Below the pieces are notes generated by a model. That model did no database searches. It saw only the letters and a list, made by a program, of their open reading frames with translations, and was not told where the DNA came from. 64,000 nt of DNA from Maritimibacter sp. GTDB lineage: Bacteria; Pseudomonadota; Alphaproteobacteria; Rhodobacterales; Rhodobacteraceae. The position numbers and the translations under genes are program-made. Positions 1 through 64,000 of this stretch are shown one piece after another (within the stretch, counting starts at the first letter, position 1; each line of letters opens with the position of its first letter). The stretch is taken from the NCBI GenBank assembly GCA_017792445.1, contig CP051232.1, positions 3,756,001-3,820,000 on the forward strand. The letters are read 5' to 3'.

Positions 1-195
1 GAGCGGTTCGAGGCAGGTGCATTTTCCACCCGTGATGTTCTGGCGCTGGTCGTGGCCGGGCTCAGGGGCGGCGGCTGGGATGTGACGGCGCGGGACCTGC
101 TGGCGGCCGAGATCGAGGGCGGGCCGGTGGGGGCCGCGAGGGCTGCCGCGCAATTGCTGGCGCGGGCTTTCGCTTTGCCGGACGTGGCCAAGTGA
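1..195 (+). CDS. GTA gp10-like tail assembly chaperone, 3' end only
   Basis: The reading frame is open from base 1 and ends at TGA 193-195, giving the last 64 residues. The stretch FEAGAFSTRDVLALVVAGLRG followed by a helix-rich tail ending in LPDVAK fits the C-terminal part of the GTA gp10 family (a phage tail tube/assembly chaperone class). Its stop overlaps the GTG start of the next gene (GTGA), as expected for paired tail assembly chaperones that precede a tape measure gene. The start lies upstream of the window. The position in the GTA operon carries most of the assignment. Confidence 0.75.
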   Translation, partial: ERFEAGAFSTRDVLALVVAGLRGGGWDVTARDLLAAEIEGGPVGAARAAAQLLARAFALPDVAK

Positions 196-401
196 CGGCG
201 TTCGACTGGCCGGTGCTGATGCGGGCCGGTTTGCGGGGGCTGGGGCTGCGGCCCGCCGAGTTCTGGGCGCTGACGCCGGCCGAACTGGTGCTGTTGCTGG
301 GCGGCGGCGAGTGCGGCGCTCCGCTGGACCGGGCGCGGCTGGACGAGCTGGCGCGGGCCTTTCCCGATCGGGTGAATGGAGGGACGGATGGACGAGTTTG
401 A
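192..401 (+). CDS. GTA tail assembly chaperone (gene 10.1-like, phage TAC family)
   Basis: A 69-residue protein beginning at GTG 192, overlapping the previous stop. It carries the pattern FDWPVLMRAGLRGLGLRP.EFWALTPAEL typical of the small phage tail assembly chaperone family found just before the GTA tape measure gene (R. capsulatus gene 10.1). Its C-terminus overlaps the start of the next gene by 14 bases. Such chaperones coat the tape measure protein during tail assembly and are not part of the particle. The short length is normal for the family. Confidence 0.8.
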   Translation: MTAFDWPVLMRAGLRGLGLRPAEFWALTPAELVLLLGGGECGAPLDRARLDELARAFPDRVNGGTDGRV

Positions 402-1041
402 CGCGCTCGACGAGCAGGTCGAGGCGCTGGAGACCTCGATGGGCGGGGCGGCGGCGATGGCGCGGGCGTTCGACGCCGAGATGCGGGCGATGGGAGAAAC
501 CATCGCCGGGACGGGGCGCGAGGTGCGCATTCTGTCCAGCGGTATCAGCCGGGGCCTGCGGACCGCATTCGATGGGCTGGTCTTCGACGGGATGAAGCTG
601 TCGGACGCATTGAAGACGGTGGCGCGGTCGATGGTGGATGCAGCCTACAACGCGGCGATCAAGCCGGTGACCAGCCATTTCGGCGGGCTGCTGGCGAACG
701 CGGTGGAAGGGTTCATTCAGGGCGGCATGCCTTTCGCGAAGGGCGGCGCGTTCACGCAAGGCCGGGTCGTGCCTTTCGCGAGCGGCGGCGTTGTCAGCGG
801 GCCGGTGAATTTCCCGATGCGCGGCGGGCTTGGGCTGATGGGCGAGGCGGGCCCGGAGGCGATCATGCCGCTGGCGCGCGGGGCGGACGGGCGTCTGGGT
901 GTTCGGACGGCGGGCGGCGGGCGCCCGGTCAACGTCACGATGAACATCCAGACGCCGGACGCCGAAAGCTTCCGCCGCAGCCAAAGCCAGATCGCGGCGC
1001 AGATGGGCCGGGCGCTGGCGCGCGGGCAGCGCAACCGCTGA
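388..1041 (+). CDS. GTA tape measure protein (gp11-like)
   Basis: A 217-residue protein. I prefer the ATG at 388, preceded by GGAGGG at 378-383, over the in-frame ATG at 376. The N-terminus (MDEFDALDEQVEALE) is predicted helical and coiled; the middle contains the lambda-like tail measure segment with LKTVARSMVDAAYNAAIKPV followed by glycine-rich stretches (FAKGGAFTQGRVVPFASGGVVSGP, GEAGPEAIMPL) seen in many tape measure C-termini. It sets tail length and occupies the tail lumen. It is short, matching the stubby tail of R. capsulatus GTA. The stop codon runs into AGGAGGAA, the ribosome site for the next gene. Confidence 0.88.
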   Translation: MDEFDALDEQVEALETSMGGAAAMARAFDAEMRAMGETIAGTGREVRILSSGISRGLRTAFDGLVFDGMKLSDALKTVARSMVDAAYNAAIKPVTSHFGGLLANAVEGFIQGGMPFAKGGAFTQGRVVPFASGGVVSGPVNFPMRGGLGLMGEAGPEAIMPLARGADGRLGVRTAGGGRPVNVTMNIQTPDAESFRRSQSQIAAQMGRALARGQRNR

Positions 1042-1051
1042 GGAGGAAAAG

Positions 1052-1684
1052 ATGGGATTTCACGAGGTACGGTTTCCCGCATCGCTGAGTTTCGGCTCGG
1101 TCGGCGGGCCGGAGCGGCGCACCGAGGTGGTGACGCTAGCGAACGGGTTCGAGGAACGAAACTCTCCGTGGGCGCATTCGCGGCGGCGCTACGATGCCGG
1201 GATCGCGATGCGCTCGCTGGATGATGTCGAGACGCTGATCGCCTTCTTCGAGGCGCGGCAGGGACAGCTGTACGGGTTCCGCTGGAAGGACTGGTCGGAC
1301 TTCAAGTCCTGCGCCTCGTCCGGCGAGTCCGGTTTCGAGGATCAGGAGATTGGCGTGGGTGACGGCGAGACCCGGTCGTTCCAGCTGGTGAAGACCTACC
1401 AGTCCGGAGAGGTGAGCTATGCCCGGCCCGTGACCAAGCCGGTTGCCGGTTCGGTGCGCGTCGGGGTGCAGCGCAATCCGATGGCGGAAGGGGTACACTA
1501 TGCGCTGGACCTGAAGACCGGTGTGGTGACTTTCGCCACGCCGCCGGACCTCGACGCGGTGATCTACGCCGGTTTCGAGTTCGATGTGCCGGTGCGGTTC
1601 GACACGGATCGCATTCAGGTGTCGGCGGCCAGCTTCAAGGCGGGCGACGTGCCCAGCGTTCCGATTGTCGAGGTGCGGGTATGA
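1052..1684 (+). CDS. GTA distal tail / DUF2460 protein (gp12-like)
   Basis: A 210-residue protein starting at ATG 1052 with a strong AGGAGGAA site at 1041-1048. It begins with the family signature FHEVRFPASLSFGSVGGPERRTEVVTL, followed by the RN.PW.HSRRRYDAG segment and the FFEARQG..YGFRWKDWSDFKS motif of the DUF2460 family, also found in phage tails at the distal tail position. In the R. capsulatus GTA structure this gene product forms the distal tail ring joining tube and baseplate. It overlaps the next gene by four bases (ATGA), implying translational coupling. Confidence 0.9.
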   Translation: MGFHEVRFPASLSFGSVGGPERRTEVVTLANGFEERNSPWAHSRRRYDAGIAMRSLDDVETLIAFFEARQGQLYGFRWKDWSDFKSCASSGESGFEDQEIGVGDGETRSFQLVKTYQSGEVSYARPVTKPVAGSVRVGVQRNPMAEGVHYALDLKTGVVTFATPPDLDAVIYAGFEFDVPVRFDTDRIQVSAASFKAGDVPSVPIVEVRV

Positions 1685-2571
1685 CCGCGATTCCCGCCGA
1701 TCTGGCGGCGCATCTGGCGACCGGCGTCACGACCGTCTGCCGCTGCTGGTCGGTGGTGCGGACGGATGGCGTGGTGTTCGGTTTTACCGACCACGACCGG
1801 GGGCTGGTGTTCGACAATATCGCATTCCGGCCGGACAGCGGCATGTCGGCGGCGGCTATTCAGGCGGGGACGGGGCTGTCGGTGGACAACTCGGAAGCCG
1901 TGGGCGTGCTGAGCGATGCGACGCTGACCGAGGCGGATATTCTGGCGGGACGGTTCGATGGCGCGGCGGTGACGGCGTGGCTGGTGAACTGGGCCGAGGT
2001 GGCGCAACGGGTGGTGCTGTTTCGGGGCGAGTTGGGCGAGTTGCGGCGCGGCTCGGGCGCGTTCCAGGCGGAGTTGCGGGGGCTGTCCGAGGCGCTGAAC
2101 CGGCCGATGGGGCGGGTGTATCAGTCGGCGTGTTCGGCGGTGCTTGGGGATGCGGCCTGCGGTTTCGATCTGGACGCGTCCGGCTATGCGACGGAGCGGG
2201 CGGTCGAGGTGGTCGAGGACCGCAAGCGGTTTCGCTTCGCGGCGTTGGACGGGTTCGCCGACCGGTGGTTCGAGAAGGGCCGGCTGGAGGTGCTGTCGGG
2301 CGCGGCCAAGGGGTTGGCGGCGGTGGTGAAGAACGACCGGCTGTCGTCGGAGGGGCGGATGATCGAGTGCTGGGAGGCGATCCCGGCGGAGGTTCTGCCG
2401 GGCGACATGGTGCGGATCGAGGCGGGCTGTGACAAGCGGGCCGGAACCTGCCGCGCGAAATTCGACAACTTCCTGAATTTTCGCGGTTTCCCGCATATTC
2501 CGGGCGAGGACTGGCTGATGAGCTATCCGACGTCGGACAGCCCGAACGACGGTGGGAGCCGGCACGGATGA
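1681..2571 (+). CDS. GTA baseplate hub protein, DUF2163 (gp13-like)
   Basis: A 296-residue protein of the DUF2163 / phage BR0599 type, overlapping neighbours by four bases on both sides. Cys151, Cys160, Cys250 and Cys257 (in CSAVLGDAAC and CDKRAGTC) are spaced like the four cysteines of lambda gpL-like tail tip proteins that hold an iron-sulfur cluster; a cluster has been reported in the equivalent GTA hub. The N-terminal half (TTVCRCWSVVRTDGVVFGFTDHDRGL) is the conserved barrel part. It forms the hub that closes the tube before injection. Iron-sulfur binding here is inferred from the cysteines only. Confidence 0.88.
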   Translation: MTAIPADLAAHLATGVTTVCRCWSVVRTDGVVFGFTDHDRGLVFDNIAFRPDSGMSAAAIQAGTGLSVDNSEAVGVLSDATLTEADILAGRFDGAAVTAWLVNWAEVAQRVVLFRGELGELRRGSGAFQAELRGLSEALNRPMGRVYQSACSAVLGDAACGFDLDASGYATERAVEVVEDRKRFRFAALDGFADRWFEKGRLEVLSGAAKGLAAVVKNDRLSSEGRMIECWEAIPAEVLPGDMVRIEAGCDKRAGTCRAKFDNFLNFRGFPHIPGEDWLMSYPTSDSPNDGGSRHG

Positions 2572-3008
2572 GCGGTGTCGGAGAGGCGGCGCTGGCCGAG
2601 GCGCGGCGCTGGATCGGGACGCCATACGTCCACCAGTGCTCGGCCCGTGGGGCCGGGGCGGACTGTCTGGGATTGGTGCGCGGCGTGTGGCGCGCGTTGT
2701 ACGGCACAGAGCCCGAGACGGTGCCGCCCTACACCCCCGATTGGTCCGAGCCACAGCGCGAGGAGCGGCTGTGGCGTGCGGCCGTGGCGCATCTGGCGCC
2801 GGTGGCGGGGAATGCGGCGCCGGGGGATGTGTTGCTGTTCCGGATGCGCCGGATGGGCGTCGCGAAGCATCTGGGCATTGCCGCGTGTACCGGCGCGGCG
2901 CCGACGTTCGTGCATGCCTACTCGGGGCATGCGGTGATGGAGAGCCCGCTGTCGACGCCGTGGAAGCGGCGCATCGTGGCGCGGTTCCGGTTTCCGGAAA
3001 GGGGCTAG
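2568..3008 (+). CDS. GTA NlpC/P60-type cell wall peptidase (gp14-like)
   Basis: A 146-residue NlpC/P60 cysteine peptidase. The catalytic Cys33 sits in GADCLGLVRGVW, and His101 (KHLGIA) is the probable second catalytic residue with another His near 116. It probably cuts peptidoglycan peptides so that the GTA tail can reach the periplasm of a recipient. It starts with ATG overlapping the preceding stop (ATGA) and ends four bases before the megatron gene. Length matches the family. The activity is inferred from the conserved residues and from work on the R. capsulatus homologue. Confidence 0.9.
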   Translation: MSGVGEAALAEARRWIGTPYVHQCSARGAGADCLGLVRGVWRALYGTEPETVPPYTPDWSEPQREERLWRAAVAHLAPVAGNAAPGDVLLFRMRRMGVAKHLGIAACTGAAPTFVHAYSGHAVMESPLSTPWKRRIVARFRFPERG

Positions 3009-3011
3009 GGC

Positions 3012-6000
3012 ATGGCAACCATTCTGTTGTCCGCGGCAGGGCTTGCGGCGGGTCAGGCCATTGGTGGCAGCATCCTTGGCCTGTCGACGGCGGTGATCGG
3101 GCGGGCGATCGGGGCGACGCTTGGGCGGGTGATCGACCAGAAGATCCTTGGCGACGGCTCGCAGACGGTCGAGCGCGGCAAGGTCGACCGGTTCCGCCTG
3201 ACCGGGGCCAGCGAGGGCACGCCGCTGGCGCATGTGCATGGGCGGATGCGGGTGGCGGGTCAGGTGATCTGGGCCACGCGGTTCCGCGAGGACGTGCGCA
3301 CCTCGGGCGGAGGCAAGGGCGGGCCGCCGAAGCCGAAGGTGCGGGAGTATTCGTACTCGATCAGCATCGCGGTGGCGTTGTGCCGGGGCGAGATTTCGGG
3401 CGTCGGGCGCGTGTGGGCCGACGGGCGCGAACTGGCGCAGGATGCGCTGAACATGCGGGTGTATCACGGTACAGCGGACCAGATGCCCGATCCGAAGATC
3501 GAGGCGGTGGAAGGCACAGGCATGGCGCCGTCCTATCGCGACGTGGCCTATGTGGTGCTGGAGGATCTGGACGTCACTGAGTTTGGCAACCGGGTGCCGC
3601 AGCTGAATTTCGAGGTGTTCCGGCCCGCTCCGGCGGGGCTGCCGGGGGTGGAGGACGATCCGTCGCGCGCGGTGCGGGCGGTGGCGATGATCCCGGGGAC
3701 CGGGGAATATTCGCTGGCGACACAGCCGGTGAGTTTCGAGATCGAGAAGGGCGTCCACCGGTCGGCGAACGTGCATTCGCCGGTGGGCAAGCCCGACCTG
3801 CTGGTGTCGCTGGATACGTTGCAGGCGGAACTGCCGTCGTGCGAGGCGGTGTCGCTGGTGGTGTCGTGGTTCGGCTCGGACCTGCGCTGTGGCATGTGCC
3901 AGGTGCAGCCGAAGATCGAGCAGGACGAACAGGACGGCGGCGGGATGCCGTGGGTCGTGTCTGGCGTCTCGCGGTCCGGGGCCGCGCTGGTGCCGCGCGA
4001 CGGGAATGACCGGCCCGTTTACGGCGGGACCCCGACGGATCTGTCGGTGATCCAGTCGATCCAGGCCCTGCACGAAGCCGGGCAGGCGGTGACGTTCTAT
4101 CCGTTCATCCTGATGGAGCAGATGGCCGGGAACGGGCTGCCCGACCCATGGACCGGAGCGGAGAACCAGCCGGTGTTGCCGTGGCGGGGGCGGATCACGT
4201 TGTCCGCCGCGCCGGGGCAGGCGGGCAACCCGGACGGGACCGCGGCTGCGGATGCGGAAGTGGCGGCGTTTTTCGGATCGGCCGCGGTCGGCGATTTCAC
4301 CCAGACCGCGCAGGGCGTGTCCTATTCCGGCCCGGACGAGTGGTCTTTGCGGCGGTTCATCCTGCACTATGCCCATCTGTGCGCGGCGGCGGGCGGGGTG
4401 GAGGCGTTCTGCATCGGGTCCGAAATGCGGTCTTTGACGCAGATCCGTGGGGCAGACGGGTTTCCCGCCGTGGACGCGTTGTGCGCGCTGGCGGCAGAGG
4501 TGCGGGCGATCCTGGGGCCGGACTGCAAGATCGGCTATGCCGCTGATTGGTCAGAGTATTTCGGCTATCACCCGCAGGACGGGACGGGGGATGTGTATTT
4601 CCACCTCGATCCGTTGTGGGGGCATCCCGATATCGACTTCGTCGGGATCGACAACTACATGCCGCTGTCCGACTGGCGGGATGAGGACGGTCACGCGGAT
4701 GCGGGCTGGGGGTCTGTCTATGACCTTGACTACCTGCGCGGGAACATCGCGGGTGGCGAGGGCTACGACTGGTACTATCCGCATGACGAGGCGCGGGCCT
4801 TGCAGTTGCGAGAGCCGATCACCGATGGCGCGTATGGCGAGCCATGGGTGTTTCGCTACAAGGACCTGCGGAACTGGTGGGGCAATCTGCATCACGATCG
4901 GATCGACGGGGTGCGGGGGCAGCTTTTGCGCAAGGGTGCGCGGCCGGTGGAGTGGGCGGTCGCGAATGGCGCGGCCATCGTTGCAGATGACGGGCTGCCG
5001 GTTTCCGGGGCGTTCGCCGCGCCGGTGCGGGTGACGGACGTCGCTGGCGACACGCATGCTGCGGCAGAGACGGCGGCCTTCGCGGCGGGTGACGGGCAGA
5101 TGCTCCAGGTGTCGGTGGTGTACTCTGGCGGGGATGCGGGCTTGGTCCGCGTGGTGTTTGCATTCGAGGGAACTGTCGGCGGGACCGACTGGCTGGAACT
5201 GGTGGGCGCGCCGGGTGCGCTGGCGGTCGCCGGGCCGCATGGGCACGACGTTTTGGAGCTGGAGAACGAAGACCTTGGCGGGGGCGTGTTTGCGCTGCGG
5301 CTTTCGGTGATCTGGGGCGATTCCGATCCGGCTTGCGTGCTGCGCGTGGGGCCGGGGGACGGTGTTGCCGGGCGGTATGTCGGGCTGAACGGGGTGGTGC
5401 TGACCTCTCCCACCGGGTCGCCGACGGCGTGGGTGCCAGAGAGCAAGCCGATCTGGTTCACGGAGTACGGCTGCGCCGCGATCGACAAGGGAACGAACCA
5501 GCCAAACAAGTTCCTGGACCCGAAATCGTCTGAAAGCCAGCTGCCGTGTTTCTCGACCGGACGGCGGGATGATTTCCTGCAAATGCAATATCTTCGGGCG
5601 GTTACTTCATTTTATGCCTCAAGCGCGAACAACCCTGTTTCCAGTCTCTATGACGGCCCGATGGTGGATATGGCGCGGGCGCATGTCTGGGCGTGGGACG
5701 CGCGGCCCTATCCGCATTTTCCCGGCCTGACGGAGGTGTGGAGCGACGGCGGCAACTATGGGCGCGGGCACTGGATGAACGGACGCGGCGGGTCGCGGTC
5801 GTTGGCGGGCGTGGTGGCCGAGGTCTGCGGACGGGCCGGTGTTGCGGAATACGACGTGTCGGGGCTGTGGGGGCTGCTGCGCGGCTACATGGCGACGAGC
5901 GCCGACACCGGGCGGGCGGAGTTGCAGACGCTGATGCTGGCTTACGGGTTCGATGCGGTGGAGCGGCAGGGTGTGTTGGCGTTCCGCAGCCGCGACGGTG

Positions 6001-7415
6001 TGGTCTCTGCCGAGGTTGCGGCGGACGGGCTGGCGGTGTCGCCGGAAGCCGAGGCGGACATCGTGATGTTGCGCGCGCCGGGGGCCGAGACGGCCGGGCG
6101 ATTGCGGTTGAGCTATGTCGAGAGCGATGCGGATTACGAGACGCGGGCGGCAGAGGCCGTGTTCCCGGACGAAGCGACGCAGGGCGTGGCCGGATCGGAA
6201 TTGCCGCTGGTGCTGACCGCGACAGAGGCGCGGGGGATCGCAGAGCGGTGGCTGGCCGAGGCGCGGGTGGCGCGGGACACCGCGAAGTTCTCGTTGCCGC
6301 CGTCGCGGCTGGCGGTGGGCGCGGGTGACGTGGTGCGGCTGCCGTCGGGCGCGAGCTATCGCGTCGACCGGGTGGAGATGGCCGAGTACCAGATCCTTGA
6401 AGCGGTGCGGGTGGAGCCGGAGTTGTACGCTCCGTCCGATGCGGTGGAAGAGGTGGCGCGGCCCCGGCCATTCGCGGCGCCGGTGCCGGTCTACCCGCTG
6501 TTTCTGGACCTGCCGCTGTTGCGGGGGGACGAGGTGCCCTATGCGCCCCACGTGGCGGCGACGGCGCGTCCGTGGCCGGGGACGGTGGCGGTGTATGACT
6601 CGGCGTCGGACGAGGGCTATGGGCTGAACCTTTCGCTCGCCTCGGCTTCGGTGATCGGCGAGACGCAGACCGCCTTGGCCTCGGCGGCGCCGGGGGTTCT
6701 GGACCGCGGGGCGAAGCTGCGTGTGCGGCTGGTGAAGGGGGCATTGTCCTCGGCCAGTGTGACCGAGATGCTGAACGGCGCGAACGCGGCGGCGATCGGG
6801 GATGGATCGTCAGGCAACTGGGAGGTGTTCCAGTTCGCCGATGCGACGCTGGTGGACACGCGGACATGGGAGATCGGGTTGCGGCTGCGCGGGCAGGCGG
6901 GGACGGACGGGGTCGTGCCGGAGGTCTGGCCGGCGGGCAGCAGTTTCGTACTTCTTGACGGGGCGCCCCGGCAGATCGACCTCGCGTTGTCGAACCGGGG
7001 GCTGGCGCGGCACTACCGCATCGGGCCCGCGCAGCGGGGGTATGACGACCCGTCCTTCGTGCATCTGGTCGAGGCGTTCGACGGGATCGGGCTGCGGCCC
7101 TATGCGCCGGTGCATTTGCGGTGGGTGCGCACCGGGGGCGACGACGTGCTGACATGGGTGCGGCGCACGCGGATCGACGGGGACAGCTGGCAATCGGCTG
7201 AGGTGCCGCTGGCGGAAGAAAGCGAGGCTTACGCCGTACGCGTGCGGCAGGGCGGCAGCATCCTGCGGGAGGTTTCGACCGTCGCGCCGTCATGGACCTA
7301 CACCGCCGCCGCGCGGGCCGGGGACGGTGTTGCCGGAAGTTACGAGATCGAGGTGGCGCAGGTGTCTGCGCAATTCGGGCCGGGGCCCTTCAGGAGGATC
7401 GTGATCGATGGATGA
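3012..7415 (+). CDS. GTA baseplate megatron protein (gp15-like) with an inserted domain
   Basis: A 1467-residue multidomain tail tip protein. Residues 1-60 form a glycine-rich hydrophobic N-terminus common to phage tip proteins. A TIM-barrel-like domain of glycoside hydrolase type runs from about 435, with CIGSEMRSL near 468 and the second conserved block FTEYGC near 816. A phage tail fibronectin/J-like region follows (about 950-1250), then a beta-rich C-terminus. Between about 635 and 798 there is a glycine- and valine-rich insertion of roughly 160 residues that I do not expect in this family; without it the length would be about 1300, near that recalled for R. capsulatus gp15. The protein forms the tail tip and probably touches the recipient surface. 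Confidence 0.93.
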   Translation: MATILLSAAGLAAGQAIGGSILGLSTAVIGRAIGATLGRVIDQKILGDGSQTVERGKVDRFRLTGASEGTPLAHVHGRMRVAGQVIWATRFREDVRTSGGGKGGPPKPKVREYSYSISIAVALCRGEISGVGRVWADGRELAQDALNMRVYHGTADQMPDPKIEAVEGTGMAPSYRDVAYVVLEDLDVTEFGNRVPQLNFEVFRPAPAGLPGVEDDPSRAVRAVAMIPGTGEYSLATQPVSFEIEKGVHRSANVHSPVGKPDLLVSLDTLQAELPSCEAVSLVVSWFGSDLRCGMCQVQPKIEQDEQDGGGMPWVVSGVSRSGAALVPRDGNDRPVYGGTPTDLSVIQSIQALHEAGQAVTFYPFILMEQMAGNGLPDPWTGAENQPVLPWRGRITLSAAPGQAGNPDGTAAADAEVAAFFGSAAVGDFTQTAQGVSYSGPDEWSLRRFILHYAHLCAAAGGVEAFCIGSEMRSLTQIRGADGFPAVDALCALAAEVRAILGPDCKIGYAADWSEYFGYHPQDGTGDVYFHLDPLWGHPDIDFVGIDNYMPLSDWRDEDGHADAGWGSVYDLDYLRGNIAGGEGYDWYYPHDEARALQLREPITDGAYGEPWVFRYKDLRNWWGNLHHDRIDGVRGQLLRKGARPVEWAVANGAAIVADDGLPVSGAFAAPVRVTDVAGDTHAAAETAAFAAGDGQMLQVSVVYSGGDAGLVRVVFAFEGTVGGTDWLELVGAPGALAVAGPHGHDVLELENEDLGGGVFALRLSVIWGDSDPACVLRVGPGDGVAGRYVGLNGVVLTSPTGSPTAWVPESKPIWFTEYGCAAIDKGTNQPNKFLDPKSSESQLPCFSTGRRDDFLQMQYLRAVTSFYASSANNPVSSLYDGPMVDMARAHVWAWDARPYPHFPGLTEVWSDGGNYGRGHWMNGRGGSRSLAGVVAEVCGRAGVAEYDVSGLWGLLRGYMATSADTGRAELQTLMLAYGFDAVERQGVLAFRSRDGVVSAEVAADGLAVSPEAEADIVMLRAPGAETAGRLRLSYVESDADYETRAAEAVFPDEATQGVAGSELPLVLTATEARGIAERWLAEARVARDTAKFSLPPSRLAVGAGDVVRLPSGASYRVDRVEMAEYQILEAVRVEPELYAPSDAVEEVARPRPFAAPVPVYPLFLDLPLLRGDEVPYAPHVAATARPWPGTVAVYDSASDEGYGLNLSLASASVIGETQTALASAAPGVLDRGAKLRVRLVKGALSSASVTEMLNGANAAAIGDGSSGNWEVFQFADATLVDTRTWEIGLRLRGQAGTDGVVPEVWPAGSSFVLLDGAPRQIDLALSNRGLARHYRIGPAQRGYDDPSFVHLVEAFDGIGLRPYAPVHLRWVRTGGDDVLTWVRRTRIDGDSWQSAEVPLAEESEAYAVRVRQGGSILREVSTVAPSWTYTAAARAGDGVAGSYEIEVAQVSAQFGPGPFRRIVIDG

Positions 7416-8118
7416 GACCTTGCAGCTTGCCTTGCCGCTTCTGCAGCCCGCGCAGGCGCAGAAGCATGTCACGGTGAACGAGGCGTTGGTGCGATTGGAC
7501 GGGCTGACACATCTGACGTTGCAGTCGGTGGACACCACCGTACCGCCTGTCTCGGGCGAGGATGGCGAAAGCTGGGGCGTGCCTTTGGGGGCGGTCAACG
7601 CGTGGGATGGCCACGGGGGCGAGATCGCGATCTGGTCGAACGGGGGCTGGGTTTACGTGCAGCCCCAGACCGGATGGCGGGGCTGGGCGGTGGACCGCCA
7701 TGCGGCGGTGCTGCACGACGGGGCGGGCTGGGTCAACGGCGGTGTCGCGGCCTCGGTCAACCGGGCGGTGTCGGCGCTGAACGTGCTGGAGTTCGATCAT
7801 GTGCTGGCGGCGGGAGCGAGTTCCGTGACCGCCGGGGTGATCCCGCAATATGCGATGGTCTTCGCGGTGACGGCACGGGTAAAGACCGCGTTCACCGGAA
7901 CGCTGAGCAACTGGGACTTCGGCGTGTCGGGGGCCCCCAACCGTTATGGCAGCGGGCTGGGGCTGGCGCAGGGGTCGTGGGTGTCGGGCATCACCGGGCA
8001 GCCGGTGACCTATTATGCCGCCACGCCGTTGGAACTGACCGCTAACGGGGGCGATTTCGCGGGCGGCGCGTTGCGGGTGGCGGTGCATTACTTCACCGCC
8101 TCGCCGCCGGAGGTCTAG
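7408..8118 (+). CDS. DUF2793 protein, probable GTA tail fibre
   Basis: A 236-residue DUF2793 protein starting at ATG 7408 inside the end of the megatron gene, with CAGGAGGA at 7391-7398. Its N-terminus (LPLLQPAQAQKHVTVNEALVRLDGL) is the family signature, and tryptophan- and glycine-rich repeats (GAVNAWDGHGGEIAIWSNGGWVYVQPQTGWRGWAVD) follow, with a lectin-like beta-rich C-terminus. In R. capsulatus the tail fibre homologue lies at an unlinked locus; here it is the last gene of the main cluster. It likely contributes to recipient binding. Confidence 0.85.
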   Translation: MDETLQLALPLLQPAQAQKHVTVNEALVRLDGLTHLTLQSVDTTVPPVSGEDGESWGVPLGAVNAWDGHGGEIAIWSNGGWVYVQPQTGWRGWAVDRHAAVLHDGAGWVNGGVAASVNRAVSALNVLEFDHVLAAGASSVTAGVIPQYAMVFAVTARVKTAFTGTLSNWDFGVSGAPNRYGSGLGLAQGSWVSGITGQPVTYYAATPLELTANGGDFAGGALRVAVHYFTASPPEV

Positions 8119-8122
8119 GCCG

Positions 8123-8431
8123 TTGCTGCCGATGCTGCACGGAGACGTGACGGCGGCGGCCCGGGTGTTGCGCGGGGTTCCCGAGGGTGCACGGGAAGAG
8201 GTGCTGGAACGGTTGATCCGCTCTGCGACATGGGCGGCCGCCTATCGGCAAAGGCATGGGCGGCAGCATCCGTGCTGGGGCGACGGCACGCTGATGGCGG
8301 CGGCGCTGGCGCGCGATCCGGGGCCGGAGCCGGGGCTGGGCGACCCGGACTACTGCCGCTGTCTGGCGCAGGTTCTGGTCCGGCTGGCCGAGCGGCGGGA
8401 GGACGCCGGCCTAAAGGTGGTTCCGACATAA
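8123..8431 (+). CDS. Small conserved protein of unknown function at the end of the GTA operon
   Basis: A 102-residue protein. The preferred start is TTG 8123, with GGAGG at 8108-8112; an ATG at 8132 is possible. The N-terminal pattern MLHGDVTAAARVLRGVP followed by an arginine- and alanine-rich helix region and HPCWGDGTLMAAAL looks conserved rather than random, but I recognise no function. It lies four bases after the tail fibre gene and ends before a new promoter region for cysE, so it is probably co-transcribed with the GTA genes. Confidence 0.7.
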   Translation: MLPMLHGDVTAAARVLRGVPEGAREEVLERLIRSATWAAAYRQRHGRQHPCWGDGTLMAAALARDPGPEPGLGDPDYCRCLAQVLVRLAERREDAGLKVVPT

Positions 8432-8520
8432 GAAGTTGGAATTGACAGCATCACGGGTTTGCGTTTGGTTCCGGCTCCCTATCTGGTGTAGAACACCGGC
8501 ACGAGACGGAAGGATATCCC

Positions 8521-9342
8521 ATGGCCGAAACCCGCAAGGCAGTCGCCGAACTCGACCCGGTCTGGACCCGTATCCGGGCCGAGGCAGAGCAGGCCGTGGT
8601 GGATGAACCGCTCCTAGGCGGGCTCGTGCATTCGTCGATCCTGCATCACGCCTCGCTGGAGCGGGCGCTGGCTTACCGCGTGTCTCTGAAGCTGGCGTCG
8701 GGTGAGATGTCAGAGCAGATCCTGCGCGAGATCGCGGACGAGGCGCATGCGTCCGACCCGTCGCTGGGCGTCGCCGCGCGGGCCGATCTGGTTGCCGTGT
8801 TCGAGCGTGACCCGGCGTGCCACCGGTTCATGCAGGCGCTTTTGTACTTCAAGGGCTTTCAGGCGGTGCAGTCCTATCGCGTCGCGCACTGGCTTTGGCA
8901 GGAAGGCCGCTATGACATGGCCTATTTCATCCAGATGCGGGTGAGCGAGGTCTTTGGCGTCGACATCCATCCCGCCGCGACGGTCGGCAAGGGCATCATG
9001 ATCGACCACGCGCATTCCATCGTCATCGGCGAGACCGCGACGGTGGGCGACAACGTGTCGATGCTGCACTCGGTGACGCTGGGCGGCACCGGCAAGGAAG
9101 AACAGCAGCGCCATCCGACCATCGAGAACGGCGTGCTGATCGGGGCGGGCGCGAAGGTTCTGGGCAACATCACCGTGGGCCGGTGCAGCAAGGTCGCGGC
9201 CGGGTCCGTGGTGTTGCAGGACGTTCCACCGAAAAAGACCGTGGCCGGGGTTCCGGCGAAGATCGTCGGCGATGCCGGATGCGATCAGCCGTCGGTGTCG
9301 ATGGATCACCTGTTGAGCGGCAATCAGTTGCTTGGGATGTGA
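8521..9342 (+). CDS. cysE: Serine O-acetyltransferase
   Basis: A 273-residue enzyme that acetylates L-serine with acetyl-CoA to O-acetylserine, the first step of cysteine synthesis. The N-terminal helical domain (residues 1-140) is followed by left-handed beta-helix hexapeptide repeats (HPAATVGKGIMIDHAHSIVIGETATVGDN, then GAGAKVLGNITVG). The catalytic His is in DHAHS and a second in LHSVTLGGTG. The C-terminal tail resembles those that bind cysteine synthase. In Rhodobacterales cysE commonly sits beside the GTA cluster, which supports both assignments. Start ATG 8521 follows GGAAGGA. Confidence 0.97.
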   Translation: MAETRKAVAELDPVWTRIRAEAEQAVVDEPLLGGLVHSSILHHASLERALAYRVSLKLASGEMSEQILREIADEAHASDPSLGVAARADLVAVFERDPACHRFMQALLYFKGFQAVQSYRVAHWLWQEGRYDMAYFIQMRVSEVFGVDIHPAATVGKGIMIDHAHSIVIGETATVGDNVSMLHSVTLGGTGKEEQQRHPTIENGVLIGAGAKVLGNITVGRCSKVAAGSVVLQDVPPKKTVAGVPAKIVGDAGCDQPSVSMDHLLSGNQLLGM

Positions 9343-9353
9343 GGGTTAGGCGG

Positions 9354-9420
9354 GGATGGGGTGGAACCCCATCCTACGGTTTTTGGGGCCGATGGGGATG
9401 TGGTGGAACTCCGTCCTACG
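9354..9420. repeat. Two copies of a GC-rich palindromic intergenic repeat
   Basis: Copy 1 (9354-9378) has perfect 9-base arms GGATGGGGT and ACCCCATCC around GGA, followed by TACG. Copy 2 (9396-9420) matches it at 22 of 25 positions, 42 bases downstream; its palindrome is weaker. Both begin shortly after cysE stops. The design (stem ending in GG.TG, flanked by TACG) matches the array near 38.3 kb although the stem sequence differs. I read these as REP-like elements; a terminator role is possible for copy 1. Confidence 0.7.
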
Positions 9421-9456
9421 CTTGGGTCCGGGGAGTGAGGTTTTATCCTTCTCGGG

Positions 9457-9798
9457 CTATGGCTCTCCGATAAGCTGGTCGTAGGCTTCCAGCGCTTTCA
9501 CGCCGTACATGTAAGCCGGGCCGCCGCCCATCAGGGTGGCAACGCCGATCACGTCGGCGACGTCGTCCCGGGTTGCACCAGCCTTTGCGGCGGCCTGAAC
9601 GTGGAAGCCGATGCAGTCGACGCAGCGCTGTGCAATGCCGATAGCGAGCGCGATGAGTTCCTTCTCGCGCAGGGTCAGGCTTCCTTCGCCCATCGCGCCA
9701 CGGTGCATCGCGGTGAACCCGCGTCCGGCGGCTTCGTGGGTTTTCCGGTAGTCGGCGAGGTTGGCGCTCGTTTCGTCGAGGTGGTGTTTCCAGTCCAT
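9457..9798 (-). CDS. Carboxymuconolactone decarboxylase / AhpD-like protein
   Basis: A 113-residue all-helical protein of the carboxymuconolactone decarboxylase superfamily. The CVDCIGFH segment is the CxxC...H redox motif of the AhpD-like branch, so a peroxidase or disulfide reductase role is more likely than ring decarboxylation. The preferred start is MDWKHH (9798), preceded by GGAA six bases upstream; an ATG at 9810 would add four residues. It lies convergent with cysE and alone. Substrate unknown. Confidence 0.88.
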   Translation of the reverse strand: MDWKHHLDETSANLADYRKTHEAAGRGFTAMHRGAMGEGSLTLREKELIALAIGIAQRCVDCIGFHVQAAAKAGATRDDVADVIGVATLMGGGPAYMYGVKALEAYDQLIGEP

Positions 9799-9910
9799 GA
9801 GACATTCCATGCGTTGAATGGGATGTGACGGGTCTAGCGCCGGTCTCGTGGAGGTGCCTTGAGGTGGATCAAGCTTTTCGGATGGGCGGGGATAGCGTTG
9901 GTGCAGGCCA

Positions 9911-9947
9911 AAAAGAAACGGCCCGCCGGATGGCAGGCCGTTCTTTT
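9911..9947 (-). terminator. Intrinsic terminator after the pdh operon
   Basis: Arms AACGGCC (9917-9923) and GGCCGTT (9936-9942) pair perfectly around a 12-base loop that itself contains a GCC/GGC pair. Read on the minus strand, the stem is followed by TTTCTTTTT, a good uridine tract, 20 to 50 bases beyond the pdhC stop. On the plus strand it is followed by CTTTTC, so it may act in both directions. Confidence 0.88.
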
Positions 9948-9967
9948 CGATCAGAGCGATTGGCGGT

Positions 9968-11284
9968 TTAGGCCAGCATCGCCACCGGGTTTTCGAGGTT
10001 GTTCTTGATCGCGGTCAGCAGTTCGGCGCCAAGCGCGCCGTCGATGACCCGGTGGTCGACCGAGAGCGTCACCGACATCACCGTCGCCACGCCAAGCTCG
10101 CCATCGTCCTTCACCACCGGCTTCTTCACGCCCGCGCCAACCGCGAGGATCGCGCCGTGGGGCGGGTTGATGACGGCGTCGAAGTTGTCGATGCCGTACA
10201 TGCCGAGGTTCGAGATCGCGAAGGAGCCGCCGACATATTCATGCGGCGCCAGCTTGCGGTCGCGGGCGCGGCCGGCGAGATCCTTCATCTCGGCGGACAG
10301 GGCCGACAGGGTCTTCTGGTGCGCGTCCTTGATGACCGGCGTGAACAGGCCGCCGTCGATGGCCACGGCAACGGCCACGTCCGAGGGCGTCAGCTTGATG
10401 ATCCGGTCGCCGGCCCAGACGGCGTTGGCCGCCGGGATTTCCTGAAGCGCGTTGGCGCAGGCCTTGATGATGAAGTCGTTGACCGACAGCTTCACGCCCT
10501 TGGCTTCCAGTTGCTTGTTCAGCGTCGAGCGGAACTTCAGCAGGTCGTCCAGCTGGATGTCGCGGCGCAGGTAGAAGTGCGGGATCGTCTGCTTGGCCTC
10601 GGTGAGGCGGCTGGCGACCGTCTTGCGCATGCCGTCGAGCTTGACCTCTTCGAAGTCGCGCCCCTCGTACATCTTCACCACCTGCTCGTAGCCGGGGCCC
10701 GCAGGCGCGGCGGCAGCGGCGGCGGCCGGAGCCGATGCGGCGGGTTTGTCGGTGGCCTTCTGCGCGGTGGGCTGGGCGTTCTCGACGTCGGCCTTCACGA
10801 TGCGGCCCTTGGGGCCAGAGCCCTTGAGTTGGGTCAGGTCGATGCCCTTGTCCTTGGCGATCCGGCGCGCCAGCGGCGAGGCGAAGATGCGGCTGCCGTC
10901 AGAGGCTTCGGGCGCGGCGGGGGCGGCGCTGCCTTTCTCGGGGGCGGCCTGTGCCTCCTTCGGCGCCGGAGCGGCCTCGGCGCTTTCCGGTGCAGCGGCG
11001 GCGGGTGCGGCAGAGGCCTTGCCGATGTCGTCGGCGCTTTCGCCTTCGCCCAGCAGCACCGCGATCGGTGTGTTCACCTTCACGCCCTCGGTGCCCTCGT
11101 CGATCAGGATCTTGCCGACGACGCCTTCGTCGACGGCCTCGAATTCCATCGTCGCCTTGTCGGTCTCGATCTCGGCCAGCAGGTCGCCCGACGATACGGT
11201 GTCGCCTTCCTTGACCAGCCATTTCGCCAGCGTGCCTTCCTCCATCGTCGGAGACAGGGCGGGCATCAGAATTTCAGTCGGCAT
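9968..11284 (-). CDS. pdhC: Pyruvate dehydrogenase E2, dihydrolipoamide acetyltransferase
   Basis: A 438-residue E2 subunit that moves acetyl groups from E1 to CoA on a swinging lipoyl arm. Domains in order: one lipoyl domain (1-80, lysine in ETDKATMEF), an alanine/proline linker, the peripheral subunit-binding domain (FASPLARRIAKDKGIDL near 135-170), a second Ala-rich linker, and the catalytic acetyltransferase domain from about 205 ending with the DHRVIDGALGAELL active-site motif. The start MPTEIL at 11284 follows GGAGGAG; upstream in-frame sequence belongs to the preceding gene region. Last gene of the pdhA-pdhB-unknown-pdhC operon. Confidence 0.97.
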   Translation of the reverse strand: MPTEILMPALSPTMEEGTLAKWLVKEGDTVSSGDLLAEIETDKATMEFEAVDEGVVGKILIDEGTEGVKVNTPIAVLLGEGESADDIGKASAAPAAAAPESAEAAPAPKEAQAAPEKGSAAPAAPEASDGSRIFASPLARRIAKDKGIDLTQLKGSGPKGRIVKADVENAQPTAQKATDKPAASAPAAAAAAAPAGPGYEQVVKMYEGRDFEEVKLDGMRKTVASRLTEAKQTIPHFYLRRDIQLDDLLKFRSTLNKQLEAKGVKLSVNDFIIKACANALQEIPAANAVWAGDRIIKLTPSDVAVAVAIDGGLFTPVIKDAHQKTLSALSAEMKDLAGRARDRKLAPHEYVGGSFAISNLGMYGIDNFDAVINPPHGAILAVGAGVKKPVVKDDGELGVATVMSVTLSVDHRVIDGALGAELLTAIKNNLENPVAMLA

Positions 11285-11288
11285 CTCT

Positions 11289-11552
11289 TTACTCCTCCAC
11301 GAGCGACAGCCGGTCGAACGGCGCGCGGATCCGCGTGTCGCCACGGGACATTTTGGTCAGGGCTTTCTCGATCTTGGTGCGGTGCAGCGCGATCCACGTA
11401 TAGACATCCTGATGCTCGGGCCGGGGCCCTGCGGATTTCAGAAGCCAGTCCGTCACCAGCGTTTCTGGGACGAGACCGCGGATGGTGCGGTCTCCGTCCT
11501 GGAAGCTGATGCGGTAGGCGCCCTGTTCCATGTCTATGCCGTGGACCTCCAC
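11289..11552 (-). CDS. Small protein of unknown function between pdhB and pdhC
   Basis: An 87-residue protein, GTG start at 11552 with GAGGA seven bases upstream, ten bases after pdhB and four before pdhC. Sequence: a beta-rich N-terminus (GAYRISFQDGDRTIRGLVP), then a helical, basic C-terminus (WIALHRTKIEKALTKMSRGD). I do not recognise a family with confidence. Its place inside the pyruvate dehydrogenase operon, with tight spacing on both sides, argues that it is a real gene, perhaps for complex assembly or regulation. Confidence 0.78.
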   Translation of the reverse strand: MEVHGIDMEQGAYRISFQDGDRTIRGLVPETLVTDWLLKSAGPRPEHQDVYTWIALHRTKIEKALTKMSRGDTRIRAPFDRLSLVEE

Positions 11553-11562
11553 TGCGTCATCC

Positions 11563-12933
11563 TCAGCGGTAGGTGACCGCCTTGACCGCGTCCATGACTT
11601 CCTTGGTGGAGGTCAGGGCGAGCTTTTCGAGGTTCGCGGCGTAGGGCATCGGAACGTCCTTGCCGGTGCAGTTGATCACCGGGGCGTCGAGGTAGTCGAA
11701 CGCTTCCTGCATGATCGTCGCCGACAGGTAGTTGCCGATCGAACAGACCGGGAAGCCTTCCTCGACCGTGACGCAGCGGTTGGTCTTCATGATCGACTTC
11801 ACCACCGTCTCGGTGTCCATCGGACGGATCGTGCGCAGGTCGATCACCTCGGCCGAGATGCCTTCCTTCGCCAGCTCGTCCGCTGCTTCCAGCGCGTAGG
11901 TCATGCCGATGCCGAATGACACGATGGTCACGTCATCGCCCTCGCGCCAGATCTTCGCCTTGCCAAGCGGGACGGTGTAATCGTCCAGCGCCGGAACGTC
12001 GAAAGAGCGGCCGTAGAGGATCTCGTTTTCCAGGAACACGACCGGGTTCGGATCGCGGATGGCGGATTTCAGCAAGCCCTTGGCGTCGGCGGCAGAGTAG
12101 GGCTGCACCACCTTCATGCCGGGGATGTGGGCGTACCACGCGGCGTAGTCCTGGCTGTGCTGGGCGGCCACGCGGGCGGCGGCGCCGTTCGGGCCGCGGA
12201 ACACGATCGGACAGCCCATCTGGCCGCCGGACATGTACAGCGTCTTGGCCGCCGAGTTGATGATCTGGTCGATCGCCTGCATCGCGAAGTTGAAGGTCAT
12301 GAACTCGACGATGGGGCGCAGACCGGCAAAGGCCGCGCCGACGCCGAGACCGGCGAAGCCGTGCTCGGTGATCGGCGTGTCGATCACGCGGCGGTCCGAG
12401 AACTCGTCCAGCAGGCCTTGCGTCACCTTGTAGGCGCCCTGGTACTCGGCGACTTCCTCGCCCATGACGAAAACGCTGTCGTCGCGGCGCATTTCCTCGG
12501 CCATCGCGTCGCGCAGGGCTTCGCGGACCGTGGTCGACTTCATCTCGGTCCCGGCGGGGATGTCCTTTTCCTCGGGGACCTTCACCTGCACCGGCGATTT
12601 CGCCTGTGCGGGGGCAGGGGCCTCGGCCGTCTCTTCGCTTTCGGAAGAGCTTTCTGCCGGAGCCGACGTTTCCGCCGCGCTCATGTTCTCGCCCTCTTCG
12701 CCGATGATGGCGATGGGGGTGTTGACCTTCACGCCCTCGGTGCCCTCGGCGATCAGGATCTTGCCGATCACACCCTCATCGACGGCTTCGAATTCCATCG
12801 TCGCCTTGTCGGTCTCGATCTCGGCAAGGATGTCGCCGGACGACACGGTGTCGCCTTCCTTGACCATCCATTTCGCCAGCGTGCCCTCTTCCATCGTGGG
12901 GCTGAGCGCCGGCATGAGAATTTCAGTTGCCAT
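11563..12933 (-). CDS. pdhB: Pyruvate dehydrogenase E1 beta subunit with N-terminal lipoyl domain
   Basis: A 456-residue protein. Residues 1-80 form a complete lipoyl domain (lysine in [15 protein letters not shown]) almost identical to that of the E2 subunit, followed by an Ala/Pro/Glu linker to about 125. The transketolase-type E1 beta domain covers the rest ([47 protein letters not shown]). With pdhA it decarboxylates pyruvate using thiamine diphosphate. A lipoylated E1 beta is a known alphaproteobacterial peculiarity. The gene follows pdhA by 33 bases. Confidence 0.97.
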
Positions 12934-12966
12934 TCGTGGCCTCCCTAAAGTCCTTGCGCGCCGGCC

Positions 12967-13983
12967 TCAGGCCGCGTCGTCCTGCGGCAGTTCTTCGGCG
13001 TAGACATCCGTCCACAGCTCTTCGAGCGCCGGTTCCGGGCTTTCCTTCGCGAAGTCGGCAGAGTCGTTGATGATCTCCTTGATCTCTTTGTCGATCGCCT
13101 TGAGATCGTCCTCGCTTGCATAGTTGCCGTCGAGGATCAGCTTGCGCACCGCCTCGATGGGGTCGCGTTCCTCGCGCATTTTCTGCACTTCCTCGCGGGT
13201 CCGGTACTTGGCCGGGTCCGACATCGAGTGGCCGCGGTAACGGTAGGTCTTCACCTCGAGGATGTAGGGGCCGTCCCCCTTGCGGCAGTGCGCCACCGCC
13301 TTCTCGCCAGCGGCCTTGACCGCAAGGACGTCCATGCCGTCGACTTCCTCGCCGGGAATGCCGAACGCCTCGCCGCGGGTGTAGATCGCGGGGGTCGAGG
13401 TCGACCGTTTCTGCGACGTGCCCATGGCGTATTGGTTGTTCTCGATGACGAAGATCACCGGAAGCTTCCACAGCGCGGCCATGTTGAAGGCCTCGTAGAC
13501 CTGGCCCTGGTTGGCGGCGCCGTCCCCGAAGTAGGTGTAGCAGACGTTGTCGTTTCCGTTGTACTTGTTGGCGAAGGCAAGGCCCGCGCCCAGCGGCACG
13601 TTGGCCCCCACGATGCCGTGGCCGCCGTAGAATTCCTTCTCTTTCGAGAACATGTGCATCGAGCCGCCCTTGCCCTTCGAGTACCCGCCTTCGCGGCCCG
13701 TGAGCTCGGCCATCACGCCCTTGGGGTCCATGCCGCAGGCCAGCATGTGGCCGTGGTCGCGGTAGGTGGTGATGCGCTGGTCGCCTTCCTTGGAGGTGGC
13801 CTCGAGACCCACGACCACGGCTTCCTGTCCGATGTAGAGGTGGCAGAAACCGCCGATCAGACCCATGCCATACAACTGGCCCGCTTTCTCTTCGAAGCGT
13901 CGGATCTGAAGCATTTCCCGGTAGTAGTTCAACAGCTCTTCCATCGAGGCGCTGTTCTTCTTCGCACGACTGCGGGTGGCCAT
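12967..13983 (-). CDS. pdhA: Pyruvate dehydrogenase E1 alpha subunit
   Basis: A 338-residue E1 alpha subunit, first gene of the operon. The thiamine diphosphate motif GDGAANQGQVYEAFNMAALWKLPVIFVIENN is intact near 165-195, and the phosphorylation-loop region with RYRGHSMSDPAKYR is present. The N-terminus (MATRSRAKKNSASMEELLNYYREMLQIRRFEEKAGQLYGMGLIGGFCHLY) matches the family. Start ATG 13983 has GGGAGGAGA just upstream. A palindrome at 14015-14028 lies 32 bases before the start and is a likely operator. Confidence 0.97.
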   Translation of the reverse strand: MATRSRAKKNSASMEELLNYYREMLQIRRFEEKAGQLYGMGLIGGFCHLYIGQEAVVVGLEATSKEGDQRITTYRDHGHMLACGMDPKGVMAELTGREGGYSKGKGGSMHMFSKEKEFYGGHGIVGANVPLGAGLAFANKYNGNDNVCYTYFGDGAANQGQVYEAFNMAALWKLPVIFVIENNQYAMGTSQKRSTSTPAIYTRGEAFGIPGEEVDGMDVLAVKAAGEKAVAHCRKGDGPYILEVKTYRYRGHSMSDPAKYRTREEVQKMREERDPIEAVRKLILDGNYASEDDLKAIDKEIKEIINDSADFAKESPEPALEELWTDVYAEELPQDDAA

Positions 13984-14014
13984 GTCGGCGTCTCCTCCCT
14001 CTCTCGCGGCAATA

Positions 14015-14028
14015 GTTTAGCGTTAAAC
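14015..14028. promoter_or_regulatory. Palindrome upstream of pdhA, probable regulator site
   Basis: GTTTAGCGTTAAAC contains the core TTAGCGTTAA, one base from the perfect TTAGCGCTAA upstream of zwf. It lies 32 bases from the pdhA start codon in an AT-richer patch where a promoter would be expected. Shared sites at pdhA, fba and zwf suggest a LacI-type regulator of central carbon metabolism; see findings. Confidence 0.5.
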
Positions 14029-14169
14029 AATCCCATAACGCAGAGCCGCCGGCATTGCGACAGTAAATTTCCGCGACGGCCTGCCGGGCTGCTATGCGCA
14101 ACAGGCATAACTGCACCGCAGACTGAGGATTTCAACGAGAAAATCGGGATGCGCCCTGCGGCGCGGGGG

Positions 14170-14472
14170 TCAGTGGACGATGACTTCGTCGTTGCGCACA
14201 AGGCCCAGAACCTCGCGCGCGCGCTCGTCCAGCAGGTCGAGGTCAAGGTACTCGTCGGACAGGCGGCGGGTCTTGTTGCGCAGTTCGGCAACTTCGATCT
14301 CCAGCGCGTCGACCTCTTTTTGCAGCAGATTGGCTTCCGCCTCGATCTGGATGCGGCGGAACAGGCCATAGTCGCCCTGCACGCTGGCGAAGGTGAAGTA
14401 GCTGCCCAGCGTGAAGACGACCGCGAAGAACGCGATCACGCCGAATGCCGGTGCCTTGCGGGGTCTGCCCAT
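14170..14472 (-). CDS. Septum formation initiator protein, DivIC/FtsB-like
   Basis: A 100-residue inner membrane protein: short cytoplasmic N-terminus (MGRPRKAPAF), one transmembrane helix (about 10-30), then a periplasmic coiled coil (IQIEAEANLLQKEVDALEIEVAELRNKTRRLSDEYLDLDLLDERAREVLGL). This is the shape of FtsB/DivIC, which bridges FtsL and FtsQ in the divisome. The start MGRPRK is chosen because longer readings add an unrelated arginine/proline-rich stretch. Neighbourhood beside pdhA is common in alphaproteobacteria. Confidence 0.9.
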   Translation of the reverse strand: MGRPRKAPAFGVIAFFAVVFTLGSYFTFASVQGDYGLFRRIQIEAEANLLQKEVDALEIEVAELRNKTRRLSDEYLDLDLLDERAREVLGLVRNDEVIVH

Positions 14473-14594
14473 TAACTGCCTCGTATCGTCTCTTTCGGAC
14501 GTTGGGGATGACAATCGCATACCGATAAGCCTTTGTGAATCCCTATAATGACGGGCAAGCTGCTTTGTGATCGCGTGCGTGAGGAGGATGCCGC

Positions 14595-16202
14595 ATGTCC
14601 CGTCCAGCCCCGAGGTCCGAACTGGCCACCCACGTGGTCGAGAACCAGCCGCCGGCGCGCGTTCCCGCGCTGTGGGAGGACGACCTGCCGCTGCGGCAGG
14701 CGGTGGCGGCGGCAGGCGGGCAGGCGGATGCGCTGAAGGACTTCGCGGGCGTCTTGTCGGACCCCGCGATGATCGAGGCGGGGCGCGAAGCGAACCGCCA
14801 TCCGCCCGAACTGCGCCTGTTCGACCGGGGCGGGCGGCGGCTGGACGAGGTCGCGTTCCATCCCGCCTATCACCAGTTGATGACCGCCGGAGCACAGGCC
14901 GGCTACAGCGCCGTCGCGTGGGAGCCGCGCCCGGGCGGCCACGTGACGCATGCCGCGATGGTCTATCTGCAAAGCCAGGTCGAGCCGGGCACCTGCTGCC
15001 CGCTGACGATGACCTATGCCGCCGTCCCGGCGCTGGCGGGCTCGCCGCTGGCCGATGCGTGGCTGCCGAAGCTGACCGCGCGCGCCTATGACCCGTCGGT
15101 TGCCCCGGTGGCCGGGAAACGCGCCGCGACGCTGGGCATGGCGATGACCGAGAAGCAGGGCGGGTCCGACGTGCGCGCCAACACCACCCGCGCTACGCCG
15201 GACGGCGACGCATGGCGGCTGACGGGGCACAAATGGTTCTGCTCGGCGCCGATGTCCGACGGCTTTCTGACGCTGGCGCAGACCGAGGGCGGATTGTCCT
15301 GCTTCCTCGTTCCGCGCTGGCTGGAGGGCGAACGCAACCGGGTCCAGATCCAGCGGCTGAAGGACAAGCTCGGCAACCGCGCCAACGCGTCGTCCGAGAT
15401 CGAGTATCACGGCGCGCTGGCCTACATGGTTGGCGACGAGGGGCAGGGCGTGCGCAGGATCATCCGCATGGTGCATCACACGCGGCTCGACACCGCGATG
15501 GCGCCGGCGGGCCTGATGCGCGCGGCGCTGGCCGAGGCGGCGCATTGGTGCCGGCACCGCACCGTGTTCCAGAAGAAGCTGATCGACCAGCCCCTGATGC
15601 GGGCGGTGCTGGCCGACCTCGCGCTTGATGTCGAGGGCACGCTGGCGCTGGGGCTGCGGGTGGCGCAGGCGTTCGACACGGGCAGTGACGGCTTTGCCCG
15701 CATCGCGGTGGCGCTGGCCAAGTTCCTTGGCAACAAGCGCGCGCCGGGGATGATCTACGAGGCGATGGAGACGCTGGGCGGCATGGGCTATGTCGAGGAC
15801 ACGCCGCTGCCGCTGCTGTACCGCGAGGCGCCGCTGAACTCGATCTGGGAAGGCTCGGGGAATGTCATCTGCCTCGACATCCTGCGCACGCTGGCCCGCG
15901 ATCCGGAAGCGGCAGGGGCGCTGACCGACGCGCTCGACGCCGCAAGGGGCGCAGACACCCGCTATGACGCCGCGCTTCGCGATTTCCGCGCCACGTGGCA
16001 CGGCCTGCCGCCCGAGGCCGAGGCGCGCTTTTTCGCCGAACGCGCCGCCACGCTTCTGACCGCCGCCACGCTGACCGCCACCGCGCCAGAGGTCGCGGGC
16101 CCCTACATCGCCGCCCGTCTTGCCGACAGCCGTGGCCTTATCGCCGGCGCGGTCCGGGAAAGCGACGCCACCCCGATCCTCGCCCGCATCCTGCCCGACT
16201 AG
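14595..16202 (+). CDS. AidB-like acyl-CoA dehydrogenase family protein
   Basis: A 535-residue flavoprotein of the AidB type. The N-terminal extension of about 150 residues (HVVENQPPARVPALWEDDLPLRQAV) and the block MAMTEKQGGSDVRANTT are AidB signatures; LYREAPLNSIWEGSGNVICLDILR near 410-435 carries the conserved C-terminal helix. E. coli AidB binds FAD and DNA and responds to alkylation; many relatives may instead act on acyl-CoA thioesters. Nothing adjacent indicates the substrate. Start ATG 14595 has GAGGAGGAT upstream. A structured repeat begins 9 bases after the stop. Confidence 0.9.
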   Translation: MSRPAPRSELATHVVENQPPARVPALWEDDLPLRQAVAAAGGQADALKDFAGVLSDPAMIEAGREANRHPPELRLFDRGGRRLDEVAFHPAYHQLMTAGAQAGYSAVAWEPRPGGHVTHAAMVYLQSQVEPGTCCPLTMTYAAVPALAGSPLADAWLPKLTARAYDPSVAPVAGKRAATLGMAMTEKQGGSDVRANTTRATPDGDAWRLTGHKWFCSAPMSDGFLTLAQTEGGLSCFLVPRWLEGERNRVQIQRLKDKLGNRANASSEIEYHGALAYMVGDEGQGVRRIIRMVHHTRLDTAMAPAGLMRAALAEAAHWCRHRTVFQKKLIDQPLMRAVLADLALDVEGTLALGLRVAQAFDTGSDGFARIAVALAKFLGNKRAPGMIYEAMETLGGMGYVEDTPLPLLYREAPLNSIWEGSGNVICLDILRTLARDPEAAGALTDALDAARGADTRYDAALRDFRATWHGLPPEAEARFFAERAATLLTAATLTATAPEVAGPYIAARLADSRGLIAGAVRESDATPILARILPD

Positions 16203-16210
16203 GCCGCGGG

Positions 16211-16268
16211 GCTTCTTCTCTTGCCAAGTACCTCGGGGGAGCCGCGCAGCGGCGGGGGCAGAGCCCCC
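16211..16268 (+). repeat. Structured intergenic element with leader and two hairpins (copy 1)
   Basis: A pyrimidine-rich leader CTTCTTCTCTTGCC (from 16212) followed by hairpin GCCGC-GCA-GCGGC (16241-16253) and hairpin GGGGGC-AGA-GCCCCC (16254-16268). The second hairpin is identical to one near 43.86 kb read on the minus strand, and the first differs in sequence but keeps its pairing. It begins 9 bases after the stop of the AidB-like gene, in the same orientation. Confidence 0.72.
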
Positions 16269-16270
16269 AT

Positions 16271-16309
16271 GTCCTTACCCGTCCTTACCCGTCCTTACCC
16301 GTCCTTACT
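16271..16309. repeat. Tandem decamer repeat GTCCTTACCC, four copies
   Basis: Three exact copies of GTCCTTACCC and a fourth ending ACTC run head to tail. The last copy includes the stop codon of the DUF3179 gene on the minus strand (TAA at 16305-16307), so copy number changes would affect the 3' end of that gene. Confidence 0.9.
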
Positions 16310-17285
16310 CGGCCACCATCCATTCGCCCTCGGGATAGAAGGCGTGGAAGGCGAAGGCGAACATCAGATCGTGCGGCACGTCCGCGCCCGAGGCGTCGCG
16401 GACCCGGATGCTGCCCACCTCGCGCCCCTTCGCGATCTCGCCGCTGTCCAGCGCCGAGGCCTGTCCGGCGGTCCAGCTGATCGTCACGCCCGCCTCAGAG
16501 ATTTCGCCCGCCTCAGCCAGCCGGGGCAGCGGCCACGCCCGGTCGCCCACCCGCACCACGCGGGCGAGGGGCGGGATGCCGTGGGGCGGCATCTCTCCGT
16601 TGTAAAGGAAGGGTTTCGCCAGGCTGTCGTAACCCGCGTAAGGGTTGGTGCCATAGCGGCGGTCCCAGTCTGGTTCGGCCATCACCATGCCATCGGGATG
16701 CGCCGCGCGGAACTGGGCCCAGCCTTCCATCCACGACGGCAGCTGCGTCAGGCGGGCGCCAGTCAGCTCGCCCACGATCGCCTCTCCCAGCGCCTGCTGC
16801 CACCAGCTTTCGGTCTCGCGGTCGTACATCACCATGTCCGAGTTCCGCAGCTTGCCCGTCACCCCGAAGCTCAGGTCGCGGCCGTCGACGCGCCGGTGGA
16901 ACACGAGGGCCGAGTTGCACAGCGGGCAGAAGGTCACCGCCACGGGCACATCGGCCACCGTGTCGTTCACGATCTCATGCCACGTCAGATAGCGGATCGG
17001 GTAGGCGCGGGCGGGCACGCCCGGCAGGTCCAGCACGATCACCGGCTCGCGGTCGCCCAGCGGCGGTCCGTCGGCGGCGGGCACGAAGACCGGCCCGTCC
17101 AGCGCGGGGATGCCGTCGCGGGGCGGTCCGCCCGACAGGATCTCGGTCCAGCTCTCGACGGTGGTGGTGGCGAAATCCGTGTTCGGCCACTCGGATCGCC
17201 AGAACGGCGGCTCTGCCGGGGCGGGAGCGGCGAGCAGCGCCGATAGAAGGGCAGCCAGCGCGACTGGCGGGAAGGGTCGAGGCAT
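16305..17285 (-). CDS. DUF3179 domain-containing exported protein
   Basis: A 326-residue protein with a clear signal peptide (MPRPFPPVALAALLSALLAAPAPA). The mature part has the DUF3179 hallmarks: VPPRDGIPALDGP-type segment, RAYPIRYLTWHEIVNDTVADVPVAVTFCPLCNSALVF with a CPLC pair near 200, and SWWQQALGEAIVGEL. Function unknown; the cysteine pair suggests metal or redox binding. The start at 17285 is chosen because the upstream reading frame is proline/arginine-rich and lies before the signal peptide. The stop lies inside a decamer repeat. Confidence 0.88.
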   Translation of the reverse strand: MPRPFPPVALAALLSALLAAPAPAEPPFWRSEWPNTDFATTTVESWTEILSGGPPRDGIPALDGPVFVPAADGPPLGDREPVIVLDLPGVPARAYPIRYLTWHEIVNDTVADVPVAVTFCPLCNSALVFHRRVDGRDLSFGVTGKLRNSDMVMYDRETESWWQQALGEAIVGELTGARLTQLPSWMEGWAQFRAAHPDGMVMAEPDWDRRYGTNPYAGYDSLAKPFLYNGEMPPHGIPPLARVVRVGDRAWPLPRLAEAGEISEAGVTISWTAGQASALDSGEIAKGREVGSIRVRDASGADVPHDLMFAFAFHAFYPEGEWMVAE

Positions 17286-17480
17286 GTCGGGCTCCGTCCG
17301 AAGCTGTCTTCTGGGGCATCTAGGGTCAGGGTGACGCAGGGGCACGGTCAGGTCCACGCAATTCTGCGCCATCGCGCGGCGGCATGTCTGCTGGGGGTTG
17401 CAGGCTGCGGGCTTGACCCCGCGCGGGCGACGGCGGTTTATCGGCGGGCGGGCAGGGCACAGGGAGATTGGCCGGACGCG

Positions 17481-18179
17481 ATGGCCAGGCAGGACGACAG
17501 GCGAGCGGGCGACACCGACTGCCCCTTTTGCTTCGGCAGCGGCACCGCCGATGGCGACCGCGTGGCCTGCCGCGATTGCGCGGGCACCGGCGAGCGGGGC
17601 GGGCTGTCGTGCGGGGCCTGCGATGGCGCGGGTGTCGTGACGGGACCGCTGCGCGGCCCTTGCGCCTATTGCGGCGGCAGCGGGCGCGACCCCCATGCCC
17701 GGCGCGAGCCGCCGCCGCTACGCCGCACGGGCGATCTGCCTGAACCGGAACCTCCCCTTCGCGCCCAGCCGGGCTGGACGCTGGCCAGTTTCGTCGTCGC
17801 GCTGGCCGTGGCGGCGCTGGTGTGGCTCGCGCTGTCGGCGAACGACTACCCCGAGGCAGAGGGCTGGATCCCCTACGCGGTCGCGGGCGTGGCGGGCGTG
17901 CTGGCGGGCCTGGTCTGGCGCGCCGCCGCAAAGCTGGTGGTCGGCGGGGCGGTCTTCGTGCTTGTCACGGACCTTGCCCTTGGGCGCATTCCGGGGTCGG
18001 CGGACTGGCAGGCCTTCGCCATCGGCATCGCGGCCACCGCGCTTGCGGTCTGGAAATGGCGGCTGGTGGGGGTCGCGGGGCTGATCCTGTTGAGTCTCGC
18101 CATCGCCGTCGCATGGGCGCGGGGCGTGCCCGTGCCGGATGTGCTGTCGCCGCTCTGGACCCGGCTGCGCGGCGGCTAG
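17481..18179 (+). CDS. Zinc-ribbon (DnaJ central domain-like) membrane protein
   Basis: A 232-residue protein of unknown function. Residues 13-75 hold four CxxCxGxG motifs (CPFCFGSG, CRDCAGTG, CGACDGAG, CAYCGGSG), the pattern that binds two zinc ions in DnaJ, but there is no J domain. Four or five hydrophobic segments follow (from about residue 100). It overlaps the convergent Hint gene by four bases. The start at ATG 17481 lacks a strong ribosome site; a GTG at 17331 is possible but gives an atypical N-terminus. Confidence 0.7.
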   Translation: MARQDDRRAGDTDCPFCFGSGTADGDRVACRDCAGTGERGGLSCGACDGAGVVTGPLRGPCAYCGGSGRDPHARREPPPLRRTGDLPEPEPPLRAQPGWTLASFVVALAVAALVWLALSANDYPEAEGWIPYAVAGVAGVLAGLVWRAAAKLVVGGAVFVLVTDLALGRIPGSADWQAFAIGIAATALAVWKWRLVGVAGLILLSLAIAVAWARGVPVPDVLSPLWTRLRGG

Positions 18180-19063
18180 GCCGCGTCCGGGATCCCCAGC
18201 CGCGCCCTTAGGGCGGTCGGCACCAGCCGGGCCGAGGCCACGCGCGGCAGCGGCATCTCGGCAATCGTCCGGTCCTTGCCGTACAGCGCGATATACTCGG
18301 CGTGGTTGTCGAACCGGCGGCGGGTGACGGCGTCCACGAAGGTCTCTGCCGCCGCGCCGTTGGCAAGGATCGCGTCGTGGGCCTTTGTCTCGATATGGTA
18401 GTAGGTCACGCGGTCGGGCAGGGCGTTCAGCGGATCGAAGGTGATCGTCGTTCCGTTCACCAGCGCGCCCGCCGTGACCGCCAGCCCGTCGAGGATCAGC
18501 GCATGTTCGGGCGTCAGCACCAGATCGCGGTGCGGCAGGCCGCCGCCAAGCGCCCCGGCCCGGACGCGGACCGGCGCCATGCGCTCGCCCGAGAACAGCT
18601 TGTGCATCGTCTGCCGCCCGACCCAGCGGACCGGGACCGCGCGACCGTCCGCCGTGGTGACCAGATCGCCAATTTTCAGCGCCTCGACCGCGCGCTCGCC
18701 GTCGGGCGTGGCGATGCCGGTGCCTTCGGCGAAGCAGACGAGGAACGCCGCGGTATCGAGGTTCAGTGACGCGTAGTCCGGATAGGTCGCTTCGGGCAGG
18801 TGAACGCCCAGCACAAGCATGTCGCCCGAAATCTCTTCGACCACCGGATAGATCCTGCCGCCGTAGCTGGTCGTTCCGAGATACTGGAAATTGGCGTAGT
18901 CGATGTCGTCGAGCCGTGAAAACAGCACTTCCGACGTATTGAAGTACGCGCTGCCGTCGTCGTAGTCCGACAGCCAAAGTTCGGAAAGGTCGGCGTGCAG
19001 AAGGAACTCGCCTGCCTCGTACACAGTGATCGGAGTGCCTGCGGGAAGGACGTAATCAGCCAT
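18176..19063 (-). CDS. Hint (Hedgehog/intein) domain protein
   Basis: A 295-residue protein. An N-terminal beta-rich part (1-115) precedes a Hint-type domain that opens with the nucleophile-like cysteine in VCFAEGTGIATPDGERAVEALKIGDLVTTADG and contains LTPEHALIL, which carries the conserved histidine. Such Hint_2 domains are common in Rhodobacteraceae as C-terminal domains of secreted proteins; autoprocessing is plausible but unshown. I chose the start at MADYVLPAG (19063); an ATG at 19114 adds 17 residues. Two TTACAAGTT copies (19142-19150 and 19195-19203) lie upstream. Confidence 0.8.
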   Translation of the reverse strand: MADYVLPAGTPITVYEAGEFLLHADLSELWLSDYDDGSAYFNTSEVLFSRLDDIDYANFQYLGTTSYGGRIYPVVEEISGDMLVLGVHLPEATYPDYASLNLDTAAFLVCFAEGTGIATPDGERAVEALKIGDLVTTADGRAVPVRWVGRQTMHKLFSGERMAPVRVRAGALGGGLPHRDLVLTPEHALILDGLAVTAGALVNGTTITFDPLNALPDRVTYYHIETKAHDAILANGAAAETFVDAVTRRRFDNHAEYIALYGKDRTIAEMPLPRVASARLVPTALRARLGIPDAA

Positions 19064-19236
19064 CGGACCTGTCTGCCTGTGTAAGATCGAGAAGCCGGAC
19101 GCCACGCCGGGCATGACCGTCCGGGTGTCCGTTACGTATTTTACAAGTTAAACGGGTATCTGTCCCACCGGCTCTGCCATCGGCCGGCGGGTGTTACAAG
19201 TTTCCTACAGTAAGTATCTGGGAACGCTTGCAGGCT

Positions 19237-19271
19237 GCCGTCCGCCCCATCCATCGACAGGGCGGACGGGC
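19237..19271 (-). terminator. Hairpin after the exported cyclophilin gene
   Basis: CCGTCCGCCC (19238-19247) pairs perfectly with GGGCGGACGG (19260-19269), six bases beyond the stop of the gene at 19277. On the minus strand there is no uridine tract after the stem, so it may protect the 3' end or need Rho rather than act as a simple terminator. Confidence 0.5.
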
Positions 19272-19276
19272 AAAGG

Positions 19277-19840
19277 TCAGTCGATCACTTCGACGTCGGC
19301 CATCATGTCGGGCTGGCCGATGACGGCGCCGTTCGGGCCCTCGCCGCGCTTGATCGCGTCCAGCACGTCAAGCCCTTCGGTCACGCGGCCCACAACGGTG
19401 TACTGGCCGTTCAGGTGCGGAGCCGGGGCGAACATGATGAAGAACTGCGAGTTGGCCGAGTTCGGGTCGGCGGTGCGGGCCATGCCCACGACGCCACGCT
19501 CGAAGGGTTCGTCCGAGAACTCGGCGGGCAGGTCGGGGCGGTCCGAGCCGCCGGTGCCCGCGCGACGCATGTCGCCGCCTTCGAACTTGCCGAACTCGCC
19601 GTCGCCGGTCTGGGCCATGAAGCCTTCGATGACGCGGTGGAACACCACGCCGTCGTAAAAGCCTTCCTCGGCCAGCGCGGTGATCTGCGCGACGTGCTCG
19701 GGCGCGACGTCCTCCAGCAGGTCGATCTCGATGACGCCGTTGGCCTCGCCCTCGACGGTGATCCGCAGGCCGGTGGCGGCGGCGGGCAGCGCGAAGGCCG
19801 GGGCGGCCAGCAGGCAGGTCGCCAGGAACAGCTTACGCAT
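19277..19840 (-). CDS. Exported peptidyl-prolyl cis-trans isomerase (cyclophilin)
   Basis: A 187-residue cyclophilin with a signal peptide ([22 protein letters not shown]), so it should act in the periplasm. The fold core includes [34 protein letters not shown] and [26 protein letters not shown], with the catalytic Arg in FHRV and the Phe of SQFFI. The start at 19840 overlaps the end of the upstream cytosolic copy by eight bases, so the pair is probably translated from one message. Confidence 0.94.
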
Positions 19841-20339
19841 CGGCGGCCACCTTGACCGACAGCATCTTGTCGGGGCTCGCGGGGGGCTCGCCACGGGTGA
19901 TCGCGTCGACATGCTCCATCCCCGAGATCACGCGGCCATAGACCGTGTACTGGCGGTTCAGGAAGTGGTTGTCGGAGAAGTTGATGAAGAACTGCGAGTT
20001 CGCCGAGTTCGGGTTCTGCGACCGGGCGGCGCCCAGCGTGCCGCGGTCATGCGGGATGCCGGAGAATTCGGCGGGCAGGTTCGGCTTGTCCGAGCCGCCG
20101 GTGCCGGCGCGGCGCAGGTCGAAGTCCTTGTCGGTGTTGCCGTTGGCGACGTCGCCGGTCTGGGCCATGAAGCCGTCGATGACGCGGTGGAACACTACGT
20201 TGTCATAGGCGCCTTCGCGGGCGAGTTCCTTCATGCGCTTGCAATGCTCGGGCGCGATGTCGGTCAGAAGCTCGATCACCACGTCGCCGCCTTTCAGCGT
20301 CATGATGATGGTGTTCTTGGGGTCCTTGATTTCGGCCAT
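19833..20339 (-). CDS. Cytosolic peptidyl-prolyl cis-trans isomerase (cyclophilin)
   Basis: A 168-residue cyclophilin without signal peptide. [53 protein letters not shown] and [19 protein letters not shown] are diagnostic. It accelerates proline isomerisation during folding. It is the first gene of a two-gene unit with the exported copy and lies divergent from pgk. Start ATG 20339 is preceded by AAAGAGGACCGAC. This tandem arrangement of one cytosolic and one exported form is common in Rhodobacteraceae. Confidence 0.95.
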
Positions 20340-20468
20340 GTCGGTCCTCTTTCACAATTCGCGCGCAAACTAGGCGCAACGGGGGCCGAGGAAAAGCGGG
20401 AATGGTCTTGTTTTCCGCCGCACCGCGGCGCACTACATCGGCAAGCGGATCGACCGAAGGAGAGCGGC

Positions 20469-21659
20469 ATGAGCTGGAAAACCCTTGACGACATGGACCT
20501 TGACGGAAAGGTCGTGCTGACCCGGGTCGACATCAACGTGCCGATGGAAAACGGGAAAGTGACCGACACGACGCGGATCGACCGCATCGTTCCCACCGTG
20601 AAGGACATCCTCGAAAAGGGCGGCAAGCCGGTCCTGATGGCTCACTTCGGACGCCCCAAGGGCAAGGAAGTGCCCGAGATGTCGCTGCAACAGGTGGTGC
20701 CCGCGCTGGAAGCCGCGCTGGGTGTTCCGGTGACTTTCGCCGAGAACTGCATCGGCGGTCCGGCCAAGATCGCGGTCTCGAAGATGGAGCCGGGGCAGGT
20801 GGTCCTTCTGGAAAACACCCGTTTCCACGAAGGCGAGGAAGGCAACGACGATATGTTCGCCGCCGCGCTGGCGGCGCTTGGCGAGGTCTACTGCAACGAC
20901 GCGTTTTCCGCCGCGCACCGCGCGCATGCCTCGACCGAGGGCATCGCCCGGCTGCTGCCGTCCTGCGCGGGCCGACTGATGCAGGCCGAGCTTGAGGCGC
21001 TGGAAACGGCGCTTGGCAATCCGCAGCGCCCGGTCGTGGCGGTTGTGGGCGGCGCCAAGGTCTCGACCAAGCTGGAACTTCTGTCGAACCTGATCGAGAA
21101 GGTGGACACGCTGGTGATCGGCGGCGGCATGGCCAACACCTTCCTCGCGGCGCAGGGCATCGACGTGGGCAAGTCGCTGGCCGAGCACGAGATGGCCGAC
21201 ACCGCGCGCGAGATCGTCGAAAAGGCGAACAGCACCGGCTGCACCATCCTGCTGCCCTCGGACGTGGTCGTGGCGCGCGAGTTCAAGGCTGGCGCCGAGA
21301 ACGAGACCGTGCCCGCCGACGCCTGTCCGTCCGACGCGATGATCCTTGACGCAGGCCCCGCGACGGTGGTCGAGATCGGCGAAATCTTCGCGCAGTCGAG
21401 AACGCTGATCTGGAACGGACCGCTGGGCGCGTTCGAGATCGCGCCGTTCGACGCCGCGACGGTCGCGGCGGCCAAGAGGGCTGCCGAGCTGACGCAGGCG
21501 GGCGAGCTTGTCTCGGTCGCGGGCGGCGGTGACACGGTCGCGGCGCTGAACCACGCGGGGGCGGGCGATTCCTTCACCTATGTCTCCACCGCGGGCGGAG
21601 CGTTTCTGGAATGGATGGAGGGCAAGACTTTGCCCGGAGTTGCCGCCCTCGAGGGTTGA
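20469..21659 (+). CDS. pgk: Phosphoglycerate kinase
   Basis: A 396-residue glycolytic kinase interconverting 1,3-bisphosphoglycerate and 3-phosphoglycerate. Motifs: RVDINVPM near the N-terminus, AHFGRPKG, the nucleotide-binding [29 protein letters not shown] and the C-terminal [14 protein letters not shown] start at ATG 20469 with GAAGGAGAG upstream; the long in-frame extension before it covers the antisense of the cyclophilins and is not coding. Second in a local group of glycolytic genes with fba and eno. Confidence 0.97.
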
Positions 21660-21718
21660 TTTCCCGGCGCAGCTTATGTCTGATCCGCCTCGACAGACTT
21701 TTGACGAGAGGATTTGAG

Positions 21719-23293
21719 ATGCGTCGTCTGCTTGCCGCAACCGCGGCAGTTTCCGCCCTTATTCCAGCGGCTTCCCAAGCACAGGACAAGGTCACGCTGT
21801 GGGACGTTCTGTCCCTCGACCGGATCGCCCAGTCTTTCCTGCACAGTGGCATCCAGATGCTGCGCACGCAGATGGACCTGCAGTACGGCGATCTGGCCGT
21901 CGATCTGCGGCGCAGCCGGGTCACCATGACCGACATCACCGCATGGCCGTTCCTTGACTGGGACGAATACGGCGAGTGCGAGATCAACATCGGCGCGCTG
22001 ACCCTCGTCGGCACGCCGATCGACATCACCGACCGGTTCAACGGCAAGGCGCGGATCTCCGGGCTGACGGCGACGCAGGCCTGTTTCCCCTCGGAAACCC
22101 ACATGGGCTTCGAGATGGCGGGGCTCGACACCCTGACCATCCCGCGCATGACCATCGATATGGACTATGGCATGCCGTCCTCGGACGCCTTGGTGCGGAT
22201 CTTCGCCGACGTGGACGGCGTGGCGACCTTCGATCTCAGTGCCGACTTCTCGTATTTCTGGTTCGATGGGCGCGACGACATGGAAGAGCCGGACCCGGTC
22301 TGGTTCCTCGACACCGCGACCCTCTCGGTCGAGAACAAGGGTCTGTGGGACGCGCTGTCCGGCATCCTGCCGCCGCCGCTGACCGGAGAGAACTCTGGCC
22401 CCGCGATGCGCGAGATGGTCGTCAGCGGCATGACGGGCGGCGCGCCCGAAGCGCCGTCGCCCGCGATGAACGCGTTCCTCGACAGTCTTGAACAGGTCTG
22501 GCCGCAATTCGTCGCCAACCCGGAACGGCTGGTGCTTGAGACCGGGTTCGAGGGCGACGTCTATATCGACTTCGAGGCGATCGACGACGATCCCGACGAA
22601 ATCTTCGTCCTGTTCGAGCCGAAGCTGGCTTTGGCGCCCGCGCGGGTGTCGGCGGCGGTGCCGGTTGCGCTGCTGGGTCAGGCGACCGGCGACGCGGCGG
22701 CGGATCTTTCGGACGCGGACAAGGCCACCGTGGGCGAGGCGCTGCTGACCGGCGTCGGCGCGCCGCGCAACGTCAGCGCGGGCGTCGCGCTGCTGGAGCC
22801 GCTGGCCGAGGCGGGCGACGCAGGCATCGCGCTGCTGTTGGCGAAGGCGCTGGAAGCGCGTGACCCGGACGCCGCCTATGAATGGGCGCTGAAGGCCGGG
22901 GCTGGCGGCGAGGCGGGGGCGACCGCGCTGCTCGACAAGCTGGAGAACACGCTGGACTTCGCGACGGTCCTGTCGCTGCAGGACAGCGTCTCGGGCGCCG
23001 ACAGCCTGCCGTCCGACGCGCTGCAATCGCTTGGCGCGATCCGCGAGCAGGCCGCCATGCGCCTGTCGGGCCGTGGCGCGGCGCGGTCCTACGGGATCGC
23101 GGCGATGTACGCGATGCTGGCCTCTGCGGCAGGCGATCCCGAAGCCGCCGACATGCTGACCGAGATCGACGAACTGGTCCGCCTTGGCGGTGACGCCGCC
23201 GCCGCGGCGTGGTCCGGGACCGAGGCGCGCTATTCCGATCTCGCGATGGAAGTCTGGGTCGAACAGGACCTGCCCGCGCGTTTCGCAGAATAG
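21719..23293 (+). CDS. Exported protein of unknown function with Sel1/TPR-like C-terminal region
   Basis: A 524-residue protein with signal peptide MRRLLAATAAVSALIPAASQAQ. The first two thirds look beta-rich and acidic with many aspartates; the last third (from about 330) is alanine-rich helical and may form Sel1- or TPR-like repeats (LLTGVGAPRNVSAGVALLEPLAEAGDAGIALLLAKALEARDPDAAYEWALKA). No enzyme motif is seen. It follows pgk by 59 bases, with GAGAGGA before the ATG at 21719. A hairpin element follows before fba. Confidence 0.75.
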   Translation: MRRLLAATAAVSALIPAASQAQDKVTLWDVLSLDRIAQSFLHSGIQMLRTQMDLQYGDLAVDLRRSRVTMTDITAWPFLDWDEYGECEINIGALTLVGTPIDITDRFNGKARISGLTATQACFPSETHMGFEMAGLDTLTIPRMTIDMDYGMPSSDALVRIFADVDGVATFDLSADFSYFWFDGRDDMEEPDPVWFLDTATLSVENKGLWDALSGILPPPLTGENSGPAMREMVVSGMTGGAPEAPSPAMNAFLDSLEQVWPQFVANPERLVLETGFEGDVYIDFEAIDDDPDEIFVLFEPKLALAPARVSAAVPVALLGQATGDAAADLSDADKATVGEALLTGVGAPRNVSAGVALLEPLAEAGDAGIALLLAKALEARDPDAAYEWALKAGAGGEAGATALLDKLENTLDFATVLSLQDSVSGADSLPSDALQSLGAIREQAAMRLSGRGAARSYGIAAMYAMLASAAGDPEAADMLTEIDELVRLGGDAAAAAWSGTEARYSDLAMEVWVEQDLPARFAE

Positions 23294-23350
23294 GCGGGTT
23301 TCGCGACAATCAGGCGTCCGGCGCGGGATCAGACCCCCGCGCCGGGGGCG

Positions 23351-23378
23351 ATTTTCAGAAAAATCCCGCGCATGCGGG
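23351..23378. repeat. AT-rich palindrome plus adjacent hairpin between genes
   Basis: GATTTT and AAAATC arms (from 23350) around CAGA, then CCCGC-GCAT-GCGGG at 23365-23378. The same two-part design, an A/T palindrome followed by a second perfect hairpin, occurs at 47162-47209. Possibly a terminator after the preceding gene, or a dispersed element. Confidence 0.5.
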
Positions 23379-23380
23379 AC

Positions 23381-23392
23381 GTTAGCGATACC
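23381..23392. promoter_or_regulatory. Candidate regulator site upstream of fba
   Basis: GTTAGCGATACC matches 10 of 12 positions of the perfect palindrome GTTAGCGCTAAC found upstream of zwf. It lies 68 bases before the fba start codon. One half is intact and the other is degenerate. See the shared-site finding. Confidence 0.4.
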
Positions 23393-23459
23393 AGCAATTC
23401 CCCCTGTCCCGCACTTCCCGTAGACGGGTGCTGGACCGAGACAGAAGAGGAGCCCCGCG

Positions 23460-24389
23460 ATGAAGGCCACCGGAACCGTCAAGAAGATCCTTGCGAACTA
23501 CGAGGGCGAGAACCCCGGCGTCAAAGGCAAGCTGTGCCAGATGCTGATGAACGGCAAGCTCGCCGGCACCGGCAAGATGATCATCCTGCCCGTGGACCAG
23601 GGGTTCGAGCACGGACCCGCCCGCAGCTTCGCCCCGAACCCGGAAGGGTACGACCCGCACTATCATTACAAGCTGGCCATCGACGCGGGCCTGTCGGCCT
23701 ATGCCGCGCCGCTTGGGCCGCTTGAAGCGGGCGCCGACACCTTCGCGGGCCAGATCCCGACGATCCTCAAGGTGAACTCGGCGAACTCGCTGATGTCCGG
23801 CACCTCGGGCAAGAACCAGGCCGTGACCGCCTCGGTCGACGACGCGCTGCGTCTTGGCTGCGCCGCCATCGGCTTTACCATCTACCCGGGTTCGGACATG
23901 GCGCTTGATATGTTCGAAGAGATCGTCGAGATGCGGAAAGAGGCCGCCGCCAAGGGCGTCGCCACCGTGATCTGGTCCTACCCGCGCGGTGAAGGCATCA
24001 CCAAGGAAGGCGAGACCGCGATCGACGTCGGCGCCTACGCCGCCCACATGGCGGCGCTGCTGGGGGCGCACATCATCAAGATCAAGCTCTCGACCGACCA
24101 CATCATGCAGCCCGAGGCGAAAAAGTCCTTCGAGGCCGCCGGCATCGACATCTCGACGCAGGCCGCCCGCGTGAAGGAATGCGTGCGCTCGTCCTTCGAC
24201 GGCCGCCGGATCATCGTGTTCTCGGGCGGCGCCTCGAAAGGGGCCGACGCGGTCTATGACGACGCCCGCGCGATCCGCGACGGCGGCGGCAACGGCTCGA
24301 TCATCGGCCGCAACAGCTTCCAGCGGTCGCGCGAGGACGCGCTGGAAATGCTGGGCAAGCTGGTCGACATCTACAAGGGCAAGGCCTGA
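23460..24389 (+). CDS. Class I fructose-bisphosphate aldolase (DhnA type)
   Basis: A 309-residue class I aldolase of the bacterial/archaeal DhnA family, forming a Schiff base rather than using a metal. Conserved segments: IILPVDQGFEHGPARSFAPNPEGYDP, SYPRGEGITKEGETAID, the lysine-bearing HIIKIKLSTDH, and the phosphate-binding FSGGASKG and GNGSIIGRNSFQR near the C-terminus. It cleaves fructose-1,6-bisphosphate to the two triose phosphates, or runs in reverse for gluconeogenesis. Start ATG 23460 follows AGAGGAG. A C(UUCG)G-capped hairpin follows the gene. Confidence 0.95.
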   Translation: MKATGTVKKILANYEGENPGVKGKLCQMLMNGKLAGTGKMIILPVDQGFEHGPARSFAPNPEGYDPHYHYKLAIDAGLSAYAAPLGPLEAGADTFAGQIPTILKVNSANSLMSGTSGKNQAVTASVDDALRLGCAAIGFTIYPGSDMALDMFEEIVEMRKEAAAKGVATVIWSYPRGEGITKEGETAIDVGAYAAHMAALLGAHIIKIKLSTDHIMQPEAKKSFEAAGIDISTQAARVKECVRSSFDGRRIIVFSGGASKGADAVYDDARAIRDGGGNGSIIGRNSFQRSREDALEMLGKLVDIYKGKA

Positions 24390-24419
24390 GCCTTCTCCTG
24401 ATCCGCAAGGACACGCTGC

Positions 24420-24437
24420 GGGGCTCTTCGGGGCCCC
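24420..24437 (+). terminator. UUCG-capped hairpin after fba
   Basis: GGGGCTC (24420-24426) and GGGCCCC (24431-24437) pair with one G-U wobble around the very stable TTCG tetraloop. It lies 31 bases past the fba stop. The downstream tract (GTTCGCGTTCT) is only weakly uridine-rich, so termination may be partial. Confidence 0.5.
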
Positions 24438-24534
24438 GTTCGCGTTCTGGGCCCTCCGCCGCGCCGGTTGTCTTTCCCGGCCCGCGATGGTCTGGTGCGC
24501 GCAAGCCAAACTGGACGCCAAACGGGAAGAGACC

Positions 24535-25653
24535 ATGACCATCGAGACCACCCATGTCGGAAGCCTTCCGCGCGGAGACGCCCTGTCGGCGCTGCTGCTC
24601 GCGAAGGATAAGGGCGAGCCCTACGACAAGGCCGAGTTCGAGGCCGCCGTGCAGGCCGCGATCAACGAGGCGGTGAAGAACCAGATCGCCGCCGGTGTCT
24701 CGATCGTGTCGGACGGCGAGCTTGGGAAGGTCGGCTATTCCACCTACATGCAGGAACGCCTCAGCGGCTTCGGCGGCCACATCGACCGGAAGCCCGCCAA
24801 GGACCTTGCCGCGCATCCGGGGCTGGCGAAGAAACTCAGCGCCATCATGGGCAGCCAGGAGTTCACCCGCGCCTCGTGTATCGATGCGGTGAAGCTGGTC
24901 GACCTGCAACCCGCGCTGGACGACATCCGCCGCTTCAAGGCCGCGCTCGAAGCCGAGGGCAAGGGCACCAAGGCTTTCATGAACGCGGCCTCGCCGGGGC
25001 TGATCACCGCGTTTCAGGTGAACCGCTATTACCCGGACCACGAAAGCTATCTGTCGGCGCTGGTCGACGCGATGCGGCCCGAGTACGAAGCGATCCTCGA
25101 CGCGGGCTTCGATATCCAGTTCGACTGTCCCGACCTCGCCATGTCGGCGCACACCGGCTATCAGGATATGTCGCAGGACGAGTTTGTGAAGGTCGCCGCG
25201 ATGAACGTCGAGGCGCTGAACGCCGCGACCGAAGGACTGCCCGCCGACCGGATGCGGATGCACCTGTGCTGGGGCAACTACGAGGGTCCGCACGACCACG
25301 ATATCCCGCTTGAGAAGGTGATCGACGTGGTGCTCTCGGCGCGGCCCAGCACCATCCTGTTCGAAAGCGCGAACCCCTGCCACGAACACGAGTGGACCGT
25401 CTGGCGCGACGCCGAGATCCCGGACGACAAGATCCTTGCGCCGGGCGTGATCGACACCTGCTCGAACTATGTCGAGCACCCGCAACTGATCGCGCAGCGG
25501 CTTGGCCGGTTCATCGACATCGTCGGCGCGGACCGGGTGGTCGCCAGCACCGACTGCGGGTTCGGCACCTTCGCGGGCTATGGCAAGATCGACCCCGAGG
25601 TGACGTGGAAAAAGCTGCGCAACCTGCGTGCGGGCGCCGATCTGGCGGCCTGA
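24535..25653 (+). CDS. Cobalamin-independent methionine synthase C-terminal-like protein
   Basis: A 372-residue protein with the fold of the catalytic C-terminal half of MetE and none of its N-terminal half. Probable zinc ligands are seen in MHLCWGNYEGPH (His/Cys) and STDCGFGTF (Cys), and THVGSLPR at the start matches the substrate loop. Stand-alone proteins of this kind include archaeal methionine synthases and other methyltransferases, so the methyl donor is uncertain. Start ATG 24535 follows GGGAAGAGA; an in-frame ATG at 24487 is less likely. Confidence 0.88.
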   Translation: MTIETTHVGSLPRGDALSALLLAKDKGEPYDKAEFEAAVQAAINEAVKNQIAAGVSIVSDGELGKVGYSTYMQERLSGFGGHIDRKPAKDLAAHPGLAKKLSAIMGSQEFTRASCIDAVKLVDLQPALDDIRRFKAALEAEGKGTKAFMNAASPGLITAFQVNRYYPDHESYLSALVDAMRPEYEAILDAGFDIQFDCPDLAMSAHTGYQDMSQDEFVKVAAMNVEALNAATEGLPADRMRMHLCWGNYEGPHDHDIPLEKVIDVVLSARPSTILFESANPCHEHEWTVWRDAEIPDDKILAPGVIDTCSNYVEHPQLIAQRLGRFIDIVGADRVVASTDCGFGTFAGYGKIDPEVTWKKLRNLRAGADLAA

Positions 25654-25674
25654 GCCGGCGGGGCCGCCGGCTTT
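25654..25674. terminator. Bidirectional hairpin between convergent genes
   Basis: GCCGGCGG (25654-25661) and CCGCCGGC (25664-25671) pair perfectly over a two-base gap (the apical pairs must open), directly after the TGA at 25653 and before the cupin stop at 25676. TTT follows on the plus strand and the minus-strand side reads into the end of the MetE-like gene. Confidence 0.55.
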
Positions 25675-25675
25675 C

Positions 25676-26113
25676 CTAGCCCGCGTCGGGAATGTCGAAG
25701 TCCGGCGCGGCCAGTTCGAACCCCTCGAACCGGAAGGCGGGCGACACGGTGCAGCCCACCAGCGCCCAGCCGTCAGGGGCATGGGCGGCCTGCCAGTGAT
25801 GTTTGGGGACGATCACCTGCGGTTGCTCTCCGGCGGCAAGGTCGGGGCCGAGGCGATGCGCGACGGCGGGGCCCGCGTCGGTCGCGGCAAGGCGCAGGGT
25901 CAGGGGCGTTCCGGCGTAGAAGTGCCAGATCTCGGTGGCGTCCACGCGGTGCCAGTGGCTGCGTTCGCCCTGTTTCAGTAGGAAATGAATGCAGGTTCCG
26001 GCGGGACGCGCATCGCCCTCGGCCGCCGCGATCCACGTCTGGCGGAACCAGCCGCCCTCGGGGTGCGGCTCCAGCCGCAGGTTCTCGATGATCTCGTCCG
26101 CCGTCATGGCCAT
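25676..26113 (-). CDS. Cupin protein, DUF985 family
   Basis: A 145-residue single-domain cupin of the DUF985 (Cupin_5) family. Signature: LEPHPEGGWFRQTW near the N-terminus, then LLKQGERSHWHRVDATEIWHFYAGTPL with the metal-binding histidines, and WALVGCTVSPAFRFEGFELA near the end. Some members are reported as isomerases or simple sugar-binding proteins; no substrate can be given. ATG 26113 or 26107 are both possible starts. Confidence 0.9.
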   Translation of the reverse strand: MAMTADEIIENLRLEPHPEGGWFRQTWIAAAEGDARPAGTCIHFLLKQGERSHWHRVDATEIWHFYAGTPLTLRLAATDAGPAVAHRLGPDLAAGEQPQVIVPKHHWQAAHAPDGWALVGCTVSPAFRFEGFELAAPDFDIPDAG

Positions 26114-26231
26114 TGCGCGCCTCCGTTGCCTGTCCTCAAGGGGTAGCGGGGCAGGGCAATCGCCACAAGCCGGGGAACCTCTGACGGCTCACGGGCGTTT
26201 CACCGCTAACTGACATTTTCGCGAGGATACC

Positions 26232-26750
26232 ATGTATCGCACGACCCTTATCGCCATGGCCTGTCTGGCCGCCCAGCCGCTGATGGCGCAGGACGACACC
26301 GCCACCGAGACGCCGCCACCGGTGATCGAGGACAGCAGCGACGGCGACATGGCCTCTGACACCGCGCCCGCGGAAGAACCGGCGGGCATGATGCACAACG
26401 CGCCGCTCATCGCGGCCGGCGCGCTGGACGACGCCGCGATCTACTCGCTGGGCGAGACCTACGATCAGGCGATCTGGGACAGCGGCGAGCCGTTTGGCCC
26501 GATAACGACCGGCTGGAACGAGATCGGCGACGTCGAGGACGTGGTGCTGGACAGCTCGGCCATGGTGGTCGGCGTGACGGTCGACGTGGGCGGCTTCCTC
26601 GGCATCGGTCAGACCACCGTGCTTCTGCCGACCGACGATCTGCGTCTGGTGCAGACGCCCGAGGATGGCGGTTTCTACATCGTGACCCGTATGAGCCGCG
26701 AGCAGATCGAGGACGCGGAAGAGATCGAGACGCTTCTGGGCGAAGACTGA
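26232..26750 (+). CDS. Exported PRC-barrel-like protein
   Basis: A 172-residue protein with signal peptide MYRTTLIAMACLAAQPLMAQ, an acidic, threonine/proline-rich linker to about 55, and a small beta-barrel-like domain (WNEIGDVEDVVLDSSAMVVGVTVDVGGFLGIGQTTVLLPTDDL) typical of PRC-barrel proteins. It probably resides in the periplasm. Role unknown. ATG 26232 follows GCGAGGATACC. A structured intergenic element begins three bases after the stop and separates it from the convergent eno gene. Confidence 0.8.
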   Translation: MYRTTLIAMACLAAQPLMAQDDTATETPPPVIEDSSDGDMASDTAPAEEPAGMMHNAPLIAAGALDDAAIYSLGETYDQAIWDSGEPFGPITTGWNEIGDVEDVVLDSSAMVVGVTVDVGGFLGIGQTTVLLPTDDLRLVQTPEDGGFYIVTRMSREQIEDAEEIETLLGED

Positions 26751-26753
26751 CCT

Positions 26754-26827
26754 CTTCTTTGGTCTGAAAATATCCCAGTGGGGTGCGGGGGGACAGCGTC
26801 CCCCCGTCCGGATCGGATCGCCGCAGG
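26754..26827 (+). repeat. Structured intergenic element with leader and hairpins (copy 2)
   Basis: Leader CTTCTTTGGTCTG then AAAATATCCC (26754-26776), followed by the perfect hairpin GGGGGGAC-AGC-GTCCCCCC (26787-26805) and an imperfect one around CGCCGCAGGCG. The leader is nearly the same as the one at 43893-43915 on the minus strand. It starts three bases after the stop of the exported PRC gene. Confidence 0.72.
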
Positions 26828-26836
26828 CGGTCCGAT

Positions 26837-28291
<1,455 letters not shown>

Positions 28292-29698
28292 TCAGCAGGA
28301 GTAGTACATCTTGAACTCGACCGGGTGCGGCGTGTGTTCGAAGGCGTAGATCTCTTCCCACTTGAGGTCCATGTAGCCCTCGATCTGGCCTTTGGTGAAC
28401 ACGTCACCGGCCAGCAGGAAGTCGCAGTCCTTCTCCAGCTCGTCCATGGCTTCGCGAAGCGAGGCGCAGACGGTCGGGATACCGGCCAGCTCTTCCGGCG
28501 GCAGGTCGTACAGGTCTTTGTCCATCGCCGCGCCGGGATCGATCTTGTTCTTGATGCCGTCGAGGCCAGCCATCAGCAGGGCCGAGAAGCACAGGTACGG
28601 GTTCGACGACGGGTCGGGGAAGCGGGCTTCCACGCGCTTGGCCTTCGGCGATTCCGCCCACGGGATCCGGACGCAGCCAGAACGGTTGCGGGCCGAGTAG
28701 GCGCGCAGAACGGGGGCTTCGAAGCCCGGGATCAGGCGCTTGTACGAGTTGGTCGACGGGTTGGTGAAGGCGTTCAGGGCCTTGGCGTGCTTCAGGATGC
28801 CGCCGATGTACCACAGGGCCTCGTCGCTGAGGTCGGCGTACTTGTCACCGGCGAACAGCGGCTTGCCATCTTTCCAGACCGACATGTTCACGTGCATGCC
28901 CGTGCCGTTGTCGCCTGCGATCGGCTTCGGCATGAAGGTGGCCGACTTGCCGTAGGCGGCGGCGACCTGGTGGATGACGTACTTGTACTTCTGCAGCTCG
29001 TCGGCCTGGTGGGTGACGGTGCCGAAGATCAGGCCAAGCTCGTGCTGGCACGAAGCAACCTCGTGGTGGTGCTTGTCGACCTTCATGCCCATGCGCTTCA
29101 TGGTCGACAGCATCTCGCCGCGGATGTCCTGCGCGTCGTCGATCGGCGGAACCGGGAAGTAGCCGCCCTTGACGCCGGGACGGTGGCCCATGTTGCCCAT
29201 CTCGTAGTCGGTGTCGGTGTTCCAAGCGGCGTCGAGCGCGTCGACCTCGTAGGACACCTTGTTCATCGCCACAGAGTATTTGACGTTGTCGAACAGGAAG
29301 AATTCAGCTTCCGGGCCCATGTAGGCCGCGTCGCCGATGCCCGAGGACTTCAGGTAGGCCTCTGCCTTCTCGGCGGTGCCGCGCGGGTCGCGGTCGTAGG
29401 CTTCCATGGTGTCCGGTTCCACGACGGTACAGTGGATCGCCATGGTCTTCTCGGCGAAGAAGGGGTCCATGTAGGTCGACGCCGCGTCGGGCATCAGTTT
29501 CATGTCGGACTGGTCGATCGACTTCCAGCCGGCGATGGACGAACCGTCGAACATGAAGCCTTCTTCCAGGAAGTCCTCGTCGACCTGGTCGGACATGACG
29601 GTCACGTGTTGCAGCTTGCCGCGCGGATCGGTGAAGCGGATGTCGACGTATTCGACCTCTTCATCCTTGATCGTCTTGATAACGTCAGCGTTGCTCAT
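28292..29698 (-). CDS. glnA: Glutamine synthetase, type I
   Basis: A 468-residue type I glutamine synthetase making glutamine from glutamate, ammonia and ATP. Motifs: FDGSSIAGWK, MGPEAEFFLFD, the ATP-binding KPIAGDNGTGMHVNMSVWKDG, NRSGCVRIPW, and KDLYDLPPEE carrying the tyrosine that is adenylylated in the regulated class. The neighbour glnB supports control by P-II and adenylyltransferase. Start ATG 29698, 58 bases after glnB, with GGGAAAAACA upstream. Confidence 0.98.
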   Translation of the reverse strand: MSNADVIKTIKDEEVEYVDIRFTDPRGKLQHVTVMSDQVDEDFLEEGFMFDGSSIAGWKSIDQSDMKLMPDAASTYMDPFFAEKTMAIHCTVVEPDTMEAYDRDPRGTAEKAEAYLKSSGIGDAAYMGPEAEFFLFDNVKYSVAMNKVSYEVDALDAAWNTDTDYEMGNMGHRPGVKGGYFPVPPIDDAQDIRGEMLSTMKRMGMKVDKHHHEVASCQHELGLIFGTVTHQADELQKYKYVIHQVAAAYGKSATFMPKPIAGDNGTGMHVNMSVWKDGKPLFAGDKYADLSDEALWYIGGILKHAKALNAFTNPSTNSYKRLIPGFEAPVLRAYSARNRSGCVRIPWAESPKAKRVEARFPDPSSNPYLCFSALLMAGLDGIKNKIDPGAAMDKDLYDLPPEELAGIPTVCASLREAMDELEKDCDFLLAGDVFTKGQIEGYMDLKWEEIYAFEHTPHPVEFKMYYSC

Positions 29699-29755
29699 TG
29701 TTTTTCCCTTGTCGTGGAACGGTATTCGGTTGTCTGAGATATTTCGGAACGCGTC

Positions 29756-30130
<375 letters not shown>

Positions 30131-30273
30131 TCAAGATCATTTCTATTGGACCCCCACAATTCGCGAGGGTGACAGCCCAGCGTAGCACGTAGGGAAATCC
30201 GGGGTGGTGATTAAATTTTATGCGGTTTGATCGTTGATGCGTCAATATGGGAATGGGGAGGAAGTGAATCCGA

Positions 30274-30960
30274 ATGACAATAGCGATTACGCCCGCAGAA
30301 ATGCGCGAAGTCGAGGCAAAGGCGATCTCCTCGGGGTTGACGACCGGGCTTGGGTTGATGGAGCGCGCCGGCGCCAGCGTGGTGGAAGCGATCCTTGCGA
30401 AATGGCCAACGGACGTGGACGCGCCGCGTCGGGCGGTGGTGCTGTGCGGGCCCGGCAACAACGGCGGTGACGGGTTCGTCGTCGCGCGCCTGCTGCACGA
30501 AAAGGGCTGGACCGTGGTCGTCGGACTTTACGGCGACCCTGCGAAACTGCCGCCCGACGCCCGCACAAATTACGAGCGCTGGTGCGCCATCGGAACGGTC
30601 GAAAGCTTCCCGCCCGCGACCTCTTATGAACCGTTCCTTGGCGTCTACGCCCCCGGTGCGGTCTTCGTCGACGCGCTGTTCGGCATCGGCCTGTCGCGCC
30701 CGATCGACTTCGACCTTTTTACCGGCGTCTGCGGGCTGGTCGAGAATACCTTCGCGGCGAACTGGAACGTGGTCGCCATCGACATCCCCACCGGGCTTGA
30801 CGCCGAAACCGGCGCGCTGCTGTGCGGTCCGCCGCCGCATCCCGGCATTGCCGCCGCCGCCGATCTGACCGTGACCTTCCACGCCCCCAAGACCGGACAC
30901 CTGACCGGCGAGGGGCCGGCGGTCTGCGGCGAACTGGTGGTCAAGGACATCGGTCTGTGA
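30274..30960 (+). CDS. nnrE: NAD(P)H-hydrate epimerase (YjeF N-terminal domain)
   Basis: A 228-residue epimerase that interconverts R and S forms of damaged hydrated NAD(P)H. It shows the YjeF_N pattern LMERAGASVVEAIL, VVLCGPGNNGGDGFVVARLL, FVDALFGIGLSRPI, and IDIPTGLDAETGALLCG, ending TVTFHAPKTGHLTGEGP. In most bacteria this is fused to the dehydratase; here the frame closes at 30960 and the dehydratase starts 46 bases later in another frame. It starts at ATG 30274 with GGGGAGGAAG-type purines upstream and is divergent from glnB. Confidence 0.95.
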   Translation: MTIAITPAEMREVEAKAISSGLTTGLGLMERAGASVVEAILAKWPTDVDAPRRAVVLCGPGNNGGDGFVVARLLHEKGWTVVVGLYGDPAKLPPDARTNYERWCAIGTVESFPPATSYEPFLGVYAPGAVFVDALFGIGLSRPIDFDLFTGVCGLVENTFAANWNVVAIDIPTGLDAETGALLCGPPPHPGIAAAADLTVTFHAPKTGHLTGEGPAVCGELVVKDIGL

Positions 30961-31006
30961 CCCGCCGCCGCTTCTTCTGACCGAAACTCTCCCCGCCGGA
31001 GGCAGA

Positions 31007-31858
31007 ATGTCCGACACAGTCCCCGAAATCGGCGCCACGCCCGAAATGTGGGAGCGGCTGGCCAAGCGCTCTGACAACCACAAGTACGGCCACGGCCATG
31101 TGCTCGTCCTGAGCGGCGGGCCGGGCCGGGGCGGTGCCGCCCGGATGGCGGCGCGGGGTGCGCTGCGGATCGGCGCCGGTCTGGTGACGCTGGGCGTGCC
31201 GCCCGCCGCGCAACAGGAGAACGCCGCCCGGCTCGACGCGATCATGCTGCGCCGTGTGGCCGACGCCGCCGCGCTGACCGGGTTGCTGGAGGATCAGCGG
31301 CTGAACGCGGTTTGCATCGGGCCGGGGCTGGGCCTGACCGACGACCACGCCGCGCTTGTCGCCGCCGTGCTGGCCGCCGGACGGGCGACCTTGCTGGACG
31401 CGGACGCGCTGACGCTTCTGTCCCGCGACCCGGTGCTGGCGGACATGCTGCACGAGGGCTGCGTCCTGACGCCCCACGCGGGCGAGTTCGGACGGCTGTT
31501 CCCCGCCATCGCCGAGAACGTGCCCGACCGCATCGACGCCACCCGCGCCGCCGCGGCACAGGCGGGCTGCACCGTGCTGCTGAAGGGTGCGGTGACCGCC
31601 ATCGCCAGCGCCGACGGCACCACCGCCATCCACCGCGCCGAAGGCCCGCGCGCCGCGCCGTGGCTGGCGACCGCTGGGGCAGGGGACGTGCTGGCGGGCT
31701 TCGTCTCGGGGCTGCTGGCGCGGGGCTTCGATCCGCTTCAGGCCGCCGAGACCGCCGCGTGGCTGCATGTCGAATGCGCCCGTGCCTTCGGCCCCGGCCT
31801 GATCGCCGAGGACCTGCCCGACATGCTGCCACAGGTCTTCCGCACGCTCGGTCTGTAA
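31007..31858 (+). CDS. nnrD: ADP-dependent NAD(P)H-hydrate dehydratase (YjeF C-terminal domain)
   Basis: A 283-residue ribokinase-like enzyme that removes water from S-NAD(P)HX. Signature blocks: KYGHGHVLVLSGGPGRGGAARMAARGALRIGAGLVTLG, AVCIGPGLG, LLDADALTLL, LTPHAGEFGRLFP, and the active GAGDVLAGFVSGLLARG. It has its own ribosome site (CCGGAGGCAGA) before ATG 31007. The sequence between the two genes reads PPPLLLTETLPAGG in the dehydratase frame, which looks like the linker of a fused ancestor. Confidence 0.95.
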   Translation: MSDTVPEIGATPEMWERLAKRSDNHKYGHGHVLVLSGGPGRGGAARMAARGALRIGAGLVTLGVPPAAQQENAARLDAIMLRRVADAAALTGLLEDQRLNAVCIGPGLGLTDDHAALVAAVLAAGRATLLDADALTLLSRDPVLADMLHEGCVLTPHAGEFGRLFPAIAENVPDRIDATRAAAAQAGCTVLLKGAVTAIASADGTTAIHRAEGPRAAPWLATAGAGDVLAGFVSGLLARGFDPLQAAETAAWLHVECARAFGPGLIAEDLPDMLPQVFRTLGL

Positions 31859-31927
31859 CGGGTCAGGCTTGTTCTGCCCGGAAGCAGCTCTGTCAGAGGC
31901 TCCGACGCCTGTGGATCGCCCGCCGGT

Positions 31928-32881
31928 TCAGGCAGAGCAACTCGCCCCGCCCAGCACGCAGAACTTGGCGCAATGCGGGTGGTTCAACTGCACCGCGCCT
32001 TCGGCGTCGGCCAGCGTCTCGCCCAGCTCGAACTGCGGGTCATAGGGCAGAAGGGTGCAGGCCACCACGGCAGGGCGGGCGGCGCCCTTGCGCTTGACCA
32101 CCATCCGGCTGGACGCGCACATCACCTGTTCGGGCGCCTTGTTCAGGATGCCCCAGCAGGCGGTGGTGATCTCGGGCACCTCGACGCGCTCGTCCATTTC
32201 GGGAAACAGAACCGTCTGGCCCGGGTCGGCAGCGTCGATGGCAAAGCCATGGCGGGCGTAAAACCCGGCATAGCCCGCGCGCGCCTCTGCTTCGTCCTCG
32301 TGCCACAGGGTGCGCCCGGCCACCGTCATCCGCGCGCCGGTGTCGCGCAGCCATTCCATCCCCTCGACCGTCTTCGCGAAACTGCCTGCGCCGCGTTCCT
32401 CGTCGTGCTTCTCCGCCGACCAGTGATCGACCGAGATCCGTAGAGTCAGGCGGTCGCCATACTCTGCCACCAGCGTCGCCAGCCCTTCGCGCACGCGGGG
32501 CCGCATCATCGGCCGCATCGCGTTGGTGAGGATCAGCACCTCGTAGCCGCGCACCAGCGACCGGCGGGCCATCTCGACCATCTCGGGGTTCATGAAGGGC
32601 TCGCCGCCGGTAAAGCCGATCTCGCGCACGTCCCAGTTCCGGGCCTCAAGCTGGTCGAGGAAATCGGACACCTCGTCGGCGGTCAGATAGACAAGCCGGT
32701 CGTTCTCGGGCGAGCTTTCGATATAGCAGTTCACGCACTCGATGTTGCACAGCGTCCCGGTGTTGAACCACAGCGTCTGCGGATCGGACAGCGGCACAGA
32801 GGCGCGCGTTTCTCCCTTCGCGGTCACGAAGGGGTCCGAGAACTTAGCATGTTCCGCGTTTTCGAGCGCCTGATCTTTCAT
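31928..32881 (-). CDS. Radical SAM protein
   Basis: A 317-residue radical SAM enzyme. The CxxxCxxC iron-sulfur motif is CNIECVNC near residues 45-52, and the SAM-binding GGEP sits in GFTGGEPFMNPEMVEM. Extra cysteines at the C-terminus (HPHCAKFCVLGGASCSA) may bind an auxiliary cluster. The reaction is unknown. It stands alone between the NAD(P)HX repair genes and zwf. Start ATG 32881. Confidence 0.92.
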   Translation of the reverse strand: MKDQALENAEHAKFSDPFVTAKGETRASVPLSDPQTLWFNTGTLCNIECVNCYIESSPENDRLVYLTADEVSDFLDQLEARNWDVREIGFTGGEPFMNPEMVEMARRSLVRGYEVLILTNAMRPMMRPRVREGLATLVAEYGDRLTLRISVDHWSAEKHDEERGAGSFAKTVEGMEWLRDTGARMTVAGRTLWHEDEAEARAGYAGFYARHGFAIDAADPGQTVLFPEMDERVEVPEITTACWGILNKAPEQVMCASSRMVVKRKGAARPAVVACTLLPYDPQFELGETLADAEGAVQLNHPHCAKFCVLGGASCSA

Positions 32882-33021
32882 TCCGTCTCCGCCGGTTTGC
32901 GTTTCATGACAGCTTAGTCCCCGGACATTCCGACGAAAACCCGCACAAATGGCGCATGTCGCGGTTGTGATGCCGCATCCTCGCGCTAGACTTGGCGGGA
33001 AGTTGTGATAAATCCAGCCCC

Positions 33022-33033
33022 GTTAGCGCTAAC
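33022..33033. promoter_or_regulatory. Perfect palindromic operator upstream of zwf
   Basis: GTTAGCGCTAAC is a perfect 12-base palindrome 22 bases before the zwf ATG, overlapping the position where the transcript would start. Close relatives occur upstream of fba (23381) and pdhA (14015). The symmetry and CG centre are typical of LacI-family sites; a repressor blocking zwf-pgl-pgi would fit. Confidence 0.62.
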
Positions 33034-33054
33034 CACATCCCGGAAAGGTCGCTC

Positions 33055-34512
33055 ATGGTCTCCCGCGTCATCCCTGTGGATCCCTTCGATCTGGTCATCT
33101 TTGGCGGCACCGGCGATCTGGCCCGCCGCAAGATCCTGCCGGGCCTCTACCGCCGGTTCTGGGCAGGCCAGATGCCCGAGGACGCCCGCATCGTCGGCTG
33201 CTCCCGTCACGACATGTCCGACAAGGACTATCGCGAGGAAGTCCGCGCCGCGATTCAGGAATTCGCGCTTGAAGGCAAGGACGACGCCGACAAGATCGAC
33301 GCCTTCCTTGAAATCATCAGCTTCGTCGCGGTGGATGCTACCGGCGACAAGGGCTGGACGGAGCTGGCCAAGAAGGTGCGCGAGGACGTGGTCCATGCGT
33401 TCTATTTCTCGGTCGGTCCCAGCCTGTTCGGCGATCTGGCCGAGCGGCTGCACAAGTACAAGATGGCCGGCAAGGAGACCCGCATCGTGGTCGAAAAGCC
33501 CTTCGGCCACGACCTGAAGTCCGCCAAGGCGCTGAACGCGACGCTGCGCAAGTATTTCGCGGAAGAGCAGATCTACCGCATCGACCACTATCTCGGGAAA
33601 GAGACGGTGCAGAACCTGATGGCGGTCCGCTTCGGCAACGTCCTGTTCGAGCCGCTGTGGAACGCGCTGTACGTCGATCACATCCAGATCACCGTGGCCG
33701 AGACGGTGGGCGTCGGCGGGCGCGGCAGCTATTACGACAAGTCCGGCGCGATGCGGGACATGGTGCAGAACCACCTGATGCAGCTTCTGTGCCTGATCGC
33801 GATGGAGCCGCCGCACCATTTCGAGCCAGACGCGGTGCGCGACGAGAAGCTGAAGGTGATCCGCGCGCTCGACCCGGTTCAGCCCGAGGACATCGTGCGG
33901 GGCCAGTACGAGGGCGACGACAAGGTCGCGAGCTATTTCGACGATGTCGAGGACAACGGCTCGATCACCGAAAGCTTCATCGCGATGAAGCTGCACATCT
34001 CGAACTGGCGCTGGAAGGGCACGCCGATCTACGTGCGCACCGGCAAGCGCATGAAGGCGCGCGCCTCCGAGATCGCGGTGGTGTTCAAGCACCCGCCGCA
34101 CTCGATCTTCGGTGAGAAGTCGAACGACCGGCGCGGCAACGTGCTGGTGATCCGGCTCCAGCCGAACGAGGGCATGAACCTGCGCGTCACCATCAAAGAG
34201 CCGGGGCCGGGCGGAATGCGCCTGATCGAGGTGCCGCTGGATATGTCCTTCGCCGAGGCGCTGGGGCCGGACGCGGGTGACGTGGCCGACGCCTATGAAC
34301 GCCTGATCATGGACGTGATCCGGGGCAACCAGACCCTGTTCATGCGCGGCGACGAGGTCGAGGCCGCCTGGGCCTGGGCCGATCCGATCATCGGCACGTG
34401 GGAAGAGTCGGGCGAGCGTCCGAAACCCTATGCCCCCGGCACCACCGGGCCGGAGGAATCGCTGATGCTGCTGTACCGCGAGGGACGCCGCTGGCGCGAC
34501 GTGAAGGCATGA
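33055..34512 (+). CDS. zwf: Glucose-6-phosphate 1-dehydrogenase
   Basis: A 485-residue NADP-dependent enzyme, first step of the Entner-Doudoroff and pentose phosphate routes. The Rossmann motif FGGTGDLARRKILPGLY is near residue 15, and the active-site block YRIDHYLGKETVQNL near 180. Start MVSRVIP at 33055 has GGAAAGG upstream; an upstream in-frame ATG overlaps the operator region and is unlikely. Its stop overlaps the start of pgl (ATGA). First gene of zwf-pgl-pgi. Confidence 0.97.
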   Translation: MVSRVIPVDPFDLVIFGGTGDLARRKILPGLYRRFWAGQMPEDARIVGCSRHDMSDKDYREEVRAAIQEFALEGKDDADKIDAFLEIISFVAVDATGDKGWTELAKKVREDVVHAFYFSVGPSLFGDLAERLHKYKMAGKETRIVVEKPFGHDLKSAKALNATLRKYFAEEQIYRIDHYLGKETVQNLMAVRFGNVLFEPLWNALYVDHIQITVAETVGVGGRGSYYDKSGAMRDMVQNHLMQLLCLIAMEPPHHFEPDAVRDEKLKVIRALDPVQPEDIVRGQYEGDDKVASYFDDVEDNGSITESFIAMKLHISNWRWKGTPIYVRTGKRMKARASEIAVVFKHPPHSIFGEKSNDRRGNVLVIRLQPNEGMNLRVTIKEPGPGGMRLIEVPLDMSFAEALGPDAGDVADAYERLIMDVIRGNQTLFMRGDEVEAAWAWADPIIGTWEESGERPKPYAPGTTGPEESLMLLYREGRRWRDVKA

Positions 34513-35183
34513 ACTTCGTCGAATACGCCGACCGCGAGATGATGATGATGGACCTTGCCAACAAGCTGGCGGGCGAACTCAACAGTCATCTGATGCACGA
34601 CGACACGGCGACGCTTGCCGTGCCCGGTGGCACCACGCCGGGGCCGGTGTTCGACGACCTCTGCGCCGCGCGGCTGGACTGGGGCCGGGTGAAGGTCATG
34701 CTGACGGACGAACGCTGGGTGCCGGGCGACAGCGACCGTTCGAACACCAAGCTGATCCGCGAGCGCCTGCTGGTCAGCCGCGCCTCGTCCGCCAGCTACA
34801 TCCCGCTTTATGCCGACGTGCCCGAGCCCGAGGACAAGCTGGAGGCCCTGCGCGAGAGGGTCGAGGCGGCGTTGCCGATCACCGTGCTGCTGCTGGGCAT
34901 GGGCGACGACATGCATACCGCGTCGCTGTTCCCGCATGGCGACGGGCTGGCCGAAGCGCTGGCTCCGGACGCGCCGGTCCTGCTGCCGGTCCGCACACCG
35001 GACCAGCCCGAGGCCCGCGTCACCCTGTCGGCCCGCGTCCTGAAGGACGCGATGTCGACCCATATCGTCATCACCGGCGCCAAGAAGCGCGAGGCGCTGG
35101 AACGCGCCCGGAAAGAGCGTGACCCGATGGCCGCGCCGGTGATTTCCATCCTTCCCGAAGCAACGGTCCACTGGGCCGAGTAA
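34509..35183 (+). CDS. pgl: 6-Phosphogluconolactonase
   Basis: A 224-residue lactonase that opens 6-phosphogluconolactone made by Zwf. It has [37 protein letters not shown] and [18 protein letters not shown], the family signature with the active histidine. ATG 34509 overlaps the zwf stop by four bases, so translation is coupled. The isomerase gene pgi follows after 35 bases. Confidence 0.95.
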
Positions 35184-35218
35184 AGCCGGGCAGAGCAAAA
35201 ACGGGCGGAGTACAACCG

Positions 35219-36826
<1,608 letters not shown>

Positions 36827-37099
36827 ACCGGGTCGAACCGCCCCCTCCCGATCGGGAGCACGGTCGCTCCGCAATCGAGAGGGACGCGGAACGCGGCGGG
36901 ACCTAAACAAGGGTTCCGGCTCCGCGCCTTATGCTCAGACACGAAGTGACTTAAGGTAAAGTTTCATCCTGGCTGCATGTTTTGCGGCGCGGATCGGCGA
37001 CAAGTCGCTGATAACTCTCGCAGTCCCCGACGGCCGTTAACCTTACCGGCGATGCTGTGCCGAACGACGCGAATGTGTCTTGCAAACTCATTGAAATTT

Positions 37100-38239
37100 A
37101 TGAATGATCCAGTCCGCTCGCGAACAGGGGGACGCTTGAGAGTGAAGGCCGAACTACATCCGAGGCAGGGCGCGCGGCTGGCTGCGCTTGCCAGCTACGA
37201 CATCCTGGATACGCCCCCCGAAGAGGCATTCGAAGAGGTCGTCGGGCTTGTTGCGCGTATCTGCGAGGTGCCGATCGCGCTGGTCTCGCTGGTCGAGGAA
37301 CACCGCCAGTGGTTCAAGGCGCGGTTGGGGCTGGACGCGTCCGAAACGCCCGTCGAACAGTCGATCTGTTCGCATGCGATCCTCGGCGACGGTATCCTGG
37401 AAATCGAGGACACGCAGACCGATCCCCGCAGCGCCGACAACCCGCTGTGCATGGGCGACCGCGCGTTCCGCTTTTACGCGGGCGCGCCGCTGATCACGCC
37501 GGACGGGTTGCCGCTTGGGTCGCTATGCGTGCTGGACTACACGCCGCGCAAGCTGACCGAAGTGCAGCGCGAGACGCTGCGGGTGATGGCTAAGCAGGTG
37601 ATGGCGCAGCTGGACCTGCGCCTGTCGCTGCGCACCGCCGACACGCTGCGCCGCGAGATCGACCACCGGGTGAAGAACTCGCTGCAATCGCTGGCGGCCG
37701 TCGCCCGGTTCGAGGCGCGCCGGTCCAAAAGCGACGACGCCAAGCAGGCGCTGGAACGGGTCGGCCGCCGGATCGGCTCGGTCGCGGTAGTCCACGAACA
37801 GCTGTACCGCACCGGCACCGACCACACCGTCGCGCTGGACGCCTATCTTGAGAACCTCGCCCGCCACCTGACCGAGATCGCGCCGGATGGGATCACGGTC
37901 AGCGGCACCGCGCCGGCGGTTCAGATCGCCTCGGCCGACGCGGCGATGGTGGGGGTTCTGTTCAACGAGACCGCCGCCAACGCGTTCAAACATGCGTTTC
38001 CGGGCGAGCGGGAGGGGCACGTCCGCTATACGGCCGAACAGCTCGCCGACGGCCGGATCCGGTTCTCCTGCGAGGACGATGGCATCGGTCTGCCGGACGA
38101 GGCCGCGACGACGCGCGACGGTCTGGGCACGATGCTGGGCGAGGTGATCAGCCTCGAGCTTGACGGCATGCTGGATGTGACGCGTCTTGACCCCGGTCTT
38201 CGCATCACGCTCGAGTTCACCCCGAAAGAGCCCGGGTAG
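37100..38239 (+). CDS. GAF-domain sensor histidine kinase, HisKA_2 type
   Basis: About 379 residues. A GAF domain (about 20-165; VGLVARICEVPIALVSLVEEHRQWFKARLGLDASETP, with ICSHAIL and FYAGAPLITPDGLPLGSLCVLD) precedes a HisKA_2 dimerisation helix with the phospho-acceptor histidine in REIDHRVKNSLQSL, and an HATPase domain with an N-box (FNETAANAFKHAF) and a DDGIGLPDE G-box. No transmembrane segment or partner response regulator is seen nearby. The start is uncertain: ATG 37100 is used, but GTG 37142 in the same frame is preceded by GGGGGA. Confidence 0.88.
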   Translation: MNDPVRSRTGGRLRVKAELHPRQGARLAALASYDILDTPPEEAFEEVVGLVARICEVPIALVSLVEEHRQWFKARLGLDASETPVEQSICSHAILGDGILEIEDTQTDPRSADNPLCMGDRAFRFYAGAPLITPDGLPLGSLCVLDYTPRKLTEVQRETLRVMAKQVMAQLDLRLSLRTADTLRREIDHRVKNSLQSLAAVARFEARRSKSDDAKQALERVGRRIGSVAVVHEQLYRTGTDHTVALDAYLENLARHLTEIAPDGITVSGTAPAVQIASADAAMVGVLFNETAANAFKHAFPGEREGHVRYTAEQLADGRIRFSCEDDGIGLPDEAATTRDGLGTMLGEVISLELDGMLDVTRLDPGLRITLEFTPKEPG

Positions 38240-38444
38240 GGTGCGCATGAATGCGCACCGTACGTTGGGGTGCGGATCGGGTGTGGTTGGTGCGCATGAA
38301 TGCGCACCGTACGTTGGGGTGCGGATCGGGTATGGTTGGTGCGCATGAATGCGCACCGTACATTTTGATGCGGATCGGGGGTGGTTGGTGCGCATGAATG
38401 CGCACCCTACGCGACGGACCGTAGGGTGCGCACTTGTGCGCACC
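38240..38444. repeat. Tandem array of a 49-base palindromic unit
   Basis: Four copies of GGTGCGCATGAATGCGCACC start at 38240, 38289, 38338 and 38387, exactly 49 bases apart, each followed by a less conserved spacer ending GGATCGGG..TGGTT. A fifth, changed copy (GGTGCGCACTTGTGCGCACC) begins at 38425. TGCGCACCCTAC at 38399-38410 and GTAGGGTGCGCA at 38421-38432 form an extra perfect inverted repeat. The array lies between the kinase gene and a tRNA. Confidence 0.92.
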
Positions 38445-38517
38445 GTACAAAACGCACACCACAAACCACACACCGGACAAAACCCGCGCGCGCCATACCT
38501 CTCACATCGAGAAATCC

Positions 38518-38591
38518 TGGAGCGGGTGAAGGGAATCGAACCCTCGTCTTAAGCTTGGGAAGCTCCTGCTCTACCATTGAGCTACACCCGC
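38518..38591 (-). tRNA. tRNA-Gly (anticodon CCC)
   Basis: Read on the minus strand it starts GCGGGTGTAGCTCAATGGTA and ends CACCCGCTCCA, with the CCA encoded. The acceptor pairs GCGGGTG with CACCCGC. D arm GCTC/GAGC, T arm with GGTTCGATTCC. The anticodon loop TTCCCAA places CCC at 38557-38559, decoding GGG. The first anticodon stem pair is a G-A mismatch, otherwise all arms are intact. Confidence 0.95.
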
Positions 38592-38734
38592 CCGGGTGAA
38601 CGGGAGATAGCCCCTGCCGCTTTGCCAGTCAATGGGCTCGCGGACGCCGCAATACCGGGTGCGGGGCGCCGTCCGGACCGGGTGCACGGCACCGTGATCG
38701 CCGGTGCATTGCCATTCCGCCGCGGCGCCCGAAT

Positions 38735-39742
38735 ATGCCCGTCATGAGCATTGCCCGATCCCCCCGTATCACCCTGAACCGGCGTCTTTTTCTGGCCGCC
38801 TCCACCGCCGCGATCGCCGCCCCGTCGCTGGCCCTTGCGCAAAGCTACCGGGCCACGGTGAACGACTATGCGGACCGGCTTCACTCGGTGATCGTGCGCC
38901 GCGACGACGAGGAGATCTACACAGAGACCTTCGGCGGCCGCGGGCCGGACGGGATCGCCAACGTCAAGTCGGTGTCGAAGTCGCTGGTGGCCCTGCTGAC
39001 CGGCATCGCCATCGACCGTGGGTTGATCGAGGGCACGGATGCGCGGGTGCTGCCGCTTCTGGGACGGCCCGAGACCGGGGACGCGCGGGACGCGCTGACC
39101 ATCGACCACCTTCTGACGATGCGGACCGGGCTGGAAAGCGTCTCGGGCGGCAACTACGGGGCGTGGGTGGCCAGCGGCGACTGGGTCGAGGACGCGTTGG
39201 GGCAGGATCTGGTCAGCACGCCCGGCGGACGATTCATCTATTCCACCGGCGGCTGGCACGTGCTGGGCGCGGTGCTGTCGCAGGTGACCGGGCAAAGCCT
39301 GCTGTCGCTGACGCGCGATTGGCTGGGCGCGCCGATGGGCGTCGACTTTGCGCCGTGGGTGCAGGACCCGCAGGGCCGCTACCTTGGCGGCAATGACATG
39401 GCGCTCAGCCCGCGCGGGCTGGCGCGGATCGGACAGATGGTGGTGGATGACGGCATCTGGCAGGGCGACCGCATCGTGCCCGCCGCGTGGCTTCAAACAA
39501 GCTGGGAGCCGCGCACCCGGTCGCCGTTCTCGGGCGACCAGTACGGTTATGGCTGGTTCCTGACCCGGATGGACAACGCACAGGCCGCCTATGCGCGCGG
39601 CTACGGCGGGCAGATGCTGGCGGTGGTCCCGTCGCGGCGGCTGGTCATCGCGATCACGTCGGATCCGTCGCAGCCGGCACGCTCGGCGGGGTATTTCGGC
39701 GACCTCAGGCGGCTGGTCGAGGCCATCGCCTCGGAAGTCTAG
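38735..39742 (+). CDS. Serine hydrolase of the beta-lactamase family, Tat-exported
   Basis: A 335-residue protein with a twin-arginine-type signal (NRRLFLAASTAAIAAPSLALAQ). The catalytic SxxK is in SVSKSLVAL near residue 84, with YST near 168 in the position of the second motif, and the C-terminal GYGWFL and GYGGQ segments of class C beta-lactamase-like esterases. It could be an esterase or a peptidoglycan enzyme; substrate unknown. ATG 38744 is an equally possible start. Confidence 0.88.
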   Translation: MPVMSIARSPRITLNRRLFLAASTAAIAAPSLALAQSYRATVNDYADRLHSVIVRRDDEEIYTETFGGRGPDGIANVKSVSKSLVALLTGIAIDRGLIEGTDARVLPLLGRPETGDARDALTIDHLLTMRTGLESVSGGNYGAWVASGDWVEDALGQDLVSTPGGRFIYSTGGWHVLGAVLSQVTGQSLLSLTRDWLGAPMGVDFAPWVQDPQGRYLGGNDMALSPRGLARIGQMVVDDGIWQGDRIVPAAWLQTSWEPRTRSPFSGDQYGYGWFLTRMDNAQAAYARGYGGQMLAVVPSRRLVIAITSDPSQPARSAGYFGDLRRLVEAIASEV

Positions 39743-39749
39743 CCGTAGT

Positions 39750-41792
39750 CTAGCCCCGCCGTCTGCGCCTGCGCCCGCCGTCCTCGCCGCCGCCGCCGAC
39801 GTTGAAGCTGACGTCGGGCAGGGTAGCCACCTCTTTCAGGTGCGGGAACGGCGCCGTGGCGTGCGGGATCGCGTTGGCGGCGACGAAGTGTTCCTGAAAG
39901 CGCGGCTCGATGGCGGTCTCGACCTTGTGGATCTGGTGCACGCGCTTCTCGATCTCGGCCCGCGCCCCGAGATTGCACAGCGCGATCCGCGCCCCGGTCC
40001 CGGCGGCGTTGCCGGCCGAGGTCACGCGGTCCAGCGCGCAGTCTGGGATCATCCCCAGCACCATCGCGTGCTTGGGCGAGATATGCGCGCCGAACGCCCC
40101 CGCCAGCACGACACGGTCCAACGTTTCGGTCTGCAACTCGTCCATCAGCAGGCGCGCGCCCGCATAAAGCGCCGATTTCGCCAGCTGGATCGCCCGGATG
40201 TCGCCCTGTGTGACGCTGATCAGCGGGCCGCCCTCGGCGCGGCCGTCGTGGATGACATAGGCGTGCGTCCGTCCCTCGGCGATGCAGCGTTCGGTGCCGG
40301 TCTGCGCGGCCGAGCCGATCAGCCCACGCGCGTCCAGAACGCCCGCCATGCGCATCTCGGCCACGGCCTCGATGATGCCGGATCCGCAGATGCCGGTGAC
40401 GCCGCTGGCCGCCGCCTGGGCAGCAAATCCGGCGTCATCCGACCACAGATCGCAGCCGATGATGCGAAAGCGCGGTTCCTTGGTGACGGGGTCGATCTCG
40501 ACCCGCTCGATGGCGCCCGGCGCGGCGCGCTGGCCGGAACTGATCTGCGCGCCCTCGAAGGCGGGGCCGGTGGGCGAGGAACAGGCCAGCACCCGGCGCT
40601 TGTCGCCCAGCTGGATCTCGGCATTGGTGCCGACATCGACGATCAGCACGAGGTCTTCGGATTTCCACGGCTCTTCGGCCAGCGCCACGGCGGCGGCGTC
40701 GGCGCCCACGTGGCCCGCGATGCAGGGCAGGATGTAGACGCGGGCCGAGGGGTTCATCTCGGTCAGGTCCAGCTCTGCCGCGTCGAGCGACAGCGAGTCC
40801 GAGGTCGCCAGCGCGAAGGGCGCCTGTCCCAGCTCTACCGGGTCGAGCCCCACCAGAAGATGGTGCATCACCGGGTTGCAGACAAAGACGGTTTCCATGA
40901 TCTGCGCCGCCGCGATGCCGCCCTCGGCAGCGATCTCGATCGTCAGGCGGTTGATCGCGTCGCGCACGGCCTTCGTCATCTCGACCGCGCCGCCTTCGTT
41001 CATCATCGCATAGGACACGCGGCTCATCAGGTCCTCGCCGAAGCGGATCTGCGGGTTCATCACCCCGGCGCTTGCCACGACCTCGCCGTTGCGCAGGTCG
41101 CACAGATGCGCCGCGATGGTGGTCGAGCCAAGGTCGATGGCCAGCCCGTACAGCCGCCCCTCCCAATAGCCGGGCCAGATGTCGAGGATACGCTCGCCCG
41201 CGTCGGCATGGCCCTTGTGCAGCGCGACAGTGACCTGCCAGTTCCCCTTGCGCAGCGCGGGCTGAAGCTTCGACAGGACGGGCAGGGGCACGCTCAGCCC
41301 CTCGGTTCCGATCTGCCACTGGTCCGCCAGCGCCCGCTTCAGCCGTTCGAGATCGCCCGAGGGCTCGTGCATGTCGGGTTCCTGCACCTCGACAAGATAC
41401 AGCCGCGTCGCCGGGTCCATGGTGATGTCACGTACCGCGGCGGCCTTGCGGACGACCTGCTTGTGCACCTGGCTTTCGGGAGGGACGTCGATCACCACGT
41501 CGGACTGGATCTGCGCCTGACAGCCCAGCCGGCGGCCCTCTTTCAGCCCGCGCACCCGGTCGTACCGCTCTTCGACCGCGTTCCACTCGGACAACGCGTC
41601 GGGCTTGACGGTGACGCCGTGTTTCGAGAACTCGCCGTAAGACGGGTTCACCTGACATTTCGAGCAGATACCGCGCCCGCCGCAGACCGAGTCGAGGTCG
41701 ACGCCAAGCTGCCGCGCGGCGGTCAGGACCGGGGTGCCAACGGGAAAGCGTCCGCGTTTGCCGGAGGGGGTGAAGATGACAAGCGGGTCCAT
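39750..41792 (-). CDS. Corrinoid activation-type protein: 2Fe-2S ferredoxin plus ASKHA domain
   Basis: A 680-residue protein. Residues 1-95 form a ferredoxin with the four cysteines in CGGRGICSKC and GCQAQ. The rest is the DUF4445/ASKHA ATPase region, with LYGLAIDLGSTTIAAHL and VLIVDVGTNAEIQLGDK, then VTGICGSGIIEAVAEM. Proteins of this shape reactivate the cobalt of corrinoid methyltransferase proteins by ATP-dependent reduction. No corrinoid protein or methyltransferase gene adjoins it here. The C-terminus is glycine- and arginine-rich. Confidence 0.9.
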   Translation of the reverse strand: MDPLVIFTPSGKRGRFPVGTPVLTAARQLGVDLDSVCGGRGICSKCQVNPSYGEFSKHGVTVKPDALSEWNAVEERYDRVRGLKEGRRLGCQAQIQSDVVIDVPPESQVHKQVVRKAAAVRDITMDPATRLYLVEVQEPDMHEPSGDLERLKRALADQWQIGTEGLSVPLPVLSKLQPALRKGNWQVTVALHKGHADAGERILDIWPGYWEGRLYGLAIDLGSTTIAAHLCDLRNGEVVASAGVMNPQIRFGEDLMSRVSYAMMNEGGAVEMTKAVRDAINRLTIEIAAEGGIAAAQIMETVFVCNPVMHHLLVGLDPVELGQAPFALATSDSLSLDAAELDLTEMNPSARVYILPCIAGHVGADAAAVALAEEPWKSEDLVLIVDVGTNAEIQLGDKRRVLACSSPTGPAFEGAQISSGQRAAPGAIERVEIDPVTKEPRFRIIGCDLWSDDAGFAAQAAASGVTGICGSGIIEAVAEMRMAGVLDARGLIGSAAQTGTERCIAEGRTHAYVIHDGRAEGGPLISVTQGDIRAIQLAKSALYAGARLLMDELQTETLDRVVLAGAFGAHISPKHAMVLGMIPDCALDRVTSAGNAAGTGARIALCNLGARAEIEKRVHQIHKVETAIEPRFQEHFVAANAIPHATAPFPHLKEVATLPDVSFNVGGGGEDGGRRRRRRG

Positions 41793-41898
41793 GGCGCCTC
41801 GGACGGTTGCTGCGTCCGGCGGAGCATAGCGGCTTGGCGCGCGAGGGAAAGATGAGGCGGGCGGGAATGTTTGCCCGCCCGACCTTGCAACGGGGTGG

Positions 41899-43758
41899 CT
41901 ACCGCAGGGCGCCCGCGGCCTTCAGAGCCTCGTACTTGTCCTGATCCCACCACCAGTAGTTGACGCCCCGGTCGTATTCCGGCTTCTCGTCCGGCATGCC
42001 GAACACGTCCCAGTAGGCCATCCAGTGCGTGCCCTTGTACCAGTTCGGCACCCAGATGTGCTTGGCCCGCAGAACCCGGTCCAGCGCCTTCACCCGCGCC
42101 GTCATCGACGGCAGGTCCCCGGCGGCGATGATCTGCTCGATCAGCGCGTCGACCACCGGATCTGACACGCCGGCAAGGTTCAGAGTGCCGGGCTGTTCCG
42201 CCCCGCGCGAGCCGAACAGGGTACGCAGTTCGATCGAGGGGCGCAGCGGCAGCACGACGCGGGCCATCATGATGTCGAAATCGAAGTTCTGCTGCCGCTC
42301 GACCTCTTGCGCCGGGTCGACGCGGGCATAGATCGCGTCGATCCCCACACGTTTCATGTTCTCGATGAACGGCAGGATGATCCGCTCAAGCGAGGCGCTG
42401 TCCGAGATGAACTCGACCTGCAGCCGCTCTCCGGCCTCGTTCACGCGGATGCCATCGGGGCCGACGGTCCATCCGGCCTCGTCCAGCAGGGCCGAGGCGG
42501 CGCGGATCGCGCTGCGGTCCAGTTTGCCCTCGCCCGAAAAGACCGCGGGCGTCACGGCGGGCTCGGTGAAGATCGTCTCGGGAAGCTGGTCGCGGAACTC
42601 TTCCAGGACGGCCAGTTCGTCGCCTTCGGGCAGCCCTTCGGCCTGCAGGTCCGAGTTTTCCCAGAAGCTGTCAGAGCGGTTGTAAAGCCCGTAGAACAGC
42701 GTCTTGTTGGTCCATTCGAAGTTGAACATCATGCCGATGGCTTCGCGGACGCGGGCGTCCTGAAACTTCTCGCGGCGCAGGTTCATGTAGAAGCCCTGCG
42801 CCCCGGACGAGCGGCCGTCGGGGATCGTCTCCATCTTCACCCAGCCGTTGTCGATCGCCGGGAAATCATAGGAGGTGGCCCAGATCGCCGAGGTGAACTC
42901 CTCTTGCAGCAGGTACTCGCCCGCCTTGAACGCCTCGAACTGGGCGGTGCGGTCGGCGAAGTACTCGTAGGTGTAGCAGTCGAAGTTGTCCTTGCCGATG
43001 GTCACCGGCAGGTCCGCGCCCCAGTAGTCGGGGTCCTTGCAATAGGTGATCGTGCGCCCGGGGCTGACCCGTTCGACCCGAAACCGGCCCGAGGTCACGG
43101 GGGCGTCGAGCGTGGATTCGTCGAACGGAACGTCGGCGTAGTAATGTTCGGCGAGGATCGGCAACTCCGCGGCCAGCGCCGGCAGGTCGCGGGTGGCCGC
43201 GCCTTCGGCGAAGGTGAATTTCACCGTGTGGGCGTCCAGCGCCTCGGCGCTTTCGATGTCCTCGAACAGGATGCGGTAATAGGGTTCGGCCTGTGTCTTG
43301 AACATCTCGAGCGAGAAGACGACGTCCGACGCCTCGATCGGCTCGCCATCGGAAAACCGCGCTTCGGGGCGCATGTTGAAGGTGGCCCAGCTTCGGTCGT
43401 CCGGATACTCGACGCTTTCGGCCACCAGCGCGTAGAACGACGCGGGCTCGTCCCACGACTGCACCATCAGGCTGTCGTGCAGCCGCTCCAGCCCCTGCGC
43501 CGGTTCGCCCTTCAGGATGAACATGTTGAGGCTGTCGAACGTGTTCGACGCCAGCGTGCCCCGGAATGTCATCGTGCCGCCCTGCGGCGCGTCGGGATTC
43601 ACGTAATCGAAATAAGGGAAATCCGCCGGGTATTTCAGGTCTCCGAACGGCGACAGGCCATGCGAGACGATGGTGTCCTGCGCCTGTACCGAAAGCGGCA
43701 GGGCCAGAACGAGTGCGGGGGCGAGGGCGGCGAGAAACGCCGGGCGCGATATGGTCAT
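41899..43758 (-). CDS. YejA-like family 5 extracellular solute-binding protein
   Basis: A 619-residue periplasmic binding protein with signal peptide MTISRPAFLAALAPALVLALPLSVQAQ. The N-terminal pattern HGLSPFGDLKYPADFPYFDYVNPDAPQGG and the late block GVNYWWWDQDKY are those of the YejA subgroup (oligopeptide and microcin C uptake). No permease or ATPase genes are next to it. Start ATG 43758 follows CAGGGAGCCCC. Substrate unknown. Confidence 0.92.
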   Translation of the reverse strand: MTISRPAFLAALAPALVLALPLSVQAQDTIVSHGLSPFGDLKYPADFPYFDYVNPDAPQGGTMTFRGTLASNTFDSLNMFILKGEPAQGLERLHDSLMVQSWDEPASFYALVAESVEYPDDRSWATFNMRPEARFSDGEPIEASDVVFSLEMFKTQAEPYYRILFEDIESAEALDAHTVKFTFAEGAATRDLPALAAELPILAEHYYADVPFDESTLDAPVTSGRFRVERVSPGRTITYCKDPDYWGADLPVTIGKDNFDCYTYEYFADRTAQFEAFKAGEYLLQEEFTSAIWATSYDFPAIDNGWVKMETIPDGRSSGAQGFYMNLRREKFQDARVREAIGMMFNFEWTNKTLFYGLYNRSDSFWENSDLQAEGLPEGDELAVLEEFRDQLPETIFTEPAVTPAVFSGEGKLDRSAIRAASALLDEAGWTVGPDGIRVNEAGERLQVEFISDSASLERIILPFIENMKRVGIDAIYARVDPAQEVERQQNFDFDIMMARVVLPLRPSIELRTLFGSRGAEQPGTLNLAGVSDPVVDALIEQIIAAGDLPSMTARVKALDRVLRAKHIWVPNWYKGTHWMAYWDVFGMPDEKPEYDRGVNYWWWDQDKYEALKAAGALR

Positions 43759-43856
43759 GGGGCTCCCTGGTGTCTGCGGTTTCAAGACACTGTACCGGGT
43801 TTCGTCCGGCGTGGAAGCGGGGTGCGGTGTCACGTTTGCCGGAGGTGCCGCCGGGC

Positions 43857-43915
43857 GGGGGCTCTGCCCCCATCGCCTTCGGCGATTCCCCCGGGATATT
43901 TCCGGACCAAAGAAG
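43857..43915 (-). repeat. Structured intergenic element with leader and two hairpins (copy 3)
   Basis: On the minus strand: leader CTTCTTTGGTCCGG then AAATATCCC (43915-43893), hairpin ATCGCC-GAA-GGCGAT (43886-43872) and hairpin GGGGGC-AGA-GCCCCC (43871-43857). It starts 5 bases after the stop of the CDP-alcohol phosphatidyltransferase gene at 43921, in the same direction. Confidence 0.75.
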
Positions 43916-43920
43916 CCGGA

Positions 43921-44532
43921 TCAGTTCCCGGCGCGGTCGATCTCGCGCAGGATCGCGGCGGCGCGGCGGGCGCGTTGCAGGGCGGTCAGGTGACACAGCG
44001 CGGCATAGAGCCCAAGACCCCACGGCAGCACCCAGTCCCACGGCAGCAGGCCCGCCAGCAGCAGCAGGACGCAGGTGTAGATGATCCGCTCCAGCCGCTC
44101 GAACGCGTCGGGCCACGCGGTGTTGGACACCGGCGTCTCGATGGCGGTGCGGGCCTTGGCGTAGCTGGTGATCATCGCACCCGAAAAGCCCAGCAGCACC
44201 AGCGCCCAGTAGCCGGTGACCCAGCCGATGGCGAGGGCCACGACGAGTTCCTGATAGCGGTCGACCATCGCGTCGAAATAGCCGCCCAGCTTGCTGGACA
44301 GCCCCGTCTGCCGCGCCACCGCACCGTCCAGCGCGTCGAACACGAAGGTGCAGGCCAGCGTCAGCGCGTAGATCCAGTGCGACTGGTGCCAGAGATAGGC
44401 CGCCGAGACCGCGACGAGCAGCACAAGGCCCGCGCCCGTCACCTGGTTCGGGGTGAACCCGGCGCGGGCAAGGGGGCGGGCCAACGCCTCCCACATCGGG
44501 TCGATCACGTCCTTCATCAGCCCGTCGATCAT
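43921..44532 (-). CDS. CDP-alcohol phosphatidyltransferase (copy A)
   Basis: A 203-residue membrane enzyme with about five transmembrane helices. The full family signature is present: DALDGAVARQTGLSSKLGGYFDAMVDR (pattern DxxDGxxAR...GxxxDxxxD). It moves a phospho-alcohol from a CDP-linked donor to an acceptor. Its start overlaps the stop of the FGGY kinase by four bases (ATGA), so its acceptor or donor may derive from the polyol phosphate made by that kinase. A second family member sits at 49488. Confidence 0.9.
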   Translation of the reverse strand: MIDGLMKDVIDPMWEALARPLARAGFTPNQVTGAGLVLLVAVSAAYLWHQSHWIYALTLACTFVFDALDGAVARQTGLSSKLGGYFDAMVDRYQELVVALAIGWVTGYWALVLLGFSGAMITSYAKARTAIETPVSNTAWPDAFERLERIIYTCVLLLLAGLLPWDWVLPWGLGLYAALCHLTALQRARRAAAILREIDRAGN

Positions 44533-46082
44533 GCCGCGCCCTGTCGTTTGTAGAGTTTCACCAGCGCCTTGCGGATGTGTTTCAGATCGTCATAGCGGCG
44601 CGCCATCAGGTCGCGCTGCTGCGGGTCTGGCTCGATCACCGGGGCGTCACTTTCGGCCAGCGTGGCGGCGGCGTCCCAGACCGAGGCCGACCAGCCCATC
44701 GCGGGCGCCGCCATCGCCGCCGCGCCGCGCATCCCGGCATAGGCGGTGTCGCGCACCTGCACGGGACGGTCCAGCGCCGCGGCCAGCGCGCGGACCAAAT
44801 GCGGGTTCGCCACCGCGCCGCCCACCAGCGGCAGCGGGCCGTCGGTGCGCGCGCCGCGTTCCTTCTTCACAAGGTCGTAGACCCAGCGGGTGTTCAGCGC
44901 CACGCCCTCGGTCACCGCGCGTTTCATCTCGGGCGGGCCGTGGCGCAGGTTCAGCCCGTGGAAGGCGCCGCGCAGGCGTTCCTCGTCCACCGGAACCCGC
45001 TCGCCCGCCAGCCACGGCAGGAAGTACGGGTCGTCCGGCGCCGGCGCGCCGATCTCGCGGTAGAAGGCGGCGAGCGCTGCGTCGTCGTCGGACTGGCCGA
45101 AGGTGCGGGCCAGCCACGCCATCGCGGACCCCGCGACCTCTTGCGTGGCGATCAGCAGGGGACGGTGGTCGATCGACGAGGTGATCGTGGCGTAGGCGGC
45201 GAAGGCGTTCAGCACGCGGCGGTCGAAGAAGCCCGACACCCACGACGAGGTCGAGACGCACAGGTGCAGCGCTCCGTCCGCCACCGCGCCCGAGCCGATG
45301 GCGGTCACGCTGACGTCGCCGCCGCCGCCCAGCACCGGGGTGCCGGGACGCAGGCCAAGCTGCCCCGCCGCCTGCGCGGTCAGCCCGTCGACCACCGCCG
45401 CACCGTCGACGATGCGGGGCAGGCGGTCCAGCGGGATGCCGTAATGCGCGGCAAGATCGGGCGACCAGCCCTCGCGCCCGCGCCGGGTGTCCATCAGCCA
45501 CGTCAGGTTGGCGCTGTCGGCGGTGGTCGTGACCGCGCCGGTGGCGCGCAGGATCAGCCAGTCCTTCACGTCCAGCAGATGCGCGGTGCGGGCATAGACC
45601 TCGGACTCGTTGGCGGCGACCCACAGCATCTTGCCGGGCGGGTCCATGCCGTTGTGCGAGGGCGCGCCGTTCGCAAGACGGATCGAGCGGGCGAGGAACC
45701 GCGCGCCATAGCCCGCGACCTTCGGAAAGCCGCCCGTCTTGCCCCGGATCAGCGCGGCAGAGCGCTTGTCGAGCCAGACCATCGCCGGGCGCAGCGGGTG
45801 CCCGGCCTCATCGGCGCAGACCAGCCCGCACATCTGCGCGGCGAAGACCACGGCGCCGGTGCGGGCGGGCAGGTCGGGAATTTCGGCCCCCAGCCGCGCG
45901 ATGCCGCGGGCCAGCGCCGACCACCAGTCCTCGGGCATCTGCTCGGCCCGGCTTTGCGCGGGAAGGTGCAGCGGATAGCGCTCGGTCACCGAGGCCAGCA
46001 CCTTCAGATCCGGCCCGACGGCCCCGATCTTGACGCCCGAAGTGCCGAAATCGGCGGCGAGGATCAGGTCGGGGTCGGTCAC
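44529..46082 (-). CDS. FGGY-family carbohydrate/polyol kinase
   Basis: A 517-residue sugar kinase with ILAADFGTSGVKIGAVG at the N-terminal ATP-binding loop and GGGGDVSVTAIGSGAV and LVGGAVANPHLVRALAAALDRPV near the end. Substrates in this family include xylulose, glycerol, erythritol and ribulose; none can be chosen from sequence. The start GTG 46082 is preferred because a longer frame would overlap the divergent Stealth gene. Operon with the CDP-alcohol phosphatidyltransferase. Confidence 0.9.
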   Translation of the reverse strand: MTDPDLILAADFGTSGVKIGAVGPDLKVLASVTERYPLHLPAQSRAEQMPEDWWSALARGIARLGAEIPDLPARTGAVVFAAQMCGLVCADEAGHPLRPAMVWLDKRSAALIRGKTGGFPKVAGYGARFLARSIRLANGAPSHNGMDPPGKMLWVAANESEVYARTAHLLDVKDWLILRATGAVTTTADSANLTWLMDTRRGREGWSPDLAAHYGIPLDRLPRIVDGAAVVDGLTAQAAGQLGLRPGTPVLGGGGDVSVTAIGSGAVADGALHLCVSTSSWVSGFFDRRVLNAFAAYATITSSIDHRPLLIATQEVAGSAMAWLARTFGQSDDDAALAAFYREIGAPAPDDPYFLPWLAGERVPVDEERLRGAFHGLNLRHGPPEMKRAVTEGVALNTRWVYDLVKKERGARTDGPLPLVGGAVANPHLVRALAAALDRPVQVRDTAYAGMRGAAAMAAPAMGWSASVWDAAATLAESDAPVIEPDPQQRDLMARRYDDLKHIRKALVKLYKRQGAA

Positions 46083-46188
46083 GCGGGCGGTCGTCCTGCT
46101 GGGGCTTGCCGGATTGGGGTGCCACGCAGTCGCGCGTTTGGCAACACCCGGGCTTGCAATCGCCGCCCGGCTTGCCGAAAGGAAAGAC

Positions 46189-47136
46189 ATGAAGCCGATG
46201 GACATAGTCTACACCTGGGTCGACGACAGCTTTCCGGGATACCTGGAAGAGCTGAACCGCTACGCGGACGATCCGCGCGACCTGAACCCCAACCGCACCC
46301 GCGACAATCTGGAGGTCGTGCGCTTCTCGATGCGGTCGGTGGCGCGGAACTGTCCCTGGGTGCGGCGGATCCATTTCGTCACCTGCCGCCCGCAGGTTCC
46401 GGCTTGGCTGGACAGCGCGCATCCGATGATCCGGGTCGTCCACCACGATCAGCTGATGCGGGCCGAGATCCTTCCGACCTACAATTCCTTCTGCATTGTC
46501 AGTCATTTGCACCTGCTTCCAGATGTGACGGATCAATTCGTCTACATGGAGGACGACATGCTGGCGATGGCGCCGGGCATGGTGGATGCGCTGTTCGCCG
46601 AAGACGGCCGCCCGCAGGCGCATCTTCAGCCGCTGCGCATCAAGCGGGACCTCGACCCGGCGAAGGCCAGCCCGTGGAACCTTGCTCTGGCCACCGCCGA
46701 CCGGGCGCTGGCGGCGCGGTTCGGGGGCGCCGAGGCGCGGCGGCACATGATCCACGGGCCACAGGTGATGGACGTGGCGAACAGTCGCGCAATGTGCGCC
46801 GACTTCGCGGACGAGATCGCGACGACGCGTGCGTCGCGGTTCCGGGGCGGCGACAACGTGCCGCCCGAGGTGCTGAACCAGCACTACGGGATCGAGACCG
46901 GCGCCTTCGCAGAGGCGGGTTGGAGCCTGAGCAACGATCTGCAAGGCTATGTCTCGATTGAGAATTTCGCGCCTTGGACGTGGTGGCAGCTGAAGCGGAT
47001 CAACGCGCGGAAGCCCTTGTCGATCACGCTGAACGACAGCTTCGGCGACCGGCCGAACCCGCGTGTCGTGGCAATGGTACGGGCGCAGCTGGAGCGCTGG
47101 TTCCCGGAACCCGCGCCGTGGGAGCGCGATGCGTAG
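46189..47136 (+). CDS. Stealth-family phosphotransferase
   Basis: A 315-residue protein of the Stealth family, which transfers hexose-1-phosphate (phosphodiester linkages in capsules). It opens with the CR1 block MDIVYTWVDDSFPGYLEEL, followed by the R.RDNLEVVRFSMRSVARNCPWVRRIHFVTCRPQVPAWLD segment and the CR2-type FVYMEDDMLAMAP, then HGPQVMDVANSRAM. It could add a phospho-sugar to a glycan or a lipid head group. GGAAAG precedes ATG 46189. Divergent from the kinase gene. Confidence 0.88.
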   Translation: MKPMDIVYTWVDDSFPGYLEELNRYADDPRDLNPNRTRDNLEVVRFSMRSVARNCPWVRRIHFVTCRPQVPAWLDSAHPMIRVVHHDQLMRAEILPTYNSFCIVSHLHLLPDVTDQFVYMEDDMLAMAPGMVDALFAEDGRPQAHLQPLRIKRDLDPAKASPWNLALATADRALAARFGGAEARRHMIHGPQVMDVANSRAMCADFADEIATTRASRFRGGDNVPPEVLNQHYGIETGAFAEAGWSLSNDLQGYVSIENFAPWTWWQLKRINARKPLSITLNDSFGDRPNPRVVAMVRAQLERWFPEPAPWERDA

Positions 47137-47161
47137 CCTTCGGGCCATTGCGTCCGGAGGC

Positions 47162-47209
47162 GGATTTTTCTAGAAAAATCCAAGAAGCACGATCTTCTGG
47201 AAGATCGTG
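47162..47209. repeat. Two adjacent perfect palindromes after the Stealth gene
   Basis: GGATTTTTCTAGAAAAATCC (47162-47181) is a perfect palindrome. Six bases on, CACGATCTTC (47188-47197) pairs perfectly with GAAGATCGTG (47200-47209). The same design occurs near 23.36 kb. They may end transcription of the Stealth gene, or belong to a dispersed family. Confidence 0.85.
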
Positions 47210-47261
47210 AAGATCAGGATTGTCCAAGGAATCCTGTGACCTCCAGCCGGGAGCGTCCGTC

Positions 47262-48365
47262 ATGGATCAATCGCCGTCTCAGGTGCCGAAAGGCGGCCGC
47301 AAGGCCGGGATCTCGCCGCAGGCGCGGCGCCACAACGAGATGCGCAAGGCCGCCATCGCCGCGCATCCCGATCTGGCGCATGTCTCGGGCGCGCAGCCCT
47401 GGACGGTGCTGGCGCTGCCGGTGCTGCTGGCGTTGCACTGGGGTCTCGCGTGGGCGGTGTCGGACGCCGCGCTGTGGGTGATCTTCCTTGCCGCCTTCAT
47501 TCCGGGGCAGTTGCTGATCCATTCGGCTGGCGGGCTGGTGCACGAGACTGCGCACAAGCTGATCTTCCGGGGCGACCGGGCGAAGCTGGGCTTCGACATG
47601 GGGCTGGAGTGGATCCTGTCGAGCTATGGCAAGCAGTTGATTTACCAGCACGAACACATCACCAGCCACCACCCCTATATTGGCGATTACGAACGCGACT
47701 ACGAGCACGAGGACATCTGCGCCTTCCAAAGCCGGATGATGCTGCGCTCGGAGAATCCGCGCCTGCAGCACCTGCTGACCGGCCTGACGCTGGTGATCCA
47801 CCTGCTGCCGCTGGGGCCGATCATCGGCGACGAGATCTTCCCGCGCCTGAACGCATGGATCACCGGGCGGCCGCAGAAGGATCCGGAACGGCATGTCGAG
47901 GCGACCAGCGCGCCCCTCTGGCAGAAGCGGCTGTTCATCGGCGTATCGCTGGCGTCGAACCTGACGCTGCTGGCGGTGTTCGGGCCATGGGCGCTGTTGT
48001 ATCACCTGTGGGCGCTGTCGCTGTTTCTGGGCAAGTTCGGGATCTGGAACCTCGGCCAGTCGCTCAGCGAGCACGAGGGCACAGACGAGACCGCGCCGAC
48101 CCGGTCGCGGTACGGTCCGATCAACTGGCTGCTGTTCAACACGGGCTATCACAACGAGCACCACACTTTCCCGAATGTCGCGTGGTCGCGGCTGCCGGAG
48201 TTGAAGCGGCAGGCGCCCGAGGTGTTCACCGAGACGGCGGACAAGACCTATTTCGGCTATTGGCTGGACCACGTGCGCGGCGATTTCACCGCCAGCCGGC
48301 GGACGCCGTTGCATGACGTGGACAACACCGCCCGCTGCGCGGGGCGGGTAGAGCCCGCGGAATAG
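47262..48365 (+). CDS. Fatty acid desaturase family protein resembling sphingolipid delta-4 desaturases
   Basis: A 367-residue membrane di-iron desaturase. The histidine boxes are HETAH (94-98), HITSHH (132-137) and HNEHH (297-301). The blocks YGPINWLLFNTGYHNEHHTFPN and the N-terminal RRHNEMRKAAIAAHPDL resemble the [22 protein letters not shown] and RREILAKYPEI segments of animal DEGS1. Four or more hydrophobic segments are present. It probably acts on a lipid-linked acyl or sphingoid chain. ATG 47262 has GGGAG upstream. Context with a sphingoid-base pathway supports the specific reading, which remains inference. Confidence 0.85.
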   Translation: MDQSPSQVPKGGRKAGISPQARRHNEMRKAAIAAHPDLAHVSGAQPWTVLALPVLLALHWGLAWAVSDAALWVIFLAAFIPGQLLIHSAGGLVHETAHKLIFRGDRAKLGFDMGLEWILSSYGKQLIYQHEHITSHHPYIGDYERDYEHEDICAFQSRMMLRSENPRLQHLLTGLTLVIHLLPLGPIIGDEIFPRLNAWITGRPQKDPERHVEATSAPLWQKRLFIGVSLASNLTLLAVFGPWALLYHLWALSLFLGKFGIWNLGQSLSEHEGTDETAPTRSRYGPINWLLFNTGYHNEHHTFPNVAWSRLPELKRQAPEVFTETADKTYFGYWLDHVRGDFTASRRTPLHDVDNTARCAGRVEPAE

Positions 48366-48382
48366 GTTTTCCCTGACAGCGC

Positions 48383-49486
48383 TTAGGCTTGCGGTGCGAG
48401 GCTGCGGTAGATCTTGAGGTAATCCGGACCGACCTGCGTGACGTCGAAGCGGGCGGCCTCGGCGGTGGCCCAGCCTTTCAGCGTGTCCGGTGCGCTTGCC
48501 AGCGCGATCACCTTGTCGGCCAGCGCGGCCGGGTCGTTCGGCGGCACCAGCAGCTCCGCGCCCGGGCCGGTCAGGACCGAGGCGTAGCCTGCGTTCGCGG
48601 CGGCCACGGGCAGGCATCCGGCGGCCATCGCTTCCAGTAGGATCAGCCCGAAACTTTCACCATAGGGCGCGGGTGCGAGCAGCATGTGGGACCGCCCGAG
48701 AAGCGCGCGGGCCGCGTCGTCCTCCGGGCGGCCGATCACCGTGACCCGGTCCGATTGCGCCGCCTGCGCCTTCGCGCGCAAGGGGCCGTCGCCCGCGATG
48801 GTGAGGGTCGCGTGGGGCAGCGCCCGACTGATGCGGGGCCACGCGGCAAGCGCGATGTCGAGACCCTTGCGCGGTTCGAGCCGCCCGAGAAACGCAAGGT
48901 CCAGCCTGCCGGGATCGCGGGGCCGCGCGGCGGCGGTCCAGTCGGACAGGTCGATGGCGGGCGGCAGGATCTGCGGGTGCAGGTCGGGCAGCGCCCGGGC
49001 CAGCATGTCCAGCGGCGCCGGCGAGGGCACGACGATGGCCTCGCAGCCCGGCAGGATGCGGGTCGCGGCCGAGCGGATGAAGCGGTCGGTCATGCCCTTG
49101 GCGTTCGGCGCGGGCAGGGTGGCGTGGACCGTCGCCAGCGTCGGCAGGCGCAGGCGCGACCACAGCTGGCTGGTCAGGAACGGCGTCCACGGCGTGTGCA
49201 TGTGGACGACCTCGGCCCCCCATGCGCGCAGGTCCTTCACGGCGGCGGCAAGAGCACGTGGCCCGGCGAAGGACAGCTCGAACTCGGTTCCGTGGGCGCC
49301 GATCAGGCGGCTGTGGCCCAGCGTGGTGATCCCTTCGTCGGTGCCCGGCGCCGCACCGGGCGGCGGTGGGCACAGGATGCGCGTCTCGTGGCCCTGCGCC
49401 GTCAGCCACCGCGACAGGTCGCGCACGTGGCGCTGCACGCCGCCGGGGCGGCGCATCTCGTAGGGGCAAAGCTGGACGATCCTCAT
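48383..49486 (-). CDS. GT4-family glycosyltransferase
   Basis: A 367-residue GT-B fold glycosyltransferase of family 4. The N-terminal MRIVQLCPYEMRRPGGVQRHVRDLSRWLTAQGHE block, LDLAFLGRLEPRKGLDIALAAWP, and the ALLGRSHMLLAPAPYGESFGLILLEAMAAGCLPVAA E-x7-E motif near 285 are diagnostic. It probably adds a sugar from a nucleotide donor to a lipid or glycan. ATG 49486 lies one base after the stop of the phosphatidyltransferase at 49488, so the two are coupled. Confidence 0.92.
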   Translation of the reverse strand: MRIVQLCPYEMRRPGGVQRHVRDLSRWLTAQGHETRILCPPPPGAAPGTDEGITTLGHSRLIGAHGTEFELSFAGPRALAAAVKDLRAWGAEVVHMHTPWTPFLTSQLWSRLRLPTLATVHATLPAPNAKGMTDRFIRSAATRILPGCEAIVVPSPAPLDMLARALPDLHPQILPPAIDLSDWTAAARPRDPGRLDLAFLGRLEPRKGLDIALAAWPRISRALPHATLTIAGDGPLRAKAQAAQSDRVTVIGRPEDDAARALLGRSHMLLAPAPYGESFGLILLEAMAAGCLPVAAANAGYASVLTGPGAELLVPPNDPAALADKVIALASAPDTLKGWATAEAARFDVTQVGPDYLKIYRSLAPQA

Positions 49487-49487
49487 T

Positions 49488-50180
49488 TCATTTCCGCAGG
49501 TCGCGGGCCAGCGGAACAAGCCCCTCGGCCACGTCCAGCAGGCTGTAGACCATCAGCGCCCAGACCGCCCAGCCAAGGTAGTCGCCCGAGAAGGCGAGGA
49601 ACGGGATCAGTCCCGAGATCCCCGCGATGAAGGCGGGCAGCCAGTCGGCGGGCGTCAAAGGTTCGGGCACGCCGTCCTCGGGCCCTTGCAACCGGTCGCG
49701 GATCACCCGCGCCAGCAGCCGCGCCCAGCCCGCCATCGCGGCCAGCGTGGCCCAGCCGTCCCCGCCCAGCACCCGGGCGGCAAGAAGCCCGATGGCAAGG
49801 TACAGCAGGCCCCACTGGGTCATGTCGACAAGAAAGTCGAGGTCGCCGCCGACCTTCGACGTCCGCCCCGTCACCCGCGCCAGCGTTCCGTCGGCGCAGT
49901 CGAGCACCTGAAACAGCGCGCCCGCCAGTGCGACGGCCCACGGCGCATGGGCCAGCGGCAGGCCCCACGCCAGAAGCGGCATCGCCAGCGCCGTCGCCAG
50001 CGCAAGGAAGGACACCGCGACGGGCGACCAGCCGAGGCGCGCGAACACCCACACGAAGGGCAGCGAGGGCAGGCGATAGAGCAGGGCGATCGACCACGCC
50101 GTTCGCAACTCTTCCCGGAACCACGGTGCGCGGAGGTCCGCCGCAACCTGTCCGAAGGATGGCTTTTCCTGTGCTGTCAC
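49488..50180 (-). CDS. CDP-alcohol phosphatidyltransferase (copy B)
   Basis: A 230-residue membrane enzyme. The signature is LDCADGTLARVTGRTSKVGGDLDFLVDM, fitting DxxDGxxAR...GxxxDxxxD. Hydrophobic segments surround it. The start GTG 50180 is seven bases after AAGGCGGGG; ATG 50216 would add 12 residues. It is divergent from a cytidylyltransferase gene of the phosphocholine/aminoethylphosphonate type and would be the natural enzyme to use CMP-aminoethylphosphonate or CDP-inositol. Followed by a GT4 gene. Confidence 0.9.
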   Translation of the reverse strand: MTAQEKPSFGQVAADLRAPWFREELRTAWSIALLYRLPSLPFVWVFARLGWSPVAVSFLALATALAMPLLAWGLPLAHAPWAVALAGALFQVLDCADGTLARVTGRTSKVGGDLDFLVDMTQWGLLYLAIGLLAARVLGGDGWATLAAMAGWARLLARVIRDRLQGPEDGVPEPLTPADWLPAFIAGISGLIPFLAFSGDYLGWAVWALMVYSLLDVAEGLVPLARDLRK

Positions 50181-50292
50181 GGTCGTGCCCCGCCTTGATG
50201 CTTCCCGGCCCCTCACTTATCGTCCGCGCAACTTGCGCGGTCCGGACCGCGTCCGGGACCATGCGCGGTTTCTGCCGCAGATCGGGGAAAGA

Positions 50293-51051
50293 ATGAAGGA
50301 CTTAACGGCGATCATCGTCGCGGCGGGGCTTGGTGTGCGCATGGGGCCGCGCGGCAAGCTGATGCCGAAGGGGCTGATCAAGGTCGGCGGACGCCCGATG
50401 GTGGCGCAGTCGCTGGATACGCTGCGCGCCGCCGGGATCGGGCGTGTGCGGATCGTGACCGGCCACCTGAACGAACAATACGAAGAGGCGTTCGGCGGCG
50501 CGCCGGGTGTCGAGCTGATCCACAATCCGCTGTATTCCACCACCGGCAGCCTGCGCACGCTGGCCACCGCGCTGGATGGGATCGAAGGGCCGGTGGTCAT
50601 TCTCGAGTCGGACCTGATCTATGCTCCCGAGGGGCTGGAGGCGGCGCTTACGGGCGGCAACCTGCTAGTGACCTCGGGGCCTACGGGCGCGGGGGACGAG
50701 GTCTATGTCTGGACCGATGCAGAGGGCGCGCTGATCGAGATATCGAAGGACGCAGCCGCACGGCCCGAGCCGCATTTCGGCGAACTGGTCGGAATCACCG
50801 CGCTGGATGCGGCGAGCGTCGCGCTGATGCGGGTCGTGGCCGAAGAGGTGCTGACCGAGACTCCCGCCGAGCACTACGAGGCCGGGCTGGTGGCGCTTGG
50901 CCGCAAGGTGCCGGTGCCCTGCGTCCGGATCGACGATCTGCCGTGGGCCGAGGTGGATGACGAGACGATGCTCGCCCACGCCGAGCAGGAGGTCTACCCA
51001 AGGGTCGCCGCCGCGCGCGAGGCGCGGATGGCCGGGGCGCGGACCTCGTGA
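50293..51051 (+). CDS. Nucleotidyltransferase, phosphocholine/aminoethylphosphonate cytidylyltransferase type
   Basis: A 252-residue nucleotidyltransferase. The NTP-binding loop AAGLGVRMG (10-18) is followed by Lys26 in MPKGLIKVGG. ESDLIYAPEGLEA (105-) and TSGPTGAGDEVYVW (127-140) resemble the blocks seen in LicC-type and PntC-type enzymes that make CDP-choline or CMP-aminoethylphosphonate; general sugar nucleotidyltransferases lack them. GGGGAAAGA precedes ATG 50293. It overlaps the next gene by four bases. I favour CMP-aminoethylphosphonate given the phosphonate genes 10 kb away, but CDP-inositol is possible. Confidence 0.85.
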   Translation: MKDLTAIIVAAGLGVRMGPRGKLMPKGLIKVGGRPMVAQSLDTLRAAGIGRVRIVTGHLNEQYEEAFGGAPGVELIHNPLYSTTGSLRTLATALDGIEGPVVILESDLIYAPEGLEAALTGGNLLVTSGPTGAGDEVYVWTDAEGALIEISKDAAARPEPHFGELVGITALDAASVALMRVVAEEVLTETPAEHYEAGLVALGRKVPVPCVRIDDLPWAEVDDETMLAHAEQEVYPRVAAAREARMAGARTS

Positions 51052-52103
51052 TCCGGGCCGTGCAGGCAGCGACGCGCCGCCTGCACGGGACCCTGACCCT
51101 GTTCGTTGCGCTGGCGCTGGCCCCGGTCCTGCTGGGCTGGGCGCTTGTCACGGCGATCGGTGGCGTTGAGAAGCGCAGCCTGCCGCGCGACGATCCGGCG
51201 ACGACGCTGATCCTCGTCACGCTGGACGGCGTGCGGCCGCAGGAACTGCTGCACGGCGCCGATCCCTCGCTTGCGCCCGACCGCGCCGGTGAGCCGGTGA
51301 TGCCCTTCCTGACCCGTTCGCTTGCGCCGTTGGGCGGCTTCATCGCAGGCGACGGGCGGTTCGGAACCGGGACGCCCTTCGCCACCAGCATGCCGAGCTA
51401 TCATGCGATGTTCACCGGCCGGATGACGACCTGTCTCACCAACGAATGCCGCGAGCCGCGCGGCGAGGGGCTTCTGTCCCGGCTGGTCGATCTTGCGCCG
51501 GGGTCGGTGGCGGTTTTCGCCACGTGGACCCGGCTGTGCTTCGGGCTGCCGGCCGAGCGGCTGGCGAATATATCGGTCTGTGGCCGGGATCAGGCCTTCG
51601 CCTATCTGCGGCGCCACGGTGCGGCGGCGGATGTCGAGGGCAACGCCGACGCGATGATCTTCCGCGCGGCTCTGTCCCGGCTGCGGCTGGACCCGCCGAG
51701 TTTTCTGTACATCGCGCTGGATGAAAGCGACGGGGCGGGCCACTCGGGCGTGTATCCCGCCTATCTTGGCGTGCTGGCGCGCTATGACGGCTATCTCAGG
51801 GCGCTGTGGTCCGAGATGCAGGCGATGCGGGCGCGCGGGCTGAAGCCGGTGCTGGTGGTCACGACGGACCATGGGCGCGGCGACGGGGCAGAGTGGACGG
51901 GCCACGGCTTTACCATCCCCGCCTCGCGCGAGGGCTGGCTGTTGGCCGTCGGGCACGGGATCGCGGCGCAGGGGCGTGCGGCGGGAACCCGGCACCGGTC
52001 GCTGTTCGACGTGCGGCCCACGGTGGAACACCTGCTGGGGCTGGTGCCGCGGCGAAGCTTGTGGGGCGGTGTGATGACCGAGTTGCTGGCCTACCGCGGC
52101 TAA
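51048..52103 (+). CDS. Alkaline phosphatase superfamily membrane-anchored protein
   Basis: A 351-residue protein with one N-terminal transmembrane helix (about 15-38). TLILVTLDGVRPQELL near 55 holds a metal-binding aspartate; the candidate nucleophile lies in TPFATSMPSYHAMFTG, and YIALDESDGAGH and VVTTDHGRGDGAEWTGHG supply further metal ligands. The catalytic part should face the periplasm. It may remove a phosphate from a lipid intermediate or transfer a phospho-group. GTG 51048 overlaps the preceding stop. Its stop overlaps the convergent LptG-like stop by four bases. Confidence 0.85.
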   Translation: MIRAVQAATRRLHGTLTLFVALALAPVLLGWALVTAIGGVEKRSLPRDDPATTLILVTLDGVRPQELLHGADPSLAPDRAGEPVMPFLTRSLAPLGGFIAGDGRFGTGTPFATSMPSYHAMFTGRMTTCLTNECREPRGEGLLSRLVDLAPGSVAVFATWTRLCFGLPAERLANISVCGRDQAFAYLRRHGAAADVEGNADAMIFRAALSRLRLDPPSFLYIALDESDGAGHSGVYPAYLGVLARYDGYLRALWSEMQAMRARGLKPVLVVTTDHGRGDGAEWTGHGFTIPASREGWLLAVGHGIAAQGRAAGTRHRSLFDVRPTVEHLLGLVPRRSLWGGVMTELLAYRG

Positions 52104-53269
52104 AGCTGGCGGACGTAGGCGACCGCGCCAAGGGAAAGCGGCACCGCGATGGCGGTGATCACGGCGGTCGAGGGTGCGACGGTGCCCTGCTGGCCAAGCG
52201 CCCAGAACACCTTGATCGACACCGTCAGGATATAGCCCCCGGCGGCAAGCGCGATCAGGCGCGGATACAGCATGCGACGGCCATCGAAGCCAAGCGCCGC
52301 GAAGGCCACCGCAAGGAAAGCCACCGCGCCGGGCAGGAACACCGCCAGCCGCCGCTGCCAGAGCGCGGTGCGGATGCCGGGCAGATAGTGGGTCGCGGTG
52401 GGCGCGCGCGCCAGTTCGCGCAGCTCGGCGGTGGACAGGATGTAGGGCGCGATGCCGAAATGCGCGAGCTGCGCGGTGGTCAGCAGCAGTTCCGTCTCGG
52501 TACTGCGCGCGGTCAGCAGGTCGGCGCCGGTGGCGGGGGTCCATTCGCTGACGCCTTCCAGCCGCCAGACATCGGGCGTGTCGGTCGGCACCGCGCGTTC
52601 CGCGCCAAGGACCGAGGTCAGTTCCGTCGCGCCGATGCCGCTGAACACCAGAAGATTGCGCATCTCGGGTTCGGTGCCGCGCTTCATGTCGGCGCGCATC
52701 GCGATATCGCCGCTGACGATCCAGCGCCCGTCCAGCCAGCGGTCGCGGTAGCGCTCGCCATAGTCGCCCAGCCCGGTCTTTACCTGCGCCTGTATCGCCT
52801 CGGGCCGCCACCGCGCCTCGAGCCCGGTAAGCAGGCCGCCAAGGATCAGCGCCAGCCACAACAGCGCCGCCAGCCGGTGCCCCGGCCCGGCGCCCGCCGT
52901 GGCGAGGATCACGCTTTCCAGCCGCATCCGGCGCGAGATTTCGGCAAGGAAGGGGCCGAAGAACACCGCGACGGGCAACATGCGGGTGACGATGTCGATC
53001 CCGCGCTGCCAGAGATAGGGCAGCAGGACCGAGGGCAGGGTGGTCTCTTGATAGGTGGCCTGCCAGCGGATCGACGGGAAGATCCGCGCAAGGTCGATGG
53101 TGTAGGCGACCATGGTCAGGATGAACAGAACCGCCAGCACCGCCAGCAGGTACTCGATCAGCGCCCGGCGGGTGGCGATGCCCAGGAACGCGGTCCGCAG
53201 CCGTTCCAGCACCTCGCCGCGGGCCCCGTAGTCCGGGGCGGTCGTCCTGCCCGCGCCCATCATCATCAT
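52100..53269 (-). CDS. LptG-like permease (YjgP/YjgQ family), paralogue
   Basis: A 389-residue inner membrane protein of the LptF/LptG family: two transmembrane helices, a large periplasmic beta-rich domain from about 150 to 275, and helices at the C-terminus. The N-terminal RRALIEYLLAVLAVLFILTMVAYTIDLARIFP and LPVAVFFGPFLAEISRRMRLESVILATAGAG blocks are family features. ATG 53269 overlaps the LptF-like stop (ATGA). In LPS export, LptF and LptG with LptB lift lipid from the membrane; here the pair lies inside a lipid synthesis locus. Confidence 0.88.
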   Translation of the reverse strand: MMMMGAGRTTAPDYGARGEVLERLRTAFLGIATRRALIEYLLAVLAVLFILTMVAYTIDLARIFPSIRWQATYQETTLPSVLLPYLWQRGIDIVTRMLPVAVFFGPFLAEISRRMRLESVILATAGAGPGHRLAALLWLALILGGLLTGLEARWRPEAIQAQVKTGLGDYGERYRDRWLDGRWIVSGDIAMRADMKRGTEPEMRNLLVFSGIGATELTSVLGAERAVPTDTPDVWRLEGVSEWTPATGADLLTARSTETELLLTTAQLAHFGIAPYILSTAELRELARAPTATHYLPGIRTALWQRRLAVFLPGAVAFLAVAFAALGFDGRRMLYPRLIALAAGGYILTVSIKVFWALGQQGTVAPSTAVITAIAVPLSLGAVAYVRQL

Positions 53270-54471
53270 GCGCGCCCGCCTGCGGGCATCACGATCCGTT
53301 CCGCCCGCAGCCAGACATATCCCAGCGCCGGAGCCAGCCCCATCGCGACGATCGCCAGCGCGGCGGGCCAGAACCGGATGTAGCCCAGCACCACGGCGTC
53401 GCCGAGGATCGCCCGGCTGGCCACGTCGCCCGCCAGCACCAGCAGCAGGCCGCCCGGCAGCGCCAGCCATCGCCCGCGCCGTGTGCCCGAGAAGGCGGCC
53501 GCCGCCACCGCGACCGCCGCCGCCACGGGGCACAGGATCGCGCGGGCCAGCATCTCGCCGAACTGGCGGGTCGGGCGGGTCAGGCGGCGTCCGTCGTCGC
53601 GGGTGATCGGCTCGCCCCAAAGCGGGCCGTCGTTCTCGAACAGGTAGCGCTCGGTCACGCGGGGGCTTTCATCCGCCTTCTCCAGCACCTCGTCGGTCGA
53701 GAAGGCCAGCTCCATCGTGCGCACGGTGATCCGCGCGAAGTCCAGCCCCGCCACCCCGGCGGTCGGCGCCTCGGTGGGGGCTTCGCCGTTGCGGCCGCGG
53801 AACTCGCGGAACTCTTGCAGGCGGACCACGTAGTTGCGGTTCTCGTCCGGGCCCACCACGTCCCAGTCGGTCGCCTGCGCCACGTTCCACGAGCCGCCGG
53901 GACCGGGCCTGTAGACGAACAGGCCGCCGTGCTGCGCGTCTGGGTCGTCGGTTGGGGTGGCGATAAAGGTGCGGCCGCTGATCTCGCGCACACGCCGGAC
54001 CTCGGCGGGGTCGGAGAGTTCGGCGATCAGCGTGCGCGACCGCAACTCGTACAGCGCCAGCCGCTGCACGTAGTTCGACAGCGGCGTGACCAGGCCGGAG
54101 AACAGGAAGGACAGCGCGAAGCCCGCGCCGCCAAGGTACATCGCCAGCCTTGGGATCCGGGTCCAAGGCTCGGACGCGGCGGCGCAGATCACCAGCTCGT
54201 TCGCGTCGCGGGCGCGGGTGACGGCAAGGTAGATCCCGAGAAACAGCACCAGCGGCAGGGCGAAATCCACGATCTCGGGCGATTTCAGCAGCAGGATCTT
54301 CAGCAGGTCCAGCGCGCTGCCGCCCTCGCGCAGCACCTGTTGCAGGGTCGAGGTGAAGATGTCCGCGATGAAGATCGACTCGATCAGCACCAGCAACGCG
54401 ACGATCGTGCGCAGCGCGCGCTGCCGCAGAAGCCGCGTCATCGGGCTGTGGAGTCGCTGGATCATCGCCAT
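53266..54471 (-). CDS. LptF-like permease (YjgP/YjgQ family), paralogue
   Basis: A 401-residue membrane protein of the YjgP/YjgQ family. The N-terminal helices (TIVALLVLIESIFIADIFTSTLQQV, IVDFALPLVLFLGIYLAVTRARDANELVICAAA) and the periplasmic domain are followed by three C-terminal helices. It forms a pair with the LptG-like gene by a four-base overlap. Neighbouring lptA, lptC and lptD genes are absent, so this is probably a separate transporter from the LPS system. It follows the CdsA-like gene by 81 bases. Confidence 0.88.
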   Translation of the reverse strand: MAMIQRLHSPMTRLLRQRALRTIVALLVLIESIFIADIFTSTLQQVLREGGSALDLLKILLLKSPEIVDFALPLVLFLGIYLAVTRARDANELVICAAASEPWTRIPRLAMYLGGAGFALSFLFSGLVTPLSNYVQRLALYELRSRTLIAELSDPAEVRRVREISGRTFIATPTDDPDAQHGGLFVYRPGPGGSWNVAQATDWDVVGPDENRNYVVRLQEFREFRGRNGEAPTEAPTAGVAGLDFARITVRTMELAFSTDEVLEKADESPRVTERYLFENDGPLWGEPITRDDGRRLTRPTRQFGEMLARAILCPVAAAVAVAAAAFSGTRRGRWLALPGGLLLVLAGDVASRAILGDAVVLGYIRFWPAALAIVAMGLAPALGYVWLRAERIVMPAGGRA

Positions 54472-54552
54472 ATCGGTCGCGTTTGGCCCTTGGCCTGGAA
54501 TTCCCTACCGATGATGCGCAGATAAATGAGACGGATCAAACATCTCTTGTCA

Positions 54553-55470
54553 TCAAAAGAGGTTACCGAGTGACATCAGCGTGACCAGCCCGGCGCCGGT
54601 CGCGATCCATGCATCGGTGATGTCCAGAAGCCCGCCCTGATGCGGCAGAACCGCCGGATAGTCCTTTACCCCGGCCACCCGTTTCAGGCGAGAGGCGGCA
54701 AGGTCCCCGGCCACCGTCAGCGCCCCCGAGGCCAGCGCGACAAGCATCGAGCCAAGCACGGGGAAGCCGCCCAGAAGCGGCCCCAGAAGGCCCACGGTCA
54801 GCATCAGCATCACCGCGCCCGACACCAGCCCCTCGACCGTTTTCTTGGGGCTGAGAACGGGGAAGGCCTTGCGCTTTCCGAACAATTTGCCGCCGAGCAG
54901 GGCGTAGCTGTCGAAGGTTTCGACCAGCAGGAAGGCCACCAGCATGGTCGCGGCCCCGCCTTGCAGCGCCGCGCCGGTGAAGACGATCAGCGGCACGCCG
55001 GGGAACAGGGCGAGGTCGGCGAAGGCCCGGGCCTTGCCCTCGGTCCGCAACATCAGCCGGACCGCCAGCAGAAGGCCCATCAGCAGGACCGCCCCAAGCG
55101 CCAGCGGGACGGGGTGGACGCGCGATGCCAGAAGCCCCAGAACCAGTAACGCCGCGCCCACGATCATCGCGGGCAACGCGCCGTGGATGCCCGCACGGGG
55201 CAGGGTGACGCGGGCGGCCTCGTAGCCGCAGCGCAGGGCAAGCAGCGAAAACAGCGCGACGATGGCGTAGGTGCCCAGTAGGAACGCGCCCGCCACGACG
55301 CCCACGATCAGGGTCTCGGTCAGCAGCACCGGGAACACGTCGCGCGCGGTGGACCGGGTCGCGGGCACGGCCATCAGGCCCAGCACGACGGCATAGCCCA
55401 CGCCCAGAAGCGCAAGGCACAACAGCGCCAGCATCGTGGGCAGCGCCCCAGCATAGGCCACGCCGACCAT
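54553..55470 (-). CDS. Phosphatidate cytidylyltransferase (CdsA-like)
   Basis: A 305-residue membrane enzyme with about eight hydrophobic segments. The C-terminal signature SRLKRVAGVKDYPAVLPHQGGLLDITDA is close to the CdsA pattern (S-x-x-KR...KD...PGHGGxxDRxD), but the stretch reads PHQGGLLDITD rather than HGGxxDRxD, so this is a divergent member. It would make CDP-diacylglycerol or a related CDP-lipid. ATG 55470 overlaps the stop of the SDR gene by one base. A housekeeping cdsA is expected elsewhere. Confidence 0.87.
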   Translation of the reverse strand: MVGVAYAGALPTMLALLCLALLGVGYAVVLGLMAVPATRSTARDVFPVLLTETLIVGVVAGAFLLGTYAIVALFSLLALRCGYEAARVTLPRAGIHGALPAMIVGAALLVLGLLASRVHPVPLALGAVLLMGLLLAVRLMLRTEGKARAFADLALFPGVPLIVFTGAALQGGAATMLVAFLLVETFDSYALLGGKLFGKRKAFPVLSPKKTVEGLVSGAVMLMLTVGLLGPLLGGFPVLGSMLVALASGALTVAGDLAASRLKRVAGVKDYPAVLPHQGGLLDITDAWIATGAGLVTLMSLGNLF

Positions 55471-56249
55471 CAGCGGCGGTGCTTCCGCACGACGCCCGCT
55501 TGCCACGCGCGCAGCGCGGGTGCGGCCAGCGAGTGCAGCCACAACAGCGCGGTCATCTGCGCGCCCGGCGCGACGGTGAACCGGCCCTTGTCGGCGCGCT
55601 TCAGGATCGCCGCGGCGACGTTCTCGGGCGTCCAAAGCCCGCCGCCGGCGGTGATCGCCTTGGTGACCGCGGGCTTGGTGCGGGCCTCGGCGGCCAGTTG
55701 CGGCGTGTCGGTGTCGGGCGGGTAGGCCAGCGTCACGCTGATCCGGGGCGCGAGTTCGACCCGCAGCACCTCTGCCAGCCCGCGCAGGGCGAATTTCGAC
55801 GGCGCATAGGCAGAGTATCCGTAGATCCCGAAGAACGCCGCGCCGGACGACACGAAGACCAGCCGCCCGTCGCCCATCGCATCGGCACAGGCCTTGGCGA
55901 AATAAAGCGCGCCCATGTAGTTCGTCTGCATCTGCGCCTCGTGGGCGGCGATGTCCTGCGACATGAACTCGCCGGGCTCGGCGATGCCCGCGTTTGCGAT
56001 GGCCCAGCCCGGCGCGCCGAAGTCGGCGATGGCCTGCGTCACGGCGGCCTCGCAAGTAGCGCGGTCGGCGACGTCGCAGGGATAGGCGCGGGCGTTCGGC
56101 ATGGACGCCACCGCGTCCGTCAGCCGGTCGGCGTTGCGGGCGAACAAGGCCACGGGGTGACCGCGCGCGGACAGCTGGCGGGCCAGCGCAAGGCCGATCC
56201 CGCTGCTGCCCCCGGTGATGAAGGCCGGCCGGGTGGCCGTGCCCGTCAC
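55470..56249 (-). CDS. SDR resembling 3-ketodihydrosphingosine reductase (KDSR)
   Basis: A 259-residue short-chain dehydrogenase. ITGGSSGIG (11-19) is the NADPH-binding loop and Y148/K152 are in the YxxxK site. AYPPDTDTP (175-183) with RTKP a few residues later matches the PPDTDTPG...RTKP signature of eukaryotic KDSR (FVT1/TSC10), which reduces 3-ketosphinganine to sphinganine. GTG 56249 overlaps the MIPS stop by four bases. It likely reduces the product of the alpha-oxoamine synthase in the same locus. Confidence 0.9.
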   Translation of the reverse strand: MTGTATRPAFITGGSSGIGLALARQLSARGHPVALFARNADRLTDAVASMPNARAYPCDVADRATCEAAVTQAIADFGAPGWAIANAGIAEPGEFMSQDIAAHEAQMQTNYMGALYFAKACADAMGDGRLVFVSSGAAFFGIYGYSAYAPSKFALRGLAEVLRVELAPRISVTLAYPPDTDTPQLAAEARTKPAVTKAITAGGGLWTPENVAAAILKRADKGRFTVAPGAQMTALLWLHSLAAPALRAWQAGVVRKHRR

Positions 56250-57358
56250 TGGCCGGCGTCCCCCGCGAAAGCCAGCAGCATGTCGTGCGCCTCGGGGTCG
56301 TCGACCTGCTCGGGCGGGTGCTTGAACAGGAAGGCGCTTGCCTCGGGCACCGCACCCTTCAGCCCGCGTTCCAGCGCGATGCGGGCGCAGCGGACGGCGG
56401 TGATTGCCATCGCGGCGGCGTTCGGGCTGTCTTCGACTTCCAGACGGACCTCCATCGAGGTCTTGGCGCCGCCCAGCAGCTGCCCTTCGATCCGGACGTA
56501 AGCGACCTTGCGGTCATGCAGCCACGGGACATAGTCCGATGGGCCGATGCGGATGTTGCCATCGGCCAGCCGGGCGTCCATCGCGGCCTGCACGGCCTCG
56601 GTCTTGGACTCGCGCTTCAGCGCCAGCCGGTCCATGTCCATCATGTTCATGAAGTCGGTGTTGCCGCCGACGTTCAACTGGTAGGTGCGGTCGATCTTCA
56701 CACCGCGCATGTCGGCCAGATGCGCCAGCGTGCGGTGCACGATGGTCGCACCGAACTGTGCCTTGAAGTCGTCGCCAAGGATCGGCAGGCCGGCGCTTTC
56801 GAATTTCTTCGCCCAGGTGGGGTTCGAGGCCAGGAACACCGGGATGCCGTTCACCACCGCGCAGCCGGCTTCCAGCGCGCACTGGGCGTAGAACTCGACC
56901 GCTTGCGTGCTGCCGACGGGCAGGAAGATCACCAGAACCTCGGCCTGCGCGTCCTTCAGAGCGGCGACGATCTGGTCCTTCGACAGCGGCGGTTCGTCCG
57001 AGGGCACAAAGCTCAGCTCGGGCGGCTGGTTGCGCATGAAGGCCGACACGCCGTCAAGGTCGGGCCCGCGATGCACGCGGGCCGGCTGGTCGTCAAGCTT
57101 GTCCCAGAAGATCTCGGTACAGTTCGGGTCGGCCAGCACGGCCTCGCCGATGGGGCGGTTCACCTTGCGGCGGTCCACGTCGAAGCCCGCGACGATCTCG
57201 ATATCCTCGGGGCGGTAACCGCCAAGCTCGGGAAAGGAGACGCCGACGGCATCCGCGCCTTTGACGCGGCAATAGGAAACGGCCTGGACGAGCGAAGAGG
57301 CGCAATTGCCGACACCGGCAATCGCCGTGCGGATACTGCCGCGCTGGGAGGTGCTCAT
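56246..57358 (-). CDS. Inositol-3-phosphate synthase
   Basis: A 370-residue NAD-dependent myo-inositol-1-phosphate synthase of the actinobacterial and archaeal type. TAIAGVGNCASSLVQAVSYC is the NAD-binding loop, then VNGIPVFLASNP, GDDFKAQFGATIVHRTLA, and YQLNVGGNTDFMNM, and the C-terminal KTSMEVRLEVEDSPNAAAMAITAVR. It converts glucose-6-phosphate to inositol-3-phosphate, so it needs a lipid or glycan use nearby. Its stop overlaps the SDR gene; cdsA-like and lptFG-like genes follow. Confidence 0.95.
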   Translation of the reverse strand: MSTSQRGSIRTAIAGVGNCASSLVQAVSYCRVKGADAVGVSFPELGGYRPEDIEIVAGFDVDRRKVNRPIGEAVLADPNCTEIFWDKLDDQPARVHRGPDLDGVSAFMRNQPPELSFVPSDEPPLSKDQIVAALKDAQAEVLVIFLPVGSTQAVEFYAQCALEAGCAVVNGIPVFLASNPTWAKKFESAGLPILGDDFKAQFGATIVHRTLAHLADMRGVKIDRTYQLNVGGNTDFMNMMDMDRLALKRESKTEAVQAAMDARLADGNIRIGPSDYVPWLHDRKVAYVRIEGQLLGGAKTSMEVRLEVEDSPNAAAMAITAVRCARIALERGLKGAVPEASAFLFKHPPEQVDDPEAHDMLLAFAGDAGQ

Positions 57359-57426
57359 GTATCCCTCGAAATTCTCGTTATTCTAGGCGGGGGTTTTGGC
57401 ACGGTGGCGGGGCGGGCGCCAGTGGA

Positions 57427-58038
57427 TTATTGCTGAAGTTCGCCACCCGAGACCGCGTAATACTCGGAAATCGCACCGGCTCCTGCCGGAAGCAGCCCGT
57501 GGACCGACAGTTGCGTCACGCGCGGCAACAGCCCGCTTTCGTCGACCTCGGCATAGGCATAGACGACCCGCGCCGTCTCGCCGCCGATCCGGCCCAGCAC
57601 CTGCGCCTTGAACGGGCCGGTCTGAAGCAGCACCATCGACAGTTGCGGCAGCGGCTTCAACGCCACGTTGAACTGCCCGGCCGTGGCGCGGCGGCTGATG
57701 TTCACGCCGAAGGCCAACAGGCGCTCGATGGGTTTCAGCGGCTTTCGTTCGCCGTCGTCGGCATAGCGGCGCCAGTAGATGCTGACGGCATCGGGATAGG
57801 TCAGGGTGCCGGCGGCGTCATAGCGAGCGGCGAAAACGATGGTGTTCTCGTTGGTCGAACGCTGCAGAAAGAACATCTGGTTGGGGTCTTCCGGCACGGG
57901 CCAGTCCGGCTGAACCAGCGGCAGGCGCGGCTGGCGGTCGACGCGGATCGTCTGCAACCGCGCCGCCGAGGCCGCCCCGGGAAGGGAGGCCGCCGCGAAG
58001 GCCGCACCCGTGGTGCCGATGAAATGACGCCGGTCCAT
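57427..58038 (-). CDS. DUF4833-like exported protein
   Basis: A 203-residue protein with a twin-arginine signal (MDRRHFIGTTGAAFAAASLPGAASA). The mature part, with FFLQRSTNENTIVFAARYDAAGTLTYPDAVSIYWRRYADDGERKPLKPIERLLAFGV, matches my recollection of the DUF4833 family. Beta-rich, no catalytic motif seen; perhaps a periplasmic lipid-handling protein. It lies 68 bases upstream of the MIPS gene on the same strand and 138 bases after the alpha-oxoamine synthase, so it belongs to the same unit. Confidence 0.78.
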   Translation of the reverse strand: MDRRHFIGTTGAAFAAASLPGAASAARLQTIRVDRQPRLPLVQPDWPVPEDPNQMFFLQRSTNENTIVFAARYDAAGTLTYPDAVSIYWRRYADDGERKPLKPIERLLAFGVNISRRATAGQFNVALKPLPQLSMVLLQTGPFKAQVLGRIGGETARVVYAYAEVDESGLLPRVTQLSVHGLLPAGAGAISEYYAVSGGELQQ

Positions 58039-58176
58039 GGTTCAACTATAGCGCGGGCACGGGGGCAGGCGAGAGGATCGCGTGTTCCGGCCAGCGCTTA
58101 TCGGCGGGCTTCTGCCTGTGGCGTCATAGGTCGCGGACGTCCGGCGGGGGCGTGTCGCTCAAGGCACTGAAAACGT

Positions 58177-59409
58177 TCAGGAACTTGCAATCTTTACCGG
58201 CAAGTCGCCATGAACCGCGGCGGCGGTCACATCGACCGCGCGCAGGATATCCTCGTCGCGGTGGGCGGCGGAGAAGAAGAAGCGGATGCGCGGCTGGTCC
58301 TTCGGCACACCGACCTGAACGATCGGCGGCGCGTAGATGCCGTGCTCGATCAGAACCTGACTGATCATCATCGTCTGCTCGGGCGTCTCGAAATGCAGCG
58401 GCACCACGGCCTCGCCGATGGCGTTGCCGGGCTCCAGCCCCGCCGCGCGCGCGGTGTCGCGGAACAGGCGGGACTTCTGTTTCAGCCGTTCCACCCGCTC
58501 GGGCTCGCGCCGCAGGATGTTCACCGCCGCGTTGGCCGAGGCGGTGGTCGCGGGCGACAGGCCCACGGAATAGACGAAACCGGGCAGGGTGAACCGCAGC
58601 CATGCGATCACTTCGGCATTGGCGCAGATGAAGCCGCCCGACGAGACGAAGCTTTTCGACAGCGTGCCCACCGACAGTTCGACCTCGGACGGGTCGATGC
58701 CGAAATGCTCGCAGATGCCTTTGCCGTTCCGGCCAAGCACGCCGTAGGAATGCGCCTCGTCCACCAGCAGCCAAGCGTCGTGGCGGTTCTTCATCTCGAC
58801 CAGCCGGGGCAGGTCGGGAATGTCACCATCCATCGAATACAGCCCTTCGACCACCACCAGCACGTGCCGGTATTCGCCGCGCGCCGCCTTAAGCTGCGCT
58901 TCGAGGTCGTCGAAGTTGTTGTGCTCGAAAGTCCGGCACTCGAACCGGCCGGACTTGGCGCCCACCACGATGGAGTTGTGCGCAAGGCTGTCGATCAGCA
59001 CAAGATCGCGCGGCCCCAGCAGGTGATTGATCAGCGACAGGTTGGTCAGGTAGCCCGAGATCAGCGACAGCACGTCGCCGACGCCGAGGAACTCGGCAAG
59101 GTTGCGTTCCAGCGCCCGGTGCGCGGTGCGTTCACCGCCGACAAGGCGCGACGCTCCGGCGCCCGCGCCGTAATCCTGCATCGCCTGGGTCGAGGCCGCG
59201 ATGACCTCCGGATGACGCGCAAGGCCGAGATAGTCGTAATGCGCGAGGCTGACGTAGCCCTCGGGCTTCGAGGAATACATCTGCTCAAGCCGGTCCACGG
59301 GCACGAAATAGGGGTGACCCTTTTCGATGATGGACTTCCCTGCTAGCCGAAACCGTCGCTCTGCCACTGCAGAAAAGCTCGGGCGCTCCGGCTTGCCGTC
59401 TGAAACCAT
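58177..59409 (-). CDS. Alpha-oxoamine synthase, serine palmitoyltransferase-like
   Basis: A 410-residue PLP enzyme of the alpha-oxoamine synthase family (serine palmitoyltransferase, KBL, ALAS, BioF). Lys252 in VGTLSKSF is the Schiff base residue; LVDEAHSYG (215-223) and VVEGLYSMDGD are typical. The C-terminus with PPIVQVGVPKDQPRIRFFFSAAH carries substrate loop residues. It condenses an acyl thioester with an amino acid, most likely serine given the KDSR-like SDR and desaturase in the locus, to give a 3-keto sphingoid base. AAGGAGG stands five bases before ATG 59409. Confidence 0.9.
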   Translation of the reverse strand: MVSDGKPERPSFSAVAERRFRLAGKSIIEKGHPYFVPVDRLEQMYSSKPEGYVSLAHYDYLGLARHPEVIAASTQAMQDYGAGAGASRLVGGERTAHRALERNLAEFLGVGDVLSLISGYLTNLSLINHLLGPRDLVLIDSLAHNSIVVGAKSGRFECRTFEHNNFDDLEAQLKAARGEYRHVLVVVEGLYSMDGDIPDLPRLVEMKNRHDAWLLVDEAHSYGVLGRNGKGICEHFGIDPSEVELSVGTLSKSFVSSGGFICANAEVIAWLRFTLPGFVYSVGLSPATTASANAAVNILRREPERVERLKQKSRLFRDTARAAGLEPGNAIGEAVVPLHFETPEQTMMISQVLIEHGIYAPPIVQVGVPKDQPRIRFFFSAAHRDEDILRAVDVTAAAVHGDLPVKIASS

Positions 59410-59492
59410 CAAAACCTCCTTGGACAGCGCCCTGCCCGGACTGCCCGTGCGTCTGCCTGTTTGCGCCAACCTACCGGATTTAGCAGCACTAA

Positions 59493-59521
59493 CAATAGCC
59501 CTGCCGGATGGCACCGGCAAA
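59493..59521 (-). promoter_or_regulatory. Candidate sigma-70 promoter for the alpha-oxoamine synthase gene
   Basis: On the minus strand, TTGCCG (59521-59516) and TATTGT (59498-59493) are 17 bases apart, about 85 bases before the start codon, in the 151-base gap after phnW. No terminator-like uridine tract follows phnW, so transcription may also continue from the phosphonate genes. Confidence 0.45.
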
Positions 59522-59560
59522 AATCCCCGCGCCTTGCCGGGTTGTAACGCCCTGAAACAC

Positions 59561-60664
59561 TTAGTGACGCGCCTGCATCGCCGCCGTCACGCGTGCCGCT
59601 GCGGCAAGGAAGGCCGTGATGTCTGCGGGAGAGACGTCGCCGATTACTCCGACGCGAAAGGTTGCGTGGTCTCGCATCTTTCCCGCGTAAATCGCGAAGC
59701 CTTCGTCCTTCAGCCTGTCATAGAACTGTTGGAAATCGAACCACGCATCCTCGGGTTCCCCAAAGGAAACTATGATCGGAGCCTGCGTCGCGGGGTCCAG
59801 CACCGGGCGAAAGCCCAGATCCGCCATCCCCTTGATTAACAGCGTACAATTTTCGGCATAGCGCGCGCGGCGCGCTTCGGGCCCGCCTTCCGCCTGCAAC
59901 TCGTCCAGCGCCTGCGCCAAAGCCGCGATGACATGCGTCGGCGGTGTGAAGCGCCACTGACCGTCAGCGGAAAACTGCCGATCCTGGGCCGCAAGATCCA
60001 GTACAAGCGACGGCGAGTTGTGATCGTCACGCGACAACAGCGGTTTGCGGACGATGACGAAGCCCGCGCCGGGGACGCCCTGAAGGCATTTGTTGGACGA
60101 TGCGGCCAGTGCCGCGAATCTCAGCGCGCCCGCGTCGCAGGGCAGCGCGCCGAAGGACGACATCGCGTCGACCAGCACTTCGGTTCCCGCCGCGCGGCAG
60201 ATCTCCGAAATCTCGGCGATCGGGTTCAGCACGCCCGAAGTCGTTTCGCAATGCACGACGGCGGCGAAACGGAACGGCCCGCCGCTGGCCAGCGCCTCGG
60301 CCACGGCGGCGGCGGGCACCGGCGCGCGGTCGGGCAGGTCCAGCACGCTGTGGCGCAGGCCCATGCGGGCGCAGATCTCGGCGATCCGCTTGCCGTAGGC
60401 GCCGTTCGACACCACGAGGATGCCATCGTCGGGCGCGACCAGCGAGGCGATCATCGCCTCGACCGCGAAGGTGCCCGAGCCCTGCAACGGAACGGCGGTA
60501 TAGTCGTCGCCGGCGTTTGCGATCCGCAGCAGACCCTGTCGCACCCCGGCGGTCAGCGCCTCGAACTCCGGGTCGCGGGACCCCCAGTCGCGCAGCATCG
60601 CGCGTTTCACGCTGTCGGTGGTGGTCAGCGGGCCGGGGGTCAGCAAAAGCGGCGTGTCGGTCAT
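59561..60664 (-). CDS. phnW: 2-Aminoethylphosphonate-pyruvate transaminase
   Basis: A 367-residue class V aminotransferase. LLLTPGPLTTTDSVKRAMLRDWGSRDPEF matches PhnW, and Lys192 in SSNKCLQGVPG is the PLP lysine. In synthesis it aminates phosphonoacetaldehyde to 2-aminoethylphosphonate. With ppd and pepM in one operon the synthetic direction is expected. ATG 60664 overlaps the ppd stop by four bases. It ends 151 bases before the alpha-oxoamine synthase gene. Confidence 0.95.
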   Translation of the reverse strand: MTDTPLLLTPGPLTTTDSVKRAMLRDWGSRDPEFEALTAGVRQGLLRIANAGDDYTAVPLQGSGTFAVEAMIASLVAPDDGILVVSNGAYGKRIAEICARMGLRHSVLDLPDRAPVPAAAVAEALASGGPFRFAAVVHCETTSGVLNPIAEISEICRAAGTEVLVDAMSSFGALPCDAGALRFAALAASSNKCLQGVPGAGFVIVRKPLLSRDDHNSPSLVLDLAAQDRQFSADGQWRFTPPTHVIAALAQALDELQAEGGPEARRARYAENCTLLIKGMADLGFRPVLDPATQAPIIVSFGEPEDAWFDFQQFYDRLKDEGFAIYAGKMRDHATFRVGVIGDVSPADITAFLAAAARVTAAMQARH

Positions 60665-61794
60665 GCAAGATACTCGCGGAAGCGGCGGGCGACGGTTTCC
60701 GGCGTCACCTTGGGCCGGGGCAGGTTCTCGATCCGGCTGGGCGAGACCTTCAGATGCAGAAGGCGCGGGCCGGGGGTGGCAAGAGCAGCGCGCAGCAGCG
60801 TGCCTGCATCGTCAAGCGTGTCGGCGCGGCCCGCGAAGGCATAGCCGCAGGCGCTGGCGACGGCGGCGAAGTCGACGCCGGGCGACACGGTGCGCTGGCC
60901 GCCGGTGCTTTCGTGGATGCCGTTGTCGAGGATGACGTGGGTCAGGTTCGCCGGTTGCTCGGCCCCGATGGTGGCAAGGTTGCCCAGCTTCATCAGCGCC
61001 GCGCCGTCGCCATCCAGCACGACGATCTCGCGGTCCGTGTTCAGCGCCGCGCCAAGGCCGATGGCGCTTGCGCCGCCCATGGACCCGACGGTGTAAAGAT
61101 GCGCGGGCGCGTCTTCGAGCGCATACAATTCGCGCCCGCAATAGCCGGTGGTGGCGATCAGCCCCGTGCCATCGGGCACCGAGGCACGGATGAGGTCCAG
61201 CACCTCGACCCGGCGCGGCGGTTCGGCGGCGGCGAAGGCGCCCTCGGGCGTGCAGGCGGGGCGCGCGGCGACCGGTGTCTCGTCCAGCGGCGACTTGGCC
61301 ACGCCGCCCTTTGGCAGCACGAAACCGAAGGGCAGCGACGTCTCCGCCATCCGCGCCATCGCGGTGTCCAGCGCGGGGCCGATGGCGGCGGCGCTGGCCG
61401 GGAAGGGCGCGTTGGGCACCTGCATCAGATCCAAAAGCCCTTGCGTGATCTGGCCCATCAGCTCGTGCTGCGGCTCGTCGCCAATGCCGGGCTGACCGCG
61501 CCACGTGGTCAACACCAGCGTCGGGATGCGGAACGGAAAGTTCAGCGAGGTCAGCGGGTTGACCGTATTCCCAAGTCCCGAGTTCTGGCACATCACGGCC
61601 GTCTCGCGCCCGGCAAGCCATGCGCCGGCGGCGATGGCCACGGCCTCGCCCTCGCTGGCCGCGCCGACATAGGCGGTGTCGGGGCTGGAGATGACCGCGT
61701 TCATCAGCGGCGTCAGGAAGGAACAGGGAACACCCGTCCAGAACGAGATGCCGCGCTCGGCGGCGGCTGCGATGAAGTCAGGAGCGTCGATCAT
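60661..61794 (-). CDS. ppd: Phosphonopyruvate decarboxylase
   Basis: A 377-residue thiamine diphosphate enzyme. The conserved Glu is in ASEGE near residue 48, and the TPP/magnesium motif GDGAALMKLGNLATIGAEQPANLTHVILDN runs from 262 to 290. HESTGGQ follows, typical of the family. It decarboxylates phosphonopyruvate to phosphonoacetaldehyde, which makes the unfavourable PEP mutase step run forward. The start is ATG 61794. It overlaps phnW and follows pepM by 49 bases. Confidence 0.95.
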   Translation of the reverse strand: MIDAPDFIAAAAERGISFWTGVPCSFLTPLMNAVISSPDTAYVGAASEGEAVAIAAGAWLAGRETAVMCQNSGLGNTVNPLTSLNFPFRIPTLVLTTWRGQPGIGDEPQHELMGQITQGLLDLMQVPNAPFPASAAAIGPALDTAMARMAETSLPFGFVLPKGGVAKSPLDETPVAARPACTPEGAFAAAEPPRRVEVLDLIRASVPDGTGLIATTGYCGRELYALEDAPAHLYTVGSMGGASAIGLGAALNTDREIVVLDGDGAALMKLGNLATIGAEQPANLTHVILDNGIHESTGGQRTVSPGVDFAAVASACGYAFAGRADTLDDAGTLLRAALATPGPRLLHLKVSPSRIENLPRPKVTPETVARRFREYLA

Positions 61795-61843
61795 CGGGGA
61801 AGGCGAATTTTCTTTTGCATTCCGGGGGCCTGCAAGGCGGGCA

Positions 61844-63454
61844 TCACATCGTGTTCCGGGCTTCGGAGAGGTCGGCAAGGTCGTTGACGTTGGCCCAGTT
61901 GCCGGACACGTAAATCGCCCGCACCGTTTCGCCGCGCGCCATCAGGCGGGTCAGCACGGCGGCCATGTCGGCCTGCGCCAGCACGCCTTCGGCCTCCATC
62001 CGGTCGAGTTCCGCGCGCAGCTTGGCGGTGCCGTCCGCCGACATGCCCAGCAGGCCGACCCACTGGCCGTCCGCCGCGTCCACCGCGCCGATCTGGCGGA
62101 CCTTCGGCGCCGCACCGGTCGCGAACCCGCCCTCGTAGGGCGCGGAACAGGCCACCAGGTCGCGGTCCTTGTCGGTGCCGGTCAGGTTGGGATCGACCAG
62201 AACCACGAAATCCTCGGTCCGGTCGCCCAAAAGGCTGACGAAGAACGGCTGGAACACGATATCGCCGTAGCCAACGATGGCGGCCCCGGTCAGGGCATCG
62301 CGGGCGCAGGCGAGCGAGGCCGCCTCGCCGGTGGTGGCGTAGTCCGGGTTCAGCGCCTTCGAGATGTTCTCGCCCTCGACCGCGTCGTGGCAGTAGCCGG
62401 CGACCACGGTGACGTTCTTCACGTGCTCGCGCCGAAAGGCATCCAACTGGCGGGCAAGGATGGACTGGCCGCGCACGTTGACCATGCATTTGGGCCGGTC
62501 CTCGGTCAGCGCGCCAAGGTCGCTGCCGCGTGTGGCGGCGAGGATCACGGCGGACCGTTCGGGCTGCGCGGCAAGATAGACCTTCTCGGCCTCTTCCAGT
62601 TCGCTGGCATTGGCCAGCGCGAAGACGTCCTCGAGGGGCGCGACCTCGCTTTCGATTTCCAGCAGCGTCTGCTGTTCGAAGATCTTGCGGCTGACCTCGC
62701 GCATCGACTGGATCGCGGCGCGCAGGTTGTGGTTGGCCCAGATCACCGTCGACACGCCCGCGTCGCGGAACTGGTCGGTGGGCGTGCGGTAATACTTGGT
62801 CGGGATGACGATCACCGGGCAGCGCGAATGGTCCCACAGCCGGTTGAATTCAAGGATCTCGTCGGCGTCGCGCTTGCGCGAATGGATCACCAGAGCGTCG
62901 GCGCCCGCGTCGGCATAGGCGTCGGCGCGCTTCAGCGCCTCGTCCATGCCCTGACCCGCGATCAGCGCCTCAATCCGGGCCACGACCGAGAAATCCGGGT
63001 GTTCCTGCGTGTCCTTGCCCGCTTTGATCTTGCCGCAGAACTCTTCGATGTCGGCAAGGTCGTCGCCTTCGCTGAGGAAGCTGTTCGTCTTCGGGAAGAT
63101 CTTGTCCTCGATGCAGACGCCCGCGATGCCGCGCTGGCACAGCTTCTTCACCAGACGGCGGAAGTTGTTGAAGTTGCCATAGCCGGTGTCGCCGTCCACG
63201 AGGATCGGCACGGTGGTCGCGTCGGACATGTATTCCAGCACGTCCAGCACCTGCGTCCACGACAGTTCGTTGTTGTCGCGCACCCCCAGCGTGGCCGAGA
63301 TCGACAGGCCCGAGGCCCAGACGCCGCCGAAGCCGGCCTCTTCGACGATCTTGGCCGACAGGCCGGAATGCGCCTCCATCAGGAAGGACAGGTCCTTCGA
63401 CTGAAGAAGTTCGCGAAGCTGGGTGAACTTGGAACGATCATGGCGTTGCAGCAC
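61844..63454 (-). CDS. pepM: Phosphoenolpyruvate mutase fused to a nucleotidyltransferase domain
   Basis: A 536-residue two-domain protein. Residues 1-300 are PEP mutase, with the motif [10 protein letters not shown] (116-125, pattern EDKxxxxxNS) that separates mutases from isocitrate lyase-like relatives, and GDTGYGN near 88-94. It makes phosphonopyruvate. Residues 301-536 resemble nucleotidyltransferases: [23 protein letters not shown]; the usual GxGxR loop is changed to ATRGSDLG, so catalysis is uncertain. The GTG start at 63454 has AAGG upstream. First gene of pepM-ppd-phnW. Confidence 0.94.
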
Positions 63455-63563
63455 GATGCGGGGACCTTTACGGAGGCGGACAACTCCCCTTGGTCTGACC
63501 CATCGGGGCCGCGAAGTAAATGGGAGGACCCCCCGACATGACCGACGCTAACAGGCCCTGCGC

Positions 63564-64000
63564 ATGAGTGCCGAGTTGGTGGGCGAGTTCGCGCTTATCT
63601 TCGTCGCTCTGGCGCTTGGCGGGCTGCTGAAAGGCGCGGTCGGGGCAGGGGCGCCGGTGGTGGCGGTGCCGGTTCTGGCGCTGTTCTTCGACGTGAAGCT
63701 GGCGGTTGCCGTGATGGTGATTCCCAACCTTTTCAGCAACCTGTGGCAGGGCTGGCAGTATCGGAAATCAAGGCTGCCCCGCCCGTTCACCTTGGGCCTT
63801 GCCCTGTCCGGCGCGATCGGCGCGGGAACCGGCAGCGTGATCCTTGCACTGGTGCCGTCGAACCTGCTGCTGCTGGCGGTGGCGGTGACCGTGCTGTTCT
63901 ACATCGCGTTCCGGCTGGCACGGCCCGACTGGGGGCTGAGCTATCCGGCGGCGCTGCGGGTCGTCTGGCCCGCGGGCTTCGTGGCGGGCAACCTGCAAGG
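63564..64000 (+). CDS. TauE/SafE-type membrane permease, 5' part
   Basis: The frame opens at ATG 63564 and runs off the window. The N-terminus is a row of hydrophobic segments, with ALGGLLKGAVGAGAPVVAVPVLALFF and VMVIPNLFSNLWQGWQYRK, which are typical of TauE/SafE (DUF81) anion exporters for sulfite, sulfonate or organic acids. It is divergent from pepM by 109 bases, so its export substrate could relate to phosphonate metabolism, but that is only positional. No good ribosome site is seen. Confidence 0.88.
   Translation, partial: MSAELVGEFALIFVALALGGLLKGAVGAGAPVVAVPVLALFFDVKLAVAVMVIPNLFSNLWQGWQYRKSRLPRPFTLGLALSGAIGAGTGSVILALVPSNLLLLAVAVTVLFYIAFRLARPDWGLSYPAALRVVWPAGFVAGNLQ

Follow-up and report, generated by a model that had tools for sequence, protein, structure and literature searches.

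A conserved alphaproteobacterial locus with a proposed role in the synthesis and export of an inositol-phosphate, sphingoid-type lipid, with aminoethylphosphonate genes in some lineages

In Caulobacter crescentus, the region CC_1168-CC_1152 encodes serine palmitoyltransferase (SPT), AcpR, AasR, ceramide synthase (CerS), and ceramide kinase; the product is ceramide poly-phosphoglycerate, and LptF2/LptG2 are proposed to carry sphingolipids to the outer membrane (PMC11324152). A sphingophosphonolipid is known chemically from Bdellovibrio (Bacteriovorax) stolpii, showing that bacteria can make sphingoid lipids headed by a phosphonate. The phosphonate sits on C1 of the base, and the accessible part of the source describes neither inositol genes nor a locus (PMC6148460). 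We analyzed a 64-kb stretch of DNA (the window) from Maritimibacter sp., a marine-type alphaproteobacterium, and found a conserved block of about 18 genes; the comparisons that follow refer to the accessible parts of the cited papers. The window has in common with the Caulobacter locus an alpha-oxoamine synthase (AOS)-family enzyme, a CDP-alcohol transferase, nucleotidyltransferases, and a second LptF/LptG pair, whereas the loci of the window's family differ in carrying myo-inositol-phosphate synthase (MIPS), a CdsA-like enzyme, an FGGY-family kinase, DUF4833, and in part desaturase and phosphonate genes (PMC11324152). MIPS and a PIP-synthase-type CDP-alcohol transferase are shared with Bacteroides thetaiotaomicron BT_1522-1526, and a PgpA-family phosphatase like BT_1525 occurs in relatives outside the window's family; however, no AUR1-like inositol-phosphoceramide synthase (BT_1522) was among the families found at the locus, which itself contains the AOS, a short-chain reductase (SDR), and the CdsA-like gene as well as export and phosphonate genes (PMC9246714). 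Phosphonyl tailoring (Pnt) clusters likewise hold a PEPM-MobA-like fusion, Ppd, an AEP transaminase, and a separate PntC-like nucleotidyltransferase, but here these are coupled to an AOS/inositol lipid locus, and no LicD-like transferase was among the families found (PMC6697681). The ingredients predicted here also match those of the GPI anchors and glycoinositolphospholipids of trypanosomatids, which combine ceramide or glycerolipid with inositol phosphate, a glycan, and either ethanolamine-phosphate or aminoethylphosphonate; the system is eukaryotic, and the analogy is one of ingredients only (PMC3471836). Judged by its predicted gene functions, the locus is a new combination of known kinds of genes and chemistry. 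Neither sphingoid, inositol, and phosphonate lipid chemistry together in one bacterium nor the name DUF4833 was found in the literature searched, with subscription journals mostly outside it.

All the genes that an earlier note on this DNA had named were recovered in the window, and 63454-52100 is, as stated there, one minus-strand gene series. DUF4833, the FGGY-family kinase, and a weak alkaline-phosphatase-superfamily match are additional to its list. The features are:

61844-63454, minus: PEP mutase (PepM) with a fused MobA-like (PntC-type) cytidylyltransferase domain (TIGR02320; PDB 1m1b)
60661-61878, minus: phosphonopyruvate decarboxylase (Ppd; TIGR03297)
59561-60664, minus: 2-aminoethylphosphonate transaminase (PhnW; TIGR02326, TIGR03301, PRK13479)
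58177-59409, minus: AOS (class I/II aminotransferase; PDB, tree)
57427-58038, minus: DUF4833, a small protein of beta structure whose N-terminus resembles a signal peptide (PF16117)
56246-57358, minus: MIPS (PF01658)
55470-56249, minus: SDR, KDSR-like (PDB TSC10 8jat)
54553-55470, minus: CdsA-like CTP-dependent cytidylyltransferase (CTP_transf_1; PF01148, 115 bits)
53266-54471, minus: LptF-like permease, second paralogue (family match, copy count)
52100-53269, minus: LptG-like permease, second paralogue (family match, copy count)
51048-52103, plus: alkaline-phosphatase-superfamily protein (PF01663, below cut-off)
50185-51051, plus: PntC-like cytidylyltransferase (NTP transferase, NTPt; PDB 6pd1, 141 bits)
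49488-50216, minus: CDP-alcohol phosphotransferase 1 (CDPOH1; PF01066)
48383-49519, minus: GT4 glycosyltransferase (family match)
47220-48365, plus: membrane desaturase (FADS), three His boxes (GYHNEHHxFPN)
46030-47136, plus: Stealth-type sugar-phosphate transferase (PF11380, 99.5 bits)
44529-46205, minus: FGGY-family kinase (start not certain, GTG 46082 being an in-frame alternative)
43921-44532, minus: PIP-synthase-like CDP-alcohol phosphatidyltransferase (CDPOH2; NF040950 and NF045883, both below cut-off; SYxKAR)

The AOS reading frame opens at 59520, and its likely start is ATG 59409; the CdsA-like start in the window was picked by analogy with G204.

On sequence grounds we hold it moderately probable that the locus makes a glycosylated inositol-phosphate lipid of sphingoid type and exports it to the outer membrane, with aminoethylphosphonate added in some lineages. 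From the observed gene content, co-inheritance, and co-occurrence we infer all substrates, products, and the order of steps. An amino acid, with serine the likeliest, would be condensed with an acyl thioester by the AOS; the SDR would then reduce the condensation product, giving an amino alcohol of sphingoid type that FADS could optionally desaturate. MIPS would supply inositol phosphate and the CdsA-like enzyme a CDP-activated lipid, which CDPOH2 would join into an inositol-phosphate lipid; the extra phosphate would be stripped by a PgpA-type phosphatase, encoded in the locus outside the window's family and presumably elsewhere in the genome within it. GT4 and Stealth would extend the head group. 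Lineages with pepM would produce 2-aminoethylphosphonate (AEP) through PepM, Ppd, and PhnW and activate it to CMP-AEP with PntC-type cytidylyltransferases, and a CDP-alcohol transferase, for which CDPOH1 is the candidate, would place AEP on the lipid or on its glycan. The second LptF/LptG pair, joined in several relatives by an ABC exporter, would move the lipid to the outer membrane, with DUF4833 as a probable periplasmic helper. A bolder version, which we regard as unlikely, would give bacteria their own equivalent of the glycoinositolphospholipids of trypanosomes. The product would then be an inositol-phosphate glycolipid built on a sphingoid base and bearing AEP; its assembly would pass through a CDP-activated sphingoid, an Lpt-like bridge devoted to this lipid would carry it to the outer leaflet, and DUF4833 would be both marker and periplasmic helper. 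If the proposed pathway is true, three lipid chemistries would be joined in one bacterial lipid, DUF4833 would gain a pathway, Lpt-like sphingolipid export could be studied in a second system, and either an N-acyltransferase yet to be discovered or a sphingoid lipid lacking N-acylation would be indicated. Marine animals are known to contain AEP ceramides, which would lend a bacterial route added interest in that setting.

The order AOS-DUF4833-MIPS-SDR-CdsA-LptF-LptG was kept in 19 of the 20 related loci with enough sequence, counted over the window's family and one family of another order; the 20th is split. Such a shared order is beyond chance, which rules out chance assembly, and the locus is a conserved unit. 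The search of other genomes for co-occurring gene sets, suggested in the earlier note, returned syntenic rather than dispersed homologues, except in G152, where the locus lies in two parts on one contig with phnW-AOS separated from the rest, and in G282, on whose contig the distal half could not be located. The note's core idea of one coherent lipid synthesis and export locus gains support from this synteny. The full version including pepM occurs in six genomes from one family of another order, which rules out a restriction to the window's family. Two AOS relatives (L019 and L020, 32-33%) had no further locus gene beside them and were excluded from the set of 23 loci.

All four genomes with DUF4833-MIPS-SDR-CdsA-CDPOH2-FGGY and no local AOS (G830, G891, G955, and G801) have an SPT/ACP/LptF/LptG locus elsewhere, and a CerS-like gene was seen in three of these four stretches. 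Because the SDR adjoins MIPS-CdsA in four loci with SPT elsewhere, it may not be the keto-reductase of the pathway. In genus g603, DUF4833 lies near a CerS-like gene and an AOS in 12/12 loci, accompanied by PgpA (12/12) and MIPS (11/12); the AOS has 45-47% identity to the Roseomonas SPT-clade AOS in all 12, and the five placed in a tree all fell inside the SPT clade. In relatives, then, SPT-clade and ceramide-synthase-like genes have DUF4833, MIPS, and the PgpA phosphatase as recurrent neighbors, and the inositol genes track them. One could suppose that separate pathways are packed together, with PI-DAG made by MIPS/CdsA/CDPOH2, AEP destined for another envelope glycan, and the AOS product used elsewhere. 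Such packing would account for the optional pepM, the lack of NTPt-CDPOH1 in some loci, the four loci with MIPS-SDR-CdsA-CDPOH2 and no local AOS, and the phnW-AOS pair set apart in G152. We nevertheless judge it decidedly unlikely, given the order kept in 19/20 loci, the identical shape of the phosphonate and core trees, the SPT found elsewhere in genomes without a local AOS, and the CdsA-like gene adjoining the SDR, which suggests a special lipid.

The window AOS lay above no NCBIfam cut-off, SPT models included. Its best PDB match was SPT 3a2b at 212 bits, a small lead over KBL at 200, and that of the SDR was TSC10 8jat at 85 bits, again a small lead over the next at 75; a sphingoid enzyme is the best solved relative of each. 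The HNS, DEAHS, SKS, and IRF stretches, which we take to hold the PLP lysine, the stacking His, and the carboxylate Arg, were present in 24/24 type A rows of the alignment. In the AOS tree, which carries long-branch warnings, the window protein joined AOS encoded near capsule or PKS genes (100/99), outside the separate SPT clade (99/95).

This grouping bears on a different account, in which the AOS and SDR would build not a membrane sphingolipid but the lipid anchor of a surface polysaccharide or phosphoglycan; the glycan would be decorated by GT4, Stealth, and AEP, and inositol would be the linker. Rhizobial RkpG/RkpH reportedly make such an anchor, as has been proposed. The AOS proteins with which the window AOS groups at 100/99, those from Acidisoma, Shinella, and S. 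meliloti, are encoded together with an SDR and capsule genes, and two of these three loci also carry a large multidomain gene, either a PKS or one that contains an SDR. The rhizobial AOS/SDR pair, presumably rkp-1, shares with the window the AOS clade and the AOS-SDR adjacency; capsule genes accompany it there, whereas the window has Lpt-like export and inositol genes. The Stealth gene in the locus and the lack of a CerS homologue in 12 genomes also fit an anchor. Since no capsule-export family was among the Pfam matches of the locus genes, LptF/LptG being the export genes, and since DUF4833, MIPS, and PgpA recur with SPT-clade and CerS-like genes in relatives, we consider this account unlikely and favor the sphingoid-type lipid.

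A CerS-like query from Roseomonas, whose CerS identity is inferred and whose database record reads dATP pyrophosphohydrolase, found no homologue in 12/12 genomes, a set with no positive-control genome; that the query can find relatives is shown by tblastn against other fetched loci, not by the same genome search. Among the loci fetched from the window's family, tblastn with the Roseomonas CerS-like, ACP, and DAGK proteins gave no match. The proposed route is thus left without an explanation for N-acylation. A GNAT gene (PF13480) lying some 11 kb outside the window's locus gave no signal as a ceramide synthase, since PF13480 occurs in 24/24 genomes searched, with or without the locus. The earlier note's reading, an exported phosphono- and/or inositol-headed sphingolipid or similar lipid, is supported in part, as to a coherent synthesis-export locus with shared tree shape, and is weakened by the non-SPT AOS, the missing CerS in 12 genomes, and the optional phosphonate.

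Within the inositol branch, MIPS and DUF4833 were each present in exactly one copy in the 11/11 AOS-bearing genomes of the window's family, its own genome included. DUF4833 is probably exported, judging from its N-terminus. Its AlphaFold2 model (mean pLDDT 80.5) was nearly all beta and had no PDB match at E 0.001; top TM-scores near 0.2 were disregarded. The strict CdsA-type motif was matched by the window and six others (7/29 rows). CDPOH2 scored below cut-off with both NF040950 (113 bits, cut-off 180) and NF045883 (77 bits, cut-off 170), and the window protein has the CDP-alcohol motif as well as the SYxKAR stretch, the latter in common with the solved PIP synthase 6h53. The CDP-alcohol motif together with SYxKAR was found in 18/23 rows, the pattern being unmatched in G064 and in four g603 rows. 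No PgpA-family phosphatase was found in the window's locus, and one 31% match lies about 23 kb beyond it; outside the window's family, PgpA was present in 24/25 type A-E loci, G1028 (split over contigs) having been searched on one contig only.

The three phosphonate genes all scored above profile cut-offs. Window PepM reached 398 bits with TIGR02320 (cut-off 320) and 392 bits to PDB 1m1b, and its alignment contains the PEP mutase signature EDKxxxxxNS; Ppd reached 406 bits with TIGR03297 (cut-off 313), and PhnW was above cut-off with TIGR02326, TIGR03301, and PRK13479. An NTP_transf_3 domain occupies residues 302-411 of the PepM fusion protein, a MobA-like nucleotidyltransferase fusion that had been missed before. 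The set pepM(-cytidylyltransferase)-ppd-phnW lies immediately upstream of the AOS in 9 of the 23 loci, across two orders; this part is optional, and over nine taxa its tree has the same shape as that of the core genes. Salinihabitans flavidus DSM 27842, a cultured strain, carries the version with pepM (L017). No Pho box was found upstream of pepM at ≤3 mismatches in the gap 63441-63600.

Among PDB entries, NTPt matched PntC-AEPT 6pd1 at 141 bits and next LicC at 45 bits, which makes PntC, the CMP-AEP enzyme, its nearest match. The CDP-alcohol motif of CDPOH1 was present in 19/19 rows (16 distinct loci). No dedicated AEP transferase was found; NTPt and CDPOH1 occur in pepM-less loci too. These two enzymes might instead form CDP-inositol and an inositol phosphodiester, as a compatible solute or by an alternative Bacteroides PI route, a CDP-inositol-type route having been put forward in the accessible part of PMC9246714. 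A weak NCBIfam similarity to Thermococcales IPCT/DIPPS was seen, and a Sphingomonas plasmid carries a CDP-alcohol transferase, MIPS, and an NTP transferase consecutively, but the window and Sphingomonas NTPt align over 60 residues only (37%), and the IPCT structures 4mnd and 2xme gave only 24-25 bits against 141 for PntC. These scores make a di-inositol phosphate solute unlikely, and we consider the CDP-inositol account as a whole highly improbable beside AEP activation.

The alkaline-phosphatase-superfamily protein is at the locus in the window only; none of the other fetched loci, among them L008, has a homologue. The window FADS had no PDB relative and no reported Lipid_DES domain; the GYHNEHH signature with three His boxes was found in 8/9 rows (6/7 distinct loci), and we liken GYHNEHHxFPN to DEGS (DEGS1). 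The Stealth gene also matched CR1, CR3, and CR4, each below its own cut-off. LptF/LptG above cut-off numbered four copies in 12/12 locus-bearing genomes, compared to two in 4/4 without the locus; the four copies in G000 include the second LptF/LptG pair.

The locus is a real, conserved, multi-step lipid locus. Pfam and NCBIfam searches recovered every gene that the earlier note had listed and added DUF4833 (PF16117, a small beta protein with a signal-peptide-like N-terminus), an FGGY-family kinase, and a weak alkaline-phosphatase-superfamily match. Every component is of a known kind, and the chemistry of the product is predicted throughout; no description of this combination was found in the literature searched. 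The genome is a single 4.675 Mb contig (window, C1:3756001-3820000), and the closest named relative of its alpha-oxoamine synthase (AOS) belongs to Maritimibacter sp. NAT7 (95%), which points to a probable place for the organism within Rhodobacteraceae, near Maritimibacter. The alkaline-phosphatase-superfamily gene (51048-52103, + strand) lies between the second LptG gene and the PntC-like cytidylyltransferase gene (NTPt), and no homologue was seen in the other fetched loci, including the closest one (L008). Adjoining the locus (39750-43833, - strand) are genes for a RACo/AcsV-like corrinoid reactivation protein and a family-5 solute-binding protein.

One scan of genome contigs yielded 14 AOS loci, 12 of them Rhodobacteraceae-type records with an AOS identity of at least 57%; in the window's family, the AOS occurred in 11 of 394 genomes, its own counted (E threshold 1e-120). 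After duplicates were merged, 17 loci in this family and six in family f21, which belongs to the same class and hence to another order, gave 23 loci. Three of these broke off too early and were excluded, L016 after the KDSR-like reductase (SDR), L010 and L018 at the AOS or inside it, which left twenty with enough sequence for comparison. The order AOS-DUF4833-MIPS-SDR-CdsA-LptF-LptG (MIPS, myo-inositol-phosphate synthase) was kept in 19/20, the exception being genome G152, where the AOS and phnW lie about 175 kb from the remaining genes on one contig. A PgpA gene stood between CdsA and LptF in all six f21 loci, and DUF4833 of L021 (L021:11304-13452) was in two pieces flanking an insert of about 1.6 kb. 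LptG was followed by NTPt and CDP-alcohol phosphotransferase 1 (CDPOH1) in 16 of the 19 order-keeping loci; the pair was absent at that place from L017/G282, G327, and G210. These distal genes were not found on the entire 154 kb contig of G282 and may be located elsewhere.

The best PDB match of the window AOS was serine palmitoyltransferase (SPT) 3a2b, with a narrow lead (212 bits, versus 200 for KBL and 194 for BioF). AOS of the window's type grouped with those of Acidisoma (52% identical), Shinella, and S. meliloti with support of 100/99, in a tree that warns of long branches. Each of these three has an SDR and capsule genes beside it. The Shinella AOS also adjoins a type I PKS, and that of S. 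meliloti adjoins a very large gene annotated as an SDR. The window-type rows read HNSI, versus HASI or HSSI in 11 SPT-clade rows, which could mean a different amino acid or acyl donor.

DUF4833 is rare in the phylum (3/398 genomes, own counted) and occurred in 29/297 genomes of the order that includes G643, from which all 30 places were fetched, six being the f21 loci. Twelve, all from genus g603, carried an AOS whose identity to the SPT-clade AOS of Roseomonas was 45-47%, together with a ceramide synthase (CerS)-like gene (12/12), PgpA (12/12), and MIPS (11/12). AOS, MIPS, SDR, CdsA, the PIP-synthase-like transferase CDPOH2, and the FGGY kinase were present in G892 and G989 and divided between two contigs in G1028. 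In G830, G891, G955, and one G801 place, DUF4833 accompanied inositol genes without an AOS, and an SPT/ACP/LptF/LptG locus lay elsewhere in each genome; the second G801 place showed no other core gene. DUF4833 shared its place with a CerS-like gene as well as an AOS in G775 and G952, adjoined a CerS-like gene in G845 (AOS elsewhere), and lay 14 kb from an AOS in G811. Judged by these gene contents, the inositol and DUF4833 genes accompany predicted sphingoid synthesis, yet with two different AOS clades.

Used as a local tblastn query, the CerS-like protein of a Roseomonas plasmid matched relatives at 12/12 g603 loci, at the DUF4833 places of G775, G952, and G845, and at three of the SPT loci that lie elsewhere (G830, G891, G955). 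The query had no match in 12 genomes, a set apart from those with tblastn matches; either the base is N-acylated by an unrelated enzyme or the lipid is made without N-acylation.

The genes pepM-ppd-phnW lay directly upstream of the AOS in 9/23 loci (window, L008, L017/G282, and all six f21 loci), and G152 kept phnW alone there. Nine-taxon trees of the three phosphonate proteins and of AOS+MIPS+SDR+DUF4833+CdsA had the same shape, as expected under joint inheritance, with their weakest forks (69 and 56) inside one close trio. The window PEP mutase carries a fused MobA-like nucleotidyltransferase domain; roughly one PEP mutase in three is reported to have this fusion (PMC6697681). Whole-genome searches found the full-length fusion in two of the 11 AOS genomes, one being the window's own, and a 38% PEP mutase-domain match in two more. 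The G152 match is a different fusion, CTP_transf_like-PEPM, in a second phosphonate set (L053:8944-15686) whose Ppd and iron alcohol dehydrogenase, beside the fusion, suggest hydroxyethylphosphonate; a sulfotransferase gene lies two genes past this set. NTPt matched PntC-AEPT 6pd1 with 141 bits, versus 45 for LicC, and shares its TGS and ESDLIY stretches; the domain fused to PEP mutase is more remote (LicC, 27 bits). Since NTPt and CDPOH1 persist in loci without pepM, their substrate may be 2-aminoethylphosphonate taken up from outside or a different phosphate ester.

CDPOH2 carries the CDP-alcohol motif and a SYxKAR stretch as in the solved PIP synthase 6h53, and scores below the NCBIfam cut-offs. 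Because it lies within the locus, the CdsA-like gene points to CDP activation of a special lipid. In Bacteroides, a PgpA-family protein, BT_1525, is assigned the PIP phosphatase role (PMC9246714). Outside the window's family, a PgpA-family gene occurred in 24/25 loci of types A-E, with no match at the remaining five of the 30 places that have DUF4833. Within that family, the loci had none, save one 31% match some 23 kb away from the locus of the window. On a Sphingomonas parapaucimobilis plasmid, a three-gene set (L138:9144-11811; CDP-alcohol transferase, MIPS, NTP transferase) resembles the alternative Bacteroides inositol cluster.

Four LptF/LptG copies exceeded the cut-off in 12/12 locus-bearing genomes, versus two in 4/4 genomes without the locus; G327 had a fifth, weak match below it. 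In Caulobacter, LptF2/LptG2 were proposed for sphingolipid transport and not investigated further in that report (PMC11324152). In several relatives, CDPOH2 has an ABC exporter nearby, along with a Frag1/DRAM/Sfk1 protein; the window and the adjoining 39 kb contained no match to either. Between exporter and Frag1, G643 encodes a 363-aa protein without a Pfam match (L050:8303-9394), kept in three of the six fetched f21 loci.
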